A DNA stretch of 64,000 nucleotides from Agromyces humatus. GTDB lineage: Bacteria > Actinomycetota > Actinomycetes > Actinomycetales > Microbacteriaceae. The stretch's first letter is position 1. Every line of letters starts with the position of its first letter. Positions 1 to 64,000 of this stretch are shown in pieces. A program made the translations under genes and the position numbers. The notes beneath the pieces were generated by a model that searched no databases, had not been told where the DNA came from, and saw only the letters and a list, made by a program, of their open reading frames with translations. The stretch covers positions 372,001 through 436,000 of the forward strand of contig NZ_JAJQPD010000003.1 of the NCBI RefSeq assembly GCF_021228295.1, in the 5' to 3' direction.

Positions 1-696
1 CGCGACCGTCGCGGCGAGATGCGCGAACACGCTCGTCGAGCGCATGCTCGGCAGCGTCGGCGGGAGCTCATCGACGGCGATGTCGAGCTCGTCGATCTGC
101 AGGGCCGACTCGATGTAGTAGTTCAGCCGGTGCCGCGACATGTCCGCGAGCGTGCGCGGCTCGCCGTGCTCGGCGAGGTACTCCTCGCTCGCGTAGAGCG
201 CGAGGGCGTACTCGAACACGGGTGTGGCGAGGGCCTTGCGCACGTCGGGCCGGCCCACGGCCACCTCGATGTCGACTCCCGAGCGCGTCTGGCGCACGCG
301 CTGCGTCGCGCTCAGCAACTCGAACGAGAGACCCGCGTTCGCGATCTGCAGCGGGGCGAGCGCCGGCGCGGCGTAGAGCGCCGTGAACGCATCGGGCGCG
401 GCGATGCGCACGAGCCCGGTCAGGCCGGGCTGGTCGATCTCCACGAGCGAGCGCAAGTCGGATTCGATGCGCTCGGCCGTGGCCATCGCACGGGCGCCGA
501 GCGCGGTGGTCTCCCAGCCGCCGGCGGCACGGGTGAGCACGTGCCCGCCCATCGCCGCCTCGAGCGCTGCGATGCGTCGCGAGACCGTGGAGTGGTTCAC
601 GCCGAGCACCTGCGCTGCGGCGGTGTAGCGGCCGAGGCGGGCGACCGCGAGGAACGTCATGAGCCATTCGGGATTCGGGTCGCGCGTTGAGATCAT
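1..696 (-). CDS. LysR-family transcriptional regulator (3' end outside window)
   Basis: The minus-strand frame opens with ATG at 696 (MISTRDPNPEWLMTFLAVAR) and stays open to the window edge, giving about 232 residues without a stop, so the C-terminus is missing. Residues 10-70 form the LysR winged helix-turn-helix (GRYTAAAQVLGVNHSTVSRRI), followed by the start of a periplasmic-binding-like effector domain (LTGLVRIAAPDAFTALYAAP). An ATG slightly upstream runs at once into TGA, which supports the chosen start. The gene diverges from the dehydrogenase at 848, and LysR proteins usually control the divergent neighbour, so control of the 848-5601 cluster is inferred. The effector is unknown. Confidence 0.85.
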   Translation of the reverse strand, partial: MISTRDPNPEWLMTFLAVARLGRYTAAAQVLGVNHSTVSRRIAALEAAMGGHVLTRAAGGWETTALGARAMATAERIESDLRSLVEIDQPGLTGLVRIAAPDAFTALYAAPALAPLQIANAGLSFELLSATQRVRQTRSGVDIEVAVGRPDVRKALATPVFEYALALYASEEYLAEHGEPRTLADMSRHRLNYYIESALQIDELDIAVDELPPTLPSMRSTSVFAHLAATVA

Positions 697-705
697 CCGA
701 CCATC

Positions 706-719
706 GTGCATGAATGCAC
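706..719. promoter_or_regulatory. Inverted repeat, candidate LysR operator
   Basis: GTGCAT-GA-ATGCAC is a perfect 6-bp inverted repeat just upstream of the LysR start codon, in the 151-bp divergent gap before the dehydrogenase at 848. LysR proteins typically bind such dyads in divergent promoters. Its use is inferred from position. Confidence 0.4.
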
Positions 720-847
720 AGGCGTGGTGCAAGATTCGGGGGTTTGCCTCGTTGGTTGTGCGTTGATCGTCACCGTATGGTGAATCTGCGCGGCGCCGTC
801 GGGGGAGGGCGCCGCGTCACGAACATCACGATGTCAAGGAGGACACG

Positions 848-1771
848 ATGGCGACGATCGCATGGATCGGTTTGGGCAACATGGGCGGTCCGATGACCGC
901 GAACCTGGTCGAGGCCGGCCACGAGGTCGTGGGATTCGACCTCGACGCCCGAGCGAACGAGGCCGCCGCCGCGCACGGCGTGCGCATCGCGACATCCGTC
1001 GCCGATGCCGTCGGCGGTGCCGGCGCGGTGTTCACGATGCTGCCGAAAGGCGAGCACGTGCGCGGCGTCTACGACGGCGACGGTGGTGTGTGGGCGAACG
1101 CGCCGGCGACGGCCCTGCTCCTCGACAGCTCCACCGTCGACATCGAGACCTCGCGATACTGCCACGAGGCATCGGCCGAGCGGGGGTTCCGTTTCGTCGA
1201 CGCGCCCGTCTCGGGCGGCATCTCGGGCGCTGCCGCAGGCACCCTGACGTTCATGCTCGGCGGCGCCGAGGCCGATGTCGCCGCCGCGAAGGTTCTCGTC
1301 GAGCCGATGGCCGGCAACGTCTTCGCCGTCGGCGGCGCCACCCAGGGCATCGCAGCGAAGCTCGCCAACAACATGATGCTGTTCATCTCGCTCGTCGCCG
1401 CGGCCGAGGGCTCGCAGCTGGCGTCGAGTCTCGGCATCGACCCGCAGATCTTCTGGGACATCGCGCGTGTCTCGTCGGCCGACTCGTGGGCCTTGCGCAC
1501 CTGGTACCCGGTGCCCGACGTCGTCGAGTCGTCGGCGGCGAATCGCAACTTCGACGCGACCTTCGCGACCACGCTCGCGCTCAAGGACGTGGCGCTCGCG
1601 CTGGGGGCCGGCGACGCCGCCGGGCTCAGCCTGCCCGCCGCGCAGCTCGCCCGCGAGCAGTTCGAGCAGCTCATCGCCGAGGGGCTCGGCGGCAAGGACT
1701 GCAGCCTCATCGCCAAGCTCGTCCACCCCGACGGCGCCGTCGCCGGCTACGAGCCGGCTTCAGCGGGTTGA
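848..1771 (+). CDS. mmsB: 3-hydroxyisobutyrate dehydrogenase-type NAD(P)-dependent oxidoreductase
   Basis: A 307-aa beta-hydroxyacid dehydrogenase. The N-terminal Rossmann motif is IAWIGLGNMGGPMTANL, the substrate-binding segment DAPVSGGISGAAAGTLTFMLGG, and the catalytic-lysine segment GIAAKLANNMMLF (residues about 170-185). ATG 848 is preceded by AAGGAGGA at a good distance. The gene sits directly before a methylmalonate-semialdehyde dehydrogenase, the classic valine-catabolic pairing: 3-hydroxyisobutyrate to methylmalonate semialdehyde, then to propionyl-CoA. A tartronate-semialdehyde reductase is a possible alternative from the same family. A close paralogue lies at 4684-5601. The last codons and the stop (GCG GGT TGA) lie inside the repeat element starting at 1764. 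Confidence 0.85.
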   Translation: MATIAWIGLGNMGGPMTANLVEAGHEVVGFDLDARANEAAAAHGVRIATSVADAVGGAGAVFTMLPKGEHVRGVYDGDGGVWANAPATALLLDSSTVDIETSRYCHEASAERGFRFVDAPVSGGISGAAAGTLTFMLGGAEADVAAAKVLVEPMAGNVFAVGGATQGIAAKLANNMMLFISLVAAAEGSQLASSLGIDPQIFWDIARVSSADSWALRTWYPVPDVVESSAANRNFDATFATTLALKDVALALGAGDAAGLSLPAAQLAREQFEQLIAEGLGGKDCSLIAKLVHPDGAVAGYEPASAG

Positions 1772-1909
1772 GGAGGAGCGAAGCGACGTCTCGAAACCCT
1801 GCCGCACATGCCCTGGGTTTCGAGACGGTCGCTGGCGCTCCCTCCTCAACCCGCTCGACGGCGCGTCTCGCGGTTTCGAGACGGTCGCTGGCGCTCCCTC
1901 CCCAACCCG
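1764..1909. repeat. GGGTTGAGGAG/TCTCGAAACCC palindromic intergenic repeat, copy 1
   Basis: The left arm (1764-1799, CGGGTTGAGGAGG...TCTCGAAACCC) pairs with a right arm at 1815-1853 (GGGTTTCGAGACGG...CTCCTCAACCCG). The right arm is then repeated almost exactly at 1872-1909. A very stable hairpin is predicted between the dehydrogenase and mmsA. The element begins before the stop codon of the upstream gene, so that TGA (1769-1771) belongs to the repeat. Related copies are at 34138-34233 and 62031-62165. Confidence 0.85.
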
Positions 1910-1935
1910 CCGATTCTTCGAAAGGAACCACAGAC

Positions 1936-3441
<1,506 letters not shown>

Positions 3442-3451
3442 GGCACGACTC

Positions 3452-4567
3452 GTGACCAGGCGCATCACCGGGGCGGTGCTCGAGGAGGTCGGGCGGGCGC
3501 GTCCGTTCGCGCAGTCGCGCCCGATCGGGGTCGTCGAGCTCGACCTCGACGGCCCCGGCCCCGACGAGCTGCTCGTGCGCATCGAGGCGGCCGGCATCTG
3601 CCACTCCGACCTCTCGGTGGTCGACGGCAACCGGGCGCGCCCGATGCCGATGCTGCTCGGCCACGAGGCCGCGGGCATCGTCGAAGAGGTCGGCGACGCG
3701 GCATCCGCTGCGGGGTTCTCCGTCGGCGACCGCGTCGTGATGGCGTTCCTGCCGCGGTGCGGTGAGTGCGACGGATGCCGCACCGGCGGCGTCATGCCGT
3801 GCGTGCCGGGCACGGCGTCGAACACGGCGGGAACGCTCTTCGACGGCAGCAGCCGACTGACGCGCGACGGCGTTCGCGTGCACCACCACCTGGGCGTCTC
3901 GGGGTTCGCGTCGCACGCGGTCGTCGATCATCGCTCGGCGGTCGTCGTGGGCCCCGACGTGCCGCCAGAGGTGGCGGCGGTGCTCGGCTGCGCCGTGCTC
4001 ACCGGTGGGGGCGCGGTCGTGAATGCGGGTGCGGCGAAGCCGGGCGACGACATCATGGTGGTCGGGCTCGGCGGCGTCGGCATGGCGGCGCTCATCACGG
4101 CGGTCTCGCTCGGGTACGGGCGGGTCATCGGCGTCGATGCGGTGCCCGAGAAGCTCGATCGGGCGCGCGAGCTCGGCGCCGACGCGGTGTACACGCCCGA
4201 TGAGGCTGCCGAGGCCGGGGTGCGAGCCGCGCTCGTGGTCGAGGCGGCCGGGCATCCCCGGGCGTTCGAGACCGCGTTCGCGCTCACCGCCCCGGGCGGG
4301 CGCACGGTGACCGTGGGCCTGCCGTCGCCGTCGGCCGTCTCGAACGTCTCGCCGCTCACCGTCACGGCGGAGGCGCGCACGATCGTCGGCAGCTACCTCG
4401 GATCGGCGGTGCCATCACGCGACATCCCGCGCTACGCCGAGCTGTGGCGGCAGGGCCGCCTGCCCGTCGAGGCGCTCATCTCGTCGTACGTCACGCTCGA
4501 CGACATCAACGAGGCGATGGACACCCTCGCCGACGGGCAGGCGATCCGCCAGGTCATCCGCTTCTGA
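3452..4567 (+). CDS. Zn-dependent medium-chain alcohol dehydrogenase
   Basis: A 371-aa MDR-family enzyme starting with GTG 10 bp after mmsA. Catalytic-zinc ligands appear in GICHSDLS and the GHEAAGIVEEVG motif. The structural-zinc lobe CGECDGCRTGGVMPC carries four cysteines, and the NAD-binding fold is VVGLGGVGMAALITAV. It resembles class-III-like alcohol/aldehyde dehydrogenases. Substrate is not readable from sequence; the operon suggests oxidation of an alcohol or aldehyde that feeds into the semialdehyde pathway. Confidence 0.85.
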   Translation: MTRRITGAVLEEVGRARPFAQSRPIGVVELDLDGPGPDELLVRIEAAGICHSDLSVVDGNRARPMPMLLGHEAAGIVEEVGDAASAAGFSVGDRVVMAFLPRCGECDGCRTGGVMPCVPGTASNTAGTLFDGSSRLTRDGVRVHHHLGVSGFASHAVVDHRSAVVVGPDVPPEVAAVLGCAVLTGGGAVVNAGAAKPGDDIMVVGLGGVGMAALITAVSLGYGRVIGVDAVPEKLDRARELGADAVYTPDEAAEAGVRAALVVEAAGHPRAFETAFALTAPGGRTVTVGLPSPSAVSNVSPLTVTAEARTIVGSYLGSAVPSRDIPRYAELWRQGRLPVEALISSYVTLDDINEAMDTLADGQAIRQVIRF

Positions 4568-4593
4568 GGCGGTGGACGAGGCCTCGACACGCG

Positions 4594-4629
4594 TCCTCCT
4601 TCGTCGGGCGCTGCCCGACCACCGGAGGA
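4594..4629 (+). terminator. Stem-loop after the alcohol dehydrogenase gene
   Basis: A perfect 7-bp stem GTCGGGC-GCT-GCCCGAC lies inside an outer TCCTCC/GGAGGA pairing, 27 bp after the stop and 55 bp before the next start. There is no T-tract, as is common in actinobacteria. Terminator or processing site is inferred. Confidence 0.45.
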
Positions 4630-4683
4630 AGCGCCGACGTATCGTTGAGGCAATGCGCTACGTCGACGAGGTCGGGAGGGGTC

Positions 4684-5601
4684 ATGACTGACATCGCATG
4701 GATCGGGTTGGGGCACATGGGCGCCCCGATGGCCGGGCACCTCGTCGCAGCGGGGCATGACGTGCGGGGCGTCGATCCCATGCCCGCCGCGCGGGCGGTC
4801 GCCGTGGAACGCGGCGTGCGGGTGGTCGACACGATCGGCGAGGCCGTCGACGGCGCCGACGCGGTGTTCACGTCGCTGCCGCGCAACGAACACGTTCGCG
4901 AGGTCTACGGCGGCGATGCGGGCATCTGGGCCACAGCGCCCACCACCGCGCTGCTGCTCGACACATCGACGGTGGATGTCGCGACGTCGAGGTTCTGCCA
5001 CGAGACCTCCGCCGCTCGTGGGTTCGCCTTCGTGGACTCGCCCATCTCGGGCGGCATCGCCGGCGCCGAGGCCGGAAGCCTGACCTTCATGCTCGGCGGC
5101 GAGGCCGATGCCGTACGGCGAGCCGTGCCGCTCGTCGAATCGATGGCCGGGCACGTCTTCGAACTCGGCGGCCCGACCATGGGCATCGCCGCGAAGCTCG
5201 CGAACAACCTCATGCTCTTCGTGTCGCTCGTCGGGCTCGCCGAGGGGTCGCAACTCGCCGAGCAGCTCGGGCTCGACGCGGCGACGTTCTTCGAGGTCGC
5301 GTCGGTGTCATCGGGGGAGTCGTGGCCGCTGCGCACCTGGTACCCCGTGCCGGGTGTCGTGCCGACGAGTCCTGCGAACCGCAACTTCGACGCGACCTTC
5401 TCGACCGTGCTCGCCGAGAAGGACCTGTCGTTCGCGCTCGCGGCGGGCGACCACGCCGGGCTGCACCTGCCCGCCGCGCACCTCGCCCTCGACCAGTTCG
5501 AGCGGCTCATCGGCGAGGGCTTCGGCGGCAAGGACTGCAGCCTCATCGTGAAGTACGCCTCGGCCGACGGTTCGCTCGAGTGGTTCGATCCTGAGGCCTG
5601 A
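4684..5601 (+). CDS. 3-hydroxyisobutyrate dehydrogenase-type oxidoreductase, second paralogue
   Basis: A 305-aa beta-hydroxyacid dehydrogenase starting at ATG 4684 (MTDIAWIGLGHMGAPMAGHL). The frame is open upstream, but this start places the Rossmann glycine motif at the N-terminus and has GGGAGGGG just before it. It shares whole segments with the enzyme at 848-1771, including SGGI.GA.AG.LTFMLGG, GIAAKLANN.MLF, SW.LRTWYPVP and GGKDCSLI. The two therefore look like a within-cluster duplication that has since diverged. The second copy probably handles a related 2- or 3-hydroxy acid. The convergent MarR gene ends 12 bp downstream. Confidence 0.85.
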   Translation: MTDIAWIGLGHMGAPMAGHLVAAGHDVRGVDPMPAARAVAVERGVRVVDTIGEAVDGADAVFTSLPRNEHVREVYGGDAGIWATAPTTALLLDTSTVDVATSRFCHETSAARGFAFVDSPISGGIAGAEAGSLTFMLGGEADAVRRAVPLVESMAGHVFELGGPTMGIAAKLANNLMLFVSLVGLAEGSQLAEQLGLDAATFFEVASVSSGESWPLRTWYPVPGVVPTSPANRNFDATFSTVLAEKDLSFALAAGDHAGLHLPAAHLALDQFERLIGEGFGGKDCSLIVKYASADGSLEWFDPEA

Positions 5602-5613
5602 CGCCCGCCCCGA

Positions 5614-6093
5614 TCAGGCGCCGGCGCGCACCGCGTCGATGACCTCGGTGAGGTGGTCGCGCAGCACGCCGAGCTCGTCGAGGCTCATGCCGAGCCGATC
5701 GACGACCTGCGGAGGAATGTCGAGCGCGCGCTCGCGAAGCGCGCGGCCCTCGTCGGTGAGGGCGACATCGAGCGCGCGCTCGTCGCGTGCGTTGCGGTGC
5801 CGGGTGACGTAGCCCTGCGCCTCGAGGCGTTTCAGCAGCGGCGAGAGCGTCGCCGGCTCGAGCTGCAGCGCCTCGCCCAGGTCGCGCACGGTGCGCGGGT
5901 TGCGCTGCCAGAGCGCGAGCATGACGAGGTACTGCGGATGCGTCAGCCCGAGTGGCTCGAGGATCGGCCGGTAGAGGCCGATGACACCGCGGGCGGCGAC
6001 CGCGAGGGCGAAGCACACCTGGTTCTCGAGGGCGAGCAGGTCGTCGGATGTCGCGGGCCCCGCGGTCTCTGAACGCGTCGTGAGTTCGGTCAT
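5614..6093 (-). CDS. MarR-family transcriptional regulator
   Basis: A 159-aa protein with a typical MarR winged helix: LTHPQYLVMLALWQRNPRTVRDLGEALQLEPATLSPLLKRLEAQGYVTR, with the wing RNARDERALDVALTDEGRAL. Length matches the family. No single conserved OhrR-type N-terminal peroxidatic cysteine is obvious, although CFALAV contains one cysteine near residue 28, so a redox-sensing OhrR-like role cannot be excluded. It diverges from the small protein at 6154, and a perfect palindrome of MarR type lies between them at 6137-6148, indicating autoregulation. Confidence 0.88.
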   Translation of the reverse strand: MTELTTRSETAGPATSDDLLALENQVCFALAVAARGVIGLYRPILEPLGLTHPQYLVMLALWQRNPRTVRDLGEALQLEPATLSPLLKRLEAQGYVTRHRNARDERALDVALTDEGRALRERALDIPPQVVDRLGMSLDELGVLRDHLTEVIDAVRAGA

Positions 6094-6136
6094 CGGAGCC
6101 CCATCTTGCTCGACCGGCGATCTGCGCCGGATTTGT

Positions 6137-6148
6137 TTAGTACACTAA
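6137..6148. promoter_or_regulatory. MarR operator candidate
   Basis: TTAGT-AC-ACTAA is a perfect 5-bp inverted repeat in the 60-bp divergent gap between marR and the gene at 6154. It is embedded in one of the few AT-rich patches of the region. Size and sequence fit known MarR/OhrR operators. It overlaps the promoter region of the small gene, so repression is inferred. Confidence 0.65.
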
Positions 6149-6153
6149 TGATT

Positions 6154-6381
6154 ATGGCACGAAAGAACCGAGACGGCGACGAACAACCGCGACGCGGCTA
6201 CGCGGGCCTCATCGACCGGTTGAACGCCACGCTGCTGCCGTACATCGGTCCGCCTCCGCTCGGCCCCTACGACGAGGAGCCGAAGCCGAATGCCGCGCCC
6301 ACCTGTCCGCTGTGCGGAAAGCCGATGGCCGACCACGAGATCGACCGATCGGGCGAGCGCACGCAACTGCACTGCCCGTGA
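6154..6381 (+). CDS. Small zinc-ribbon-like protein of unknown function
   Basis: A 75-aa protein (MARKNRDGDEQPRRGYAGLIDRL...). The C-terminus carries CPLCGKPMADHEIDR...LHCP, so a CxxC plus a terminal cysteine with nearby histidines could bind one zinc. The start is ATG 6154; ATG 6148 is in frame two codons earlier and overlaps the palindrome, so a leaderless transcript is possible. It lies divergent to the MarR gene and is the obvious regulated target. No function recognised. Confidence 0.75.
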   Translation: MARKNRDGDEQPRRGYAGLIDRLNATLLPYIGPPPLGPYDEEPKPNAAPTCPLCGKPMADHEIDRSGERTQLHCP

Positions 6382-6417
6382 CGGGCGGCTGCGCGTGACC
6401 GGCGGTTGGTGCCGTGA

Positions 6418-6999
6418 TCACCCGTGCAGCGCGACGTGGCGGCTCACCCACCGATCGAACTGCCCCCACGGGTCGTCGACGCCGGTGCTGAGCTCGGCCA
6501 CGTGGGCGACGAGTGCCTCGTGCCGCTCGAACCACTCGGTGCCGACGATGCGATACTCGGCGAACTGCGCGTGCCGACGTCGCTCGAGCAGCCGACCGCC
6601 GCGCTCGAAGGCGAGCACCTCGTCGTGCGGCAGGCTCGCGACGCGCTGCCGAGGGTTGGCCGACGTGCCGATCTTGATGCGATCGCCGTATCGCAGGTAG
6701 TAGACGACGTCGACCCGGCCGTCGGCGATCGGGCCGTCGGGCAGCTCGCCGACGCGCCACTCGCACACCGCGCAGAGCCAGCCCGACGGGTACCGAACCC
6801 CGAGCCGTGACCCGCACGCCAGGCACGGGCTCGGCAGCAGGTCGGTCACCCCGAATTCGCGGGCGACCCAGTCGTGCGCCTCGAGGAGGTGCGTGAGGCA
6901 CAGGTCGAATGGCGCACCGGCCTCGACGACGGACCCGCACGGGCCCTCGCCGTCGACGAGCGCGATGCAGCGGCATCGGTCGCTCGTTGTTCTCTCCAT
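6418..6999 (-). CDS. GIY-YIG nuclease-fold protein with Cys-rich N-terminus
   Basis: A 193-aa protein. Residues about 1-90 hold cysteine pairs suggestive of zinc binding (CRCIAL, CLACGSRLG, CAVCEWRVG). Residues about 95-165 resemble the T5orf172/Mug113 branch of the GIY-YIG superfamily: VYYLRYGDRIKIGTSANPRQRV, then ERRRHAQFAEYRIVGTEWF, with the expected Tyr, Arg, His and Glu/Trp-Phe positions. Such proteins are predicted DNA-processing or restriction-type nucleases, often phage- or defence-linked. No methylase or defence partner is adjacent, so function is open. Confidence 0.7.
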   Translation of the reverse strand: MERTTSDRCRCIALVDGEGPCGSVVEAGAPFDLCLTHLLEAHDWVAREFGVTDLLPSPCLACGSRLGVRYPSGWLCAVCEWRVGELPDGPIADGRVDVVYYLRYGDRIKIGTSANPRQRVASLPHDEVLAFERGGRLLERRRHAQFAEYRIVGTEWFERHEALVAHVAELSTGVDDPWGQFDRWVSRHVALHG

Positions 7000-7067
7000 C
7001 TGCGAACGGTACCCATGGCCGCCGACATCGCTCGCCGACGTCGGAGGGCGAGCGTAGTGTGCAGCCC

Positions 7068-7673
7068 ATGACGCTCAACGACGGTCTCGTCACGGCCAAT
7101 CTCTCGATCTCGCTCGACGGCTTCGTCGCCGGGCCGAACCAGTCGCTCCAGGATCCACTCGGCGAGGGCGGTGAGCGACTGCACGACTGGATGTTCCAGC
7201 AGCGCGAGGCCAACCAGGCGATCGTCGACCAGATCCTCGCCGCGCGCGCCTACATCATGGGGCGAAACATGTTCGGGCCGATCCGCGGCGACTGGCCCGA
7301 CGACGAGTGGAAGGGCTGGTGGGGCGACGAGCCGCCCTACCGTGGGCCGGTGTTCGTGCTCACGCACCACCCGCGTGCTTCGGTCGAGATGGCGGGCGGC
7401 ACCACGTTCCACTTCGTCACCACCGGCATCGACGACGCGCTCGCACAGGCGAAAGCCGCCGCCGGCACGGGCCGGGTCTCGATCGCGGGCGGCGCGAGCA
7501 CCGTACGCCAATACCTCGCCGCCGGCCACATCGACCGCATCATCCTCAGCGTCTCGCCGATCACGCTCGGCGCCGGCGAGCGACCCTTCGACGGGCTCCA
7601 CGACCTCAGGCTGAAGCCCGTCGACGTGTTGGCCAACGAGCTCGCGACCCACATCACCTACGAGCGTCCGTAA
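7068..7673 (+). CDS. Dihydrofolate reductase / RibD C-terminal family protein
   Basis: A 201-aa protein with the family hallmarks TANLSISLDGFVAGPNQS at the N-terminus, AYIMGRNMFG in the middle and GRVSIAGGASTVRQYLAAGHIDRIILSVSPITLGAGERPFDGL near the C-terminus. This family is NADPH-dependent reductase-like, related to RibD, but most actinobacterial members have no proven substrate. ATG 7068 is chosen over upstream in-frame starts because it gives the standard N-terminus. It stands alone between the GIY-YIG gene and an unknown gene. Confidence 0.85.
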   Translation: MTLNDGLVTANLSISLDGFVAGPNQSLQDPLGEGGERLHDWMFQQREANQAIVDQILAARAYIMGRNMFGPIRGDWPDDEWKGWWGDEPPYRGPVFVLTHHPRASVEMAGGTTFHFVTTGIDDALAQAKAAAGTGRVSIAGGASTVRQYLAAGHIDRIILSVSPITLGAGERPFDGLHDLRLKPVDVLANELATHITYERP

Positions 7674-7766
7674 CCGCAGCGTGCACGGTTCGCTGACGCG
7701 ACCCCCGCGATAAGCTCGATTCGGCCGCCGAATGGGCGGTGGATCCGTGGTCGAAGGGCGAACGCG

Positions 7767-8432
7767 ATGGCCTTCTGGCGCAAGCGGCCGAAGCGCCGAT
7801 TCCGTGCGTTCGACCGCAGCGAACTGCCCGAAGCACCCCAGCCGTCGTTCGACGACATGCTCGCGGAAGGCCTGATGGTCGCCGAGGCGGCGGCACGGAT
7901 GTCCCTGCGCAACCGATTCGTCATGCACGCGCTGCGCGGCGAAGAGCCGTATGAGCCCGAGCGCGCGTCGGCCGCGGCTCGCGAGGCGCTCTACGAACTC
8001 GTGCAAGAGGCCGAAGAAGTCGCCGAACGCACCGCCGACGAGCGCGAGGCGGCCGCGCGCCGTGAAGGTCGCAGCTCGCACGAGCACGACTACCGTCGCG
8101 CCGACGGCCCGAACCTGCGGCGACGCGAGAAGGTCTACGCCGCGATCTCCACCGAGCTCTGGAAGCGCCGCAGCGATCCCCAGTACCTCGCCGCGCTCGC
8201 CGAGCGCGCACGCGAAGAGGCCTGGGAGGAAGTGGCCGGGGCGATCGACGCCCGTCTCGCGCGCGAGTGGGGCGAGTGGCCGCAGATCGAGGTCGACGAG
8301 ACCTACGAGGCCGAACGTGAGGTTCGCGTGCACGACCTGCTCGCCGACCTCGACCGCGACGTGCGCGCGGCCGAGGACGAGCGGGCCCGGCGGGCCGAGG
8401 CGGCCGATCCGTTCCGCGGGTACGTCGGCTGA
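7767..8432 (+). CDS. Conserved-looking acidic/basic helical protein, function unknown
   Basis: A 221-aa soluble protein beginning MAFWRKRPKRRFRAFDRSE. It has a basic N-terminus, then long charged helices rich in Glu/Arg/Ala (EAEEVAERTADEREAAARREG; DLDRDVRAAEDERARRAEAADPF), likely coiled coil. Aromatic residues are scattered (HEHDYRRADGPNLRRREKVYAAI). No signal peptide, membrane segment or catalytic motif is seen. It ends 1 bp before the convergent arsR-arsC gene. I do not recognise a family. Confidence 0.7.
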   Translation: MAFWRKRPKRRFRAFDRSELPEAPQPSFDDMLAEGLMVAEAAARMSLRNRFVMHALRGEEPYEPERASAAAREALYELVQEAEEVAERTADEREAAARREGRSSHEHDYRRADGPNLRRREKVYAAISTELWKRRSDPQYLAALAERAREEAWEEVAGAIDARLAREWGEWPQIEVDETYEAEREVRVHDLLADLDRDVRAAEDERARRAEAADPFRGYVG

Positions 8433-8433
8433 G

Positions 8434-9414
8434 CTACGCCATGCCGTAGCTCGGCTCGCGAACGATGCCGAGTTCGTCGAGCAGTGCGCGCACGCGCTGT
8501 TCGACGTCGTCGCGGATGACGCGAACTCGGGCAAGAGACTGGCCGGCAGGGTCGTCGAGCTCCCAGTCGAGGTACCGGCGACCGGGGTACACCGGGCACG
8601 CGTCGCCGCAACCCATGGTGATGACGAGGTCGGCGGCACGGACGACCTCGTCGGTCAGGGGCTTGGGGAACTCGTTGCCGATCGGCGCACCGATCTCGTC
8701 GAGTGCATCGATGATCGTCGAGCGCAGGGCGCGCACCGGCCTGGAGCCGGCGCTGCGCACGTGCACGCGATCACCCGCGAGGTGCTTGAGGATCGCAGCG
8801 CCGAGCTGCGACCGACCCGAGTTCTGCACGCAGACGAACAGCACCTCGAGGGGAGCGCCGGCCGCAGGCTCGGACCGGGCCGTCGCGACTGCGACCAGCC
8901 GGTCGGCGGCCCACTGCGCGGTCTCGGCGGCGGTGTCGCGCACGCCGTCGCCCGGCGCATCGTGGCCCGGCGCGTCGTGGTCGGACGTGAACCGGTCGTG
9001 TGCGATGTCGCCGCGAGCGGCGAGCAGGTCGTGGCTCTCGCGAACGTAGCGGCCCACCGTTTCAGGGGCGAACACGCCCTCGAACCGGTCTGCGAGTTCG
9101 GATGCCACGCGCGCGAGCACCTCGTCGGGTGCGTGCGCGGGGACATCGGGGCGCAGCAGATCGTCGACTCGGCGGGTGGCAGACGGCGCGATCGAGCACC
9201 AGACGCGTCCGCCCTCAGTCGAGCACTCGATGACGCCCTCGGAGACGAGCGCACCGATGTGCTGGCTCACGGTGGGTTGTGCCGCGCCGATCTCGTCGAC
9301 CAGCCGACCCACATGGGTGCGCCCGCCGGCGCTCTCGCGGATGACTCCGAGCATGCGCAGCCGAATCGGATCGGTGAGCAGTCGGATGCGCCGGGCCTCG
9401 GTCGATCGATTCAT
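8434..9414 (-). CDS. ArsR-type regulator fused to arsenate reductase / low-molecular-weight phosphatase
   Basis: A 326-aa fusion. Residues 1-90 are an ArsR winged helix (EAQRIRLLTDPIRLRML-like segment, then AAQPTVSQHIGALVSEGVIECS). Residues about 95-145 are the helical bundle often found N-terminal to such reductases (FEGVFAPETVGRYVRESHDLL). Residues about 187-320 are the catalytic domain with the phosphate loop CVQNSGR at Cys195 and GCGDACPVYPGRRYLDWELDDP. This fits thioredoxin- or mycothiol-linked arsenate reduction. The regulator part lacks the classic ELCVCDL arsenite site; Cys64 and Cys73 are candidate ligands. No arsenite exporter is adjacent. Confidence 0.85.
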   Translation of the reverse strand: MNRSTEARRIRLLTDPIRLRMLGVIRESAGGRTHVGRLVDEIGAAQPTVSQHIGALVSEGVIECSTEGGRVWCSIAPSATRRVDDLLRPDVPAHAPDEVLARVASELADRFEGVFAPETVGRYVRESHDLLAARGDIAHDRFTSDHDAPGHDAPGDGVRDTAAETAQWAADRLVAVATARSEPAAGAPLEVLFVCVQNSGRSQLGAAILKHLAGDRVHVRSAGSRPVRALRSTIIDALDEIGAPIGNEFPKPLTDEVVRAADLVITMGCGDACPVYPGRRYLDWELDDPAGQSLARVRVIRDDVEQRVRALLDELGIVREPSYGMA

Positions 9415-9439
9415 CGCGGTGAGTCTAGCCCTGCGGCAT

Positions 9440-10759
9440 TCAGTCGGCCGGCGGGATGTTGTGGTTCTGCCGGAAGACGTTGCCGGGGTCGACCTGCGCC
9501 TTCACCCGACGAAGTCGCTCGAACGTGGCCGGCGGATACATCGAGCGGGTCACGTCGTCGCCGCGTTCGGGCGAGAAGCCGCCGTACGCCCCGTGCGTGA
9601 ACGCCAGGGCGGCATCGCTGCCCGCCTTCAGCGCCGCGACCTGCTCGGGCGCCGCATCGGGAGCGACGATGGCGTTGACGATGAGCAGTGCCTCGGCCTC
9701 GCGATAGGCGATGGCGGTCGCGTCGGGCGAGATTCGCGAGAACGCGCCGCCGAGTGCGCGGAGCAGCACCATGGTCGGGACCTCACGGGCGAACTGCGCG
9801 GCGATGACCCCGATCGCCTCGTCGGTGAGCTCGGGCACGAAGCCGTTGCCGCCGACGAACTGGAACGGCGGCTTGCCGGGCGGCGCGTCTTCGAGCAGGT
9901 CGCCGAGCGTGACGGGGCTGAGCGACACCGACGTCACCGACGGGAGCGACAGGAGCGGCGCGAGCAGGCGGCGCAGCTCGTCTTCGGTGCCGCGGGTGGC
10001 GACGGCGAGTTGCGGGCCCGACGGGATCTCGGGGGCGAACGGCGGCATGAGCATCAGCGACGAGTTGAGAGCGTCGGGCCCGGCTCGCATGACGTCGCGC
10101 CACGCGCGGATCACCGCTGCGACGTCGGTCGTGTCGAACATGACGTGACCGCCGACGAGCCCGTCGGCCGGTGCCGCCTGGAAGGTGAACCGGGTCACGA
10201 CGCCGAAGTTGCCGCCACCCCCGCGGACGGCCCAGAACAGGTCGGGGTGCGACTCGGCGTTGACCGTGAGCACCTCGCCGGCGGCGGTGACGAGTTCGAC
10301 CTCGCGGAGCGCGTCGACCGCGAGACCGTGCGCGCGCACGAGCCACCCGATGCCGCCGCCCAGCGTGAGCCCGCCCACGCCGACGTCTCGTGTGTCGCCC
10401 GAGCTGATGCCGAGGCCGCGCGGGGCGAGTGCGGTCGCGATGTCGCCCCAGTGCGCGCCGCCGCCGACCGTGACGAGTCCATCGTCGCCGACGTCGATCG
10501 AGGTGAACTCGGCGAGGTCGATCACCAGTCCGTCTTCGACGGGCAGCAGGCCGTGGCCGCCGCTGCGGACGGCGATCGCCTGACCGGCCGCTGCGGCCCT
10601 CGCGACCGCTTCGGCGACCTCGCCTACGGTGTGCGGCCGAACGACCGCGTCGGGTTCGCCGACGCCGGCGAAGACGGTTCGCCCGGCGTCGAACTCGGAG
10701 TCGCCGGGACCGAAGGCCCGGCTCGGAACGCTTTCTCTCAGGTCAGTGAGCAACGACAT
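9440..10759 (-). CDS. FAD-linked oxidoreductase of the berberine-bridge (BBE) family
   Basis: A 439-aa protein. The FAD-binding 4 domain carries AVRSGGHGLLP, whose histidine is the usual 8-alpha flavin attachment site, and GVGGLTLGGGIGWLVRAHGLAVDALREVELVTA. The C-terminal BBE motif is PPATFERLRRVKAQVDPGNVFRQNHNIPP. The cysteine that gives a second flavin bond in bicovalent members is not evident before GVGGLTLGGG, so attachment is probably monocovalent. Members oxidise sugars, alkaloids or polyketides; the substrate is unknown. No signal peptide, so it is cytoplasmic. Confidence 0.88.
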   Translation of the reverse strand: MSLLTDLRESVPSRAFGPGDSEFDAGRTVFAGVGEPDAVVRPHTVGEVAEAVARAAAAGQAIAVRSGGHGLLPVEDGLVIDLAEFTSIDVGDDGLVTVGGGAHWGDIATALAPRGLGISSGDTRDVGVGGLTLGGGIGWLVRAHGLAVDALREVELVTAAGEVLTVNAESHPDLFWAVRGGGGNFGVVTRFTFQAAPADGLVGGHVMFDTTDVAAVIRAWRDVMRAGPDALNSSLMLMPPFAPEIPSGPQLAVATRGTEDELRRLLAPLLSLPSVTSVSLSPVTLGDLLEDAPPGKPPFQFVGGNGFVPELTDEAIGVIAAQFAREVPTMVLLRALGGAFSRISPDATAIAYREAEALLIVNAIVAPDAAPEQVAALKAGSDAALAFTHGAYGGFSPERGDDVTRSMYPPATFERLRRVKAQVDPGNVFRQNHNIPPAD

Positions 10760-10888
10760 TTCGACAGTCTGGCAGCGGGCACCGACATGCGGAACCGTGC
10801 TCGCTCAGCGCGGAATCCCTGCGTTCGCATGCATCAGCGCCGGCCGCGACGTGAGCCGGCATGCCAGGCCGCCCGGCCGACCTCGCGC

Positions 10889-13024
10889 CTACTCGCCCGA
10901 CGGATGCGCCCCCGCCGCGTCGATCACCCACGCGTACGCGAACGCCCGCTCGCGCCACGCCGAGTACCGCCCCGACACCCCGCCGTGTCCGGCCGCCATC
11001 TCGATCTTCAGCAGCGGGTCGGCTCCGACCTCTCGCAGCTTCGCCACCCACTTCGCCGGCTCGACGTAGAGCACGCGCGTGTCGTTCAGCGACGTCACGG
11101 CGAGGATTCGCGGGTAGTGGTTGACGTGTACGTTCTCGAGCGGCGAGTACGACCGCATGTACGAGTAGACCTCTTCGTCGTCGAGCGGGTTGCCCCACTC
11201 GTCCCACTCGATCACGGTGAGCGGCAGCGACGGGTCGAGGATCGAGGTCAGCGGGTCGACGAACGGCACCTCGGCGAGGAACCCCGAGAAGTACCGCGGC
11301 GCGAGGTTCGCGACCGCACCGATGAGCAGGCCGCCGGCGCTGCCGCCCTGGGCGACGAGCCGGTCGGGCGCGGTGAAGTCTTCATCGATGAGGTGCCGCG
11401 CCGCGGCGATGAAGTCGGTGAAGGTGTTGCGCTTCTCGAGCTTCTTGCCGTGCTCGTACCAGAGCCGGCCCATCTCGCCGCCGCCGCGCACGTGCGCGAC
11501 CGCGAAGATCATGCCGCGATCGAGCAGCGAGAGCCGCGGAATGCCGAAGCCGGGGTCGATCGAGTGCTCGTACGACCCGTAACCGTACAAGAGGGTCGGC
11601 GCGGGCTCGCCGAGGGTGACGAGATCGTGCCGGTACACGAGCGAGATCGGCACGCGGGTGCCATCGGAGGCGGTGGCCCACTCGCGACGCTGCGCGTAGC
11701 GGGTCGCGTCGTAGTCGCCGAGCACGGGCTGGCGCTTGCGCAGCTTGCGCTCGCCGGTGGCCACGACGACGTCGTAGACGGTCGACGGCGTCACGAAGCT
11801 CGTGTAGCCGATGCGCAGGGTCGGCTGCTCCCACGCGGGGTTGCCGCCGACGCCGACCGAGAAGAGCGCCTCGTCGAACGAGAGTTCGTGCAGGGTGTCG
11901 TCGGGCGTTGCATCGGCGGGCAGCCCCTGCGGCGGCACCTTCGCGATCGCGACGCGCGGCAGTCCCTCGCGCCGGTACTCGATGGAGACGAAGTCGCGGA
12001 ACGCGTCGACGCCCTCGATGCGCACCGCGGGATCGTGCGGCAGCAGCATCCGCCGTGCCCCCTGCGGATCGGATGCCGCAACGCTGACCAGCTCGAAATT
12101 CACCGCGTCGTCGTTGTGCACGATGAGCAGCCGGTCCCTTCCGCCGGCGACGACGTGCTCGACGTCGTACTCCACCCCGTCTTTGCGCGGCCAGACCACG
12201 CCGAACTCGCCGGTGGGGTCGGCGGCGTCGAGCAGCCACGACTCGCTCGTGACGTTCGACCCGGCCTCGATCATGAGGAAGCGGCGGCTGCGGGTGAGGC
12301 CCACGCCGAGCCAGAACCGCTCGTCGGGTTCGTGGAAGACCGAGACGTCGTCGGATGCCTCGGTGCCGACCTCATGCCGCCAGATCGTGTCGGGGCGCCA
12401 CGACTCGTCGACGGTCGCGTAGAAGAGGTGGCGGCCGCTCGGGTCGAAGACCGCCCCCGCCGCGGTGCCCTCGATGACGTCGGTATAGGCGCGGTCGGTG
12501 CCGTCGATGGCCCGCAGCCGGATCGTGTAGCGCTCGTCGCCCTCGACGTCGACGCCGTAGAGCATGGTCGATCCGTCGGCCGTGATGTCGAAGCTGCCGA
12601 GCGAGTAGAACTCGTGGCCCTCGGCCTCGACGTTGTCGTCGAGCAACACCTGCTCGCCCGGCAACGGCGCGCCCGACTCATCGGTCTCCGGGGGTTCCCA
12701 GTCGTCGGGCGAGGCGACCGGCACCCGGCAGTGGATGCCGTACTGCTGGCCCTCGACGGTGCGCGTGTAGTACCACCAGTCGCCCTCACGGGTGGGCACG
12801 CTGAGGTCGGTCTCTTTCGTGCGCGCCTTGATCTCGTCGAAGAGCTGCTCCTGCAGGATCGCGAGGTGCTCGGTCTTCGCCTTCGTGTACGCGTTCTCTT
12901 CATGCAGGTGGGCGACGACCTCGGGATCGTCCTTCGCGCGCAGCCACTCGTAGTCGTCGACGTAGACGTCGCCGTGGTGCACGCGTTCGATCGGTCGCTT
13001 GGCTGTCTTCGGCGGAGTGAGCAC
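10889..13024 (-). CDS. ptrB: Oligopeptidase B (S9A prolyl oligopeptidase family)
   Basis: A 711-aa cytosolic serine peptidase cleaving short peptides after basic residues. The N-terminus (KRPIERVHHGDVYVDDYEWLR) and seven-bladed propeller are followed by an alpha/beta-hydrolase domain. The catalytic residues can be placed: Ser562 in QGGSAGGLL, Asp648 in SLNDTRVLYVEP and His680 in GHGGVSGRY. The segment VAHVRGGGEMGRLWYEHGK is typical of oligopeptidase B. Length matches the family. The start lies 62 bp from the iron box at 13086, which more likely serves the divergent gene at 13119. Confidence 0.93.
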   Translation of the reverse strand: MLTPPKTAKRPIERVHHGDVYVDDYEWLRAKDDPEVVAHLHEENAYTKAKTEHLAILQEQLFDEIKARTKETDLSVPTREGDWWYYTRTVEGQQYGIHCRVPVASPDDWEPPETDESGAPLPGEQVLLDDNVEAEGHEFYSLGSFDITADGSTMLYGVDVEGDERYTIRLRAIDGTDRAYTDVIEGTAAGAVFDPSGRHLFYATVDESWRPDTIWRHEVGTEASDDVSVFHEPDERFWLGVGLTRSRRFLMIEAGSNVTSESWLLDAADPTGEFGVVWPRKDGVEYDVEHVVAGGRDRLLIVHNDDAVNFELVSVAASDPQGARRMLLPHDPAVRIEGVDAFRDFVSIEYRREGLPRVAIAKVPPQGLPADATPDDTLHELSFDEALFSVGVGGNPAWEQPTLRIGYTSFVTPSTVYDVVVATGERKLRKRQPVLGDYDATRYAQRREWATASDGTRVPISLVYRHDLVTLGEPAPTLLYGYGSYEHSIDPGFGIPRLSLLDRGMIFAVAHVRGGGEMGRLWYEHGKKLEKRNTFTDFIAAARHLIDEDFTAPDRLVAQGGSAGGLLIGAVANLAPRYFSGFLAEVPFVDPLTSILDPSLPLTVIEWDEWGNPLDDEEVYSYMRSYSPLENVHVNHYPRILAVTSLNDTRVLYVEPAKWVAKLREVGADPLLKIEMAAGHGGVSGRYSAWRERAFAYAWVIDAAGAHPSGE

Positions 13025-13085
13025 GAGTCCACGGTACTCGCCGGTCTCACCGGTCGAGTAGTCGCCGCCGGTTCGGGAAATCGGC

Positions 13086-13104
13086 TTTGGTTAGGCTAAG
13101 CTAA
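13086..13104 (+). promoter_or_regulatory. DtxR/IdeR iron box
   Basis: The 19-bp site TTTGGTTAGGCTAAGCTAA matches the DtxR/IdeR consensus TTAGGTTAGGCTAACCTAA at 17 of 19 positions. It lies 14 bp before the start codon at 13119, overlapping the expected promoter or transcript start. Iron-loaded DtxR should repress the downstream gene, so expression is predicted under iron limitation. Confidence 0.85.
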
Positions 13105-13118
13105 CTTGTCCACACTCC

Positions 13119-15857
13119 ATGATCGCCGGGAGCCGAGCTGTGCCGATTCGTTCCGACGTCGCCGGGCTGGCGCTCGCGCGCGGCCGCGTCGAGCATGTCG
13201 CGCTCCTGACCGACGAAGGCGAGCTCACCTTCGGCGGGCTGCGCGATCGCATCGACGCGCGCCGCCTCGAGCTGGGCGCGACACGGCGACTCGTGATGAT
13301 CGAGGGCGCCAATGCGCTCGAGCCGGTCGTCACGTACCTCGCGGCACTCGAGGCGGGACATCCGGTGCTCTTCGTCGACGGCGACCCGCAGCGGTCGGCG
13401 CACCGCGACGCGCTCGTGCAGCGCTTCGATCCCGACGTCATCGCATCGGCCGGCGACGAGGCCGATGCGGGCGCCGCCGGCGGCGCGTGGCGGCTCGACG
13501 AGCGTCGCCTCGGCACGCGGCACACCCTGCATCCCGAGCTCGCGATGCTCGCGAGCACGTCGGGATCGACCGGCTCGCCCAAACTCGTGCGCCTGTCGCA
13601 CGAGAACCTGCTGAGCAACGCCGTCGCCATCGGCGACTACCTGAACCTCGGCACCGCCGACCGGGCCATCACCACCCTGCCGCTGCACTACTGCTACGGA
13701 CTCTCGGTGGTGAACAGTCACCTCGTCTCGGGCGGCTCGCTGCGCCTCACCGAGCGGTCGGTGGTCGACGGCGAGTTCTGGAACGAATTCGCCGAGGCCG
13801 GGGCGACATCGTTCGCCGGAGTCCCGTACACGTTCGAGATGCTCGAGGCGGCGGGCTTCGCCGAGCGCGAGCTGCCGACGCTGCGCACCATCACCCAGGC
13901 CGGCGGGCGGCTCGATCCCGAGCGCACGCGGCGTTTCGCCCGGCTCGGACGCGAGCGCGGGTTCGACTTCGTCGTGATGTACGGCCAGACCGAGGCGACC
14001 GCCCGCATGGCCTACCTGCCGCCGGCGCTCGCCGAGAGCGCCGCGGGCTCGATCGGCGTCCCGATCCCCGGCGGCCGGTTCCGCATCGACATGCCCGCCG
14101 GTGCGACGACGGATGCCGCCACCGATGCTCAGTCCGACAGCGAGGCGGTCGGCGAGCTGGTGTACCAGGGACCGAACGTCATGATGGGCTATGCCGAAGA
14201 GCCCGCCGACTTCGCGATGGGCCGCACGATCAGCGAGCTGCGCACGGGCGACCTCGCCCGCCGCCGTGGCGACGGCATGTACGAGATCGTCGGTCGCAAC
14301 AACCGCTTCGCGAAGATCTTCGGGCTGCGCATCGACCTCGACCGGGTCGAGCGGCTGTTCGCCGACGAGGGTCTCGCCGTGCGTGCCGTGAGCGCCGATG
14401 AGCAGCTGCTGCTGTTCGTGCTCGCCGACCGGTTCCTCCATCGCGTGCATGCGCGGGCGGGGTCGCTGTTCGGGCTTCCGCTGCACGCGGTCCGGGTGCA
14501 CGCCGTCGCAGAGTTCCCGCGCACCTCGAACGGCAAGCCCGACAACGCCGCACTCGTGCGCCACGCCGAACTGCTCGCGCACGCGGCATCCGCCACCAAC
14601 ACGGGCGCCACCGACACGGGCGTCGTGGACGCGACGCCCGACACGATCCGGTCGCTCTTCGCCGAACTGCTCGGACGACCCGACGCCTCGCCCGACGACT
14701 CGTTCGCCGGACTCGGCGGCGACTCGCTCAGTTACGTCGAGGTGTCGCTGCGGCTCGAGCAGTTGCTCGGCGCGCTGCCGCGGCAGTGGCCGACGATGTC
14801 GGTGCGCGAGCTCGCGGGGCTGGCTGCGGTGCAGACGTCGGAACCCGTATCGGCGGATGCGCCCGACGTGTCGGCCGCTGGCGCGCCGGTTGCCTCGAGC
14901 ACAGCGCGTCCGGCCGCGCGCTCCGGTCGAGGTCGACGTCGGATGCCCCGGCTCGAGACCCCCGCACTGCTGCGCTCGATCGCCATCGTGCTCGTGGTCG
15001 GCACGCACGCGAACCTGTTCACCGCGCCGGGCGGTGCGCACCTGCTGCTTGCCGTCGCGGGCTACAACCTCGCGCGGTTCCAGCTCGCCGACGTGCCCGG
15101 CCGGGGCCGCGTGCGCGGACTGCTGAAGAGCGGCGCACAGGTCGTCGTGCCCGCCGCGCTGTGGATCGGCGCGGTCGGGCTCATCACCGGGGGCTACGCC
15201 GCGACGACCGCCCTGTTCGTGAACAACTTCACCGGCGGGGCGCGCTGGAGCGACCAGTGGCAGTTCTGGTTCCTCGAGGCGATCGTGTGGTCGATGCTCG
15301 CGCTCGCCGCGGTGTTCGCGGTGCCGCAGGTCGATCGGCTCGAGCGGCGGCATCCGTTCGCCTTCGCCCTCGGTGTGCTCGCCCTCGCCGTGGCCGCGCG
15401 CGTGCTGCTGCTCGGCGGCGTCGGGGCCGAGGGAACCGAGCGATACGCGATCGAGACCGTCGTGTGGTGCATCGCACTCGGCTGGGTCGTCGCGCGGGCC
15501 GCGACCGTTTGGCAGCGCATCCTCGTGTCGGCCCTCGCGCTCGCCAGCGTGCCGGGCTTCTTCGGCGACCCGGCGCGCGAGGCGATCGTCGTGGCGGGCG
15601 TGCTGCTGCTCGTCTGGGTGCCGCGCATTCCCGTGGCGCGCATGCTCGTGCCGGTGATCGGCGCGCTCGCGGGCGCCTCGATGTTCATCTACCTGACGCA
15701 CTGGCAGGTGTACCCGCCGCTCGAGAACGAGTTCCCCGCGCTCGCGACCGTGCTGTCGCTCGCCGTCGGCGTGGTGGTGTGGAAGGGCTACACCTTCGTC
15801 GTCGCCCGCGGGGGCGCCTGGTTCAGGCGACGGCGGGCTGCGGCTCGTCGCCCGTGA
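13119..15857 (+). CDS. Adenylation-carrier protein-membrane acyltransferase fusion, iron-box controlled
   Basis: A 912-aa three-part enzyme. Residues about 1-490 are an AMP-forming adenylation domain: P-loop STSGSTGSPKLVRLSHEN, MYGQTEATARM, RTGDLARRRGDGMYEIVGR and the C-terminal lysine motif TSNGKPDNAAL. Residues about 505-575 are a phosphopantetheine carrier with GLGGDSLSYVEV, Ser536 being the attachment site. Residues about 610-905 carry eight or more hydrophobic helices like an acyltransferase-3/OafA-type membrane enzyme (LLRSIAIVLVVGTHANL, IYLTHWQVYPPLENE). It should activate an acid, load it on its own carrier and transfer it at the membrane, in the logic of DltA-DltC-DltB. The iron box and neighbouring ferric importer suggest a siderophore or envelope role. 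Substrate unknown. Confidence 0.8.
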   Translation: MIAGSRAVPIRSDVAGLALARGRVEHVALLTDEGELTFGGLRDRIDARRLELGATRRLVMIEGANALEPVVTYLAALEAGHPVLFVDGDPQRSAHRDALVQRFDPDVIASAGDEADAGAAGGAWRLDERRLGTRHTLHPELAMLASTSGSTGSPKLVRLSHENLLSNAVAIGDYLNLGTADRAITTLPLHYCYGLSVVNSHLVSGGSLRLTERSVVDGEFWNEFAEAGATSFAGVPYTFEMLEAAGFAERELPTLRTITQAGGRLDPERTRRFARLGRERGFDFVVMYGQTEATARMAYLPPALAESAAGSIGVPIPGGRFRIDMPAGATTDAATDAQSDSEAVGELVYQGPNVMMGYAEEPADFAMGRTISELRTGDLARRRGDGMYEIVGRNNRFAKIFGLRIDLDRVERLFADEGLAVRAVSADEQLLLFVLADRFLHRVHARAGSLFGLPLHAVRVHAVAEFPRTSNGKPDNAALVRHAELLAHAASATNTGATDTGVVDATPDTIRSLFAELLGRPDASPDDSFAGLGGDSLSYVEVSLRLEQLLGALPRQWPTMSVRELAGLAAVQTSEPVSADAPDVSAAGAPVASSTARPAARSGRGRRRMPRLETPALLRSIAIVLVVGTHANLFTAPGGAHLLLAVAGYNLARFQLADVPGRGRVRGLLKSGAQVVVPAALWIGAVGLITGGYAATTALFVNNFTGGARWSDQWQFWFLEAIVWSMLALAAVFAVPQVDRLERRHPFAFALGVLALAVAARVLLLGGVGAEGTERYAIETVVWCIALGWVVARAATVWQRILVSALALASVPGFFGDPAREAIVVAGVLLLVWVPRIPVARMLVPVIGALAGASMFIYLTHWQVYPPLENEFPALATVLSLAVGVVVWKGYTFVVARGGAWFRRRRAAARRP

Positions 15858-16947
15858 CGTCGTCGGTGACCTCGTCGACGACCCCCGTCTCGTCGGATGG
15901 GTAGAGCACCGCGCCGCCGTCGACCCGGATCGCCACCCGTGAGCCGGGCCGCAGGTCGCCGAGCTGGTGCGGCGGCACTCGAAGCGTGATCACCGCGGGG
16001 TGCGCAGCCCCGGCGGAGCCCGCGAGCAGCGAGACCTCGGCGAGCGATCCCATGGGTCGCACCTCGTGCACGACGGCGTTCAGTCCTGGGGCATCGGTCA
16101 CGAGGTCGATCTGGGCCGGACGCACCATGGCGACTGCCGCCCGCGACCCGTTGCTGCGGTCATGCCGCACGGGGATCGTGCCTAGCGCGCACTCGGCACA
16201 GCCGTCGCTGCGCCTGGCGGGCAGCAGCACGGCCGGGCCGAGGAACGAGGCGATCTCTGGGGTCTCGGGGTCGTCGAACACCGCCGACGGCGAGCCGGCC
16301 TGAGCGAGGCGGCCTTTGACCATGATGCCGATGCCGTGGCCGAACGAGAGCGCCTCGTCTTGGTCATGGGTGACCAGCACGGCCGTCGTGCCGGTGAGCT
16401 CGAGCGCGTCGATCACGGCACGGCGGGTCTGCTCGCGCAGGCCGGTGTCGAGGGCGCTGAACGGCTCGTCGAGCAGGATGATGCCGGGGCGCGGGGCGAG
16501 CGCCCTGGCGAGGGCGACGCGCTGCTGCTGCCCACCCGAGATCTGGTGCGGATAGCGGCCTGCGAGCGCCGGGTCGAGCGCCGTGAGCTCCATGACCTCG
16601 CGGACCCGGGCGGCGCGGCCGGCGCGGCCGGCACGGGGCACCCCGAACGCGATGTTTCCTGCCACGGTGAGGTGCGGGAAGAGGCCTCCGTCTTGAGCGA
16701 CGTAGCCGATGCCGCGCCGGTGCGCCGGAACGGACGTTCCCGGTGCCGCGAGCGTGCGGTCGCCCAGGGTGATGCGCCCGTCGTCGGGGTCGAGGAAGCC
16801 GGCGATGAGCCGGAGCAGCGTGCTCTTGCCGCTGCCCGAGGCGCCGACGATCGCGGTGCGTGAGCCCTGCGCGACATCGAGCGAGATGTCGTCGAGCACG
16901 CGGGTGGCGCCGAAGGCCTTCGAGATGCCGGTCACGGTGAGGTTCAT
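15823..16947 (-). CDS. Ferric-iron ABC transporter, ATP-binding protein (FbpC-like)
   Basis: A 374-aa ATPase. Walker A is GASGSGKSTLL, signature HQISGGQQQRVALARALA, Walker B GIILLDEPFSALD and the H-loop VTHDQDEA. The C-terminal about 120 residues form a TOBE-like regulatory domain (VAMVRPAQIDLV, VIRV-type beta segments), as in FbpC and PotA-type ATPases. ATG 16947 overlaps the permease stop by 4 bases (ATGA), indicating translational coupling. The 3' end overlaps the convergent adenylation-fusion gene by 35 bp. It powers ferric-iron import with the two genes upstream. Confidence 0.9.
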   Translation of the reverse strand: MNLTVTGISKAFGATRVLDDISLDVAQGSRTAIVGASGSGKSTLLRLIAGFLDPDDGRITLGDRTLAAPGTSVPAHRRGIGYVAQDGGLFPHLTVAGNIAFGVPRAGRAGRAARVREVMELTALDPALAGRYPHQISGGQQQRVALARALAPRPGIILLDEPFSALDTGLREQTRRAVIDALELTGTTAVLVTHDQDEALSFGHGIGIMVKGRLAQAGSPSAVFDDPETPEIASFLGPAVLLPARRSDGCAECALGTIPVRHDRSNGSRAAVAMVRPAQIDLVTDAPGLNAVVHEVRPMGSLAEVSLLAGSAGAAHPAVITLRVPPHQLGDLRPGSRVAIRVDGGAVLYPSDETGVVDEVTDDVTGDEPQPAVA

Positions 16948-18512
16948 CTGGCACGTCCTCGAATCTGGGTGAACATGAGGGCCACGGCGGGAATCGACAG
17001 CAGGATCAGCAGCAGGGCGTACGGCGCGGCCCCCGCGTAGTCGATCGACGAGGCGGCCGACCAGAACTGGGTGGCGAGCGTGCGCGTGCCGGTGGGCGCG
17101 AGCAGCAGGGTCGCGGTGAGCTCGTTCGCCGCACCGAGCGCGACGAGGGCGCCGCCGGCCGCGATCGCGGGCACGAGCAACGGCACGGTCACGCGAGCGC
17201 GCGCCACGATCGGGTGCGAGCCGAGCGAGCGCGCGGCCTCTTCGAGCGACTCGGGCACCTGCGCGATGCCGGCCCGCAACGACACGAGCGCCCGCGGCAG
17301 GAAGACGATGACGTAGGCCGCGATCACGGTAGCCGGCGTCTGGTAGAGGCCCGGCACGAGGCGCAGCGTGACGGTGACGAGCGCGAGGGCGACGATGATG
17401 GCGGGCAGGCTGCTCGCGACGTAGTACGGACCCTCGAGCGCCTTGCTCAGGCGCCCCGGGTACCGACCCGACAGCCACGCCACCGGCAGCGCCACGAGGA
17501 TGGCGCCGATCGCGCCGCCTCCGGCGAGCAGCATCGTCTGCAGGAGGGCGCCGGGCATCTCGCCGAACGCACTCGCATCGGATGCCGCGATCCACCGCAC
17601 GACGCTGGCGAGGGGCACGACCGTGGCGGCGATGCCGAGCGCCACCAGGGCGGTGAGCGCGAGCGGTGTCGCGCGCCCGAGTCTCGTTCGCTCGGCCGGC
17701 TGCGGGCTGCCGCTGCCGACCCGCGCGTAGCGGCTGCGCCCACGTGCTCCGGCCTCGATGACGAGCAGCACGAGGCAGAGCGTGGCGAGCACGACGCCGA
17801 GGGCGGCCGCCGACGAGCCCGCGAACGTCGACTGGTAGGCGACGACGATCGCGGTCGTGAACGTGTCGAACCTGATGAAGGCGAATGCGCCGTACTCGGC
17901 GAGCAGGTGCAGCGCGACGATGAGGCCGCCGCCGAGGATGGCGAGACGGAGCTGCGGCAGGATGACCCTGCCGAACACCGCCCACGAGCCGAGGCCGAGC
18001 GACCGGGCCGACTCCTCGAGCGCGGGGTCGAGGCCGCGCAGCGTCGCGAGCGCGGGCAGGTAGACGAGCGGGTAGTACGCGAGCGTCGCCACGAGCAGGC
18101 CACCCCAGAGGCCCTGGATCGACGGGATCGCGCTGGCCCAGCCGTAGCTGCTGACGAACGCGGGGATCGCGAGCGGGGCGACGAGCAGCACCGAGAAGAA
18201 GCCCCGGCCCGGCAGGTCGGTGCGCTCGACGAGCCATGCGCCGCCGACGCCGAGCACGATCGTGGCGGGCACGCCGAGCAGGAGCAGCAGTACGGTGTTC
18301 ACCAGCAGCTCGCCGACGCGGGGCCGGAAGATGAGCGGTGCCAGGGCGTCCCAGCCGATCTCGAGCACGGTCGCCACGACGTAGCCGACCGGAATGAGCA
18401 TGCCGACGGCGAGCACGACGACGATCGCGATGAGCGATGCGGGCGGTCGCGGGGTACCGGCGCCCGCCCGGCCCGCGTCGCGGGTCGGGGCGGTGATCGC
18501 CGTGACGGTCAG
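16944..18512 (-). CDS. Ferric-iron ABC transporter, double-length permease (FbpB-like), probable CTG start
   Basis: A 522-aa permease with two homologous halves and about 12 hydrophobic helices. Two EAA-type loops are visible (EESARSLGLGSWAVFGRVILPQLR and EEAARSLGSHPIVARARVTVPLL), as in FbpB/SfuB. No ATG, GTG or TTG exists in frame between the upstream gene body and codon 34. The frame begins naturally at CTG 18512, which overlaps the binding-protein stop (CTGA) and has GGAGG 10 bases upstream. The first conventional codon, GTG inside helix 1, lacks a ribosome site. A CTG start is therefore preferred but not proven. Confidence 0.85.
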   Translation of the reverse strand: MTVTAITAPTRDAGRAGAGTPRPPASLIAIVVVLAVGMLIPVGYVVATVLEIGWDALAPLIFRPRVGELLVNTVLLLLLGVPATIVLGVGGAWLVERTDLPGRGFFSVLLVAPLAIPAFVSSYGWASAIPSIQGLWGGLLVATLAYYPLVYLPALATLRGLDPALEESARSLGLGSWAVFGRVILPQLRLAILGGGLIVALHLLAEYGAFAFIRFDTFTTAIVVAYQSTFAGSSAAALGVVLATLCLVLLVIEAGARGRSRYARVGSGSPQPAERTRLGRATPLALTALVALGIAATVVPLASVVRWIAASDASAFGEMPGALLQTMLLAGGGAIGAILVALPVAWLSGRYPGRLSKALEGPYYVASSLPAIIVALALVTVTLRLVPGLYQTPATVIAAYVIVFLPRALVSLRAGIAQVPESLEEAARSLGSHPIVARARVTVPLLVPAIAAGGALVALGAANELTATLLLAPTGTRTLATQFWSAASSIDYAGAAPYALLLILLSIPAVALMFTQIRGRAR

Positions 18513-19543
18513 AGCAGCCCCGCCTCCGTCATGAGGTCGATGACCTCGGGTCCGTTGAGGGTCGACGGGTCGACGGCGGGTGCGTCGAGGGTGTCGAGCG
18601 CGGGCAGGGGCGGCCTCGCCGGAACGTCGCTGGCGACCGGGTACTCGAAGCTGTAGCCCTCGCCGAGGATCTGCTGGCCGCCCTCGCCCGCGAGGAACGC
18701 GAGGAACTGCTGCGCCTCGTCTTGGTGTGCGCTCGACTTCAGCACACCCCCGCCCGAGACGCTCACGAACGCGCCGGGATCTTGATTGCCGAAGTAGTGC
18801 AGCTTCGTGTTCGCGCTGTTCTCTTGCGTGCCGTCTTGGTCGCGGTACCAGTAGTAGTGGTAGATCACGCCGCCCGGCACCTCGCCGGCGTTGACGGCCT
18901 TCATCGTCGCGATGTTGTTCTGGTAGATCGCCGCGTTCTGCTTCATGCCGTCGAGCCACGCCGACGTCGCCTCGGTGCCCTCGAGTTCGAGCACCGCCGA
19001 GACGATGGCCTGGAAGTCGGCGCCGCCGGGCGCGGCACCCCAGCGGCTGTTCCAGTCCTCGTTCTGCAGGTCCATGAGCGAGGCCGGCAGCTCGGACTCG
19101 TCGAGCAGCTCGGGGTTGTACACGAACACGGTCGAGCGGGCGGCGATGCCGGTCCACAGGCCGCTCGACGGGCGGTACTGCTCGGGCACGAGGTCGAGCG
19201 TCGCCTGGTCGACCGGGGCGAGCAGGTCGGCGTTCTCGACGAGCGACATGGCGGGGGAGTTCTCGGTGAGGAACACGTCGGCGCGCGAGGCCTCGCCCTC
19301 TTCGACGAGCTGGTTGCCGAGCTCGCTGTCTTTGCCGTTGCGCAGCACCACCTCGATGCCGGTCTCTTCGGTGAAGGCCGCGACCCACTCTTCAGTGAGC
19401 TGTTCGTGCTGCGCGTTGTAGATCACCAGCGCGTCTTCGGAGGGAGCCTCCTCACCGGGAGCCGCAGCTCCCGCGCACCCGGTCAGCGCGAGTGCTGCGA
19501 TGGCCAGGGGTGCGACGGACAGGGCGATTCGGCGGGATCTCAT
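18509..19543 (-). CDS. Ferric-iron ABC transporter substrate-binding lipoprotein (FbpA-like)
   Basis: A 344-aa secreted lipoprotein. The signal peptide ends in the lipobox LTGC (Cys23), followed by an Ala/Glu/Pro linker. The mature part (LVIYNAQHEQLTEEWVAAFTEETGIEVVLRNGKDSELGNQLVEEG) is characteristic of the FbpA/FutA branch of family-1 binding proteins. Tyr-rich segments such as VIYHYYWYRDQ could provide the iron-ligating tyrosines. It is first in the importer operon, with a DtxR-like box upstream at 19569-19587. Confidence 0.9.
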   Translation of the reverse strand: MRSRRIALSVAPLAIAALALTGCAGAAAPGEEAPSEDALVIYNAQHEQLTEEWVAAFTEETGIEVVLRNGKDSELGNQLVEEGEASRADVFLTENSPAMSLVENADLLAPVDQATLDLVPEQYRPSSGLWTGIAARSTVFVYNPELLDESELPASLMDLQNEDWNSRWGAAPGGADFQAIVSAVLELEGTEATSAWLDGMKQNAAIYQNNIATMKAVNAGEVPGGVIYHYYWYRDQDGTQENSANTKLHYFGNQDPGAFVSVSGGGVLKSSAHQDEAQQFLAFLAGEGGQQILGEGYSFEYPVASDVPARPPLPALDTLDAPAVDPSTLNGPEVIDLMTEAGLL

Positions 19544-19568
19544 CGAGCTCTTTCAGATCATGGGCAGG

Positions 19569-19587
19569 AAAGGCTATCCTAACCTGC
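19569..19587 (-). promoter_or_regulatory. Degenerate DtxR iron box before the ferric importer
   Basis: Read on the minus strand, GCAGGTTAGGATAGCCTTT matches the DtxR/IdeR consensus at 13 of 19 positions, with the left half (AGGTTAGG) intact. It lies 26 bp upstream of the binding-protein start. Iron-dependent repression of the importer is expected from family knowledge; the weaker match suggests lower affinity than the box at 13086. Confidence 0.65.
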
Positions 19588-19634
19588 CAGGTGCCTGTCG
19601 CTCTACGGCCTGGCCCGCCCCAGTACGGTGGACG

Positions 19635-20033
19635 TCAGCGCTCGACTTCCTCGATCTCCGAGACCTCCCACTGGTCGCCGCCGAGGCTCTTGATGACCCC
19701 TCGAATCCGCAGACCGTCTCGTTCGGCCTGGAATGCCGTCACGGCCGGTTCGCCCGGAGCCTGGACCACGTCGGCCGAGAACGTCGGCGAGGTGTAGCCG
19801 ATCGCCTCGAGTGCCTCGCGTCGCTCGCTCTGGTCCCACGCGCCGGGCATGATCGCGAACATGCTCGCGCCCGCGAGCGCGGCGATCAGGAACAGCGACG
19901 TGCCGAGCTCGCGCACGCCCTTCTGGTGGTGGCGCGTGCCGCGGCTCGAGATCACGACGCCGGCGACGGCGACGAGGGCGGGAATGACGAGCGGCCAGGC
20001 GTTCCACGGGGCGATCGTCACGATCTCGTTCAT
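19635..20033 (-). CDS. Small membrane protein of unknown function
   Basis: A 132-aa protein with two predicted helices: residues about 11-28 (AWPLVIPALVAVAGVVIS) and about 44-62 (GTSLFLIAALAGASMFAIM). They are separated by a basic loop (SRGTRHHQKGVRE). The C-terminal about 70 residues form a soluble domain (FSADVVQAPGEPAVTAFQAERDGLRIRGVIKSLGGDQWEVSEIEEVER). The frame is open upstream, but ATG 20033 gives a sensible membrane start. I do not recognise a family. Confidence 0.7.
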   Translation of the reverse strand: MNEIVTIAPWNAWPLVIPALVAVAGVVISSRGTRHHQKGVRELGTSLFLIAALAGASMFAIMPGAWDQSERREALEAIGYTSPTFSADVVQAPGEPAVTAFQAERDGLRIRGVIKSLGGDQWEVSEIEEVER

Positions 20034-20092
20034 CGGCTCGGCCGGCCTTCTTCGCGGTGGCGCGCGGTGCGGGCGCGCCGGACGACCACATT

Positions 20093-21556
20093 CTATTGCC
20101 GGCCCCCGACGACGTCGAGGATCGTCGCGTGCATCAGGGCGAGCGCCTCGCCCAGCAGGGTGTCGCTCGGGCTGGCGTACCCGAACACGATGCCCTCGCG
20201 CTCGTCGCCGGGCACGGCCGAGTACTCGGCGAGGCGGGCGACCGCCACGCCCTCGCGCGCGAGGCGGGAGACCACGGCATCGGATGTCCCGGCCGCGTCG
20301 AACTCGATGACCGCATGCAGCCCGCCGTCGAGGCCCGACAGCCGCGCGCCGGGCAGGTCGCCGAGCGCGGCCTGCACGAGTCCGCGTCGATGTGCGTAGT
20401 CGCGGCTCGTGACCGCGATGTGCCGCCGCACGGCGCCGCTCGCGAGCAGGGCCGCGGCGGCCTCTTGGGCGACGCCCGGCACGGGGCACTGCTCGTCGAC
20501 GCGCAGCGCCGTGATCGCCGCGCGCAGTGCGGGGTTCTGCGGCAGCACGAGGTAGCCGAGGCGCAGCGCCGGCGTCAGCACCTTCGAGAAGCTGCCCACC
20601 AGCACGACCCGACCCTCATCGTCGAGTGACGCGAGCGCGGGCAGCGGCGGCCCGAGATGCCGGAACTCGCTGTCGTAGTCGTCTTCGATCACGAGGGCGT
20701 CGGCGTCGCGCGCCCAGTCGAGCAGGGCGAGACGGGAGGCGACCGGGAGTCGGCCGCCGAGCGGATACTGGTGGCTCGGCGTGACCATGACGGCATTCGC
20801 GGGCTGCGACATCCGACGCAGGTGCTCGATCGAGATGCCGTCGTCATCGACCGGCACTGTGGTGATGCGCACCCTGCGGTGCTCGATGACGCGCCGCGCC
20901 GACGGATACCCGGGGTGCTCGACCGCGATCGTCGGCTGCCGGCCCGCGCGGGCCGGCAGCGCCGTGGCGATGAGCGCGACCGCCTCACCGGTGCCTGCCG
21001 TCACGACGATGTCATCGGCCGAGCAGACCACGCCGCGGGCGTGCCGCAGGTGGTCGGCGATCTCGGCGCGCAGCCGCGGCACGCCGAAACGCGGCGCCGA
21101 GTCGGAAGGGATCTCGAGGGCGGCCGCGTGCCGCCACGCCGCACGCCACGCACGGGTGTCGATTCGTGCGGTCGACGGGCGCCCGGGTCGCAGGTCGACG
21201 CGCGGCGACGGCGTCGCCGGAAGCGTGGCGACGGGCGGGTTCTCGCGGCGGCTCGGGACGACTCGCGCCGCGTTCGGTGCAGGCGGGCGGCCGGATGCCA
21301 CCGGGCCCGCGAGTCGCGCGACGCGCGTCGGCGCGCCCTGGCGCATCTCGAGGTAGCCCTCGCCCGCGAGCTGCTCGTAGGCGGCGACGACGGCGCTGCG
21401 AGAGACGCCGAGCTCGGCTGCGAAGGCACGTGTCGATGGCATGGGGTCGCCGGGCTGCAGCATCCCGCCGAGGATGCCGCGCCGCACGCCCTCGACGAGT
21501 TGCACGCCGATGGGGGTGTCGGTGGCGCGGTCGATCACGAGCAATGGGCCGTCCAT
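20093..21556 (-). CDS. MocR/PdxR-type regulator (GntR HTH fused to aminotransferase-like domain)
   Basis: A 487-aa protein. Residues about 10-80 are a GntR winged helix (PMPSTRAFAAELGVSRSAVVAAYEQLAGEGYLEMRQG). The rest is a fold-type I PLP-binding domain with VTAGTGEAVALIA, TPSHQYPLGG, VIEDDYDSEFR and the Schiff-base lysine segment GSFSKVLTPALRLGYLV. Such proteins sense PLP or amino compounds and often activate a divergent gene. Here the divergent gene encodes a PNPOx-fold protein, fitting vitamin B6 control. The start is ATG 21556, since upstream in-frame codons run through the operator region. Repeats at 21583-21633 are the likely binding site. Confidence 0.9.
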   Translation of the reverse strand: MDGPLLVIDRATDTPIGVQLVEGVRRGILGGMLQPGDPMPSTRAFAAELGVSRSAVVAAYEQLAGEGYLEMRQGAPTRVARLAGPVASGRPPAPNAARVVPSRRENPPVATLPATPSPRVDLRPGRPSTARIDTRAWRAAWRHAAALEIPSDSAPRFGVPRLRAEIADHLRHARGVVCSADDIVVTAGTGEAVALIATALPARAGRQPTIAVEHPGYPSARRVIEHRRVRITTVPVDDDGISIEHLRRMSQPANAVMVTPSHQYPLGGRLPVASRLALLDWARDADALVIEDDYDSEFRHLGPPLPALASLDDEGRVVLVGSFSKVLTPALRLGYLVLPQNPALRAAITALRVDEQCPVPGVAQEAAAALLASGAVRRHIAVTSRDYAHRRGLVQAALGDLPGARLSGLDGGLHAVIEFDAAGTSDAVVSRLAREGVAVARLAEYSAVPGDEREGIVFGYASPSDTLLGEALALMHATILDVVGGRQ

Positions 21557-21582
21557 GTGCCTTCCGCCAGGGACATCCGATC

Positions 21583-21633
21583 GTGAACTGGACTGGTCTT
21601 TCGTGCGTGAACTGGACTGTTCGCAAGACCAGT
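21583..21633. promoter_or_regulatory. MocR operator: direct repeats within an inverted repeat
   Basis: GTGAACTGGACTG occurs twice as a direct repeat (21583-21595 and 21607-21619, 24 bp start to start). ACTGGTCTT (21592-21600) is exactly inverted as AAGACCAGT (21625-21633). This is the whole divergent gap between the MocR regulator and the PNPOx-fold gene. Spaced direct plus inverted repeats are known for MocR-family operators such as PdxR and GabR. Confidence 0.7.
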
Positions 21634-21652
21634 GTACGGCGACACTCGTTTC

Positions 21653-22333
21653 GTGACCACTCTCGAAACCACCGCACCCCGCCGCATCCGCCGCCTCGCC
21701 GAACGCCAGACCACCGATCGCACCGCGCTCTTCGAGCTGCTCGACACCGAACTGGTCGGCCACCTCGCCGTGGTCGTCGACGGCACGCCGCTCGTAGTGC
21801 CCATGGGGTTCGCCCGCGACGGCGAACACCTGCTCGTGCACGGCTCGACGGGCGGCGGCTTCGCCCTGCGCGCGGCCGCCGAGCGCGCCACCGTGGCCTT
21901 CGCGGTGACGGCCCTCGACGGGCTCGTGTTCGCCCGATCGCTCTACGACAGCTCGATGAACTACCGCAGCGCCGTGGTGTACGGCGTGCTCGAACCGGTC
22001 GCCGAGGACGAGACCGATGCCGCGCTGCTGGCGCTCACCGAACGGCTGATGCCCGGGCGCTCGTCGGAGGTGCGGGCGACGACTCGCAAGGAGCAGGCGT
22101 CGACGCGCGTGCTGCGACTGGCACTCGACGACGTCGTGATGAAGGTGCGCGCCGCTGGTGCCGGCGAAGCCGTCGACGACGGCGAGGACCACTCGGTCTG
22201 GGCCGGCGTCGTGCCGCTGCGCCGCGCCTGGGGAGAACCCGCGGCCTCAGTGCTGACCCCGGCGGGAACCCCAGTGCCCGACTCCGTGATCGCCCTGACG
22301 ACGGGCGACCGCGGGTCACGCAGGATCTCGTGA
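21653..22333 (+). CDS. Pyridoxamine 5'-phosphate oxidase-fold flavin-binding protein
   Basis: A 226-aa protein from GTG 21653. An alternative GTG at 21632 would lie inside the operator repeat. The segment LLDTELVGHLAVVVDGTPLVVPMGFARDGEHLLVHGSTGGGFALRAAAERATVAFAVTALDG is typical of the split-barrel FMN/F420-binding PNPOx-like family. The conserved SSMNYRSAVVYG follows. Many members are not true PdxH, so the substrate is open. Divergence from a MocR regulator supports a role in B6 vitamer or related flavin metabolism. Confidence 0.82.
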   Translation: MTTLETTAPRRIRRLAERQTTDRTALFELLDTELVGHLAVVVDGTPLVVPMGFARDGEHLLVHGSTGGGFALRAAAERATVAFAVTALDGLVFARSLYDSSMNYRSAVVYGVLEPVAEDETDAALLALTERLMPGRSSEVRATTRKEQASTRVLRLALDDVVMKVRAAGAGEAVDDGEDHSVWAGVVPLRRAWGEPAASVLTPAGTPVPDSVIALTTGDRGSRRIS

Positions 22334-22350
22334 TGGAAAGGAGGTGCGCC

Positions 22351-22461
22351 ATGTTCGCAACCATGCTCGTGCTCGGACTGATCTCGGCGTCGGCGATCGT
22401 CGCCGCGTTCGTGCAGTTCCGCCGCGACGGATACCACCGCACGCCCACCCGGCTGGCGTGA
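22351..22461 (+). CDS. 36-aa single-helix membrane peptide
   Basis: MFATMLVLGLISASAIVAAF is followed by a basic tail (VQFRRDGYHRTPTRLA), giving one predicted transmembrane helix with a positively charged cytoplasmic end. AAAGGAGGTG, nearly a perfect anti-16S match, lies 5 bp before ATG. This strongly supports translation despite the small size. It begins 17 bp after the PNPOx-fold gene and may be co-transcribed with it. Function unknown. Confidence 0.65.
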   Translation: MFATMLVLGLISASAIVAAFVQFRRDGYHRTPTRLA

Positions 22462-22606
22462 ACCAGGCCACCCGCCCGCGCATCTGAGGCGCCTGCGGCG
22501 CGGGGTCGAGAAGAAATACGGCGATCGCCCGATGAGCCTCAGACGCCTTAGCGAGCACGCTGAAGGCATCCGATCGCAGAGGTCGGGGAAACCACAGGAG
22601 GACATC

Positions 22607-22798
22607 GTGCAGTACTCAGCAGACTTCGTCGCCCTGCACACGCATCAGGCGAACGTGCAGGTCGCCGAGCGGCGGATGGCGTTCCGGCGCGCTGTCGAAG
22701 AGCGCGACTCGGCCGACGCCGTAGCGTCGGACGGAGGCGTGACGGCGAGCCGCCGCCACCACCACGTGCGTCACGCGCCGCGACTCGCGCTGCGGTGA
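22607..22798 (+). CDS. 63-aa small basic protein, function unknown
   Basis: It starts at GTG 22607 with AGGAGG 4 bp upstream. The product (MQYSADFVALHTHQANVQVAERRMAFRRAVEERDSADAV...) has a basic, His/Arg-rich tail (ASRRHHHVRHAPRLALR). There is no membrane segment. The strong ribosome site and reasonable N-terminal half argue that it is real. The preceding 145 bp contain no other gene. No family recognised. Confidence 0.5.
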   Translation: MQYSADFVALHTHQANVQVAERRMAFRRAVEERDSADAVASDGGVTASRRHHHVRHAPRLALR

Positions 22799-22808
22799 CC
22801 GCGAGTCC

Positions 22809-22885
22809 GGGACATCCGCAGACCCCGGCGATCGTCACGAGCGTCACGCCGTGACGATTCAGCCGCTGGCGATCACGGATGTCCC
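22809..22885. repeat. Inverted pair of the CGGATGTC octamer
   Basis: GGGACATCCG (22809-22818) is exactly inverted as CGGATGTCCC (22876-22885) across a 57-base loop, in the 127-bp gap between the 63-aa gene and the LuxR-type gene. It could form a terminator-like stem. It is one of several inverted pairs of the octamer that recurs through the window. Confidence 0.55.
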
Positions 22886-22925
22886 ATCCGGTGCCGCTGT
22901 CGGTGCGGCGTGGCACGATGAGAAC

Positions 22926-25919
22926 GTGACCACGTCAGCACCGGCGATGATCGGTCGAGACGCAGACCTCGCCCGGCTCAGCGAGCGCCTCGACGAGGTG
23001 CGCGCCGGCGCGCCGTTCACCGTCATCGTCGGCGGCGAGGCGGGCATCGGCAAGACGCGCCTCATCCGAGAGTTCCAGCGCGGGCTGCCGAACGACGTGC
23101 TGCTGCTCACCGGCCAGTGCGTCGACCTCGGCAGCGTCGCGGCGCCCTACGCGCCCGTCAAGACGGCCCTGCGCACGCTCGTGTCCGAGGTCGGCGCCGA
23201 ACGCGTGCTCACGGCCGTCGGGCCTGGGCGGGCGGCCCTCGTGGCCCTGCTGCCCGAGCTCGCCCAGATCGAGCCCGGTGAGATCGGCGCCCCCGGCAAG
23301 GGCATCGAGAGCAGCCAGCTGCACGAGGGCATCGCAGTGTTGCTCGAGACATTCTCGCGCGACCGGCCCATCGTCTTCGTCATCGAAGACCTGCACTGGG
23401 TCGACGCCGCGAGCCTTGCGCTGCTGCGGTTCCTCATGCGCGCGCTCGGCTCGAGCCGCGTGCTCACGGTGCTCAGCTTCCGCACCGAAGACGTCACTCG
23501 CGGTCATCCGCTGCGGGCGTTCCTCGCCGAGGCCGATCGCGACCGATGGGTCGAACGGCGCGAGCTCGGCCGGCTCACGAGGCCCCAGGTGCGCAAGTTC
23601 GTGAGGTCGATGATCGTCGACGACGCCCCGAGCGAACGGGTGCTCGACAACGTGTTCCGGCGCAGCGATGGGGTGCCCTTCTTCGTCGAAGAGCTCGTCG
23701 GCATCGACGGATGCCGCGACGAGGGCTTCGTGCCCGACACACTGCGCGAACTGCTGCTCGCCCGCTACGAGCGACTGCCCGATTCGGCGCAAGAGCTGCT
23801 GCGCCTCATCTCGACGGGTGGAGTGCGCGTCGCACATGCGCTGCTGTCCGAGGTCTACACCGGCTCGGCCGACGAGCTCGATTCCGCTGCCCGCCAGTGC
23901 GTGCAGTACGGCGTGATCTCGATCGACGGTGATGACTATGCGTTCCGGCATGCCCTCGTCCGCGAGGCGATCCTCTCCGACCTGCTGCCCGGCGAACGGG
24001 CACGCTTCCACGCGCGCTACGCCGAGGCCTACGAGGCCGCAGCCGAAGCCGGCACCCGTCGTCTCGCCGCCGAGATCTCGTTCCACTGGCTCGGCGCGCA
24101 CGACGCAGCCCGCGCATTCCCGGCCACGATGCAGGCCATGCGCGAGGCCCGCGCCGCCGCCGCCTACGCCACGGCGGCCCAGCTCGGCGAACGCGCGCTC
24201 GGCCTCTGGGACGTGGTGCCCGACGCGGCCGCTGCCGCGGGCATGGGCAAGCTCGAGCTCATGGGGCGCACCGCGTCGCACCTGCGCAACGCCGGTGAGG
24301 GCGAGCGAAGCCTGGCGCTCATCCGCGCCGCGCTCGCCGAATGCCCCCGTGACGACGCCAACTATCCCCGACTCCTGCGCGACAAGGCGCTCTACCTCGG
24401 CAACGTCGGCAAGGGCGGCTCGATCGAGGTGCTCGAAGAGGCGCTCGAGGCCCTCGACCGGCTCGGCGACGCCGTGCCGGGCGAACTGCGCCCCACGGTC
24501 CTCAGCGCCCTCGCGGGCCGACTCATGATCGACGGCCGGCTCGACGATGCCGCCGAGGTCGCCGACCGGGCCCTCGCGGCGGCGATCGAGCTCGGCTCGC
24601 CGCGGTACGCGTCCATCGCGACGAACCTCGCCGCCATCAGCCGCTCCGACCGCGGCGAGGTCGAGGCCGGGCTCGCCATGCTCGAGCGCGCCCGCGAGCT
24701 CGCCCAGGGCGACGGCGCCGCCATGCTGCGCTACTGGGTCAACGCCTCAGACCTGCACTACCTGATCGGCCGTTACCCCGAGGCCGTGCGCCTCGCCGAA
24801 GACGGCCTCGCGCGCGCCCGGGCTCAGGGCGTCGAGCGCAGTTCCGGCGTCATCCTCGCGTCGAACGCGGTCGATCCGCTCTTCGCACTCGGCGAGTGGC
24901 AGCGTGCCGACGCGCTCATCGAGCGCGCGCTCGCACTCGACCCGCCCGTCCCGTTCACGGCCTACCTGCAGCGGGCCCGCATCTGGGCCGCGCTCTGGCG
25001 CGGCGACGTCACCGGCGCCACCGACATGCTGCGTCGCGCCAAGCCGGCGATGGCGTCGGTCATGGAGGTCGAGATGCAGACCCGCCTCGCCGTCGGACGA
25101 GTGGCCGGCGAGGTGGCGCTCGCCAACGACGACCTCGGCGCGGCGTGGCGCGAGGCGAACGTGCTGCTGCACGAGCAATACCTTCCGCTCCCCGGCTACG
25201 CGCTGCCGTTCGTCTGGGTCGCCGCGCGCGTCATCGCCGCGGTGCGTGCCCGTCCCGGTGCGGTACCGCCGACCGTCGCCGACCAGGTCGATGCCGCCGA
25301 ACCGGCGTTCCGCGAATTGCTCGAACGGCTCTCGAACTGGCCGACGCACGCGCTCTGGGCGGCCCTCTTCGATGCAGAGCTCGCCACGGTCGACCAGGGC
25401 AGTGGTGCCGACGTGCCCGGCGCCGACCCATCGGCCTGGCGCCGCGCGGTCGAGGCCGCTGCCGCGCCCGAGGCGCCGGGCTTCCTCGCGCCATACGCCC
25501 TGCTCCGGCGGGGCGAGGCCGAACTCGCCGCCGCCGACCGAGCTGCTGCCCGGGCCACACTGCAGCAGGCGTTCGACCTCGCCGAAGCGGGCGGCGTGGG
25601 TGCCGTGCGCGAGCGCATCGAGCGGGTCGCGAGCACCGCCGCCATCGCCCTCGAGGGCGCCGCCCGCCCGCACGGCGCCGAGGCCGCGGGAATCGCGGGG
25701 GCCGCGACATCCGACGCCGACGCGCTCGCCGCAGCCGAGCTCACGGCACGTGAGCGGCAGGTGCTCGAACTGCTCGCCGAGGGGCTCAGCAACCGCCAGA
25801 TCGGCGAGCGACTCTTCATCAGCGGCAAGACCGCGAGCGTGCACGTCTCGGCGATCCTGCGCAAGCTCGGTGCGGCCACCCGCACCGAGGCGGCCTATCG
25901 CGCGGGTGCTCTGCGCTGA
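22926..25919 (+). CDS. Large LuxR-family (LAL/MalT-like) ATPase transcriptional regulator
   Basis: A 997-aa STAND-type regulator. The N-terminal AAA/NACHT-like ATPase has Walker A GGEAGIGKTRLI near residue 40 and Walker B-like PIVFVIEDLHWVDAASLALLRFL. A long middle region of TPR-like alpha-helical repeats runs from about 400 to 900. The C-terminal LuxR helix-turn-helix is LTARERQVLELLAEGLSNRQIGERLFISGKTASVHVSAILRKLG. GTG 22926 is chosen because MIGRDADLARLSERLDEV is the standard start of the ATPase domain. Targets and inducer are unknown; no clear operon partner. Confidence 0.9.
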   Translation: MTTSAPAMIGRDADLARLSERLDEVRAGAPFTVIVGGEAGIGKTRLIREFQRGLPNDVLLLTGQCVDLGSVAAPYAPVKTALRTLVSEVGAERVLTAVGPGRAALVALLPELAQIEPGEIGAPGKGIESSQLHEGIAVLLETFSRDRPIVFVIEDLHWVDAASLALLRFLMRALGSSRVLTVLSFRTEDVTRGHPLRAFLAEADRDRWVERRELGRLTRPQVRKFVRSMIVDDAPSERVLDNVFRRSDGVPFFVEELVGIDGCRDEGFVPDTLRELLLARYERLPDSAQELLRLISTGGVRVAHALLSEVYTGSADELDSAARQCVQYGVISIDGDDYAFRHALVREAILSDLLPGERARFHARYAEAYEAAAEAGTRRLAAEISFHWLGAHDAARAFPATMQAMREARAAAAYATAAQLGERALGLWDVVPDAAAAAGMGKLELMGRTASHLRNAGEGERSLALIRAALAECPRDDANYPRLLRDKALYLGNVGKGGSIEVLEEALEALDRLGDAVPGELRPTVLSALAGRLMIDGRLDDAAEVADRALAAAIELGSPRYASIATNLAAISRSDRGEVEAGLAMLERARELAQGDGAAMLRYWVNASDLHYLIGRYPEAVRLAEDGLARARAQGVERSSGVILASNAVDPLFALGEWQRADALIERALALDPPVPFTAYLQRARIWAALWRGDVTGATDMLRRAKPAMASVMEVEMQTRLAVGRVAGEVALANDDLGAAWREANVLLHEQYLPLPGYALPFVWVAARVIAAVRARPGAVPPTVADQVDAAEPAFRELLERLSNWPTHALWAALFDAELATVDQGSGADVPGADPSAWRRAVEAAAAPEAPGFLAPYALLRRGEAELAAADRAAARATLQQAFDLAEAGGVGAVRERIERVASTAAIALEGAARPHGAEAAGIAGAATSDADALAAAELTARERQVLELLAEGLSNRQIGERLFISGKTASVHVSAILRKLGAATRTEAAYRAGALR

Positions 25920-26046
25920 GCGCCCCGGTCCCGTTGCCGCCGCCGAGATCGCTACAGGCGAAATCCACGATGCCGGATGAGCGCCGGGGCGACCGCTGTG
26001 GGCGACGTCGCCCGCGGCTCGTCCTGCATCCTGGGGCGGTTGCGCC

Positions 26047-27570
26047 TCACATCGTCGGGCGGAACTCCTTGGCGACCTCGATGAGGATGCGGGTGCCGTA
26101 ACCGGTGGCGCCCTTCGACCGCCACGAGTCGTCGGCGTCGGACTGCATCGTGCCGGCGATGTCGAGGTGCGCCCACGGCGTCTCGCCCACGAAGTGGTCG
26201 AGGAACAGGGCCGCGGTGGTCGCCCCGGCGTAGGGGCCGCCGAGGTTCGCGATGTCCGCGACATCCGAATCGAGTTGCTTGCGGTACTTGCGTTCGAGCG
26301 GCAGGCGCCAGACCTTCTCGTCGGTCGCCGCGGCGGCCCGCTCGACGAGGCCGGTCACACCGCCGTCGTTGCCGAGCAACGCGGCCATCGAGGGCCCGAG
26401 CGCCATGAGGGCCGCGCCCGTGAGGGTCGCGATGTCGACGATCGCGTCGACGCCGTCTTCGTTGGCGAGCACGATGGCGTCCATCATCACGAGGCGCCCC
26501 TCGGCGTCGGTGTTCTTCACCTCGACCGTCGTGCCCCCTCGCGCGGTGAGCACATCGCCGAGCTTGTAGGCCGAGCCCGACGGCATGTTGTCGGTGCACA
26601 TCAGCCAACCGCTCACCGTCGCGGTCGCGTGCAGCGCACGGAGGGCGGTGAAGGTCGCGAGCACCGAGGCCGCACCGCCCATGTCCATCTTCATGAGCAG
26701 GTGCATCGGGTCTGACGGCTTGAGGCTGATGCCGCCCGAGTCGTACATGATGCCCTTGCCGACCAGGCCGAGGTGCCCGGTCGAGTCGGTGGGCGGGGCG
26801 TAGCGCAGCTTGATCATGCGCGGCGCTTCGGCGCTGCCCGAGTTGACGCCGAGCAGGCCGCCGCAGCCGAGGTCGATGAGCTGCTGCTGGTCGAACACCT
26901 CGACGTCGAAGCCGAACCGCCTGCCGAGCTCGACGGCGACCTCGGCCATCTCGGTCGCTGTGAGGTGCCCCGGGGGCGCGTTCGCGAGGTCGCGGGCGAT
27001 GTTCGCTGCGCGGGCGGTGATCGCGCCGGTTTCGGCGCCCCGCGACGCCGCTCCGATCTCGGCGCCGTCGATGCGCAGCTCGACGCGAGTCAGCGGCACG
27101 TCTTTCGGCTCGCGCTTGAGGGCATCGAACCGGTACCGAGCGAGCAGCGCGCCTTCGGCGAGCGCCTGCCCGGCCGTCGCGGCGTCGGCGTCGCCGGTCG
27201 CGGGCACGCGCAGGCCGATGCGCGCGAACCTGGCGGTGGCGCGCGTGAACGCCGCAGCGGCGTCGCGCAGGGCCGAGGCCGTCAACTCGCCCGCGGGACC
27301 GGCGCCGACGAGCACGAGCAGCGGGCCCGAGCCGTAGGGCAGCACGAGCGTCGAACCGGACGTGGCGTCGAAGCCCGCGCGCTCCAGCGCCGCGCGGTCG
27401 AGGTCGAGACCGTCGGGCAGGTCGCCGTCGGTGGTCACGACCACGCCGACGGCGTCGAGGCCCGACTCGTCGAGCCCGTCGACGACCGCGACCGACACCT
27501 CGCGCGACCGTTCGAGCGACGGGATGGCCGTGAAGTCCTCGGGGATCAGCTTGTTCGGGCTGCGGCTCAT
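26047..27570 (-). CDS. pepA: Leucyl aminopeptidase (M17)
   Basis: A 507-aa M17 metallopeptidase that removes N-terminal residues in the cytosol. Metal and catalytic motifs are visible: VGKGIMYDSGGISLKPSDPMHLLMKMDMGGAA (Lys, Asp and second Asp ligands) and the family signature NTDAEGRLVMMDA. The C-terminal domain ends normally (GATGYGTRILIEVAKEF). ATG 27570 overlaps the stop of the upstream MFS gene by 4 bases, so the two are coupled, an unusual pairing for pepA. Confidence 0.94.
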   Translation of the reverse strand: MSRSPNKLIPEDFTAIPSLERSREVSVAVVDGLDESGLDAVGVVVTTDGDLPDGLDLDRAALERAGFDATSGSTLVLPYGSGPLLVLVGAGPAGELTASALRDAAAAFTRATARFARIGLRVPATGDADAATAGQALAEGALLARYRFDALKREPKDVPLTRVELRIDGAEIGAASRGAETGAITARAANIARDLANAPPGHLTATEMAEVAVELGRRFGFDVEVFDQQQLIDLGCGGLLGVNSGSAEAPRMIKLRYAPPTDSTGHLGLVGKGIMYDSGGISLKPSDPMHLLMKMDMGGAASVLATFTALRALHATATVSGWLMCTDNMPSGSAYKLGDVLTARGGTTVEVKNTDAEGRLVMMDAIVLANEDGVDAIVDIATLTGAALMALGPSMAALLGNDGGVTGLVERAAAATDEKVWRLPLERKYRKQLDSDVADIANLGGPYAGATTAALFLDHFVGETPWAHLDIAGTMQSDADDSWRSKGATGYGTRILIEVAKEFRPTM

Positions 27571-29246
27571 GCGACGGTCTCCTTCTCGTCGACGGGGTCG
27601 ATGACGTCGTCGTCATCGGGTTCGAGCTTCTCGGGCAGATCGCCCTCACGGCGACCGGGCATGCGTGTGGCGGGCACGATCGCGAGCAGCGAGATCGCGC
27701 CGAGCCCGAGCAACGAGATCTGCAGCGCCCGAAGTCGTGCCTCGGCATTGACCGCGATCGCGGCGTCGAGCTCAGGGCCGCTCGCCCGCGATTCGAGCAC
27801 CGCCGCGAGCTGCTCGTTCGTGAGGAAGTTCGCCTCGTTGAAGTTGACCTGCGCGATGAGCTCGTCGCTGATCTCGGGGTGCTCCTGCGCTCCGGCGAGC
27901 AGCATCGACGAGAGCATGCCGACGGCGAACGCGCTCGCCACGGCGATGCCCACGCTGCCCGAGAGGTTGTGCACGAGCCCGCGCCAGGCGCCGACATCGC
28001 CGGCGAGCTGCTTGGGTGCGGCCGACAGCAGCGTGTTGAAGACGAGCGCCACGATCGAGCCCTGTCCGAGGCCGAGCAGGATGAGTCCGGCGACGACGAA
28101 CCCCTGGCTCCACTCGCCGCGAACCGTGAAGGCGAGCAGCGTGAGCGCCGCCGCGACGACGATGAACCCGGTTGTCGCGAGCAGCCGTGGGGTGAATCGC
28201 CCGTAGAGGTACGCGACGAACGTCGACGCGAGGAAGATCGAGAGCGTGTACGGGATGATCGAGAACGACGTCTCGATGCTCGAACGCCCCTGCACGACCT
28301 GGATGTAGAGCGGGATCAGGAAGTTCGCGGCGGTGCCGACGAAGAGCATCGTCGCCATGCACGCCGTCACCGCACGCTCGGAGCCCGTTGCGAGGACCCG
28401 AAGGTCGAAGATGCGCGGCTTTCCCTCACGCCCGCGACGGCGCAGCCACGAGAAGAACACCTGCCCGACCACCAGCCCGAGGATCACGAGCAGGGGAGCC
28501 GGCGAGATGCCGAGCACGTCGAACGGCGCCTGCGGCGTGGCGAGCCAGATGCCCCATGTCGCGAGCCCGCTGAACCCGAAGCTCAACAGGATGACGGCGA
28601 CGGCGGCGATGATCGCGCCGGTCCAGTCGATCGAGAGGCCGGGTTGCGCCGGCACCTTCTTCACGAGGAAGCTCAGCACGAGGTTGACGCCCGCGAGCGC
28701 GACCATGAGCACGAACGACCACCGCCAGCCGATCGTGGTCGCGAACCAGCCGGCGAGGATCAGCGCGAGCACGCCCGCCGCCGGGATGGCTGCGGCGAGG
28801 AATCCGATCGCCCGGGCCTGCTGCGCGCCGTGGTAGTTCGTCGCGATGAACACCGTGAGCGCCGGTGCGATGAGGGCGATCACGGCACCTGACGACGCCT
28901 GCGCGATGAAGAGCATCGCCGGGCTCACGCTGAGCGCCACGCCGAGCATCGCGAGCCCGTGGATCGCCACCGCGATCTGGAACACGCCGCGGGTGCCGAA
29001 TCGCGAGCCGACCTTCGCGCCGAGCAGGATGAATGCGGCCATGGCGAACGTGCCGGCCGTGATGGCGGTGCCGACGGATGTCGCGGGCGTGTCGAGGTCG
29101 GTCGTGATGCCCGCCATCGACACGGTCAACGCGTTCACCGCGAACGACGCCTGGATCTGCGTGAGCACCACCACGATGAGCGGCAGCCATGAGGTCGCCG
29201 ACGGGCTCTCGTTCGATGCGGTCTCGGTCGGTGCCGCTGCCGTCAC
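27567..29246 (-). CDS. MFS drug-exporter-like permease (DHA2 type, about 14 helices)
   Basis: A 559-aa membrane protein from GTG 29246. It begins with a short soluble leader and then helix 1 (WLPLIVVVLTQIQASFAVNAL). The motif-A-like loop is GAKVGSRFGTRG and motif C region LALILAGWFATTIGWRWSFVLMVALAGVNL. About 14 hydrophobic segments match DHA2 exporters, with an extracellular insert near residues 470-520 (EISDELIAQVNFNEANFLTNEQLAAVLESR). The acidic C-terminal tail is cytoplasmic. It overlaps pepA by ATGA. Substrate unknown. Confidence 0.85.
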   Translation of the reverse strand: MTAAAPTETASNESPSATSWLPLIVVVLTQIQASFAVNALTVSMAGITTDLDTPATSVGTAITAGTFAMAAFILLGAKVGSRFGTRGVFQIAVAIHGLAMLGVALSVSPAMLFIAQASSGAVIALIAPALTVFIATNYHGAQQARAIGFLAAAIPAAGVLALILAGWFATTIGWRWSFVLMVALAGVNLVLSFLVKKVPAQPGLSIDWTGAIIAAVAVILLSFGFSGLATWGIWLATPQAPFDVLGISPAPLLVILGLVVGQVFFSWLRRRGREGKPRIFDLRVLATGSERAVTACMATMLFVGTAANFLIPLYIQVVQGRSSIETSFSIIPYTLSIFLASTFVAYLYGRFTPRLLATTGFIVVAAALTLLAFTVRGEWSQGFVVAGLILLGLGQGSIVALVFNTLLSAAPKQLAGDVGAWRGLVHNLSGSVGIAVASAFAVGMLSSMLLAGAQEHPEISDELIAQVNFNEANFLTNEQLAAVLESRASGPELDAAIAVNAEARLRALQISLLGLGAISLLAIVPATRMPGRREGDLPEKLEPDDDDVIDPVDEKETVA

Positions 29247-29395
29247 TCCGCGTCCCCTCTCGCGTGGTGTCGCGAAGACCGCACCGTCGCGGCATCCGCT
29301 CGCCCTCACTGTATTGCCGCGGAGAGCGTGAGCGCCATGAATCCGGTCGTGGTGAGATTCGTGATGCCCTGCCTCGCCCCTGCACCGTAGGCTCC

Positions 29396-30493
29396 ATGGA
29401 CATGGGCATCGAGCCGGGGAGTCGACGCAAGCCGAGCGGCGCTGCCGGGCGCACGGGCCTCGCAGAGGTGGCCGCCGAGGCCGGGGTCTCGCCATCAACC
29501 GTCTCGCACGCTCTGAACGGAACGCGTTCCGTGCGTGCCGAGACGCGAGAGCGCGTCGTGCGGGCGGCCGAGCGTCTCGGGTACGCACGCGACCGCGTCG
29601 TGGGAGCGCGAGCGCGGCGGCAGACGGCGGTCGTCGCACTCGTCGTCGACGGGATCGCCGCGACGCCGTTCGCCGGCCGCATCATCCAGGGGGCGCAGGA
29701 AGCGGCGCGCGAGCGCGGCACGCTGCTCATGGTGGTCGATTCCGGAGGCGACCGCGATGTCGAGCAGGGCCACCTGCGCTCGCTCGCCGAGCGGGGAGTC
29801 GACGGGATCCTGATCGCGCGCGGCTCCCACCAGGAGATCGAGCGCCCCGCCGCGGTCGGCGAAATCCCGGTCGTGCTCATCGACGCGGTACCCGCGCCCG
29901 GCTGGGTCGTGCCGGCGGTCGCACCCGACGAGCACGGCATCGCGGCGGCCGCCATCGAGCACCTGCTCGGGGCGGGTCATCGACGCCTCGCGTTCATCAC
30001 GGCAGCGGACGACACGCCTGCCACCCGCGGTCGGCATGCGGGTTTCCGGTCGGCCGTCGAGTGGGCGGGCCTCTACGACATGCACGCGTCCGTCGAACGC
30101 ACCACCCCCGATGCGGTCGGGGGGCGCCGCATGGGGCGTCGCCTGCTCGACCACCCCTTCGGTGAGCGCCCGACGGCGATCTTCTGCTTCAACGACCAAG
30201 TGGCGATGGGTGTCTACCAGGCCGCGGAGGCACTCGGGCTCGAGGTGCCCCGCGATTGCTCGGTGGTCGGCGTCGACGATCTCGAGGTCGTGGCGGCGGC
30301 GCTCGAGCCCGGCCTCACGACGATGGCCCTGCCGCACCGCGAGATGGGCCGGTGGGCGATGACCGCGCTGCTCGAGCGCATCGCGGGCGGCGCAGCGGAT
30401 GTCCCGGGGCCGGTCCTGCTCGCGGGTGAACTCGTGGTGCGCCGCTCGGTCGCGCCGCCGCGGCGTCGCCTGGGGTGGCTCAGCCGCGGGTGA
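29396..30493 (+). CDS. LacI-family transcriptional regulator (paralogue A)
   Basis: A 365-aa protein. The LacI helix-turn-helix and hinge occur at residues about 22-75 (LAEVAAEAGVSPSTVSHALNGTRSVRAETRERVVRAAERLGY), then the sugar-binding domain (FAGRIIQGAQEAARERG, AIFCFNDQVAMGVYQAAEALGLEVPRDCSVVGVDDLEV). ATG 29396 is used; ATG 29402 is also possible. It is strikingly similar to the LacI protein at 33081-34145. The 3' end overlaps the convergent cyclase-like gene by 14 bp. No obvious target operator was identified. Confidence 0.9.
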   Translation: MDMGIEPGSRRKPSGAAGRTGLAEVAAEAGVSPSTVSHALNGTRSVRAETRERVVRAAERLGYARDRVVGARARRQTAVVALVVDGIAATPFAGRIIQGAQEAARERGTLLMVVDSGGDRDVEQGHLRSLAERGVDGILIARGSHQEIERPAAVGEIPVVLIDAVPAPGWVVPAVAPDEHGIAAAAIEHLLGAGHRRLAFITAADDTPATRGRHAGFRSAVEWAGLYDMHASVERTTPDAVGGRRMGRRLLDHPFGERPTAIFCFNDQVAMGVYQAAEALGLEVPRDCSVVGVDDLEVVAAALEPGLTTMALPHREMGRWAMTALLERIAGGAADVPGPVLLAGELVVRRSVAPPRRRLGWLSRG

Positions 30494-31202
30494 GCGCGCG
30501 GTCGGCGCGAGGACGCCGCATGCCCATCAGGTACGGCATGCCCAGCCCGGCTGCCGCGAAGGTCCTGCCGAGGCGTCCGCGCCACGACGGCCCGGGCAGC
30601 GGCGGGAGTTCGCCGTCGAGGTCGCCGACGTCGACGAAGTAGGCGCGGACGGTTCCGATGCCCTCGAGCTCGGGCGAGATCTCGTGGACGTCGCCGGGAA
30701 GCGATGCCTCGCCGGTCGTGTAGAGCGCTTCCGAGAGCAGCACGTACTCGGGGATCGGCACCGGATTCTTCAGCAGCCGATGCACGAGGATGACGTCGAT
30801 GCCGACGAGCTTGTGCCGCTTGTGGATGGTCTGGGTGGCCACGTCGCCGACGTGCGCCACGAACTTCAGCTTGAGATTGCCCGCCTCCTTGCAGCCCGAG
30901 CAGGGGCAGAGATTGGTCGCGACGTTCTGACGTTCGAGGTGGAACGCTCGATGCATGGCGACGGCGGCGTGCAGGATCTCGGTGACGATCGCGTCGTCGC
31001 CGCGGGAATCGGCTCTGCGCGAGAGGAACGCCGCGTCGCCCTCGATCTCGATGAGTTCGTAGCCGGGAGCGGCATCGATCATCTTGTCGAGCATGCGCGC
31101 GGTGTTGACCTCGGCATGCGAGAGGCTGAACCGATGGGTGCTCATGTAGTCGGTGTAGCCACCGATGTCCGCGATCAGAAGGACTGCACGTCCGGACTCC
31201 AT
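30480..31202 (-). CDS. DUF2652 / adenylate-guanylate cyclase-like protein
   Basis: A 240-aa protein starting MESGRAVLLIADIGGYTDYMSTHRFSLSHAE, the F-x-D-I-x-G-[YF]-T type opening of class III nucleotide cyclase domains. It continues with LIEIEGDAAFLS and a cysteine cluster (NLCPCSGCKEAGNLKLKFVAHVGDV), then HKLVGIDVILVHRLLKN. This matches my recollection of the DUF2652 family; cyclase activity is not established. It lies 49 bp downstream of an MFS transporter carrying a cyclic-nucleotide-binding domain on the same strand, suggesting a functional pair. Confidence 0.75.
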   Translation of the reverse strand: MESGRAVLLIADIGGYTDYMSTHRFSLSHAEVNTARMLDKMIDAAPGYELIEIEGDAAFLSRRADSRGDDAIVTEILHAAVAMHRAFHLERQNVATNLCPCSGCKEAGNLKLKFVAHVGDVATQTIHKRHKLVGIDVILVHRLLKNPVPIPEYVLLSEALYTTGEASLPGDVHEISPELEGIGTVRAYFVDVGDLDGELPPLPGPSWRGRLGRTFAAAGLGMPYLMGMRRPRADRALTRG

Positions 31203-31251
31203 GCGGCTTAGGCTCCCACCAAACCCCGGGGTGCACAACCATTGAGTGCGC

Positions 31252-32946
31252 TCACGGCGACGCCGGCGGTTCTTCGAACGGCGCCTTCGGCTCGTACCGG
31301 TGCAGCATGTCGTCGACGACCGTCGCCGCCTGTCGGGCACTCGGCGTGTACCCGAGCACGACGGGGAGGAACCGGTCGGAGCTGAGCGCGCGCAGCCTGA
31401 GCGCGCTCCTGGCCACCACGGTGGCCGTTCGGCGCGTACGGCGCAGCAACGCGATCTCACCGAAGCCCTCACCCGGGCCGAGCGTCGCCACGACCTGTCC
31501 GTCGCCCACGACGTCGACCTCGCCCGATTCGATCAGGTAGTACCGGTCGCCGACGTCTCCCTGCGCGAACACCACCTGGTCGGCGGCCACGGCGACCGGT
31601 TCGAGTCCACGGGCGAGCCGCTCGACGGCGGGCAGCGGCAGGGTGCCGAACATCGGCACCTGCTGGAGCAGCCCGACATCGACGTCGAGGTCGCCGACCG
31701 ACCGGTCGAGCCGTCGCAGTCGGCGCCAGGAGACCGCCGCCAGCACCGGGCACAGCAGCCCGATCGCGATGAGGGCGCCCTGGACGCCGATCCACGCGAT
31801 CATCAGGGACGCGAAGACGGCTCCGATTCCGATGAACACCGTCACGAGGCTCTCGAGCACGCCGAAGACGCGTGCCAACACCTCGTCGGGTGCCATCCGG
31901 CCGATCAGCGTGAACCCGGCGACGTCGATGAGGGCGTTGCCGACGCCGATGAATGCCAGCAGGGGAAGTGCGGCGGATTCCTGCGGGATGAGGCCGACGA
32001 GGGTGAGCGGAAGGCCCCACAGGCCGACTCCGACGGCGAACCATGCACCCAGCCGACCGGTGCCGACGAGCAGCGAGGCCGCGAGCGACCCGAGCACCGC
32101 GCCCACGCCGACGGCGGTCATCAGGGCGCCGACGCCGGGTTCGCCGGTGCCGAGGAGCTCGATCGCGACCACCACCGACAGCACGGTGAGCGCGCCCCGG
32201 GTGAGGGCCTGCGCCGCCGCGAGACCGAGGATGAGCATGAGGCCACGATTCTGCGTGACCGCACGAACCCCGTCGACGGCCTCCTTGGCCAGGTTGGGAC
32301 GCGCCGGCGCCGGTGGGCGCGGAGGGGCGTCGTACTTGAGCCGCAGCAGCAGCACGGCCGCCCAGAACGACGCGGCCGCCGCGACCGCGAACACGACGTC
32401 CACTCCGGTGAACTGCAGCAGCACGGCCGCCAGCAGCGGGCCCACGAGCGTGGCGGCGGAGTCGAGGAGACCGCGGACCACGTTGGCGCTCGCGAGCTCG
32501 TATCCGGTGCGGCACAGCGACGGCAGGAGCGCGGAATGCGCCGGACGGTAGAGCGTGGCGGCGATCGTCGACAGCACGGCGAGCGCATAGATGACCACGG
32601 TGGGGCCCGCCAGCGCAATCACCAGGGCGGCCGCGGCGGTCGCGACTCCGCGCACGACCGAGACGAGGATGAGCACCCGCTCTCTGCGCCCCCGGTCGGC
32701 GATGGGCGACAGCAGCGGCGCGAGGATCGCGGACGGCAACATGCGCAGCAGTCCGACCAGGCCGACGGCGGTCGCACCGCCGTCGCGGTAGGCGACGATG
32801 CCGAGGGCGACGGTGAACGCCCACTCGGCGGTCCACGCGCCGAGGAAGCTGAGCTGGGCGCGGCGCAGATTGCGGTTGCGCCAGTTGCTCGTGAAGGCAG
32901 CGGCGGCCTGGCCGAGCCTGCTGCGGCCGCCGTCATCGTCACCCAT
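31252..32946 (-). CDS. MFS transporter fused to a C-terminal cyclic-nucleotide-binding domain
   Basis: A 564-aa protein. Residues about 25-410 contain about 12 hydrophobic helices of an MFS_3/enterobactin-exporter-like permease (LGAWTAEWAFTVALGIVAY, RPAHSALLPSLCRTGYELASANVV). Residues about 423-545 are a CRP-type domain: LARGLEPVAVAADQVVFAQGDVGDRYYLIESGEVDVV, then GPGEGFGEIALLRRTRRTATV, where FGEIAL and the following Arg form the phosphate-binding cassette. A cyclic nucleotide could gate transport directly. The downstream cyclase-like gene supports this. Substrate unknown. Confidence 0.85.
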   Translation of the reverse strand: MGDDDGGRSRLGQAAAAFTSNWRNRNLRRAQLSFLGAWTAEWAFTVALGIVAYRDGGATAVGLVGLLRMLPSAILAPLLSPIADRGRRERVLILVSVVRGVATAAAALVIALAGPTVVIYALAVLSTIAATLYRPAHSALLPSLCRTGYELASANVVRGLLDSAATLVGPLLAAVLLQFTGVDVVFAVAAAASFWAAVLLLRLKYDAPPRPPAPARPNLAKEAVDGVRAVTQNRGLMLILGLAAAQALTRGALTVLSVVVAIELLGTGEPGVGALMTAVGVGAVLGSLAASLLVGTGRLGAWFAVGVGLWGLPLTLVGLIPQESAALPLLAFIGVGNALIDVAGFTLIGRMAPDEVLARVFGVLESLVTVFIGIGAVFASLMIAWIGVQGALIAIGLLCPVLAAVSWRRLRRLDRSVGDLDVDVGLLQQVPMFGTLPLPAVERLARGLEPVAVAADQVVFAQGDVGDRYYLIESGEVDVVGDGQVVATLGPGEGFGEIALLRRTRRTATVVARSALRLRALSSDRFLPVVLGYTPSARQAATVVDDMLHRYEPKAPFEEPPASP

Positions 32947-33080
32947 AGGGTGACTCTAGGGTCAGGGCTCGCAGCCGACCAGCCCCAGAGTGGGCACAGC
33001 GCGAACGAGCATCGAAGGGTGAGGTGCCCGCGTTCGCGACGGGAATCACGATCTGCTGAACCGAGCGCAGCGTAGGCTCG

Positions 33081-34145
33081 GTGCCCGTGGGGGAGCGGCG
33101 ATCGGATGATGCGACGGGGCGTCGCCCGAGCATCCGCGCGGTGGCCGCGCTCGCGGGCGTCTCGCCGACGACTGTGTCGCATGCCCTGAGCGGCACGCGC
33201 ACAGTGCGAGCCGAGACGCGTGACCGGGTGGTGCGCGCCGCAGCCGACCTCGGATACTCACCCAACCGCCTCGCGAGCGGCCTGCGCCTGCGGCGCACCG
33301 GGGTGGTCGGGCTTGCGAGCGACCGCATCGCCATGACGCCGTTCGCCGGCCGGATCGTGCAGGGTGCACAGGAGGCCGCCCGGGAGCGCGGCATCGTGCT
33401 GATGACGGTCGACGCCGAGGGTGATCCGCAGCTCGAGGATGCGCAGCTGCACGCACTGCTCGACCACCGGGTCGACGGCATCCTGCTTGCGCGCATGTCA
33501 CACGATGAAGTCACCCGCCCGTCGGCGCTCGCTGAGACCCCAACCGTGCTCGTCGATGCTGTTCCGGTGGGCGGATGGCGCGTGCCCGCCGTGGCTCCCG
33601 ACGAGCACGGCATCGCCGCGACCGCGGTCGCCCGCCTCGTGGCTGCGGGGCACCGCCGCATCGGCTTCGCCACGACGATCGATGAGGGCCCGGCGAGCCG
33701 CGGTCGCGAGCAGGGGTTCCGCACCGCGCTGCAGGAGGCCGGACTCGACGGCCGAGCCCCGGTCGAACGGGCGTCATCGGACGCAGCGGGCGGTCGAAGC
33801 GCCGGCCGCCGACTTCTCGACGTTGCGGCGGCAGAACGCCCGACCGCCGTGTTCTGCTTCAACGACCAGGTCGCGATGGGCGTGATGCAGGCGGCATCCG
33901 CGCTCGGCCTGGAGGTGCCGCGCGACTGCTCGATCGTGGGGGTCGACGACCTCGAGATCGTCGCCGCCGCGCTCGTGCCCGGGCTCACGACGGTGGCGCT
34001 GCCGCACCGTGAGATGGGCCGTTGGGGCATGTCGACGCTGCTCGACCGCATCGACGGCGCGGTGACGGATGTCGCGGAGCCGGTGCTGCTCGCGTGCGCA
34101 CTCATCGAGCGCGGGTCCGTCGGCCCGCCGCCGTCCGCGGGTTGA
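33081..34145 (+). CDS. LacI-family transcriptional regulator (paralogue B)
   Basis: A 354-aa protein from GTG 33081 (GTG 33087 also possible). The helix-turn-helix is IRAVAALAGVSPTTVSHALSGTRTVRAETRDRVVRAAADLGYSPNRLASGLR. The effector domain shares long blocks with paralogue A (PFAGRIVQGAQEAARERG, VAPDEHGIAATAV, AVFCFNDQVAMGV, ALPHREMGRW). Its stop (GCG GGT TGA) lies in repeat copy 2. The convergent GH32 enzyme downstream is a plausible target through the palindrome at 36088, but this is inference. Confidence 0.9.
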   Translation: MPVGERRSDDATGRRPSIRAVAALAGVSPTTVSHALSGTRTVRAETRDRVVRAAADLGYSPNRLASGLRLRRTGVVGLASDRIAMTPFAGRIVQGAQEAARERGIVLMTVDAEGDPQLEDAQLHALLDHRVDGILLARMSHDEVTRPSALAETPTVLVDAVPVGGWRVPAVAPDEHGIAATAVARLVAAGHRRIGFATTIDEGPASRGREQGFRTALQEAGLDGRAPVERASSDAAGGRSAGRRLLDVAAAERPTAVFCFNDQVAMGVMQAASALGLEVPRDCSIVGVDDLEIVAAALVPGLTTVALPHREMGRWGMSTLLDRIDGAVTDVAEPVLLACALIERGSVGPPPSAG

Positions 34146-34233
34146 GGAGCACCCGGCGGAGCCGGACGTGTCTCGAAACCCTCGATAGCGCGAACGGGCT
34201 TCGAGCCGCCCGCGGTGCGCTCTGCTCAGCCCG
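34138..34233. repeat. GGGTTGAGGAG/TCTCGAAACCC repeat, degenerate copy 2
   Basis: The left arm CGGGTTGAGGAGC...TGTCTCGAAACCC (from 34138) faces a decayed right arm GGGCTTCGAGCC...TCTGCTCAGCCC (to about 34233). It sits exactly between the convergent LacI gene and GH32 gene. Both stop codons lie in the arms: GGT TGA for lacI and, on the other strand, GGC TGA for GH32. It likely acts as a bidirectional terminator. Confidence 0.7.
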
Positions 34234-35941
34234 TGGGCGACTGCAGCCGTTCGACCGGCGCGACCGCGAGCGGCGCGAGACGAAGGCTGCGCACGTCGGT
34301 GGTGCCGCCCACCGACTCGACTGCAAGGCCGTTCGCGCCGGGTGAGCCGAACACGAGGCTCGAGAGCGCCGCCTCGCCGTCGTTGACGAACACCTCCACG
34401 GAGGAGGCGTCGACGATGACGTCGAGGGTGACGACTCCGTCGCGCAGCTCTGCGGGTGCGGTGCGCACTGTGCGGTACTCCGCGGGGAGGTCGGCGGCTG
34501 CGGCATCCGCATCGCGAGCGATGAACGCGACGCCCGACGCGAAGTCGACCCCGACGGCGGCGAACGTGCCCTCGCCGTCCTTCACGCGGAAGCGGACCTC
34601 GGAGGCGGGCGCGCGCGGGTCGGGCGCGACCTCGACACGAAGGCGGTACGCATCGGCGGTCGGCCGCGGGAGCTCCGGTTCGGAGTCGTTCGGCACGGCG
34701 AGGTTCCGCACGGTCTGCGCCTCGCCCTCGAGGTCGGCCAGCGCGGCGACCGGGTTCGAGACGAGGGTGGGCCGCCCGTCGACCGTGCGAAGTGCGAGCT
34801 CGCGGACGACCGAGTCGCTGCCGCCATGCCAGTCCTCCGTGGGCAGGTTGCCGGCGTAGGCCCAGTTGTTGAGCCAGCCGATCGCGTAGCGCGACGCGAG
34901 GCGGTCGTCGTCAGACCGACGAGGGTCGTCCCAGGTGACGGCCGCATAGAAGTCGGCGCCTCGGTCGAGCCAGGCGGGATCCGTGGCATCCGCGGTGAAC
35001 CGCTCGCCGTCCCATCCTCCGATCCAGTAGGCGGTGCCGGTGGTCATGCCGTACTCGGCGCCGTTCACGCCGGCGGCGAGCACCCAGGTGGTCTTCGCCG
35101 GGTCGCCGTCGAGGGACATCTGGAACAGGTCGGGGCACTCGAGGATGCCGAGGTCGTCGCGTTCGAAGCCCGAGCGGTAGGTCCATTCCTTCAGGTCGGG
35201 CGAGGAGTAGAAGCCGAGCTTGTGCCCCTCGGCGAGCACCATGAGCCACTCGGCGCGGGCGTCGTCCCAGACGATCTTTGGATCGCGCCAGTGCGCGGCG
35301 CCGGGGTTGTCCATCACGGGGTTCCCGTCGAACGGCTCGAAGCGATAGCCGCCGTCCGTCGAGACGAACAGCGACTGGCGTTGCACGCCCTCGTCCTGCT
35401 GGGTCATGATCGCGATCACCGCGCCGCGGCCGAAGCCGGCGGTGTTGTCGGTGTCGATTACCGCACTGCCGGTCTCGATGTCGCCGAGCCCGTTCTCGTA
35501 CTTCGCGATGGCGACGCCCTCCTCGCGCCAGTGCACGAGGTCGGTGGAGGTCGCGTGGTACCACTCGGTGCCGTTCCCGTCGGGGTAGTCGGCGTTGTAG
35601 AGGTAGTAGTAGTGCCAGCGACCGTCGAGCCAGAACGGGCGCTGCGGGTCGTTCATCCACCGCTCGGCCGGGGTGAGGTGCACCGCCGGCCGGTAGGTCG
35701 ACCAGTCGGCCGGCCGGGTGTACTCTCGGCCGGGCTCGGGCTGCCCGGTCGTCGTGGGCGTCGAGGGCCCTTCGCCGCCGGGTGTCTGAGCGGGAGCCGC
35801 GATCGCGGCGACGATCGCGACGGCCGCGACGATCGCGACGCCGGAGGTGGTCGCCCAGGCGACCCGTCGTCGCCACCACGGTCGTCGGCGTGCGGGCGCG
35901 TCGGTGCCGGGCGGCGCGCCGGGTCGGTGTGTTCGGTTCAT
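34226..35941 (-). CDS. Membrane-anchored GH32 fructan hydrolase / fructotransferase
   Basis: A 571-aa protein. A basic N-terminus leads into one hydrophobic helix (residues about 29-50), then a Thr/Pro linker, so the enzyme is probably anchored outside the cell. The GH32 triad is placed at Asp98 (WMNDPQRP), Asp220 (WRDPKI) and Glu268 (LECPDLF), followed by the C-terminal beta-sandwich (DASSVEVFVNDGEAAL). WMNDPQRP departs from the usual WMNDPNG at substrate subsite -1/+1. That variant suggests an endo-levanase or levan fructotransferase rather than plain invertase. ATG 35941 has GGAGG upstream. Stop lies in repeat copy 2. Confidence 0.88.
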   Translation of the reverse strand: MNRTHRPGAPPGTDAPARRRPWWRRRVAWATTSGVAIVAAVAIVAAIAAPAQTPGGEGPSTPTTTGQPEPGREYTRPADWSTYRPAVHLTPAERWMNDPQRPFWLDGRWHYYYLYNADYPDGNGTEWYHATSTDLVHWREEGVAIAKYENGLGDIETGSAVIDTDNTAGFGRGAVIAIMTQQDEGVQRQSLFVSTDGGYRFEPFDGNPVMDNPGAAHWRDPKIVWDDARAEWLMVLAEGHKLGFYSSPDLKEWTYRSGFERDDLGILECPDLFQMSLDGDPAKTTWVLAAGVNGAEYGMTTGTAYWIGGWDGERFTADATDPAWLDRGADFYAAVTWDDPRRSDDDRLASRYAIGWLNNWAYAGNLPTEDWHGGSDSVVRELALRTVDGRPTLVSNPVAALADLEGEAQTVRNLAVPNDSEPELPRPTADAYRLRVEVAPDPRAPASEVRFRVKDGEGTFAAVGVDFASGVAFIARDADAAAADLPAEYRTVRTAPAELRDGVVTLDVIVDASSVEVFVNDGEAALSSLVFGSPGANGLAVESVGGTTDVRSLRLAPLAVAPVERLQSPTG

Positions 35942-36087
35942 GATCCTCCGTCGTGGGTTCGCACACCGCACGAGGTCCCGTGGCGCCGGTGAGGCGTTCC
36001 GGTTGGGAATCGACGGTGCGCCTTCGCAGCAGTTCTGTTGGGAGGAGCGCAAGCGCCACTCGAGGAATCGGGGTCACGCTACCGCGA

Positions 36088-36103
36088 TGCAAATCGATTT
36101 GCA
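36088..36103. promoter_or_regulatory. Perfect 16-bp palindrome, LacI-type operator
   Basis: TGCAAATCGATTTGCA reads identically on both strands and sits 147 bp upstream of the GH32 start. Its centre (AATCGATT) is of LacI-family type but differs from the TGACAWCGWTGTCA operators nearby. This implies a different regulator, possibly one of the two LacI paralogues at 29396 or 33081. Confidence 0.65.
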
Positions 36104-36210
36104 AACGCCACGAACTTCGTTCATGGCGTGAAAGCGCGACCATCCGCAGCAGGCCGCTGATCGGGGAATCTTCCTTCGATGGCACTGGACATCGATGTTT
36201 CCATGCCAGG

Positions 36211-36239
36211 TTGACAACGTTGTCAGGATGCGCATAGCG
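36211..36239 (+). promoter_or_regulatory. Levansucrase promoter with overlapping LacI operator (site 1)
   Basis: TTGACA (36211-36216) is a consensus -35 box. CATAGC or ATAGCG at about 36233-36239 is a possible -10. The perfect palindrome TGACAACGTTGTCA (36212-36225) overlaps the -35, so a bound repressor would block polymerase. The same palindrome occurs at 41246, 43320 and 43398. Confidence 0.75.
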
Positions 36240-36500
36240 TCCTGTGTCGGGGGAAGCACAACGCCACGTTCTCGAGGACCGATCTGGCTCCGGCCGACGA
36301 TCCACAACGAAAGCGAAGAACGTGAAGGCACCAGACCATGCACCGCGCACGCATCGTGAACGCGGTCGCGCCGTCCGTGAGCGGAGGATCCGCTCGCGGG
36401 GCGCCGATGGTCGCGTCATCCGACGGCGTGAAGGGCTCGTCTGAGCCCTCGCGTCGCACCACGACTCCCGACCGCACGGCTGACGCCGTCGGATCGGGCC

Positions 36501-36548
36501 GGTTCGGATGCCGCGCCCGCGGCCACGCCCGTTCGCGGCATCCGAACC
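36501..36548 (+). repeat. 15-bp perfect inverted repeat in the levansucrase leader
   Basis: GGTTCGGATGCCGCG (36501-36515) is exactly inverted at 36534-36548 with an 18-base loop. It ends 49 bases before the levansucrase ATG and would form a strong mRNA stem. It may attenuate transcription or protect the transcript. The arms contain the recurrent octamer CGGATGCC/GGCATCCG. Confidence 0.7.
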
Positions 36549-36597
36549 GCCATCGCCGCCAACTCGGCGGCACCGTTCACCCTACGAAAGGCACACC

Positions 36598-38187
36598 ATG
36601 TCGACACTCACCCGGCGCATCAGGCGCCCGATCATCGGAGGCATCGTCACGGCCGGCGCCGTGGTCGCGACCCTCTTCACCGGCACGGCGGGAGCCGTCG
36701 CCGCTCCTGCAGGCCTGCAGCCCGGTCCCGAGCCGACGGTGCACACGCAGGAGGCCTACGCACCCGAGGACGACTTCACCGCGAAGTGGACCCGTGCCGA
36801 CGCCAAGCAGCTGAAGCGGCTGTCGGATCCCGACGCCCCGTCGCGGGAGAACTCGATGCCGGCCTCGCTCACGATGCCCGAGGTGCCGCAGGACTTCCCC
36901 GACATGTCGAACGGCGAGGTCTGGGTCTGGGACACCTGGCCGCTGACTGACGAGGACGGCAACCAGTACAGCGTCAACGGCCAGGAGGTCATCTTCTCGC
37001 TCGTCGCCGACCGCAGCCTCGGCTTCGACGAGCGGCACCACTACGCGAAGATCGGGTACTTCTTCCGGCCGGCGGGAATCGCGGCCGACGAGCGACCCGA
37101 GAACGGCGGCTGGACCTATGGCGGCCTGGTGTTCGATGAGGGCGTCACCGGGAAGATCTTCGAGGACCAGTCATTCAGCCACCAGACCCAGTGGTCGGGC
37201 TCGGCGCGCATCTTCAAGGGCGGCCAGATCAAGCTCTTCTTCACGGATGTCGCGTTCTACCGCAACCCCGATGGCTCGAACATCAAGCCGTACGACCCGC
37301 GCATCGCGCTGAGCGTCGGCACGGTGCACGCGAACAAGAACGGCGTGAAGTTCACCGGATTCGACAAGGTCACCGACCTGCTGAAGGCCGACGGCACCTT
37401 CTACCAGACCGGCGAGCAGAACGAGTTCTTCAACTTCCGCGACCCGTTCACCTTCGAGGACCCGGCGAACCCCGGTGAGACCTACATGGTCTTCGAAGGC
37501 AACTCCGCCATGCCGCGCGAGTCCGCGAAGTGCACCGAGGAGGACCTCGGCTACCGCGAGGGCGACCCCTACGCCGAGACGGTCGACCAGGTCAACGCCT
37601 CGGGCGCGACCTATCAGATCGGCAACATCGGCCTCGCGAAGGCGAAGAACAAGGAACTCACCGAGTGGGAGTTCCTGCCGCCGATCCTTTCGGCGAACTG
37701 CGTCACCGACCAGACCGAACGCCCGCAGTTCGTGTTCGAGAACGGCAAGGCCTACCTCTTCACGATCAGCCACCGCGGCACGTTCGCGTCCGGCATCGAC
37801 GGCCCTGAGGGCGTGTACGGCTTCGTCGGCGATGGCATCCGCAGCGACTTCCAGCCCTTGAACGGCGGCTCGGGTCTCGCGCTCGGCAACCCGACGAACC
37901 TCAACTTCGCCGGCGGACAGCCGTTCGCTCCCGACTACAACCAGCACCCGGGCCACTTCCAGGCGTACTCGCACTACGTGATGCCCGGCGGCCTGGTGCA
38001 GTCGTTCATCGACACGATCGGCACGCATGACGACTTCGTGCGCGGCGGCACCCTCGCCCCGACCGTGAAGATCGACCTCGACGGCGTGAACTCGGCGGTC
38101 GACTACTCGTACGGCGACGGCGGGCTCGGCGGCTGGGCCGACATCCCGGCGAACCTCGACGTCAACTCCGGCGGCAAGGTGCAGTAA
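36598..38187 (+). CDS. Secreted GH68 levansucrase / fructosyltransferase
   Basis: A 529-aa protein with a Sec-type signal peptide (RRIRRPIIGGIVTAGAVVATLF...AVAA). GH68 motifs and catalytic residues are clear: nucleophile Asp112 in VWVWDTWPL, WSGSARIF, transition-state Asp282 in FRDPFTF and acid/base Glu374 in DQTERPQ. It transfers fructose from sucrose to growing levan (or inulin) and releases glucose. ATG 36598 follows GAAAGG and matches the signal peptide; upstream codons do not. Promoter and LacI operator lie at 36211-36239, so induction by fructose or a derivative is expected. A strong terminator follows. Confidence 0.93.
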   Translation: MSTLTRRIRRPIIGGIVTAGAVVATLFTGTAGAVAAPAGLQPGPEPTVHTQEAYAPEDDFTAKWTRADAKQLKRLSDPDAPSRENSMPASLTMPEVPQDFPDMSNGEVWVWDTWPLTDEDGNQYSVNGQEVIFSLVADRSLGFDERHHYAKIGYFFRPAGIAADERPENGGWTYGGLVFDEGVTGKIFEDQSFSHQTQWSGSARIFKGGQIKLFFTDVAFYRNPDGSNIKPYDPRIALSVGTVHANKNGVKFTGFDKVTDLLKADGTFYQTGEQNEFFNFRDPFTFEDPANPGETYMVFEGNSAMPRESAKCTEEDLGYREGDPYAETVDQVNASGATYQIGNIGLAKAKNKELTEWEFLPPILSANCVTDQTERPQFVFENGKAYLFTISHRGTFASGIDGPEGVYGFVGDGIRSDFQPLNGGSGLALGNPTNLNFAGGQPFAPDYNQHPGHFQAYSHYVMPGGLVQSFIDTIGTHDDFVRGGTLAPTVKIDLDGVNSAVDYSYGDGGLGGWADIPANLDVNSGGKVQ

Positions 38188-38206
38188 CGGCTCGCAGCGC
38201 GAACGA

Positions 38207-38241
38207 CGGATGCCCCGGGGAACCGTTCCCCGGGGCATCCG
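38207..38241. terminator. Bidirectional terminator hairpin built from the octamer
   Basis: The arm 38207-38223 (CGGATGCCCCGGGGAAC) is perfectly inverted at 38225-38241, giving up to 17 paired bases around a one-base centre. It lies 19 bp after the levansucrase stop and 17 bp from the stop of the convergent GH32 gene, so it can serve both. Confidence 0.85.
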
Positions 38242-38258
38242 CTCAGCGCAGCCGGCGA

Positions 38259-41204
38259 TCAGCCGGCGACCTGCACGACGAGGACGCCCCCGTCGGTGGT
38301 GCCGACCGAGTTCTCGAGCTCGACCGAGTAGCGGTGCTCGCCGGGTGCGGCATCCGTGATCGGGAATTCGACGACGCGCTCACTGTCGGCCGAACGGTAG
38401 ACCCGGCCGATCACCGAGCCGTCCTCGACGAGCCGGACGACCGTCGTCGGCGCGCCCTTGCCGACCTTCACCTTCACCACGTAGTCGCCGTCGGCGTCTG
38501 GTCCGCGCTTCGGGCCCGTGAGCGCCGAGACCTCGGCGGCGGGCGGCGCGGCCGCGGCGTCATCGACGCCCGACTCCTTGTACATCGCGCCGTGCAGCGG
38601 CGTCACCGTGAGCGACTCGAGCGTCGCGCCGTCACGCTCGGCCCAGAGGCCGATCGCGCGGGCGCCGGCGTTCGGGAACACCTGGTCGGTGATCGTCGTG
38701 CGCCCGTCGGCGGTGAACACCTCGACCGACGAGCGGTCGACGTACGCGGTGATCGCGATGCGGCCGTCGACGAGCTCCACCGGCGCGTCGTCGAGCGACG
38801 CGAACGCCGAGTGGAACGCCGTGCTGCCCGAATCCCGTCGGTCGACGAACAGCCGACCCGTCGTCGCGTCGTACCCGATGCGGGTCGACGCCTCGTCGTC
38901 CCCGAGCACGCTGAGGCCCACCGCGTCGGCGTCGCCCGGCGCGAAGACCGCGTCGATGCGCACGACATCGCCCGATACGGGGAGGGTCTCGGAGCCGTCC
39001 GCGATGGGCAGCGAAGCCTGCGTGAAGGCTCGATCGACCTGCTCGAGCTCGGCGAACTCGGGTGCGACCCGCTGCACGAGCCGCGGCCCGCGCTCGGTGG
39101 TCGTGAGCGACACGTCGCGCGGCAGCGCCATGGCGCTGCGCCACGACCCGGTCGGGATGTCGTTGGCGTAGTCCCAGTTGTTCATCCAGCCGAGCATCAC
39201 CCGCCGCCCGTCGGGCGCGTTCGCGAACGACACGGTCGCGTAGTAGTCGCGCCCCCAGTCGAGCCAGTCGTAGCCCTCGATGCGGGGCGCCGCCGGGGCG
39301 TCCGCGAACATCACCTGGTCGACGAGGATGTGGCCCCAGCCGAAGCGGTTGTTGTCGACGATGCGAACGGATGCCTCGCGCCCGACATACTCGCGCACGT
39401 CCCAGCCGACCCAGTCGAGGGTCTCGCCGTTGCGGCCCGTCGCGGTGCGCACGACCTCGCCGTCGACGACGAGGCTCACGCTCGTCTCATCGGACCGCGG
39501 CTGCGCCGGCTCGGCGCCGAGCACGAGGTGGTCGACCGTGAGATGACCCCAGCCGCCGGTGGCGTCGTCGTGCACCTGGAAGCGGGCCTCGGCGCCCGCG
39601 AGATCGGACACATCCCACGACTGCCAGTTCAGCTGGCCGGCCTCGGGGCCGGTCGCGGTGCGCACGACCTCGCCGTCGACGACGAGCCGCACCTCGAGGG
39701 TGCCGTTGAACCGCTTGCCGCCGCCGATCAGCAAGCTCAGGTGATTCTCTCCGGGCTCGATCGTGAACGCCGGCGAGGTGAGGTCGCCCACGTTGTCGTC
39801 GCCCTTCGGTCCGCCCTCCCAGGTGTTCACGCGCTTCGCGCCGAGGGAGTAGTCGCCGCCCGAGGTCGAGGGGTTGCGCGCAGGCTCGGTCGCGAAGTCG
39901 CCCGTGATCTCCCAGCCGGAGTCGGCGAGCGTCGTGCCGTCGGCGAGTTCGAAGCCGTCGAAGAGCACGCGGCCGGCCGGCGGCTCGTTGCCGAGCTGCG
40001 TGCCGTCGATGTGCGGGTGGTTCCCCCCGCCCACGAGGAGGTTCACGTAGTCCTGCTCGATGGTGAACACCGGCGACTCCATACTGCCCACGGGCCAGTC
40101 GTGGTCGGCGAAGCCGTTCACGAGGCCGGCGCCGACGAAGCCCGATACCGTGTTCTGGCCGGGCAGCGTGCCAGCGGCCGGGGCGTCCGTCCACGGGCCG
40201 TTCGCCTGGTTGCCGGGCTCGTTGCGCACGGTCCAGCCCTCGTAGTCGCCGCCGTCGAAGCCCGCGAAGACGGTGCCTTCGGGCAGGGCGTCGGCTGCGA
40301 CGGTGCTCTCCGAGGTGAACGCCGTCCCGTCGAACTCGCCGACGAAGTACTGGCCGCCCGAGCCGCCCGCGACGCTCCCCGGGTTGAGGTTCACGACGAG
40401 CACCCACTTGATGTTCGCCGGGTCGCCGTCGACCGCGATCGGGAAGAGGTCGGGGCACTCCCAGATGCCGCCGGTGGCGTTGGCCGGACCGAAGTCGCTG
40501 AGGTGCGTCCAGGTCTTCAGGTCGTCGCTGCGGTAGAGCACGACCTGGTACTCCAGGGCCTCGACGGCGACCATCACCCAGTACGACTCGCCGGTGTCGG
40601 GGTCGGTGTAGCGGATGACCTTCGGGTCGCGGAAGTTCGCCGAGTCACGGTCGAGCACCGGGTTGCCCTCGTACTTCGTCCAGGTCTGTCCGTGGTCGGT
40701 GCTGTAGGCGAGCGACTGCGCCTGCTTCCCGGCGTGGGTCGGATGCGCCGGGGTGTATGCGCTGGTGTAGATCGCGACCATCGGCGGCTCCTCGGCCGTG
40801 CCGAAGCCACTGCTGTTCGTCTCGTCGACGACGACGGAGCCCGAGAAGATGTCCTCGATCGCCCGGCCCTCGTCGTCGAACGTCTGCGGAATCGCGACCG
40901 GCTGCTCCTCCCAGTGCACGAGGTCGTCGCTCGTCGCGTGGCCCCAGCTCATGTTGCCCCAGCGGGTGCCCGAGGGATTGTGCTGGTAGAACAGGTGCCA
41001 GGTGCCGTCCTCGTAGACGAGCCCGTTCGGGTCGTTCATCCAGTTCCGCTCGGGGGAGAAGTGCAGGTACGGCCGGTACTGCTCCTCCGCCGGGTCCGGA
41101 CCTCCGTCGTCGGCCATGGCCGGAATGGTACCGGTCAGGCCGGCCGCGAGCCCGGCGATCGCGACGGCCGCCAGGCTCGTACGCCACCATGATTTCGTCG
41201 TCAT
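38259..41204 (-). CDS. Large secreted GH32 levanase with inserted repeat domains
   Basis: A 981-aa protein with a signal peptide (ending about TIPAMA, residue 31). GH32 residues are Asp58 (WMNDPNG), Asp193 (FRDPKV) and Glu249 (WECPDLF). Unusually, about 300 residues (roughly 310-640) interrupt the propeller before its last blade (GWMNNWDYANDIPTGSWR, about residue 669). This insert contains similar beta-rich units with repeated VVDGEVVRTATG, probably carbohydrate-binding. The C-terminal GH32 sandwich (DRSSVEVFTADGRTTI) and an extra about 90-residue Ig-like domain follow. There is no sortase motif. It probably releases fructose from levan/inulin. Operator site 2 (41246) lies upstream. Confidence 0.92.
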   Translation of the reverse strand: MTTKSWWRTSLAAVAIAGLAAGLTGTIPAMADDGGPDPAEEQYRPYLHFSPERNWMNDPNGLVYEDGTWHLFYQHNPSGTRWGNMSWGHATSDDLVHWEEQPVAIPQTFDDEGRAIEDIFSGSVVVDETNSSGFGTAEEPPMVAIYTSAYTPAHPTHAGKQAQSLAYSTDHGQTWTKYEGNPVLDRDSANFRDPKVIRYTDPDTGESYWVMVAVEALEYQVVLYRSDDLKTWTHLSDFGPANATGGIWECPDLFPIAVDGDPANIKWVLVVNLNPGSVAGGSGGQYFVGEFDGTAFTSESTVAADALPEGTVFAGFDGGDYEGWTVRNEPGNQANGPWTDAPAAGTLPGQNTVSGFVGAGLVNGFADHDWPVGSMESPVFTIEQDYVNLLVGGGNHPHIDGTQLGNEPPAGRVLFDGFELADGTTLADSGWEITGDFATEPARNPSTSGGDYSLGAKRVNTWEGGPKGDDNVGDLTSPAFTIEPGENHLSLLIGGGKRFNGTLEVRLVVDGEVVRTATGPEAGQLNWQSWDVSDLAGAEARFQVHDDATGGWGHLTVDHLVLGAEPAQPRSDETSVSLVVDGEVVRTATGRNGETLDWVGWDVREYVGREASVRIVDNNRFGWGHILVDQVMFADAPAAPRIEGYDWLDWGRDYYATVSFANAPDGRRVMLGWMNNWDYANDIPTGSWRSAMALPRDVSLTTTERGPRLVQRVAPEFAELEQVDRAFTQASLPIADGSETLPVSGDVVRIDAVFAPGDADAVGLSVLGDDEASTRIGYDATTGRLFVDRRDSGSTAFHSAFASLDDAPVELVDGRIAITAYVDRSSVEVFTADGRTTITDQVFPNAGARAIGLWAERDGATLESLTVTPLHGAMYKESGVDDAAAAPPAAEVSALTGPKRGPDADGDYVVKVKVGKGAPTTVVRLVEDGSVIGRVYRSADSERVVEFPITDAAPGEHRYSVELENSVGTTDGGVLVVQVAG

Positions 41205-41245
41205 CGTCTCTTTCGCCCTTCGTTGCGCGAGTCACCGTTCAGTTG

Positions 41246-41302
41246 TGACATCGTTGTCAGTCGACGGCGGCGATGCTACGCAGTGTCTGCTGGACAATGC
41301 AA
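41246..41302 (-). promoter_or_regulatory. Levanase promoter and LacI operator (site 2)
   Basis: Read on the minus strand, TTGCAT (41302-41297), an 18-bp spacer and TAGCAT (41278-41273) form a plausible promoter. The palindrome TGACATCGTTGTCA (41246-41259) lies about 14 bp downstream of the -10, where a repressor would block initiation or escape. It is 42 bp upstream of the levanase start. Confidence 0.75.
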
Positions 41303-41335
41303 GGGGTTCGGATGCCGCGACGTCGCGGCCCGACG

Positions 41336-42265
41336 TCAGCTCGGGTCGATCTTCTCGTGCGTCGGCATGCGCAGCAGCGCGCCCTCGTGGCGCACCGTGG
41401 CCGCCGCGATCGTCATCGCCTCGCGCAGGGCGCCCCTCCAGCCGTCGGCCGAGCGGGGGACGCCGTGCACCGCGAGGTGGTGCACGGCGGCCGAGAGGGT
41501 CGCGTCGCCGGCCCCCATGGTGTCGATGATCGGTCCGGGAAGCACGACGATGTCCTCGTGCACGGCCGCGTCGCCGACGTGCACCGCGGCACCGTGGCGT
41601 CCGGCCGTGGCGAGGATCGCCTGGGGTGACCCCTGGGCCGACTGCAACCGCGCGACGAAGGCGTCGAGCGAGTCGCCGAGCAGCAGTTCGGCGTCGTCGT
41701 CGCCGACCTTGACGAGCAGCGACCGCGTGGCGAAGTCCTCGAAGTTCGCGAGGAACGCATCGCGGTCGGACAGCATGCCCGACCGCGGGTTGCCGTCGAC
41801 GACGAGTCGCTCGCGCGGCCGTTCGATCGCCTCGACGAGCGAGGCGTACTGCGCGGCATCGTCGAACGGGTAGCAGCTCACCACCACGACGTCGGCTTCG
41901 TCGAGCGCGGCGCGGGTCGCATCGTCGAAGCGGATGCTGCGCCGCCATGCCGCCTCGTTGAACTCGTAGCGCGGCTCCCCGCCTTCGGAACGGTCGGAGA
42001 TCGCCCGCGACGTGCCGTGCATCGACGGGCTCTCGACGAGCCGAACCCCGTAGTCGCGCAGGTAGGCGCGGATGTGCTCGGCGGGTTCGTCGTCGCCGAG
42101 CATCGCGATGAGCGTCGCTTCGTCGCCGAGCACGGCGAGCCCGACCGCCACGTTCAGCGCGGCGCCGCCGACGAACTCGCGCGACCCGTGCGCATCGCGC
42201 AGTTCGTCGATCAGGGCGTCGCCGACGACGGTGACCCGTCGAGGAGTTGGAGTCGCGTCGGTCAT
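41336..42265 (-). CDS. PfkB-family fructokinase
   Basis: A 309-aa ribokinase-like sugar kinase. Signature 1 is represented by GGAALNVAVGLAVLGDEATLIAMLGDD and signature 2 by DTMGAGDATLSAAVHHLA, where the Asp of GAGDA is the catalytic base. Position directly after the LacI gene (4-bp gap) and beside levanase and a fructose-type importer indicates fructose phosphorylation after uptake. Ribokinase activity is the main alternative. Confidence 0.87.
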   Translation of the reverse strand: MTDATPTPRRVTVVGDALIDELRDAHGSREFVGGAALNVAVGLAVLGDEATLIAMLGDDEPAEHIRAYLRDYGVRLVESPSMHGTSRAISDRSEGGEPRYEFNEAAWRRSIRFDDATRAALDEADVVVVSCYPFDDAAQYASLVEAIERPRERLVVDGNPRSGMLSDRDAFLANFEDFATRSLLVKVGDDDAELLLGDSLDAFVARLQSAQGSPQAILATAGRHGAAVHVGDAAVHEDIVVLPGPIIDTMGAGDATLSAAVHHLAVHGVPRSADGWRGALREAMTIAAATVRHEGALLRMPTHEKIDPS

Positions 42266-42269
42266 GCGA

Positions 42270-43334
42270 TCAGCCTTCCCGGCGCGGCGGGATCTCGCCT
42301 GAGCCGCGTTCGATCAATCGTGTCGGCACGATCGTGCGCACCGGGGGCGAGTGGTCGCCGTCGAGCCGCGCGAAGACGCGCTCGGCCGCCGCCCGCCCGA
42401 TCCCCTGCGGGTCTTGGGCGACCACGGTGACGCCGGGGTCGAGGAGGTCGCCGAGGGGCACGTCGTCGAAGCCGACGAGCGCGGTGTCGTGGTGTCGCCC
42501 GAGCTCGCGCAGGGCGCGGATGACGCCGATCGTCACGAGGTTCTGCGCGCTGAAGATCGCGGTCGGCGGATTCGGCGAGTCGAAGAGCGCGATCGTGGCG
42601 GCGCGGGCGGACTCCTCGTCGTGGAGGCCGTCGACGACCGGGACGCCGCGTGTCGCCACACCGGCCCGACCGAGCTCCTCGAGGAACCCGCGACGTCGCT
42701 CGCGCGCCGTCTGGATGACGGGCCGGTCGCCCAGGTAGGCGAGTCGCCGATGACCGCCCTCGAGCAGGTGACGGGTGGCCAGTGCAGCGCCGTCGGCATT
42801 GTCGCTCACCACAGCGTCGGAGGTGATGCCGGCCGGCTCGCGGTCGACGAACACGACGGGTGTGCCTCGGCGCAACTCCGGCGCGAGGTAGGCCTGACTC
42901 TCGGTGACCGTGGTGAGGATGAGCCCGTCGACGCGGCGCCGAAGGAAGGCGTCGACCGACTCCTGCTCGCGGTCGGGGTCGTCGTCGAGGCTCGAGGCGA
43001 AGACCGCGACGCCGTGCTGGAGCGCCACGTCTTCGACCGCGCGGTGCACGGCCCCGGCGAACGGGTTGTCGACGCTGCCCACGAGCAGCCCGAGGGTGCG
43101 AGTGCGGCCGTCGGCGCGCCGCAGGTTGCCGGCGTGCAGGTCGGGCTGGTAATCGAGGGTGCGCGCGGCCGCCATGACCTTCGCGATCGTCGCCGCCGAC
43201 ACGTTCGGCTCGCCGTTGATCACGCGCGAGACGGTCTTCACCCCGACGCCCGCGAGGGCGGCGACGTGCCGCATCGTCGGGCGGGAGCGAGGGTTCGCCG
43301 GGACCTGCGACGTGGTATCTGACAACGATGTCAC
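42270..43334 (-). CDS. LacI-family repressor of the fructan regulon
   Basis: A 354-aa regulator. The helix-turn-helix MRHVAALAGVGVKTVSRVINGEPNVSAATIAKVMAAARTLDYQPD is followed by a ribose/fructose-type effector domain (LGLLVGSVDNPFAGAVHRAVEDVA). GTG 43334 is preferred; ATG 43274 (MRHVAAL) would also be plausible. It is co-oriented with fructokinase and divergent from the importer. With GTG 43334 the operator at 43320-43333 lies over the first codons, implying autoregulation. Its location between targets that all carry the same palindrome makes it the obvious regulon repressor. Confidence 0.88.
   Translation of the reverse strand: MTSLSDTTSQVPANPRSRPTMRHVAALAGVGVKTVSRVINGEPNVSAATIAKVMAAARTLDYQPDLHAGNLRRADGRTRTLGLLVGSVDNPFAGAVHRAVEDVALQHGVAVFASSLDDDPDREQESVDAFLRRRVDGLILTTVTESQAYLAPELRRGTPVVFVDREPAGITSDAVVSDNADGAALATRHLLEGGHRRLAYLGDRPVIQTARERRRGFLEELGRAGVATRGVPVVDGLHDEESARAATIALFDSPNPPTAIFSAQNLVTIGVIRALRELGRHHDTALVGFDDVPLGDLLDPGVTVVAQDPQGIGRAAAERVFARLDGDHSPPVRTIVPTRLIERGSGEIPPRREG
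43320..43333. promoter_or_regulatory. LacI operator (site 3), autoregulatory
   Basis: TGACAACGATGTCA is the exact reverse complement of sites 2 and 4. It covers the proposed GTG start of the lacI gene, or lies about 46 bp upstream if ATG 43274 is used. Binding here would repress the lacI-fructokinase transcript. Confidence 0.8.
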
Positions 43335-43362
43335 GATGTGATCTCCAATTTGAAAGTTCGAC

Positions 43363-43411
43363 TTGACTATACACACGGGCATGGTCTAGACCTAGCATGA
43401 CATCGTTGTCA
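43363..43411 (+). promoter_or_regulatory. Importer promoter and LacI operator (site 4)
   Basis: TTGACT (43363-43368), a 16-bp spacer and TCTAGA (43385-43390) form a promoter. TGACATCGTTGTCA (43398-43411) follows at the expected start point. The ribosome site GGAGGA and ATG of the binding protein come 40 bp later. Confidence 0.78.
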
Positions 43412-43451
43412 GGGAGACAACGGTCGCCCAACACCCGGAGGAGATTCATCG

Positions 43452-44552
43452 ATGAATCGCACAGCACCCGCGGCATTCCGCCGCCGCATGATCATGGCCG
43501 GCTCGCTCACCGCGGCCGCCGCACTCGCCTTCACAGGATGCGCCTCGAGCGGGTCCGCCTCGGGCGCCGCCGAGGGCGGTGACGAGCCGATCGGCGTCTC
43601 GCTGATCGTCAAGACCACCACCAATCCGTTCTTCGTCGCCATGCAGGACGGCGCCGAGACCGCAGCCGAGGACCTGGGCGTCGAGCTGACCTTCGCCGCG
43701 GGCAAGGAGGACGGCGACGAGGACACCCAGATCCAGGCCGTCGAGAATGCCATCTCGAAGGGCGACGCCGGCATCCTCATCACGCCGAACGGCCCCGCCG
43801 TCGAGGACGCGCTCGTGAAGGCTCGCGATGCCGGCCTCTACGTCATCGCGCTCGACACCCCGCCGGCCGACCCTGAGTCGGTCGACATCACGTTCGCGAC
43901 CGACAACTTCCTCGCGGGCCAGGAGATCGGCAGGTGGACCGCCGCGAAGCTCGGCGGCGAGAAGGCCACGATCGCGCTCGTCGACCTGTTCGACGACAAG
44001 GTCGTCTCGGTCGACGTCAACCGCGACCAGGGATTCCTCGACGGCCTCGGCATCGACCTCGGCGACCCCGCAGTGAACGGCGACGAGGAACCGACCGGCA
44101 GCTACAGCGGCGGCGACTACGAGATCGTCGGCAACGAGGCATCCCAGGGCGCCGAAGACGGCGGTCGCACCGCCGCTGAGACGCTCCTCTCCAAGAACCC
44201 CGGCATCAACGTCGTCTACACGATCAACGAACCGGCCGCCTACGGCGCGTTCGAGGCGTTCAAGGCTGCGGGCGCGACCGACGATCTCATCGTCGTCTCG
44301 GTCGACGGCGGTTGCGCCGGCGTCGCCGCCGTCGCCGACGGCACCATCGGGGCGACGAGCCAGCAGTACCCCGTGAAGATGGCCGAGCTCGGCGTGCAGG
44401 CGATCTTCGACCTCATCGAGACCGGCGAGGCGCCCGAGGCCACCGACGGCCTCGACTTCTACAACACCGGTGTCGCACTCGTCACCGACGACGCGCAGGA
44501 CGGCGTCGAGTCGATCGACACCGCCGAGGGCGGCGAGATCTGCTGGGGCTGA
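43452..44552 (+). CDS. frcB: Fructose/ribose-type ABC transporter substrate-binding lipoprotein
   Basis: A 366-aa lipoprotein with signal peptide and lipobox FTGC (Cys33), then a type I periplasmic-binding domain (GVSLIVKTTTNPFFVAMQDGAETAAEDLGVELTFAAGKEDGDEDTQIQAVENAISKGDAGILI). It resembles FrcB/RbsB. Substrate is taken as fructose from its levanase, fructokinase and operator context; ribose or another sugar remains possible. A hairpin at 44591-44626 separates it from the permease gene, a common way to give more binding protein than permease. Confidence 0.88.
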   Translation: MNRTAPAAFRRRMIMAGSLTAAAALAFTGCASSGSASGAAEGGDEPIGVSLIVKTTTNPFFVAMQDGAETAAEDLGVELTFAAGKEDGDEDTQIQAVENAISKGDAGILITPNGPAVEDALVKARDAGLYVIALDTPPADPESVDITFATDNFLAGQEIGRWTAAKLGGEKATIALVDLFDDKVVSVDVNRDQGFLDGLGIDLGDPAVNGDEEPTGSYSGGDYEIVGNEASQGAEDGGRTAAETLLSKNPGINVVYTINEPAAYGAFEAFKAAGATDDLIVVSVDGGCAGVAAVADGTIGATSQQYPVKMAELGVQAIFDLIETGEAPEATDGLDFYNTGVALVTDDAQDGVESIDTAEGGEICWG

Positions 44553-44590
44553 TCCCCGGCACCCGACCGTGAGCGCGGTGCGGGTCGGGG

Positions 44591-44626
44591 CGGATGTCGC
44601 GCGAGGGCCGAGCCCCGCGGCATCCG
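44591..44626 (+). terminator. Intercistronic stem-loop between binding protein and permease genes
   Basis: CGGATGTCGCG (44591-44601) pairs with CGCGGCATCCG (44616-44626), 11 bp with one G-U-type mismatch and a 14-base loop, in the 138-bp gap. A partial terminator or 3' stabiliser would raise binding-protein levels. Both arms contain the recurrent octamer. Confidence 0.6.
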
Positions 44627-44690
44627 TCACTCCCCACCGATCCGCACCCGCCCACTTCACCCTCACCGAACACACAACGGGAGTAACCAC

Positions 44691-45731
44691 GTGACTCAGC
44701 ACACGACCGAGCCGCCGACATCGGCGCTCGACCTGGCCGAGGAGTTCCTCGACCGCACCACCCCACTCAGCCGCATCCGCAACGTCCTGCACCGCTACCC
44801 GGCCATCAGCCCGGCGATCGTGCTCGTGCTCGCCGTCATCGTGTTCGGCCTGCTCAACGACCGGTTCCTGAACCCGGCGAACCTCTCGCTCATCACGCAG
44901 CAGGTCGCCGTGGTCGGCACCCTCGCCGTCGCCCAGACCCTCATCATCCTCACGGCGGGCATCGACCTGTCGGTCGGCGCCGTGATGGTGCTGATCTCGA
45001 TGGTGATCGCGCAGACGACCGTGCAGATGGGCCTGCCCGCGGTGCTCGGCCTGTTCCTCGGCCTCGTCGTCGGACTCGCGGCGGGCGCATTCAACGGCTT
45101 CCTCGTCACCCGGCTGAAGCTGCCCCCGTTCATCGTCACCCTCGGTACGCTGAGCATCTTCGTCGCGCTCACCCTGCTCTACTCGGGCGGCGCGACCGTA
45201 CGCGGCGGTGAGATGCCCGAGCTGCTCACCGCGATGGGGGCGACGTTCAACATCGGCGGCGTCAACTTCACCGTCGGCGTGCTCATGATGCTGCTGCTCT
45301 ACGTGGTCGTCGCGCTCATCCTGCAGAAGACGGCGTGGGGTCGGCACGTCTACGCGGTCGGCGACGACCCCGAGTCGGCTCGCCTCGCCGGCATCAGCGT
45401 GAACCGGGTGCTCCTCAGCGTGTACCTCGCGGCGGGTGCGATCCTCGCGCTCGGCGCGTGGATCCAGATCGGCCGCACCAACGCGGCCTCGCCGAACGCG
45501 GGTGCCGAACTCAACCTCGACTCGATCACCGCCGTCGTCATCGGCGGCACGAGCCTCTTCGGCGGACGCGGAACGGTCTGGGGCACCCTGCTCGGTGCGC
45601 TCATTGTGGGCGTCTTCCGCAACGGGCTCTCGCTCGCCGGCCTCGACGTGCTCTGGCAGACCTTCGCCGTCGGCGTGCTCATCATCGTCGCGGTCGCCGT
45701 CGACCAGTGGATTCGAAAGGTACGCAAATGA
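44691..45731 (+). CDS. frcC: Fructose/ribose-type ABC transporter permease
   Basis: A 346-aa membrane protein of the RbsC/FrcC family with about 8-10 helices. Visible family motifs are ILTAGIDLSVGAVMVLISM, AAGAFNGFLVTRLKLPPFIVTLGTLSIFVALTLLYSGG and DSITAVVIGGTSLFGGRGTVWGTLLGALIVG. GTG/ATG choice: the annotated GTG at 44691 follows GGGAG. The stop overlaps the ATPase ATG (ATGA). Confidence 0.92.
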   Translation: MTQHTTEPPTSALDLAEEFLDRTTPLSRIRNVLHRYPAISPAIVLVLAVIVFGLLNDRFLNPANLSLITQQVAVVGTLAVAQTLIILTAGIDLSVGAVMVLISMVIAQTTVQMGLPAVLGLFLGLVVGLAAGAFNGFLVTRLKLPPFIVTLGTLSIFVALTLLYSGGATVRGGEMPELLTAMGATFNIGGVNFTVGVLMMLLLYVVVALILQKTAWGRHVYAVGDDPESARLAGISVNRVLLSVYLAAGAILALGAWIQIGRTNAASPNAGAELNLDSITAVVIGGTSLFGGRGTVWGTLLGALIVGVFRNGLSLAGLDVLWQTFAVGVLIIVAVAVDQWIRKVRK

Positions 45732-46540
45732 CCATCGCAACGGATGCCGCGGGGCAGACCCCTGCGGCCGGCTCCGCCGAGACCCGCACGCCGATCCTCC
45801 GGGCCCGCCGGCTCGTCAAGACGTTCGGCAGGGTCGTCGGCCTCGACGGGGTGAGCCTCGAGCTCTTCCCGGGAGAGGTGCTCGCCGTCATCGGCGACAA
45901 CGGCGCCGGCAAGTCGACCCTCATCAAGTGCCTGACGGGCGCCGAGATCCCCGACGAGGGCGAGATCTTCCTCGACGGCAGGCCGGTGCACTTCAAGCGC
46001 CCGCAGGACGCCCGCGCCGCCGGCATCGAGACGGTCTACCAGAACCTCGCCGTCTCGCCGGCGCTCGACGTGGCGTCGAACCTGTTCCTCGGGCGCGAAG
46101 AGCGGAAGAAGGGCATCCTCGGCTCGGTCTTCCGGGTGGTCGACCAGAAGGGCATGCGGCAGAAGGCGAGGGACGAGCTGACGGCGCTCGGCATCTCGAC
46201 GCTGCAGGACGTCACGGTGCCCGTCGAGAACCTCTCGGGCGGCCAGCGCCAGGCAGTCGCAGTGGCCCGTGCCGCGGCGTTCGGGTCGAAGGTCGTCGTG
46301 CTCGACGAGCCGACCGCCGCGCTCGGCGTGCGCGAGTCGAACCAGGTGCTCGAGCTCATCCGCAACCTGCGCGAGCGGGGCATCCCCGTCATCCTCATCT
46401 CGCACAACATGCCGCACGTGTTCGACGTGGCCGACCGCATCCACGTCCAGCGCCTCGGCAAGCGCGCGGCGACGATCAGGCCTGAGACGCACACGATGAC
46501 CGACGCCGTCGCGATCATGACGGGCGCGGCGCGCGAATGA
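45728..46540 (+). CDS. frcA: Fructose/ribose-type ABC transporter ATP-binding protein
   Basis: A 270-aa single-domain ATPase: Walker A GDNGAGKSTLIKCL, signature NLSGGQRQAVAVARAAA, Walker B VVVLDEPTAALG and H-loop ISHNMPHV. Most ribose systems use a double-length RbsA; a single domain is typical of FrcA, supporting fructose as substrate. ATG 45728 is coupled to the permease by 4-base overlap and its stop overlaps the next gene in the same way. Confidence 0.92.
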   Translation: MTIATDAAGQTPAAGSAETRTPILRARRLVKTFGRVVGLDGVSLELFPGEVLAVIGDNGAGKSTLIKCLTGAEIPDEGEIFLDGRPVHFKRPQDARAAGIETVYQNLAVSPALDVASNLFLGREERKKGILGSVFRVVDQKGMRQKARDELTALGISTLQDVTVPVENLSGGQRQAVAVARAAAFGSKVVVLDEPTAALGVRESNQVLELIRNLRERGIPVILISHNMPHVFDVADRIHVQRLGKRAATIRPETHTMTDAVAIMTGAARE

Positions 46541-46890
46541 GCTGGTCGAGCGAGGATGGCCGGGTCGAGCTCATCGCTCGGTTCACCGCCCTGCCCGGGC
46601 GCGAGGAGGAGGTCGCGAACCTCCTCCTCGCGCTCACGGCGAAGGTGCGCGCTGAACCCGGATGCCTCGCCTTCGAGCCGTACCGCGTCGAGTCCGCTCC
46701 ACCGGGATCCGGTGCGGTCGCCGGGCCCGAGCCGGCCGGCGCCGCCTTCGTCGTGCAGGAGGCCTACCGCGACGAGGCGGCGTTCGCCGAGCACCTCGCC
46801 GCGGGCTACGGCGCCGAGTTCAATGCGGCCCTCGTCCCGCTCATCGTCGAGGACGGATCGGTGCTCACCTTCACCGCACTGCTCGGCTGA
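46537..46890 (+). CDS. Antibiotic-biosynthesis-monooxygenase-fold protein (YgiN-like)
   Basis: A 117-aa dimeric alpha/beta-barrel protein: VELIARFTALPGREEEVANLLLALTAKVRAEPGCLAFEPYR, then FVVQEAYRDEAAFAEHLAAGYGAEF. This matches ABM-domain quinol or heme-type monooxygenases. It is coupled to the importer ATPase by ATGA, so it is expressed with sugar uptake. The same fold includes sugar mutarotases such as RhaM, so a fructose-anomer role is an alternative reading, though the sequence looks more YgiN-like. Confidence 0.75.
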   Translation: MSWSSEDGRVELIARFTALPGREEEVANLLLALTAKVRAEPGCLAFEPYRVESAPPGSGAVAGPEPAGAAFVVQEAYRDEAAFAEHLAAGYGAEFNAALVPLIVEDGSVLTFTALLG

Positions 46891-46912
46891 GTCGAGCCAG
46901 CTCGCTGACGAT

Positions 46913-46962
46913 GGTCGGTGTGGTCGGTGTGGTCGGTGTGGTCGGTGTGGTCGGTGTGGTCG
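46913..46962. repeat. Tandem 9-bp repeat (GGTCGGTGT), five full copies
   Basis: Five identical units run from 46913 to 46957, followed by the partial unit GGTCG. They lie in the gap between the ABM gene and the TetR gene. Perfect identity suggests recent slippage and a length-variable locus. It is too short and lacks spacers, so it is not CRISPR. Confidence 0.9.
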
Positions 46963-47011
46963 TGCCCGGGCCATAGGCTCGAGGAGACATGAACCACGAG
47001 CACGCCCGAGC

Positions 47012-47689
47012 ATGAGACCCGGCCCCCGACGCAGCCTCACCCACGCTGAGATCCTCGACGCCGCCTTCGACCTGCTCGAGGCCAAGGGTTTCGCAGCGGT
47101 CTCGGTGCGTGGTGTCGCCGGCTCGCTCGGCATCACGCCGACCGCGCTGTACACGTACTACCCGAGCAAGAACGCGCTGCTGCGGGGCATGGTCGAGCAC
47201 CTGCTCGCCCGCCTCGACCTCGGCACCCTCACCGAAGCCGACAGCGCGGAAGTCGGCGTCGCCGCGGTGCGCGCCCGCCTCGTGCGGATCGCCCTGTCAC
47301 TGCGCGAACTGCTCGCGGGTCACGCGGGAGCCCTCGGACTCATCATGAGCGGCCCGCTCGACGGACCCAACGCGATGCGGCTCAACGAGACGCTCCTCGA
47401 GCAGTTCTGCGCGACCGGGCTGTCGCTCGACGACGCGGCTCGCGCCGCGTACGCGTTGCAGGTCTACGCGCTCGGCTCGATCGCCCTGGAATCGGCCGAG
47501 GTCGACGTCGAATCCGACGCCGCGACATCCGACCCGCTGATCGTGACGGATGCCTCGGGCGCGGCCCTCTGGACCGACCTTGCGAGATTCCCGATGAGCG
47601 AGCAGACGATGACCCTCGTCGCCGAGCGGAACTCGACGGCGCAGTTCGCCTGGGGCGTCGAGCGGCTGCTCGCCGGGCTCATCGGCTGA
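47012..47689 (+). CDS. TetR-family transcriptional regulator
   Basis: A 225-aa protein. The N-terminal helix-turn-helix is LTHAEILDAAFDLLEAKGFAAVSVRGVAGSLGITPTALYTYYPSKNALLRGMVEHLL. The rest is an alpha-helical ligand-binding domain resembling TetR_C members. The frame is open upstream, but ATG 47012 gives the normal N-terminal length; the preceding 9-bp repeat array excludes earlier starts. Its target is unknown. Confidence 0.88.
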   Translation: MRPGPRRSLTHAEILDAAFDLLEAKGFAAVSVRGVAGSLGITPTALYTYYPSKNALLRGMVEHLLARLDLGTLTEADSAEVGVAAVRARLVRIALSLRELLAGHAGALGLIMSGPLDGPNAMRLNETLLEQFCATGLSLDDAARAAYALQVYALGSIALESAEVDVESDAATSDPLIVTDASGAALWTDLARFPMSEQTMTLVAERNSTAQFAWGVERLLAGLIG

Positions 47690-47790
47690 GCGGAGCCCGC
47701 TGCCCGCACGGCGAGCCTGCAGTCGCCGCCGAGCACGGGCGAGAGGTGCACGCTCGGCGCAGGCGAAATCCCCATCCTGCGCCGCAACGC

Positions 47791-47828
47791 GACGAGGCGC
47801 CGACCCCGGGAGGGGCCGACGCCTCGTC
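47791..47828. terminator. Strong stem-loop between convergent tetR and M6 protease genes
   Basis: GACGAGGCGCCGACCCC (47791-47807) pairs with the complementary arm at 47812-47828 with two mismatches or wobbles and loop GGGA. It lies between two convergent genes (stops at 47689 and 47859), fitting a bidirectional terminator. Confidence 0.8.
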
Positions 47829-47858
47829 GGTGGTGCTGATGGTTGCGCTGCTCGGCGA

Positions 47859-50696
47859 TCAGCCCGCGGTCGGCGGAGTGATCTCGATGAGCGCGGCGCT
47901 GTTGCCGTCGAGGGCCTTCTTGACCTTCACGACCGTGCCGTAGCCCACGCCCGAGTCGGCCGGGTTGCCCGAGCCGAACGGGCCGAGGCCGATGTCGAGG
48001 CCGTCGTACGCCGGGAGGCGGTTGCCCTCGAGGTCGTACAGCGGCGTCGTGTACAGCGCGTTGCCCACCGACGGGACGGCCGTCGAGGCATCCCGGTCAC
48101 GGTAGAACAGCGCGCCGTCGGACTCGCGGAGCGCGAACCCGGGCACCCAGCCCTGGTCGTCGGTGAAGGTGCTCACCGGCTCCTGGGCCGCGATGTCGGT
48201 GCAGTACTCGGTGAGCGCGGCGTCGGTGAAGCACTCCGTGAACGGGTGGGTACTCGTGAGTCCGAATGCCGCGTTCGACGACTGCGCCCGCGACGGCATC
48301 ACGTTCAGCGTCGACGGGTCTGCGGCGGCGGCCGCACCGGTGCGCTGCAGCGGGTCGAAGTGGCTGTCGACGATCAACAGGCCACCCTTCGCGCCGTAGC
48401 TCGGCAGTGCCGCCTCGTTCGTCGTGATCTGGTTCGAGCTGCCGTACGTCGTGTCGCGGTACCAGACGAGCGCGCCCGGTGCGTTGTAGGCGAGCTTCTC
48501 GACCTTCCACGCGCCGACGCTGTACGTCGAGTTGTAGGCGTGCTTGAGGCCCTCGTCGAAGCCGTCGAAGTTGCGCCACTCGACGAGGTAGTACTGCGCC
48601 TTCACCGACGTGCCGGTGTCGAGACGCCAGCCGGGTCCGGTCGTGGTCGTGAACGAGGCGACCTCGGCCTTCCAGCCGTTGTCACCGTTCTCGACGTCGT
48701 CGGCCCAGACCTGGGTGCCGCCGCTGGTCAGTGCGAAGTCATCGCTGAACCACCCGCGGTCCTGGTAGGCGGCATCCGTGGCGAGGCGCAGGCGCACCTG
48801 CACGGTCTCGCCGGCGTACGACGACAGGTCGACGTAGTGGTGAGCCCAGCCGTGCGAGTCGCCCGTCAGGCCGTACTTCTTGTCGCCGTAGTCGGCCATG
48901 CGGCCGTTGGGGTCGGCGTAGCCGTCGGCAGTCGAGACCTCGGTGCCGTTCTCGGCGTAGACCTTCTGCTCGGTCCACGTCGTTCCGCCATCGGCCGAGA
49001 CCTCGACGAAGCCGTAGTCCCAGTCGCCCTCGATCACGTAGTTGTTCCACATCCAGAACTTGGCGTCGGCGGGAACGTTCTCGACGGTGCGGCCCAGGCG
49101 CAGGTCGGCCCAGTCCTGGTCGGCCCCGGTGTACCACATGTTCTCGCCGCTGTGCGGCTGGGCGAGAGTGACCACCTTGTCGGGCAGGTTGACCTTGACG
49201 CCGTCTTGCGTGCCCTTCTTCGGCCGCGAGTTCTGGCCGACCTTGACGGTCGTCACGTCGTCGCCGGGGTTCACCTCGACGGGGTCGGCCCAGCCGAGCA
49301 CCCACTTGTCCCAGAGGCCCATGTGGGTCGGCATCGACTGGAAGATCGGGCCGGAGTGGGAGCCCGAGCTCATGAGGTCCCAGAAGTCGACGTCGGAGCT
49401 GCCGACACCCGAGGTGTCGTACAGGTCGGGCAGGCCGAGGTCGTGGCCGTACTCGTGCGCGAACACGCCGACGCCCGAGTCCTCGGGCTGGACGATGTAG
49501 TTCGAGAGCTTGAGGTCGGTGCCGGGGATGTCGGCGCCGCCGGCGACCGCCGACGAGTGCGCCCAGAGGGCGTAGGTGCCCTCGGCGCCGCCGCCGCCCG
49601 ACTTGTCTTCGCCCGCGTGCACGAGCACGACATGGTCGATCACGCCGTCGGGCTCGAGGACGTTGCCGTCGCCGTCGCGGTCGCCCTGGTCCTCGATGTC
49701 ATAGTCGGCCCAGGGGAAGTCGGGCTGCGCCTCGGCGAGGGCTGCGACCGCATCGATGGGCAGCTGGCCCGGCCCGAGCGGGTTGTCGGGGTGGCCCTGC
49801 ATGTCCTGGATCGCGCCGGCCTCGTAGACGCCGGCCTCGTTCTTGAAGCAGAGGCTCGCACCGTAGTACGCCTCGGAGTGGGGCACCGTGATCCACGGGG
49901 TCGCCTCGCCGGTCACGGTGTAGGCGCCGCGCGACATCTCTTCGTACATGGCCTTCATCGTGTAGCCCGAGATGTCGAAGCCGGGCTCGCCGTCGGGGCC
50001 GGTGAGGTCGGTGCGCACTCGCTCGGTGATGCCATCGTCGGTGAAGAGCATCTTGTTGAAGTGCTCCGACGAGAAGTCCTCGACCCACATCGAGTTGTTG
50101 TCCTCGAGCTCGTAGTCAGCCGGGTTCGGGATGTTGTTGTGCATGGGACCGTTCTGCACGGTGCCGGGCGTGCAGTCGGTCGCGCCGAACGCGGACGGCA
50201 CGTAGGACCCGGTGAAGTCATCGTTCGCGGCGTCGTCGAATTCGACGAGGATCGTCAGCAGCTTCGCTTCCTGCGTGCCCTTCGACTGCTTGAGCTGCTG
50301 CTGCTTGATCTGCTTCGGGCTCTTGCCGGTCTGGATCGACTTCGACTCGAGCTTGGCGAGACCCTGAGCCGCGACCGGGTTGCCTTGGCCGAACTTGCGG
50401 TCGAGCGCGTCGGCCTTGGCGACGGCCGCACTCGCGTCGACCGCCGCGGCTGAACCGGCGACCGTCTTGCCCGCAACGTCGACCCCGGCCGCGTCGTCGG
50501 TTCCGAACGCCTCCTCGGCGCGCGGCGCGACGTAGTTCATGTAGTACTCGGAATCGCTGATCACCGGTGGCGATACCGGCGATGCGGCTGCGACCGCAGT
50601 GCTCGCACCGAACGACACCAGACCGGTGGCGGCGAGTGCGAGCACTGGAATGGCCGCGACCGCGCGCTTGCGCGCGCGGGGCGTGAATCCAGACAT
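47859..50696 (-). CDS. Secreted M6 metalloprotease (immune inhibitor A family)
   Basis: A 945-aa zinc protease. It has a signal peptide (residues about 1-36), a propeptide (SDSEYYMNYVAPRAEEAFGTDDAAGVDVAGK; VAQGLAKLESKSIQTGKSPKQIKQQQLKQSKGTQEAKLLTILVEFDD), and a catalytic domain with HEYGH at residues 414-418 followed by DLGLPDLYDTSGVGSSDVDFWDLMSSG. The C-terminal half carries MAM/VEG-like beta-sandwich segments. InhA proteins degrade host antimicrobial peptides or environmental protein; here a nutritional role is likely. It starts from ATG 50696 with AGGGAG upstream. Confidence 0.92.
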   Translation of the reverse strand: MSGFTPRARKRAVAAIPVLALAATGLVSFGASTAVAAASPVSPPVISDSEYYMNYVAPRAEEAFGTDDAAGVDVAGKTVAGSAAAVDASAAVAKADALDRKFGQGNPVAAQGLAKLESKSIQTGKSPKQIKQQQLKQSKGTQEAKLLTILVEFDDAANDDFTGSYVPSAFGATDCTPGTVQNGPMHNNIPNPADYELEDNNSMWVEDFSSEHFNKMLFTDDGITERVRTDLTGPDGEPGFDISGYTMKAMYEEMSRGAYTVTGEATPWITVPHSEAYYGASLCFKNEAGVYEAGAIQDMQGHPDNPLGPGQLPIDAVAALAEAQPDFPWADYDIEDQGDRDGDGNVLEPDGVIDHVVLVHAGEDKSGGGGAEGTYALWAHSSAVAGGADIPGTDLKLSNYIVQPEDSGVGVFAHEYGHDLGLPDLYDTSGVGSSDVDFWDLMSSGSHSGPIFQSMPTHMGLWDKWVLGWADPVEVNPGDDVTTVKVGQNSRPKKGTQDGVKVNLPDKVVTLAQPHSGENMWYTGADQDWADLRLGRTVENVPADAKFWMWNNYVIEGDWDYGFVEVSADGGTTWTEQKVYAENGTEVSTADGYADPNGRMADYGDKKYGLTGDSHGWAHHYVDLSSYAGETVQVRLRLATDAAYQDRGWFSDDFALTSGGTQVWADDVENGDNGWKAEVASFTTTTGPGWRLDTGTSVKAQYYLVEWRNFDGFDEGLKHAYNSTYSVGAWKVEKLAYNAPGALVWYRDTTYGSSNQITTNEAALPSYGAKGGLLIVDSHFDPLQRTGAAAAADPSTLNVMPSRAQSSNAAFGLTSTHPFTECFTDAALTEYCTDIAAQEPVSTFTDDQGWVPGFALRESDGALFYRDRDASTAVPSVGNALYTTPLYDLEGNRLPAYDGLDIGLGPFGSGNPADSGVGYGTVVKVKKALDGNSAALIEITPPTAG

Positions 50697-51062
50697 GCTT
50701 CTCCCTTCGAATGCCCCGCTGGAGGTGACCGCGGGACACGCACGGCGCCCGCCGGTAGACGGACGTAAACGGCATCCTGCCCCGAACGGGGGGTCAAGGG
50801 GAAGCCCCGATGGCGAAATCTTGCGTGAGGAAGCCTCAGTTCATCGCGCGATACCGCAGATCGTGTGGGAGGACGGCGGAATACGCCGGAATCTGCGAAT
50901 CCAGCGGCGAGAACGTGCGTGGGTCCGTGAAGCTCGTGCGCGCCTCATCGCACGTGAAGACCTGCGGATGACCCGGCACCTACGGTCGCGCCGGCAGGCG
51001 CAGCCTGCGCCGGGGCAGCACCGCGGACGTCCCGGCGCACGCACCCCGGGACATCCGCTCGA
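50697..51062. other. 366-bp intergenic region between M6 protease start and HAD gene end
   Basis: No convincing gene. It must hold the protease promoter on the minus strand; TTGACC around 50790-50796 is a possible -35, overlapping a CCCCG-AA-CGGGG dyad (50780-50791). The far end holds the HAD terminator (51029-51052). One copy of the octamer (GACATCCG) lies at about 51050. Confidence 0.6.
51029..51052 (-). terminator. Terminator hairpin of the HAD-hydrolase gene
   Basis: GTCCCGG (51029-51035) pairs perfectly with CCGGGAC (51046-51052) across a 10-base loop, 11 bp past the minus-strand stop at 51063. No T-tract. Confidence 0.6.
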
Positions 51063-51737
51063 TCAGCCCAGCAGCAGGTTGCGCAGCTGGTCGGCCGAGT
51101 GCACGACGGCGTACGAGTCGCCCACCTCGGCGGGGGAGCCGTAGCCCCACTCGACGAGGATCGTCGGTACGCCGTTGGCGAGCGCACCGAGGGTGTCGTA
51201 GCCGCGATCGCCGACCATCACCGAGTTGCCGGTGTCGATGCCGGCGGCCTGCAGGCCGCGCAGCGCGTGGGCGACGACGTCGGCCTTCGTGCTGCGCTCC
51301 TCGTCTTCGCTGGCTCCGGCGATGACGGTGAAGTACTGGGTCAGGTGATTGTGGTCGAGCACCCGGCGAGCCATGGACTCGGGCTTCGACGTCGCGAGGG
51401 CGATCGGAACGCCGGCAGCGTGCAGGCGCTCGAGCACCCCGGCGACGCCGGGGAAGACGGGCGACGAGAGCAGTCGGTCGGCGTAGTGGTCGCGGTAGAG
51501 GTTCAGCGCCTCCCACGACTCGGCGTCGCTGAACCCGGCGGTCATGCGCAGGCTGTCGAGCAGGGGCGGGCCGACGTAGGAGCGCAGCACCTCGTCGGGG
51601 GGAACCGGAAGGCCCATCTCGGCGAACATGTGCGCGAGCGAGGCGGTGATGTCGGAGGCGGAGTCGACGATCGTGCCGTCGAGGTCGAAGAGCACGGCCG
51701 ACCACGTACGGGTGGGGGAGAGGGTCGGGGAAGTCAC
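51063..51737 (-). CDS. HAD hydrolase, phosphoglycolate-phosphatase-like
   Basis: A 224-aa HAD subfamily IA enzyme: motif I VLFDLDGTIVDSASDI, motif II segment IALATSKPESMA, and motif III/IV KADVVAHAL...SVMVGDRGYDTLGAL. GTG 51737 (MTSPTLSPTRTWSAVLFDLDGT) is preferred; earlier in-frame starts would add a low-quality N-terminus. Gph/PpaX-like phosphatase activity on a small phosphate ester is expected. It lies downstream of nucS on the same strand with a 91-bp gap. Confidence 0.85.
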   Translation of the reverse strand: MTSPTLSPTRTWSAVLFDLDGTIVDSASDITASLAHMFAEMGLPVPPDEVLRSYVGPPLLDSLRMTAGFSDAESWEALNLYRDHYADRLLSSPVFPGVAGVLERLHAAGVPIALATSKPESMARRVLDHNHLTQYFTVIAGASEDEERSTKADVVAHALRGLQAAGIDTGNSVMVGDRGYDTLGALANGVPTILVEWGYGSPAEVGDSYAVVHSADQLRNLLLG

Positions 51738-51828
51738 CGTGACATCATAGGGGCCACCACGGCGCATCGTCTGTGCGTCGAGTGGGCAACTTCTGTGCGC
51801 AACCGGACACACATCTGTTCGAGCGTCG

Positions 51829-52524
51829 TCAGAAGAGGCGTGCATGCCCGCCGTCGACGCCCCGCATCGCGTCGTAGTCGAGGACCAGGCAGCGGATGCC
51901 CCGGTCCTCGGCGAGGGTGCGAGCCTGGGGTTTGATCTCCTGGGCTGCGAATACCCCGGTCACTGGCGCAATGCGAGGGTCGCGGTTCATGAGCTCGAGG
52001 TAGCGGGTGAGCTGCTCGACGCCGTCGATGTCGCCGCGGCGTTTGAGTTCGACCGCCACGCTCCCGCCGGTGGGGTCGGTCGCGAGGATGTCGACCGGAC
52101 CGATCGCGGTCATGTATTCACGGCGCACGAGCCGATGACCCTCGCCGAGCAGCTCGATCTGCTCGGCGAGCAGCTTCTGCAGGTGCGACTCGACGCCGTC
52201 CTTGACGAGCCCGGGATCGATGCCGAGCTCGTGCGACGAGTCGTGCAGCACCTCGTGGATCGACACGATGAGCTGGTCGGCGGTCTTCTGGTGCGTGACG
52301 TTCCAGATCTCGGTGATGCCGACCGCGACCTGGTCGTCGTCGGGCTCGGCGGTCGTGAGCGTGCACGGCGGGCTCATCCAGTTGAGCGGCTTGTAGCTGC
52401 CGCCGTCGGAGTGCACGAGCAGGCTGCCGTCGCCCTTGACCATGAGCAGCCGCGTGGCGAGCGGCAGGCGGGCGGAGAGGCGCCCCGCGTAATCGACGGA
52501 GCAGCGGGCGATGACGAGACGCAC
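51829..52524 (-). CDS. nucS: Mismatch-specific endonuclease NucS (EndoMS)
   Basis: A 231-aa enzyme that cuts both strands at mismatches and replaces MutSL in actinobacteria. The N-terminal domain ([42 protein letters not shown]) binds DNA. The RecB-like nuclease core shows [16 protein letters not shown] and [23 protein letters not shown] with Asp, Glu and Lys catalytic residues. The C-terminal HARLF matches the sliding-clamp-binding tail of the family. Length is standard. Confidence 0.95.
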
Positions 52525-52650
52525 CCGGTGAGTCTACTTGCGCCCGTGGCGATCGGCGAGCACGTCACGCTGCGCCGAGCGCGCGCCTGCGAGGCGATCG
52601 CACGGCGGGATCTGACGCGCTCGCCGAGTTCTCATGCCGCGGGGCGGGTG

Positions 52651-53907
52651 TCAGGCTCCGGTGCGCGCCCGCGGGCCCGAGCGTTCCCGTGCCGCGGGCG
52701 CCGCGAGCCCCGCCAGCGCCATGAGCCCGAGCAGCAGGATGAGTCCGTTGAGGATCCCGAACACCTCGCCGAGGAACCCGATCAGGGGCGGGCCGACCAG
52801 GAAGGCGCAGTAGCCGATCATGGCGACGGCGCTGACGCGAGCCGCGGCATCCGCTCGATCGGGAACGTCGGCCGCAGCCGACATGCCGACCGGGAACGCG
52901 AGCGAGCAGCCGATGCCCCAGAGCACCGTGCCCGTGACGATCATCCACGGCTCGCTCGAGAAGATGAACAGCGCGAGGCCTGCGACGCCGATGATCGACA
53001 TGCTCTGCAGCATCGCGACGCGGCCGAACCGGTCGATGAAGGGTCCGCCGAGCACGCGGGCAGTGGTGATGGCGATCGTGAACACCGTGAACATGGCGGC
53101 GCCGGCGGTCTGGTCGAGGCCGTGCCCGTCGACGGCGGCGATGGCCAGCCAGTCGTTGGCACTGCCCTCGGCGAACGACATGCCGAGCATGACGACGCCG
53201 ATGAGCAGCAGGCGCGGGTCGGCCCAGACGCGAAGGCTGCGCCGCAGACGAACACCCCACGGCTCGCGCGGTGCGTCGGTGTGCGGGTCGTCACCCAGCT
53301 CTTCACGTACCGGCACGAACCGCACGGCGATGATCGCCGTCACCGCGATGAGGGCGGCGATGATCGCGAGGTGCGTCAGCACGGGCAGACCGACGGCGGA
53401 TGCCGCGACCGCGAGTGATGCGCCGGCGACCGTGCCGAAGCTGAAGAACGCGTGCATGAGCGGCATCACCGTCTTGCCGAGCTCGCGTTCGGCTTCGGCC
53501 CCTTCGACGTTCATCATGACGTCGACCGCCCCGTTGCCGAATCCGAACAGCGCGAGGCCGACCACGACGAGCGTCACCGACGGCGCGACGGATCCGCCGA
53601 TCCCGATCAGCACGAGTCCTGCCGCGACGATCACCAGCACGCCCGACATGCCGAGCCGGGCGCCGAAGCGGGCCATGATCCAGGGCGCGCCGATGAGCCC
53701 GAGGATCGAACTGATCGACATCGCGAGGATGACGAGACCCACGCCCTGCGTGCTGACGCCGATCTCGTCGCGAATCGCCGGAAGCCGCGCCACCCAGCTC
53801 GCGAGACTCAGCCCTGACAGGAAGAAGATCGTGAAGATCGCATTGCGCCACGCGACGAGCTCGCGGGTCGGGCGGGCGGCGGCCGTGGGGCGGGGAGTTT
53901 CGGTCAT
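52651..53907 (-). CDS. MFS transporter (YbjJ/FucP-like)
   Basis: A 418-aa permease with about 12 helices: ARTRELVAWRNAIFTIFFLSGLSLASWVARLPAIRDEIGVSTQGVGLVILAMS, then GLIGAPWIMARFGARLGMSGVLV and a central cytoplasmic loop near 190-215. It resembles the YbjJ group of MFS proteins, some of which carry sugars. ATG 53907 is 33 bp from a 22-bp perfect palindrome (53941-53962), indicating tight transcriptional control. Substrate unknown. Confidence 0.82.
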   Translation of the reverse strand: MTETPRPTAAARPTRELVAWRNAIFTIFFLSGLSLASWVARLPAIRDEIGVSTQGVGLVILAMSISSILGLIGAPWIMARFGARLGMSGVLVIVAAGLVLIGIGGSVAPSVTLVVVGLALFGFGNGAVDVMMNVEGAEAERELGKTVMPLMHAFFSFGTVAGASLAVAASAVGLPVLTHLAIIAALIAVTAIIAVRFVPVREELGDDPHTDAPREPWGVRLRRSLRVWADPRLLLIGVVMLGMSFAEGSANDWLAIAAVDGHGLDQTAGAAMFTVFTIAITTARVLGGPFIDRFGRVAMLQSMSIIGVAGLALFIFSSEPWMIVTGTVLWGIGCSLAFPVGMSAAADVPDRADAAARVSAVAMIGYCAFLVGPPLIGFLGEVFGILNGLILLLGLMALAGLAAPAARERSGPRARTGA

Positions 53908-53940
53908 GCGAGCTGCTTCTTCGTCTTCGGCGGATTCATC

Positions 53941-53962
53941 TGGGTCGAATCGATTCGACCCA
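53941..53962. promoter_or_regulatory. Perfect 22-bp palindrome upstream of the MFS gene
   Basis: The arms TGGGTCGAATC / GATTCGACCCA are perfectly complementary (11 + 11 bp, no spacer). The core CGAATCGATTCG is identical to the site at 62194-62205 before the LacI gene at 62222. It probably is an operator covering the MFS promoter. Confidence 0.75.
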
Positions 53963-54063
53963 TCTGCTGTTGAACATTACCGATCACGTCGACTGATCGC
54001 AATGCGACCGGATTCCGGGCCGCGATTCCGCAGGCGCCGCGCCGGCATGCCACGAATCGGCGG

Positions 54064-54113
54064 TTGACGCGATCCGGACACCGCGCTATCTTCGCTCTTG
54101 CTAAACGATTAAC
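54064..54113 (+). promoter_or_regulatory. Promoter and LacI-type operator of the second sugar importer
   Basis: TTGACG (54064-54069), exactly 17 bp, then TATCTT (54087-54092) make a good promoter. GCTAAACGATTAAC (54100-54113), an imperfect CG-centred palindrome (10 of 14 positions symmetric), lies at the predicted start point. This is typical of LacI repression and is most likely bound by the regulator at 57325. Confidence 0.65.
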
Positions 54114-54170
54114 ATCTTCGTCAAGCCCCATCTGTCCCCGTCCGCAAGGTCTTCACACAGAGAGAGAATC

Positions 54171-55439
54171 ATGCTCCGTACCACCACCGGTCGCACCGTC
54201 GCGGCCCTCGCTGCTTCCGCGGCGGCACTGCTCGCCCTGAGCGCCTGTTCGTCGGGTTCCGGCACGAGCTCATCCGACGACGTCACGATCTCGTACGGCA
54301 TCTGGGACCAGAACCAGCAGCCCGCCATGGAGGAGATCGCCGAAGCATTCACGGCCGAGCACCCGAACGTCACCGTCGAGATCCAGCTCACGCCGTACAA
54401 GGAGTACTTCACCAAGCTCCAGACCTCGGTGTCGGGCGGCGCCGCCCCCGACGTGTTCTGGATGAACGGACCCAACTTCCAGCTCTACGCATCGAACGGC
54501 GTGATCGCGCCGCTCGACGACCAGGGCGTCGAGGCATCCGACTACCCGCAGGGCCTCATCGACCTCTATACCTACGACGGATCGCTCTACGGGGTGCCGA
54601 AGGACTTCGACACCGTCGCCCTCTGGTACAACACCGAGCTGTTCGACGCCGCCGGGGTCGAGTACCCGAGTGCGGGCTGGACGTGGGACGACCTGAAGGC
54701 CGCCGCGGCGAAGCTCTCCGACCCGGCCGCCGGCGTCTACGGCATCACCGCCACCCAGTACGGCCAGGAGAACTACTACAACTCCATCGCCCAGGCCGGC
54801 GGCGAGGTCATCAGCGCCGACGGCACCGAGTCGGGCTACGGCAGCTCAGAGGCGCTCGAGGGCATCACGCTCTGGACGGACCTCATCGCTGCGGGGTCAT
54901 CGCCGACCGCACAGCAGATGACCGACACCGCAGCCGAGGACTTCTTCATCTCGGGCAAGGCGGCCATGTTCCAGAACGGCTCGTGGGCCGCGATCGCGTA
55001 CGCCGAGAACCCCGACCTCGCCGAGAAGGTGAACGTCGCACCGCTGCCCGCGGGTGCCGACGGCAACCAGAGCGTCATCCACGGCATCGGCAACGTCGCG
55101 AACGCGAAGAGCACCAACCTCGACATCGCCAAGGAGTTCGCCGCGTTCGCGAGCGGCGAGCAGGCCGCCGCGATCCAGTCCGAGTCGGGCACCGTGATCC
55201 CCGCCTTCAACGGATCGCAGCAGGCCTGGGTCGACGCGCTCCCGCAGTACGACCTTCAGGTCTACATCGATGCCCTCGAGAGCGCCGTGCCATACCCCGT
55301 GTCGAAGAACACCGCGGCATGGACCGCCCTCGAGAGCGAGATCCTCTCGCAGGTCTGGGCCGGAACGGTCTCGCCCGAGGACGGCCTGACGCAGCTCGCC
55401 GAAGAGATGCAGGCGGCACTCGACGCGGAGTCGGAGTAG
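54171..55439 (+). CDS. Sugar ABC transporter substrate-binding lipoprotein (family 1)
   Basis: A 422-aa lipoprotein with lipobox LSAC (Cys25) followed by a Ser/Gly linker. The mature part (VTISYGIWDQNQQPAMEEIAEAFTAEHPNVTVEIQLTPYKEYFTKLQTSVSGGAAPDVFWMNGPNF) is typical of CUT1 oligosaccharide-binding proteins. The exact sugar is not readable. First gene of a four-gene operon with tight or overlapping junctions. Confidence 0.9.
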   Translation: MLRTTTGRTVAALAASAAALLALSACSSGSGTSSSDDVTISYGIWDQNQQPAMEEIAEAFTAEHPNVTVEIQLTPYKEYFTKLQTSVSGGAAPDVFWMNGPNFQLYASNGVIAPLDDQGVEASDYPQGLIDLYTYDGSLYGVPKDFDTVALWYNTELFDAAGVEYPSAGWTWDDLKAAAAKLSDPAAGVYGITATQYGQENYYNSIAQAGGEVISADGTESGYGSSEALEGITLWTDLIAAGSSPTAQQMTDTAAEDFFISGKAAMFQNGSWAAIAYAENPDLAEKVNVAPLPAGADGNQSVIHGIGNVANAKSTNLDIAKEFAAFASGEQAAAIQSESGTVIPAFNGSQQAWVDALPQYDLQVYIDALESAVPYPVSKNTAAWTALESEILSQVWAGTVSPEDGLTQLAEEMQAALDAESE

Positions 55440-55443
55440 TCGC

Positions 55444-56418
55444 ATGAGCGACCTGATCGCGCAGCGCACCGCGGCGCCGATCGCCGAGCTCGACGGGGGG
55501 CGGCCCGGTGCGGCCGCCCCCGCGCCCCGGCGCCGCCGCCGGGGACCCGGCCAGTCGGGTTGGTGGGCCCTCGTCTTCATCGGGCCCACCGCCGTCGGGC
55601 TGTTGGCGTTCTACCTCTGGCCGACGGTGCGCACGTTCATCCTGTCGTTCACCAAGTCGGGGCCGTTCGGCGGCTCGGAGTTCGTCGGGCTCGACAACTA
55701 CGTGCGACTCCTCGAAGATCCCGAGCTCATCGGCGCGCTCCGGAACACGGCCGTCTACACGGTCCTCGTGCTCGTCGGCATCCCGATCGCCGTGGGCATC
55801 GCAGCGCTCCTGAACACCACCGGCCTTCGGGGCCGCGGCATCTACCGCACCCTCTACTTCATCCCCGTCGTCACGATGCCGGCGGCGATCGCGCTCGTAT
55901 GGCGCATGATCTACAACGGCGACTACGGCGTGCTCAACGAGGTGCTCGGCGTCTTCGGCATCCCGGGCAACAGCTGGCTCACCGACCCGACCACGGCCCT
56001 GGTCTCGATCGCCGTCGTCGGCATCTGGGCCGGCCTCGGCACGAACATCGTGATCTTCCTCGCCGGGCTGCAGGGCATCCCCGACACCGTGATGGAGGCG
56101 GCCGACCTCGACGGCGCCGGCCCGGTGCGCAAGTTCGTCTCGATCACGATCCCGCTGCTCTCACCGAGCATCTTCTTCGTGAGCGTCATCAGCGTGATCG
56201 GGGCGCTGCAGGTGTTCGACCTCATCTACATGATGCTCGGCCAGAACAATCCGGCGATGCCGAACACCCGGACGATCGTCTACCTCTTCTACGAGGCGGG
56301 CTTCCTCGACAACGAGCGCGGGTATGCGGCGGCCATCGCCTTCCTCCTGCTCGTCATCATCCTCGTCCTCACCGTCGTGCAGTTCCGGCTGCAGAAGAAG
56401 TGGGTGCACTATGAGTGA
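55444..56418 (+). CDS. Sugar ABC transporter permease (MalF-like)
   Basis: A 324-aa CUT1 permease. A Pro/Arg-rich N-terminus leads to about 6 helices (WWALVFIGPTAVGLLAFYLWPTV). The EAA loop DTVMEAADLDGAGPVRKFVSITIPLLSPSIFFV contacts the ATPase. Starts 4 bp after the binding-protein stop. No ATPase gene is present, so a shared MsiK-type ATPase elsewhere is expected, as is usual in actinobacteria. Confidence 0.92.
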   Translation: MSDLIAQRTAAPIAELDGGRPGAAAPAPRRRRRGPGQSGWWALVFIGPTAVGLLAFYLWPTVRTFILSFTKSGPFGGSEFVGLDNYVRLLEDPELIGALRNTAVYTVLVLVGIPIAVGIAALLNTTGLRGRGIYRTLYFIPVVTMPAAIALVWRMIYNGDYGVLNEVLGVFGIPGNSWLTDPTTALVSIAVVGIWAGLGTNIVIFLAGLQGIPDTVMEAADLDGAGPVRKFVSITIPLLSPSIFFVSVISVIGALQVFDLIYMMLGQNNPAMPNTRTIVYLFYEAGFLDNERGYAAAIAFLLLVIILVLTVVQFRLQKKWVHYE

Positions 56419-57328
56419 CCTGACCCTGACCGAAGACCTGTCGACCCGAGCGGTCGTCGCGGGACCGACCACCCCCGCGGCATCCGCTTCGCCCGTTCGT
56501 CGCGGGCGACGCACCGGAGGCGGCAACTGGATCGTGCACCTCCTGCTCGGCTTCGGCGCCGTCGTGATGGTGTTCCCGTTCGTGTGGCAGGCCCTCACCG
56601 CGTTCAAGACGTTCCAGGACTCGGTGCAGGTGCCGCCCGTGGTCATCCCCGACCCGTGGGTGTTCACCAACTTCGTCGAGGTGTTCGACTCGATGCCGTT
56701 CGCCCAGATGTTCGCGAACTCGGTCCTGCTCACCATCGGCCGCACCGTCGGGCAGGTCATCCTGTGCACGATGGCGGGCTACGCATTCGCCCGCATCCCG
56801 TTCAGGGGGCGCAACGTCGTGTTCGTCGTGTTCCTCTCGGTGCTCATGGTGCCGTCGCAGCTGTACCTGCTGCCGCAGTACGAGATCATCCAGTCGCTCG
56901 GCTGGCTGAACACCCTGCAGGCGCTCATCGTGCCCGGCATCTTCAGCGCCTTCGGCACGTTCCTCATGCGCCAGTTCTTCATGTCGATGCCGGTCGAGCT
57001 CGAAGAGGCGGCCCGCATCGACGGGGCCAACCCGTGGCAGACGTTCTGGCGGGTCATGGTGCCGCTCGCGAAGCCCGGCATCATCGCGCTCACCGTGTTC
57101 ACCGTGCTGTGGTCGTGGAACGACCTGCTGTGGCCGCTCGTCGTGACGACCGACCCCGAGAAGATGCCGCTCTCGGTGGGTCTGTCGCAGCTCGTCGGCC
57201 TGCACGGCACTGACTACCCTGTGCTCATGGCCGGCGCACTGCTCGCGACGCTGCCGATGCTGATCACGTTCATGATCCTGCAGAAGCAGTTCATCCAGGG
57301 CATCGCGTTCTCCGGGACGAAGGGGTGA
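56411..57328 (+). CDS. Sugar ABC transporter permease (MalG-like)
   Basis: A 305-aa partner permease with about 6 helices and the EAA loop PVELEEAARIDGANPWQTFWRVMVPLAKPGIIALTVFTVLWSWNDLLWPL. ATG 56411 overlaps the MalF-like gene by 8 bp. The long open frame upstream is only a shadow. Its stop overlaps the GTG of the LacI gene (GTGA). Confidence 0.92.
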   Translation: MSDLTLTEDLSTRAVVAGPTTPAASASPVRRGRRTGGGNWIVHLLLGFGAVVMVFPFVWQALTAFKTFQDSVQVPPVVIPDPWVFTNFVEVFDSMPFAQMFANSVLLTIGRTVGQVILCTMAGYAFARIPFRGRNVVFVVFLSVLMVPSQLYLLPQYEIIQSLGWLNTLQALIVPGIFSAFGTFLMRQFFMSMPVELEEAARIDGANPWQTFWRVMVPLAKPGIIALTVFTVLWSWNDLLWPLVVTTDPEKMPLSVGLSQLVGLHGTDYPVLMAGALLATLPMLITFMILQKQFIQGIAFSGTKG

Positions 57329-58455
57329 CGCGGATGACGCAGGCGAACGAGTCCGACCGCGACCGCGCGACGCGATCGACCGGTGCGAACGGTACCGGCG
57401 CGAACGGCGCCGCGCGCCGCCGGCCCACGCTTCGCATGGTCGCCGACCTCGCCGGGGTCTCGACCGCCACCGTCTCGTACGTGTTCTCGGGTCGGGGCGG
57501 CGGCGGTTCGGGCGTCGCCGAGCACACGGCCGCGCGCGTGCACGCCGCCGCCCGCGAGCTGAACTACCGGCCGAACCGTGCCGCGCGCACGATCCGTACG
57601 GGTCGCAGCGACACCGTGCAGCTCTCGCTGCACATGCTGAGCGACCCGTGGTCGCTCGCCGTCGCCGCGGCGGTCAACGAGGAGGCGAACCGGCACGGGC
57701 TCACGACGCTGATCCTCGCCGACGGCGACTGGTACGCCGCGCTCGACCGTGTCGAGAGCGACGTCGCCTACCTCGACGGGGCGGTCGACACCGACGACGG
57801 CAAGCGCAAGCTCGCCTCGCTCGTGGAGCGCGGCCAGCGGCTCGTCGTGTTCTCGGAGACGCTCGAGCCCGAGGGGTACGACGTGATCCGCTCCGACGCG
57901 ATTCCCGGCTGCCACCTCGCGATGGACCACCTGCTCGAACGCCACACGGCGATCGGATGCCTCGTCGCCGAGGCCGCGTTCAGGGCGACGGGCCGTTCGC
58001 GATACACGCCATACGTCGAACGCCTGCGGTCGCGCGGACTGCCGGTGATCCCGTCGCACACCGCGACCTTCACCGAGACGCAGGCGAGCGCGTTCACTGC
58101 AGCGGTCACGCTGCTCTCGCAGCCTGAGCGGCCGACCGCGATCTACGCCACGACCGACTTCGCCGCGATCGCGGCGATCAACGCGGCGCACATGCTCGGG
58201 CTTCGGGTGCCGCACGACGTCGCCGTCATCGGTGTCGGCAACACGCCCGATGCCCGCCTCGTCTCGCCCACGCTGACCACCGTCGGCCCGACCGACTTCT
58301 ACGAGCGGCAGGCCGAGATCATCGTCGCCCGAGCGCTCGAATCCCACACCGAGGAGCCCCGGCTCCACGACTTCCGCTGGTCGCTCGTCATGGGCGGCTC
58401 GACCGATCTCGACACGCCGCCGCGCACGCCCCGCCTGCGCGAACGCGACGCGTAA
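57325..58455 (+). CDS. LacI-family regulator of the second sugar operon
   Basis: A 376-aa protein. Its helix-turn-helix (LRMVADLAGVSTATVSYVFSGRGGGGSGVAEHTAARVHAAARELNYRPNRAARTIRTGRS) has an unusual glycine-rich insertion (RGGGGSG) in the segment after the recognition helix. The start is GTG 57325 coupled to the permease; ATG 57334 is an alternative. It is embedded in the transporter operon, so it presumably senses the imported sugar and acts at 54100-54113. Confidence 0.87.
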   Translation: MTRMTQANESDRDRATRSTGANGTGANGAARRRPTLRMVADLAGVSTATVSYVFSGRGGGGSGVAEHTAARVHAAARELNYRPNRAARTIRTGRSDTVQLSLHMLSDPWSLAVAAAVNEEANRHGLTTLILADGDWYAALDRVESDVAYLDGAVDTDDGKRKLASLVERGQRLVVFSETLEPEGYDVIRSDAIPGCHLAMDHLLERHTAIGCLVAEAAFRATGRSRYTPYVERLRSRGLPVIPSHTATFTETQASAFTAAVTLLSQPERPTAIYATTDFAAIAAINAAHMLGLRVPHDVAVIGVGNTPDARLVSPTLTTVGPTDFYERQAEIIVARALESHTEEPRLHDFRWSLVMGGSTDLDTPPRTPRLRERDA

Positions 58456-58477
58456 CCCCCTGAAGGAGCACCACCCC

Positions 58478-59695
58478 GTGGATCTGAACATCGGCATCGT
58501 CGGCTTCGGCGCGCGCGCCTCACTCTGGACCGAGGCACATCGTCCGGGCCGCGGCTCCCGCGTCGTCGCCGTCTGCGACCCCGCCGAGCGCGCCCGCGCC
58601 GACGCGCGCACGGCGCTGCCCGAGGCATCCGTCACCGAATCGCTCGACGAGCTGCTCGCGATGGGACTCGACGCCGTCATGGTGCTGACCCCCGACCACC
58701 AGCACGCGCCCGTCGCGATCGCCGCGCTCGAGGCCGGCGTGCCGGTGTTCTGCGAGAAGCCGCTCGCAGTGACCGTCGGCGACGCCGACGCGATCCTCGA
58801 GACCGCGCGCCGCACCGGCACCAAGCTCTACGTGGGCCACAACATGCGGCACATGTCGGTCGTGGTGCTCATGCGCCGGCTCATCCACCAGGGGCGCATC
58901 GGCGAGGTGAAGGCCATCTGGTGCCGCCACTTCGTCGGCAACGGCGGCGACTACTACTTCAAGGACTGGCACGCCGAGCGCGAGAAGACCACCGGCCTGC
59001 TGCTGCAGAAGGGCGCGCACGATCTCGATGTCATCCATTGGCTTGCGGGCGCGTACACGACCGAGGTGCAGGCGATGGGGTCGCTGAGCGTCTACGGCGA
59101 CGTCGGCGACCGGCGCGACCGGTCGGGCGAGCGTATGCGCGACTGGTTCAGCCTCGACAACTGGCCCCCGGCCGCGCAGACGGGGCTCAACCCCGTGATC
59201 GACGTCGAGGACATCTCGATGGTGAACCTGCGGCTCGGCAACGGCGTGCTCGCCTCGTACCAGCAATGCCACTTCACGCCCGACTACTGGCGCAACTACA
59301 CGGTGATCGGCACCGAGGGTCGCATCGAGAACTTCGGGGATGTCTCGGGGTCGGAGGTGCGGCTCTGGAATCGGCGTCACCACGGGGCGGCGCCCGCCGA
59401 CGAGACCTTCATCGTGCCCGAGTCGCCCGAGGATGTCGGTCACGACGGCGCCGATGCGCTGCTCGTCGCCGAGTTCCTGCGATTCGTGCGCGACGGCGGG
59501 CTCACCGAGACCTCGCCGGTGGCCGCGCGCGAGGCGGTCGCGGTCGGCATCCGTGCGACGGAGTCGCTGCGCGGCGACGGGGGCTCGCTCGCCGTGCCGC
59601 CGCTCGAGCCCGACCTCGTCGCCTACTTCGAGGGCGGTCAGGTCGAGTCGGCAGCGCTGGGTCGTCTGATCGACTCGCGCCGCTACGATGGCTGA
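58478..59695 (+). CDS. Gfo/Idh/MocA-family oxidoreductase
   Basis: A 405-aa NAD(P)-dependent sugar or inositol dehydrogenase: Rossmann start [15 protein letters not shown], family motif [20 protein letters not shown] and active-site region [18 protein letters not shown] with Lys and His. GTG 58478 has GAAGGAG 9 bp before it. It lies 22 bp after the LacI gene, so it probably oxidises the sugar imported by 54171-57328. Confidence 0.88.
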
Positions 59696-59778
59696 GTCAT
59701 CCGGCGCACCCACCGGACCACCCGCATGAACCGCCGCACCCAGCGGTTCGTGCGCCGAACAACGGAGTTCTCAGCACG

Positions 59779-60822
59779 ATGAAGGCCCTCTACAAACCCG
59801 CCCCCGGCGCCGGCCTCGAGTACGTCGACCGGCCCGAGCCCGAACCGGGGCCCGCCGAGGTGAAGATCCGGGTACTCCGCACGGGCATCTGCGGCACCGA
59901 CCTGCACATCGAGAAGTGGGACGACTGGGCCGCATCGACGATCGCCGCGCCGCTCGTGCCCGGGCACGAGTTCTACGGCGAGGTCGTCGAGGTCGGCGAG
60001 CTCGTGCACGACGTCGCCGTCGGCGACCACGTGTCGGGCGAGGGGCACGTCGTCTGCGGCATGTGCCGCAACTGCCGCGCGGGGCGCCGCCAGATGTGCA
60101 TCCGCACCCAGGGCCTCGGGCTGCACCGCGACGGCGCGTTCGCCGAGTACGTCGTGCTTCCCGGCGAGAACGTGTGGGTGCACCACGCGCCCGTCGATCC
60201 CGAGGTCGGCGCGATCTTCGACCCGTTCGGCAACGCGGTGCACACCGCCCTCGCGTTCTCGGTCGTGGGCGAAGACGTGCTCGTCACGGGCTGCGGCCCC
60301 ATCGGCCTGATGTCGATCGCGGTCGCCCGCCACGTCGGTGCCCGCTTCATCGTCGCCTCCGACGTGTCGCCCGCGCGGCTCGAGCTCGCGCTCGCCATGG
60401 GCGCCGACGCCGTCGTCGATGTCTCGGGCGAACGCATCCGCGACGTGCAGCCGCGGCTCGGCATGCGCGAGGGCTTCGATGTCGGCTTCGAGATGAGCGG
60501 GTCGCCTCGAGCGCTGCCCGAGATGATCGAGAACATGAATCACGGCGGTCGGATGGCCCTGCTCGGCCTCCCCGCCGAGCCGTACGCCGTCGACTGGGGC
60601 AAGGTGGTCACGCACATGCTCACGCTCAAGGGCATCTACGGTCGCGAGATGTTCGAGACGTGGAACTCGATGAGCGCCATGCTGCAGACGAGTTCGCAGC
60701 TGCGCTCGCGGGTGGCGTCGATCATCAGCGACCGCTACCCCGCGCGCGAGTGGCGCGCGGCATTCGACGCGGCCGCCTCGGGCGGCGCCGGCAAGGTCAT
60801 CCTCGACTGGACGGAGCTCTGA
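59779..60822 (+). CDS. tdh: L-threonine 3-dehydrogenase
   Basis: A 347-aa MDR enzyme oxidising threonine to 2-amino-3-ketobutyrate with NAD+. Tdh-specific blocks are evident: [53 protein letters not shown] (structural zinc), [16 protein letters not shown], and [19 protein letters not shown] 59779 gives the standard N-terminus MKALYKP. kbl follows after 2 bp, confirming the pathway. Confidence 0.95.
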
Positions 60823-60824
60823 AC

Positions 60825-62021
60825 ATGTACGGAACGGTTCGCGACCAGCTTCGCGCCGAACTCGACGAGATCGAGGCCGCCGGCCTCACGAAGCGCGAAC
60901 GCGGCATCCACGGCCCGCAGTCCTCGCAGATCGAGGTCGCCGGGCGCGAGGTGCTGAACTTCTGCGCCAACAACTACCTCGGGCTGGCGAACGACCCGCG
61001 CATCGTCGCCGCGGCGCATCGGGGCCTCGACGAGTGGGGGTACGGCCTCGCGAGCGTGCGGTTCATCTGCGGAACGCAGGAGCTGCACCTCGAACTCGAA
61101 CGCCGGGTGTCGGAGTTCCTCGGCTACGACGACACGATCCTGTTCTCGTCGTGCTTCGATGCGAACGGCGGGGTCTTCGAGGTGCTCTTCGGGGCCGACG
61201 ACGCGATCATCAGCGATGAGCTCAACCACGCCTCGATCATCGACGGCATCCGCCTGTCGAAGGCGCAGCGGTTCCGCTACAAGAACCGCGACCTGGCCGA
61301 CCTCGAGGCGCAGCTCATCGCGGCAGCCGGCGCGCGCCGCCGCGTGATCGTCACCGACGGGGTCTTCTCGATGGACGGCTACATCGCGCCGCTCGCCGAG
61401 ATCTGCGATCTGGCCGACCGGTACGACGCGCTCGTCTTCGTCGACGACTCGCACGCCGTGGGCTTCGTCGGCGAGCACGGGCGCGGCACGCCCGAGTACT
61501 GCGGCGTCGAGGGCCGGGTCGACATCACGACCGGCACGTTCGGCAAGGCCCTCGGCGGAGCATCCGGCGGCTATGTGGCCGCGCGCGCCGAGATCGTGGC
61601 GCTGCTGCGCCAGCGCGCCCGGCCGTACCTCTTCTCGAACACGCTCGCGCCGGCGATCGTCGCCGGCACGATCGAGGCGCTGCAGCTCGTCGCGGGCTCC
61701 GGCGAGCTGCGTGACCGACTGCAGGCGAACGCGGCGCTGTTCCGTGCGCTCATGGAGGCCGAAGGCTTCGACCTGCTGCCCGGCGAGCACCCGATCGTGC
61801 CCGTCATGTTCGGTGACGCCGCGCTCACGGCTCGCATCGCCGACGCGCTGCAGGCGCGCGGTGTGTACGTGACGGCGTTCAGCTTCCCGGTGGTGCGGCG
61901 GGGACTCGCGCGGATCCGCGTGCAGCTTTCGGCCGCGCACTCCGCGGAGGAGATCCGTCGCTGCGTCCAGGCGTTCGCGGCCGCGCGCGACGAGGTGGCT
62001 GTGGGCGCCGCGGCCGAGTAG
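60825..62021 (+). CDS. kbl: Glycine C-acetyltransferase (2-amino-3-ketobutyrate CoA ligase)
   Basis: A 398-aa PLP enzyme converting 2-amino-3-ketobutyrate and CoA to glycine and acetyl-CoA. Motifs: [91 protein letters not shown], and the Schiff-base Lys241 in [14 protein letters not shown]. Adjacent to tdh. Repeat copy 3 begins 10 bp after its stop. Confidence 0.95.
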
Positions 62022-62030
62022 CCTCTCGCC

Positions 62031-62165
62031 GGCACTGTCGTTGGTCGAGGAGGCGCGCCGGCGCCGGCACTGTCGTTGGTTGAGGAGGCGCGCCTGCGCC
62101 GTCTCGAAACCCGCGCCGCGGCGATCTGGGGTTTCGAGACGCTCGCTGCGCTCGCTCCTCAACCC
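62031..62165. repeat. GGGTTGAGGAG/TCTCGAAACCC repeat, copy 3, with duplicated left arm
   Basis: A 35-bp unit containing the TTGGTYGAGGAGG left-arm motif occurs twice in tandem (62031-62065 and 62066-62100, two differences). It is followed by TCTCGAAACCC and the facing right arm GGTTTCGAGACGCTCGC...CTCCTCAACCC (to 62165). It lies between kbl and the lacI gene and probably terminates the tdh-kbl transcript. Confidence 0.8.
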
Positions 62166-62193
62166 ACGAATGCGCTGAACAGCAACCCCCGAT

Positions 62194-62205
62194 CGAATCG
62201 ATTCG
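62194..62205. promoter_or_regulatory. LacI-type operator before the regulator at 62222
   Basis: CGAATCGATTCG is a perfect 12-bp palindrome 17 bp upstream of the start codon, so autoregulation is likely. The identical core lies within the 22-bp palindrome at 53941-53962. Confidence 0.65.
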
Positions 62206-62221
62206 GCCTAGAATCGGGCGC

Positions 62222-63286
62222 ATGCAGTCCGATGAGCTCGCCCGACCCACGCTCGCCGACGTCGCGGCCCGCGCCGGCGTGTCGGCATCGACCGCCTCGC
62301 TCGCCTTCAGCGGCTCCGGCCCGGTGTCTGATGCCACCAAGGAGCGAGTGCTCGCGGCCGCCGCCGACCTCGGCTATGCGGGGCCCGACCCGCGCGCCCG
62401 GTCGCTGCGCCGCGGCCGCTCGGGCATCGTCGGCGTCGTGCTCGAGGAACGCATCCGGGATGCCTTCCTCGATCCCGTGAACATCCAGATGCTCGACGGC
62501 ATCACCGAGGGCATCGCGCCGCTCGGCGCGGGACTGCTGCTCCTGACCGACACCGGCGAGGCGGGCGGCAACGCCGTCGGCATCGAGAGCGCGCCGGTCG
62601 ACGCCGTCGTGCTCATCGGGTGCAGCCCGCGCCTGGGTCACTCGGTCGAGGCACTGCGTCGTCGCGGCATCCCGGCGGTCGCCATCGAAGGCGCGGCCGG
62701 CGAGGACATCCCCGAGATCTCGATCGACAACCGCGAGGCCACGAGGCGCGGGGCCGAGTACCTGCGCGAACTCGGGCACACGGATGTCGCGCTCGTGACA
62801 CTCCCGTTCGACGCCGACCGCACTCGGGGCGAGCTGACCCCCGAGCTCATCGCCGGAAGCACCGCCGACACCGCGAGCGAGCGGCTCGCCGGAGCCCGGC
62901 TGGTATTCCCCGACGCCGGCGGTCGCGTGGCCGCGACGAGCTCGATCGAAGAGGGCCGAGAGGCCGGGCTCACCCTGCTGGCCGACTCGGCGACCCGCCC
63001 AACGGCGATCATCGCCCAGAGCGACCTTCTGGCAGCCGGGGTCATCAACGCGGCTGAAGAGCTCGGCATCGCCGTGCCCGCCGAGCTCAGCGTGCTCGGA
63101 TTCGACGGCATCCGCGTCGACGGTTTGCAGCACGACCTCACGACGCTGGCCCAGCCTTCGGTCTCGAAGGGCAGGGCGGCCGGTGAGGCCGTCGTGCAGT
63201 TGCTCGCCGGTCGCCCGGGCGAGTCGGTGTGCTTCACGAGCACCCTGCACGTCGGCGACACGACGGCCGTGCCGCACCACCGCTGA
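62222..63286 (+). CDS. LacI-family transcriptional regulator
   Basis: A 354-aa protein. Helix-turn-helix: TLADVAARAGVSASTASLAFSGSGPVSDATKERVLAAAADLGYAGPDPRARSLRRGRS; effector domain with GVVLEERIRDAFLDPVNIQMLDGITEGI and ELSVLGFDGIRVDGLQHDLTTLAQP. ATG 62222. It is followed by a subtilase gene on the same strand but separated by about 120 bp. It may control the MFS gene at 52651-53907 because both share the operator core. Confidence 0.88.
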   Translation: MQSDELARPTLADVAARAGVSASTASLAFSGSGPVSDATKERVLAAAADLGYAGPDPRARSLRRGRSGIVGVVLEERIRDAFLDPVNIQMLDGITEGIAPLGAGLLLLTDTGEAGGNAVGIESAPVDAVVLIGCSPRLGHSVEALRRRGIPAVAIEGAAGEDIPEISIDNREATRRGAEYLRELGHTDVALVTLPFDADRTRGELTPELIAGSTADTASERLAGARLVFPDAGGRVAATSSIEEGREAGLTLLADSATRPTAIIAQSDLLAAGVINAAEELGIAVPAELSVLGFDGIRVDGLQHDLTTLAQPSVSKGRAAGEAVVQLLAGRPGESVCFTSTLHVGDTTAVPHHR

Positions 63287-63327
63287 CGCGCCGCCGCACC
63301 ACCGGTGACGCGCCGCCGCACCACCGG
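63284..63327. repeat. Two perfect tandem 22-bp units at a gene end
   Basis: The unit TGACGCGCCGCCGCACCACC plus GG occurs at 63284-63305 and 63306-63327, and its beginning again at 63328. The first unit starts with the stop codon of the LacI gene, and the last gene codons resemble the unit (GCCGCACCACCGC). It probably arose by duplication of the gene's 3' end. Confidence 0.85.
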
Positions 63328-63405
63328 TGACGCGGTTGTGCCATGTCGCACTCTGGGCATCCCACCGGGCACCGCACCGGCCGGTGGAGCGCCAGACTTC
63401 ACCGT

Positions 63406-64000
63406 ATGCGTCCCCGTCACATCCCTCGAGCTCTCGCCATTCTGGCCACCGTCACCGCTCTGGTCGTCGGCCTCACCGCCCCGGCCGCCGCAGACGCGGC
63501 TGAGCCGCCCGACCTGACGCAGGCGGCAGGTGCGCTCGGAGAGACGCACGGCATCACGCTGCTGACCGGCGACCGGGTCGAGGTGGCCGAGTCCGCCGAC
63601 GGGCGGCGCGCTGCCACGGTCACGCCGGGTCCCGGACGGGAGCAGGTCACCTTCCAGACCATCGAGGTGGACGGCGTGCTGCAGGTGCTGCCCAGCGACG
63701 CGATCCCATTCCTCGCCTCCGGGGTCATCGACGACAGCCTCTTCGAGGTCAGCACCCTGATCGAGGAGGGGTACGCCGATCTCGAGGCGCTGCCGCTCAT
63801 CGTCTCCTGGTCGCCGGGCGTGCGGGCGGAGGCGATGGCCGTCGCGGGCGCCGAGCAGACCCGGGCCCTGCCGAGCATCGACGGGGCGGCACTCTCTGCC
63901 GGGGTCGACGACCTCGGGCAGGTGTGGGCGGCGATCACCGGCGGCGCGGTTGCGGAAGCGCCCGCGAATGGAAGTTCCGCACTGATGGCCGGTGGCATCG
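63406..64000 (+). CDS. Secreted S8 subtilisin-family protease precursor (5' part only)
   Basis: It starts at ATG 63406 with a signal peptide (RALAILATVTALVVGLTAPAAADA) and stays open to the window edge, about 198 residues. The segment THGITLLTGDRVEVAESADGRR, then LPSDAIPFLASGVIDDSLFEVSTLIEEGYADLEALPLIVSW, is the characteristic propeptide region of large (about 1,100-aa) actinobacterial S8 peptidases. The catalytic domain lies outside the window, so the call rests on that N-terminal pattern. Confidence 0.72.
   Translation, partial: MRPRHIPRALAILATVTALVVGLTAPAAADAAEPPDLTQAAGALGETHGITLLTGDRVEVAESADGRRAATVTPGPGREQVTFQTIEVDGVLQVLPSDAIPFLASGVIDDSLFEVSTLIEEGYADLEALPLIVSWSPGVRAEAMAVAGAEQTRALPSIDGAALSAGVDDLGQVWAAITGGAVAEAPANGSSALMAGGI

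Follow-up and report, generated by a model that had tools for sequence, protein, structure and literature searches.

Why should a stretch of DNA from the soil bacterium Agromyces humatus carry one octamer, CGGATGYC (GRCATCCG on the other strand), so often, on both strands and against codon preference? The first-pass annotation of the 64-kb stretch analysed here, which we call the window, had put the number at about 50 copies, half of them on each strand, where composition would give only a few, and had proposed either a DNA-uptake-type sequence or a bias tied to a modification system.

Abundance of the word in the window and the genome

The window holds 60 copies of CGGATGYC, divided equally between the strands (30 each), where about 9 would be expected (Table 1); the strand balance claimed earlier was therefore right, the count was too low, and the excess over a small expectation is stronger than had been stated. 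In an order-2 Markov model of both strands of the window, CGGATGCC is expected 6.4 times and was seen 40 times, and CGGATGTC is expected 2.7 times and was seen 20 times. All seven copies cited as examples are exactly placed, those at 991, 3700 and 25706 as GRCATCCG and those at 3772, 14110, 23708 and 34066 as CGGATGYC; the end point of 62788 had to be moved, since the copies run slightly further, the last at 63107-63114. Genome-wide, 3136 copies are found in 4.0 Mb (1675 + 1461 by strand), compared with 226 (131 + 95) for a reversed control word that is not codon-matched.

Table 1. Single copies of CGGATGYC and inverted pairs in the window (+, CGGATGYC on the strand as read; -, GRCATCCG on that strand).
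Feature	Positions	Strand	Remarks
copy	991..998	-	GRCATCCG on + strand
copy	2866..2873	+	CGGATGYC
copy	3700..3707	-	
copy	3772..3779	+	
copy	6045..6052	+	
copy	7896..7903	+	
copy	9099..9106	+	
copy	12070..12077	+	
copy	12352..12359	+	
copy	13357..13364	-	
copy	14110..14117	+	
copy	14585..14592	-	
copy	14940..14947	+	
copy	15349..15356	-	
copy	17579..17586	+	kept in A. cavernae
copy	20281..20288	+	kept in A. cavernae
copy	20808..20815	-	kept in A. cavernae
copy	21292..21299	+	
copy	21572..21579	-	kept in A. cavernae
copy	22565..22572	-	kept in A. cavernae
copy	22811..22818	-	kept in A. cavernae
copy	22876..22883	+	kept in A. cavernae
copy	23708..23715	+	kept in A. cavernae
copy	25706..25713	-	kept in A. 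cavernae
copy	26260..26267	-	kept in A. cavernae
copy	29075..29082	+	
copy	29291..29298	-	
copy	30396..30403	+	not kept in A. cavernae
copy	33893..33900	-	not kept in A. cavernae
copy	34066..34073	+	kept in A. cavernae
copy	34502..34509	-	kept in A. cavernae
copy	34985..34992	-	not kept in A. cavernae
inverted pair, hairpin	36505..36544	36505 +, 36537 -	between divergent genes; both copies kept in A. cavernae; fold z -6.5
copy	37244..37251	+	not kept in A. cavernae
copy	37834..37841	-	
inverted pair	38207..38241	38207 +, 38234 -	between two convergent genes; 16-bp perfect stem, terminator-like position; fold z -6.9
copy	38349..38356	-	
copy	39368..39375	+	
copy	41309..41316	+	
inverted pair	44591..44626	44591 +, 44619 -	between two co-directional genes; 38 bp past upstream stop; fold z -3.0
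copy	45741..45748	+	
copy	46659..46666	+	
copy	47524..47531	-	
copy	47547..47554	+	
copy	48771..48778	-	
copy	51050..51057	-	
copy	51893..51900	+	
copy	52846..52853	-	
copy	53397..53404	+	
copy	54533..54540	-	
copy	56479..56486	-	
copy	57954..57961	+	
copy	58624..58631	-	
copy	59546..59553	-	
copy	61245..61252	-	
copy	62781..62788	+	
copy	63107..63114	-	

Codon usage, reading frames and conservation

Genes for shuffling and frame counts were called by a simple script. The 46 called genes of the window contain 49 copies, against 8.0 ± 2.3 in 1000 synonymous shuffles (maximum 16). In a 455-kb sample made up of the window and 20 other stretches of the genome, coding CGGATGYC was counted 304 times against 81.8 ± 6.9 in 100 synonymous shuffles, and the longer form CGGATGYCNCG (see below) 183 times against 20.5 ± 3.7 (100 shuffles), a codon-aware excess of about 9-fold. 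Counts in this sample, about 11% of the genome, thus lie far above the codon-aware expectation, and shuffling in the window genes and in the sample rules out a composition or codon effect. On the coding strand of the sample, CGGATGYC falls into the three codon registers 19, 98 and 10 times and GRCATCCG 58, 18 and 101 times; a one-frame dipeptide effect is ruled out by this use of all six registers. Neither of the two outcomes that the first-pass annotation had given as refuting its claim was thus seen. Word density is 1.51 per kb between genes and 0.78 per kb within them.

When A. humatus was aligned with A. cavernae, 90 of 115 word sites were kept, compared with 51% for ordinary 8-mers. The check at synonymous sites that had been suggested earlier showed third codon positions inside the word to be over-conserved (175/187 against 126.5 expected). 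GCA is conserved in 17 of 18 cases inside the word and in 29% elsewhere, and GAT in 20 of 22 and 42%, respectively, which bears out the claim that the word overrides codon preference. Action at the DNA level, also claimed from the letters, is upheld by the six registers together with this conservation: CGGATGYCNCG is selected or driven at the DNA level. Within the same stretches, the density of the 11-mer is 0.62 per kb in DNA shared with A. cavernae and 0.34 in unshared DNA.

The conserved unit is a long word

The word extends beyond the octamer, with C at +9 in 339/403 sites and G at +10 in 261/403, which gives the consensus CGGATGYCNCG, a non-palindromic word with 1862 copies in the 4.0-Mb A. 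humatus genome. Given the rest of the 11-mer, each of ten positions holds the consensus base in 71-94% of cases in A. humatus and in 82-98% in Agromyces G047, so that partial words are rare in both; Microbacterium (54-89% per position) and Agromyces G022 (46-85%) are drawn less strongly to the full 11-mer. Words with GGATG and one wrong flank stay near background (AGGATGCC 34 vs 30.9, CGGATGCG 62 vs 46.2), while the consensus CGGATGCC reaches 204 vs 49 in the same flank comparison. This argues for selection on the long word and not on GGATG, and GGATG alone was ruled out as the unit.

These counts bear on a modification-linked word, of the kind of cyanobacterial HIP1 or of a methyltransferase target. 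Its very high copy number does recall HIP1, and GGATG, which forms its core, is known as a type IIS recognition sequence (PMC6097692, in part), but the word is not palindromic, GGATG with other flanks is not comparably enriched and several conserved positions lie outside any short target; we regard this explanation as highly improbable. HIP1 itself (GCGATCGC) shares the extreme over-representation and differs in that it is palindromic and is linked to two methyltransferases (PMC4390886, in part). Of the two readings put forward by the first-pass annotation, GGATG modification is thus the weak one and an uptake-type word the best fit.

Among one-off neighbours the largest deficits occur at position 4 (CGGACGCC 30 vs 119, CGGAGGCC 28 vs 107), and those at other positions are mostly undepleted relative to a codon shuffle (mostly 0.8-2.0-fold). 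If all neighbours were simply drawn towards the word, one-off words should be depleted. This pattern, and a general preference for GATGCC (1.7-fold over an order-3 model, word copies included), would suit a mutational or codon-pair bias without function; such a bias is nevertheless barely credible, given that all three alternative bases are depleted at position 4, not C alone, that ten positions of the 11-mer each hold their consensus base as described above, and that third positions other than T are over-conserved as well (97/104 against about 83 expected, summed over nine codon rows).

Orientation, spacing and pairing

The earlier claim that the word has no polarity was confirmed in the window, in the A. 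humatus genome and in the single-contig genome of Agromyces G004, where it lies 136 times on the G-rich and 147 times on the C-rich strand (15 stretches), the replichores in this count being not sharply defined because the GC skew is weak. On contig C1 of A. humatus, beyond 58 kb, the word is again present on both strands. Strand polarity is ruled out by the balanced counts, and with it a KOPS-type translocase guide, which requires a strong polarity that neither the window nor G004 displays.

Copies are spaced near-randomly, about one per kb, with a dispersion close to Poisson. Word pairs within 80 bp in A. humatus comprise 29 convergent, 9 divergent and 11 tandem ones, and inverted pairs form hairpins near gene ends. 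This pattern, clear in A. humatus, was not seen in 100-kb samples of G047 (3 convergent, 4 divergent, 0 tandem) and G022 (0, 0 and 1, respectively).

Taxonomic spread and dialects

All 48 other Agromyces searched carry the word, with 528–3740 copies each. Within Microbacteriaceae some genera are strong in it and others are without it, and outside the family none of 356 genomes of the class exceeds about 32 per Mb, compared with 461 per Mb in A. humatus; the comparison of related genera recommended earlier therefore found enrichment only in Microbacteriaceae among the genomes searched. The word was not found in the genomes searched of Arthrobacter and its relatives, which belong to the same family as Micrococcus luteus. 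Variation among Agromyces sits at the loose positions Y and N: CGGATGCCTCG is prominent in G004 and CGGATGCCGCG in G047, and Y is T in 34% of A. humatus copies. Microbacterium has a shorter core, GGATGCCG. GYGGATCG in genus g75 is weakly supported as a dialect, and also occurs at 0.27 per kb in A. humatus. Among the titles and abstract openings of the openly licensed PMC papers listed, there was no report of the word or of any Microbacteriaceae uptake word.

Alternatively, the word might be bound by an abundant protein that organises the chromosome or nucleoid and is confined to some of the Microbacteriaceae. This would agree with the near-random, orientation-free spacing, with conservation of the whole word and with its higher density between genes. 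The low copy numbers in Leucobacter (45-53) and Leifsonia aquatica (103) would then mean that an organising system is easily lost, and we know of no nucleoid protein with an 11-bp non-palindromic word at thousands of copies; this explanation appears distinctly unlikely.

Candidate uptake machinery

The check for com/pil genes that had been advised was partly positive: the A. humatus genome encodes ComEA and ComEC as a gene pair, as well as two Tad/Flp clusters, and PilM was not found. In Neisseria, uptake words are read by pili for which PilM is a marker. PilM (PF11104) was likewise not found in Agromyces G004, G008, G023 and G040, and was present in one of six Agromyces sampled, G022, which has the fewest copies of the word. 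ComEC occurs in 293/299 Microbacteriaceae genomes, motif-free ones included, and T2SSE ATPases in 299/299, so that the presence of machinery fails to explain which genera bear the word. With one genome per genus (n=83, a marginal PilM match in G152 being scored as negative), the median word density is 64.9 per Mb in PilM-positive and 22.0 in PilM-negative genomes (p 0.0005), an association that fades to p 0.11 among genomes of at least 2.5 Mb. A Neisseria-type pilus as necessary reader is ruled out, since PilM is missing from 7 of the 23 genera whose density is at least 100 per Mb and from five of the six Agromyces sampled.

Agromyces is not known to be competent. Micrococcus luteus, like A. 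humatus an actinobacterium of high GC content that has ComEA, ComEC and Flp/Tad pili, uses these parts for DNA uptake; an uptake word is not mentioned in the accessible portion of that report (PMC6370729).

The word in phages

One lineage of Microbacterium phages (Paopuvirus, Owens-like) is dense in the word: in the 17.4 kb of phage Owens, CGGATGYC was counted 15 times, where 1.7 were expected and codon shuffling gave 3.8 ± 1.4. Five other Microbacterium phages (about 40-46 kb) are without excess, with 15 copies against 16.2 expected in total, counted over 46 kb of Min1 and, for Brahms, IndyLu, Quenya and Stoor, over the first 20 kb of each. That five of six tested phages growing in Microbacterium have no excess also speaks against a mutational bias. 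Of the 26 contigs returned by an IMG/VR scan for inverted word pairs, most had little of the word apart from the selecting pair; the best (L191) had 13 copies against 2.2 expected. A phage integrase search gave three Microbacterium records. A word-dense phage lineage is not obviously predicted by an uptake role.

The phage counts bear on a Chi-like word, at which an end-resecting helicase-nuclease (e.g. of AdnAB or AddAB type) would halt and recombination would start, and which small phages with no protection of their own would carry for survival. Owens is word-rich, and Brahms, IndyLu, Quenya and Stoor, which have a Cas4-family or other exonuclease gene, show no excess; among the Owens relatives tested, the most distant one, at 82% identity, keeps only 4/17 aligned sites and yet has 15 copies of GGATGCC; and DNA shared with A. 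cavernae has a higher word density than unshared DNA. Over-representation in the genome, density in shared DNA and a possible benefit to phages are thus features in common with Chi sites. E. coli Chi, however, is almost confined to the leading strand, is read by RecBCD and has 8 nt at about one copy per 5 kb (PMC8022716, in part), whereas the Agromyces word is longer, denser, absent in many genera and without polarity in the window, the A. humatus genome and G004. RecC (PF04257) was found in 0/299 Microbacteriaceae genomes, the E. coli control being positive. RecBCD-Chi is ruled out by these RecC searches and by the missing replichore polarity, and a Chi-like word of the more general kind seems unlikely.

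Discussion

Taking into consideration that: (i) the word is long, non-palindromic and present in thousands of copies, (ii) it is restricted to one family and has species dialects, (iii) near-misses are few and hairpin pairs lie near gene ends in A. humatus, and (iv) genes for ComEA/ComEC and Tad/Flp are present; we hypothesize that CGGATGYCNCG is a DNA-uptake-type self word in part of the Microbacteriaceae, a reading of sequence data to which we give a probability of about 0.5. Word-bearing DNA may be favoured by a putative receptor, placed on the Tad/Flp pilus or at ComEA, and DNA of the own kind would for that reason be taken up, and recombined, more frequently. Such an uptake bias would both spread the word and maintain it, through genes and at their ends and in either orientation; a change of receptor would bring a change of dialect. 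The fuller scenario, in which the self word is read by such a receptor, has split into dialects and has been copied by the Paopuvirus lineage, is put forward tentatively; the word may then also decide the fate of incoming phage DNA.

The closest likeness is to the DUS of Neisseriaceae, which are non-palindromic words of about 10-12 bp with thousands of copies and inverted pairs, restricted to the family, whose species have dialects with a common core and some of whose members lack the word (PMC3630211, in part). The Agromyces word is unrelated to them and actinobacterial, and PilM, not found in five of six Agromyces, leaves no Neisseria-type ComP pilus evident there. The USS of Pasteurellaceae are alike in having roughly one copy per 1-1.5 kb, on both strands, with few one-off variants, and differ in word, phylum and pilus type. 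We know of uptake words of the DUS/USS kind only from Neisseriaceae and Pasteurellaceae, and of no earlier uptake-word system in Actinobacteria or Gram-positive bacteria.

Should the word be Chi-like instead, it would to our knowledge be the first of its kind for an actinobacterial recombination machinery, and the word-bearing phage offers a direct handle for telling the two apart. If it is an uptake word, it would provide a practical tag for laboratory strains that resist transformation; kin-selective DNA import would have arisen independently, with a different pilus, and the uptake word would go some way towards accounting for gene flow in Agromyces, Microbacterium and their relatives.

Abundance beyond codon usage

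The first-pass annotation had described the octamer CGGATGYC (GRCATCCG on the reverse strand) as over-represented in the window, at roughly 50 copies, and as overriding codon preference. The word is present at every coordinate it named, and the over-representation stands with the number raised to 60 copies, 30 per strand, against about 9 expected from an order-2 model. Across the A. humatus genome (4.04 Mb in 16 contigs) there are 1675 + 1461 copies, compared with 131 + 95 for the reversed control word. In a 455 kb sample of this genome, CGGATGCC has the top z-score among all 8-mers (264 observed vs 52.3 expected, order-3 model), and the flanks of 403 copies extend the word to an 11-mer, CGGATGYCNCG: position +9 is C in 339 of them, and position +10 is G in 261.

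Synonymous codons were shuffled across all 377 genes of the sample, called with a simple custom caller. Coding copies of CGGATGYC numbered 304, while 81.8±6.9 were expected (85.3±7.9 with shuffling confined to single genes), and the 11-mer occurred 183 times vs 20.5±3.7; in the window genes only, 49 copies were observed vs 8.0±2.3. Codon preference is thus overridden, as first claimed, and in more than one reading frame, since all six registers are occupied (19, 98, 10 and 58, 18, 101). Orientation along genes is slightly biased (127 vs 177), and density is 1.51 per kb in intergenic vs 0.78 per kb in genic DNA.

When the rest of the word is fixed, each of the ten defined positions of the 11-mer carries its consensus base in 71-94% of cases in A. 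humatus, and in 77-96% and 82-98% in two other Agromyces genomes, G004 and G047. The figures are lower in a Microbacterium pool (54-89%) and in Agromyces G022 (46-85%); samples from Leucobacter, Arthrobacter and other families yielded no complete 11-mer. 8-mers one base off the word fall short of the codon-shuffle expectation mainly at position 4 (0.25, 0.26 and 0.46-fold), and at most other positions they do not.

Conservation of the word

We aligned 122 kb of A. humatus to A. cavernae at 91% identity; the M17 aminopeptidase encoded in the window is 92% identical to its A. cavernae counterpart. The word remains in A. cavernae at 90 of 115 aligned copies, and 97 of 116 A. cavernae copies are the word in A. 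humatus, while 51-52% of ordinary 8-mers are unchanged, a background that is not reading-frame-matched. A matched test used third codon positions, with the expectation taken from the same codons elsewhere: 175/187 within the word are conserved vs 126.5 expected, and 97/104 vs about 83 when the position becoming T is left aside (nine codon rows, summed by hand). The rare codons stand out, with GCA conserved in 17/18 cases inside the word (29% elsewhere), GAT in 20/22 (42%), ACA in 5/6 (26%) and TCC in 22/24 (70%). Because third positions are over-conserved in this way, the word is maintained and not merely produced. Within the same stretches, the 11-mer reaches 0.62 per kb in DNA alignable to A. 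cavernae vs 0.34 per kb in the remainder.

Distribution and dialects

Comparison with related genera, a check proposed by the first-pass annotation, shows the 11-mer to be frequent in all Agromyces searched, variable across the Microbacteriaceae and low in the genomes sampled outside the family. All 48 other Agromyces genomes searched hold 528 to 3740 copies, and 31 genomes from other families of the order hold 16 to 115. Among 299 Microbacteriaceae genomes (six of them Agromyces, including A. humatus), counts outside Agromyces run from 0 to 1389, with 0 to 15 in several genera whose genomes are <2 Mb. In a survey of 374 genomes of the class, 18 from this family, none of the 356 outside it exceeds about 32 per Mb, compared with 461 per Mb in A. 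humatus (densities calculated by hand). Named genomes, which partly overlap the Agromyces and order surveys, gave 1556-3299 for Agromyces (8 genomes), 884 for Microterricola pindariensis, 237-854 for Microbacterium (3 genomes), 654, 267 and 103 for Leifsonia flava, L. poae and L. aquatica, 45-53 for Leucobacter (2 genomes) and 37-50 for Arthrobacter (2 genomes). In Agromyces albus, whose genome has 2619 copies of the 11-mer, the surroundings of the M17 gene (64% GC) have only 2.8 copies per 20 kb and look recently acquired.

Agromyces species differ at the two loose positions of the word. In A. humatus, Y is C in 65% and T in 34% of copies; the form in G047 is CGGATGCCGCG, and among the 11-mers of G004 the strongest over-representation is that of CGGATGCCTCG (85 observed vs 1.4 expected). 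G022, with the fewest copies among the Agromyces searched, has its excess on GGATGCC and little preference for particular flanks. The Microbacterium pool prefers a shorter core, GGATGCCG, and both Microterricola and a pool of Leifsonia flava, Leifsonia sp. Root4 and Glaciibacter flavus prefer CGGATGCCG. In genus g75 (L032-L036, L180, L181), GYGGATCG shows a mild excess; it may be a remote dialect or have no relation to the word.

Spacing, hairpin pairs and other repeats

Pooled over A. humatus and G004, spacing is near random save for an excess of pairs <50 bp apart (72 vs 34 expected). Close pairs within 80 bp in A. humatus are convergent in 29 cases, divergent in 9 and tandem in 11. For 24 convergent pairs with starts within about 45 bp, positions were judged by hand: 6 lie between convergent genes and another 7 separate genes that run in the same direction, each of these 13 being <=40 bp from a stop codon. 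The remaining pairs comprise 1 between divergent genes, 3 at the edges of stretches and 7 inside genes. The window's three pairs are predicted to form strong hairpins (fold z -6.9, -6.5 and -3.0). This pattern of pairs did not appear in the G047 and G022 samples, both smaller than that of A. humatus.

The window also holds a second, longer palindromic repeat, REP-like, of the form GTTTCGAGAC ... CTCCTCAACC plus its inverse; a related form, GTATCGAGACC, is repeated elsewhere in the genome and in a Microterricola stretch (L121). Tandem arrays of AAGTGCCC occur in three stretches, and its 12-mers reach 30-odd copies in the A. humatus sample. A CCCCGCTACGCG / CGCGGGGAGC repeat occurs about 55 times in the 108 kb pooled from Klugiella, Mycetocola and Subtercola loci (L119, L126, L096, L099, L113), a count for the whole pool and not per locus.

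Positions of the other repeats
Feature	Stretch	Position
REP-like palindromic repeat	window	1788-1830
REP-like palindromic repeat	window	1872-1910
REP-like palindromic repeat	window	34170-34210
REP-like palindromic repeat	window	62101-62170
AAGTGCCC tandem array	L006	from 4650
AAGTGCCC tandem array	L004	from 3991
AAGTGCCC tandem array	L019	from 14145

Phages, strand polarity and the Chi-like alternative

CGGATGYC is not in excess in five phages of Microbacterium, with 15 copies vs 16.2 expected over 46 kb of Min1 and the first 20 kb each of Brahms, IndyLu, Quenya and Stoor. The M. foliorum phage Owens (MN428064; Paopuvirus, 17.4 kb) carries 15 CGGATGYC vs 1.7 expected and 25 GGATGCC vs 3.1, the latter on both strands (9 and 16); against the codon shuffle the values are 15 vs 3.8±1.4 and 24 vs 9.7±2.2. 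Seven IMG/VR relatives or near-copies have 15 to 22 GGATGCC in about 15 kb. In this small lineage the density of GGATGCC, which forms the core of the word in the host, is about 1.0 to 1.4 per kb over both strands, and individual sites turn over. Four closer relatives keep 17-18 of 21-23 aligned sites (background 64-70%), and the most distant (82% identity) keeps 4/17, not above background, yet still has 15 copies; copy number is therefore retained more than site position. Of two small phages from Arthrobacter, one has no copy and the other a single one.

A Chi-like word read by a non-RecBCD enzyme, the main rival to an uptake word, would best account for such a word-dense phage; RecC was found in 0/299 family genomes. 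This rival fits poorly with the absent polarity (PMC8022716): as the first-pass annotation had held, neither strand is favoured, the even split in the window being matched in 15 stretches of the single-contig G004 by 136 copies on the G-rich vs 147 on the C-rich strand, where GC skew is weak. A third possibility is a site for a chromosome-organising protein.

Resemblance to uptake words and a candidate route

No published report of the word was found at the level of titles and abstract openings. The com and pil genes that the first-pass annotation had proposed to look for are present in part. A. humatus has a pair of genes for ComEA (SLBB + helix-hairpin-helix) and ComEC (Competence + beta-lactamase fold) on contig C2. 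Contig C3 carries a Flp/Tad cluster with genes for Flp pilin, TadE, RcpC, a ParA-like ATPase taken for TadZ, a TadA-type ATPase and T2SSF (the Flp_Fap and RcpC matches lie slightly below Pfam cut-offs), and a second cluster is on C12 (TadE, T2SSE, T2SSF). PilM, present in 144/299 family genomes, was found neither here nor in 4/5 other Agromyces examined; G022, which has the smallest number of copies of the word, was the sole one of six checked with type IVa pilus genes (PilM, plus a PilB-type ATPase by score).

In its length, asymmetry, number, occurrence on both strands, family restriction, dialects, rare partial words and genic presence, the word matches uptake words such as the DUS of Neisseriaceae (PMC3630211). 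ComEC (293/299) and T2SSE (299/299) are near-universal in the family and so do not predict where the word occurs. Another actinobacterium, Micrococcus luteus, is reported to take up DNA via Flp/Tad pili, comEA and comEC (PMC6370729). With these genes present, if not discriminating, we infer that a Tad/Flp pilus, ComEA and ComEC would be the likely route by which word-bearing DNA might enter the cell.
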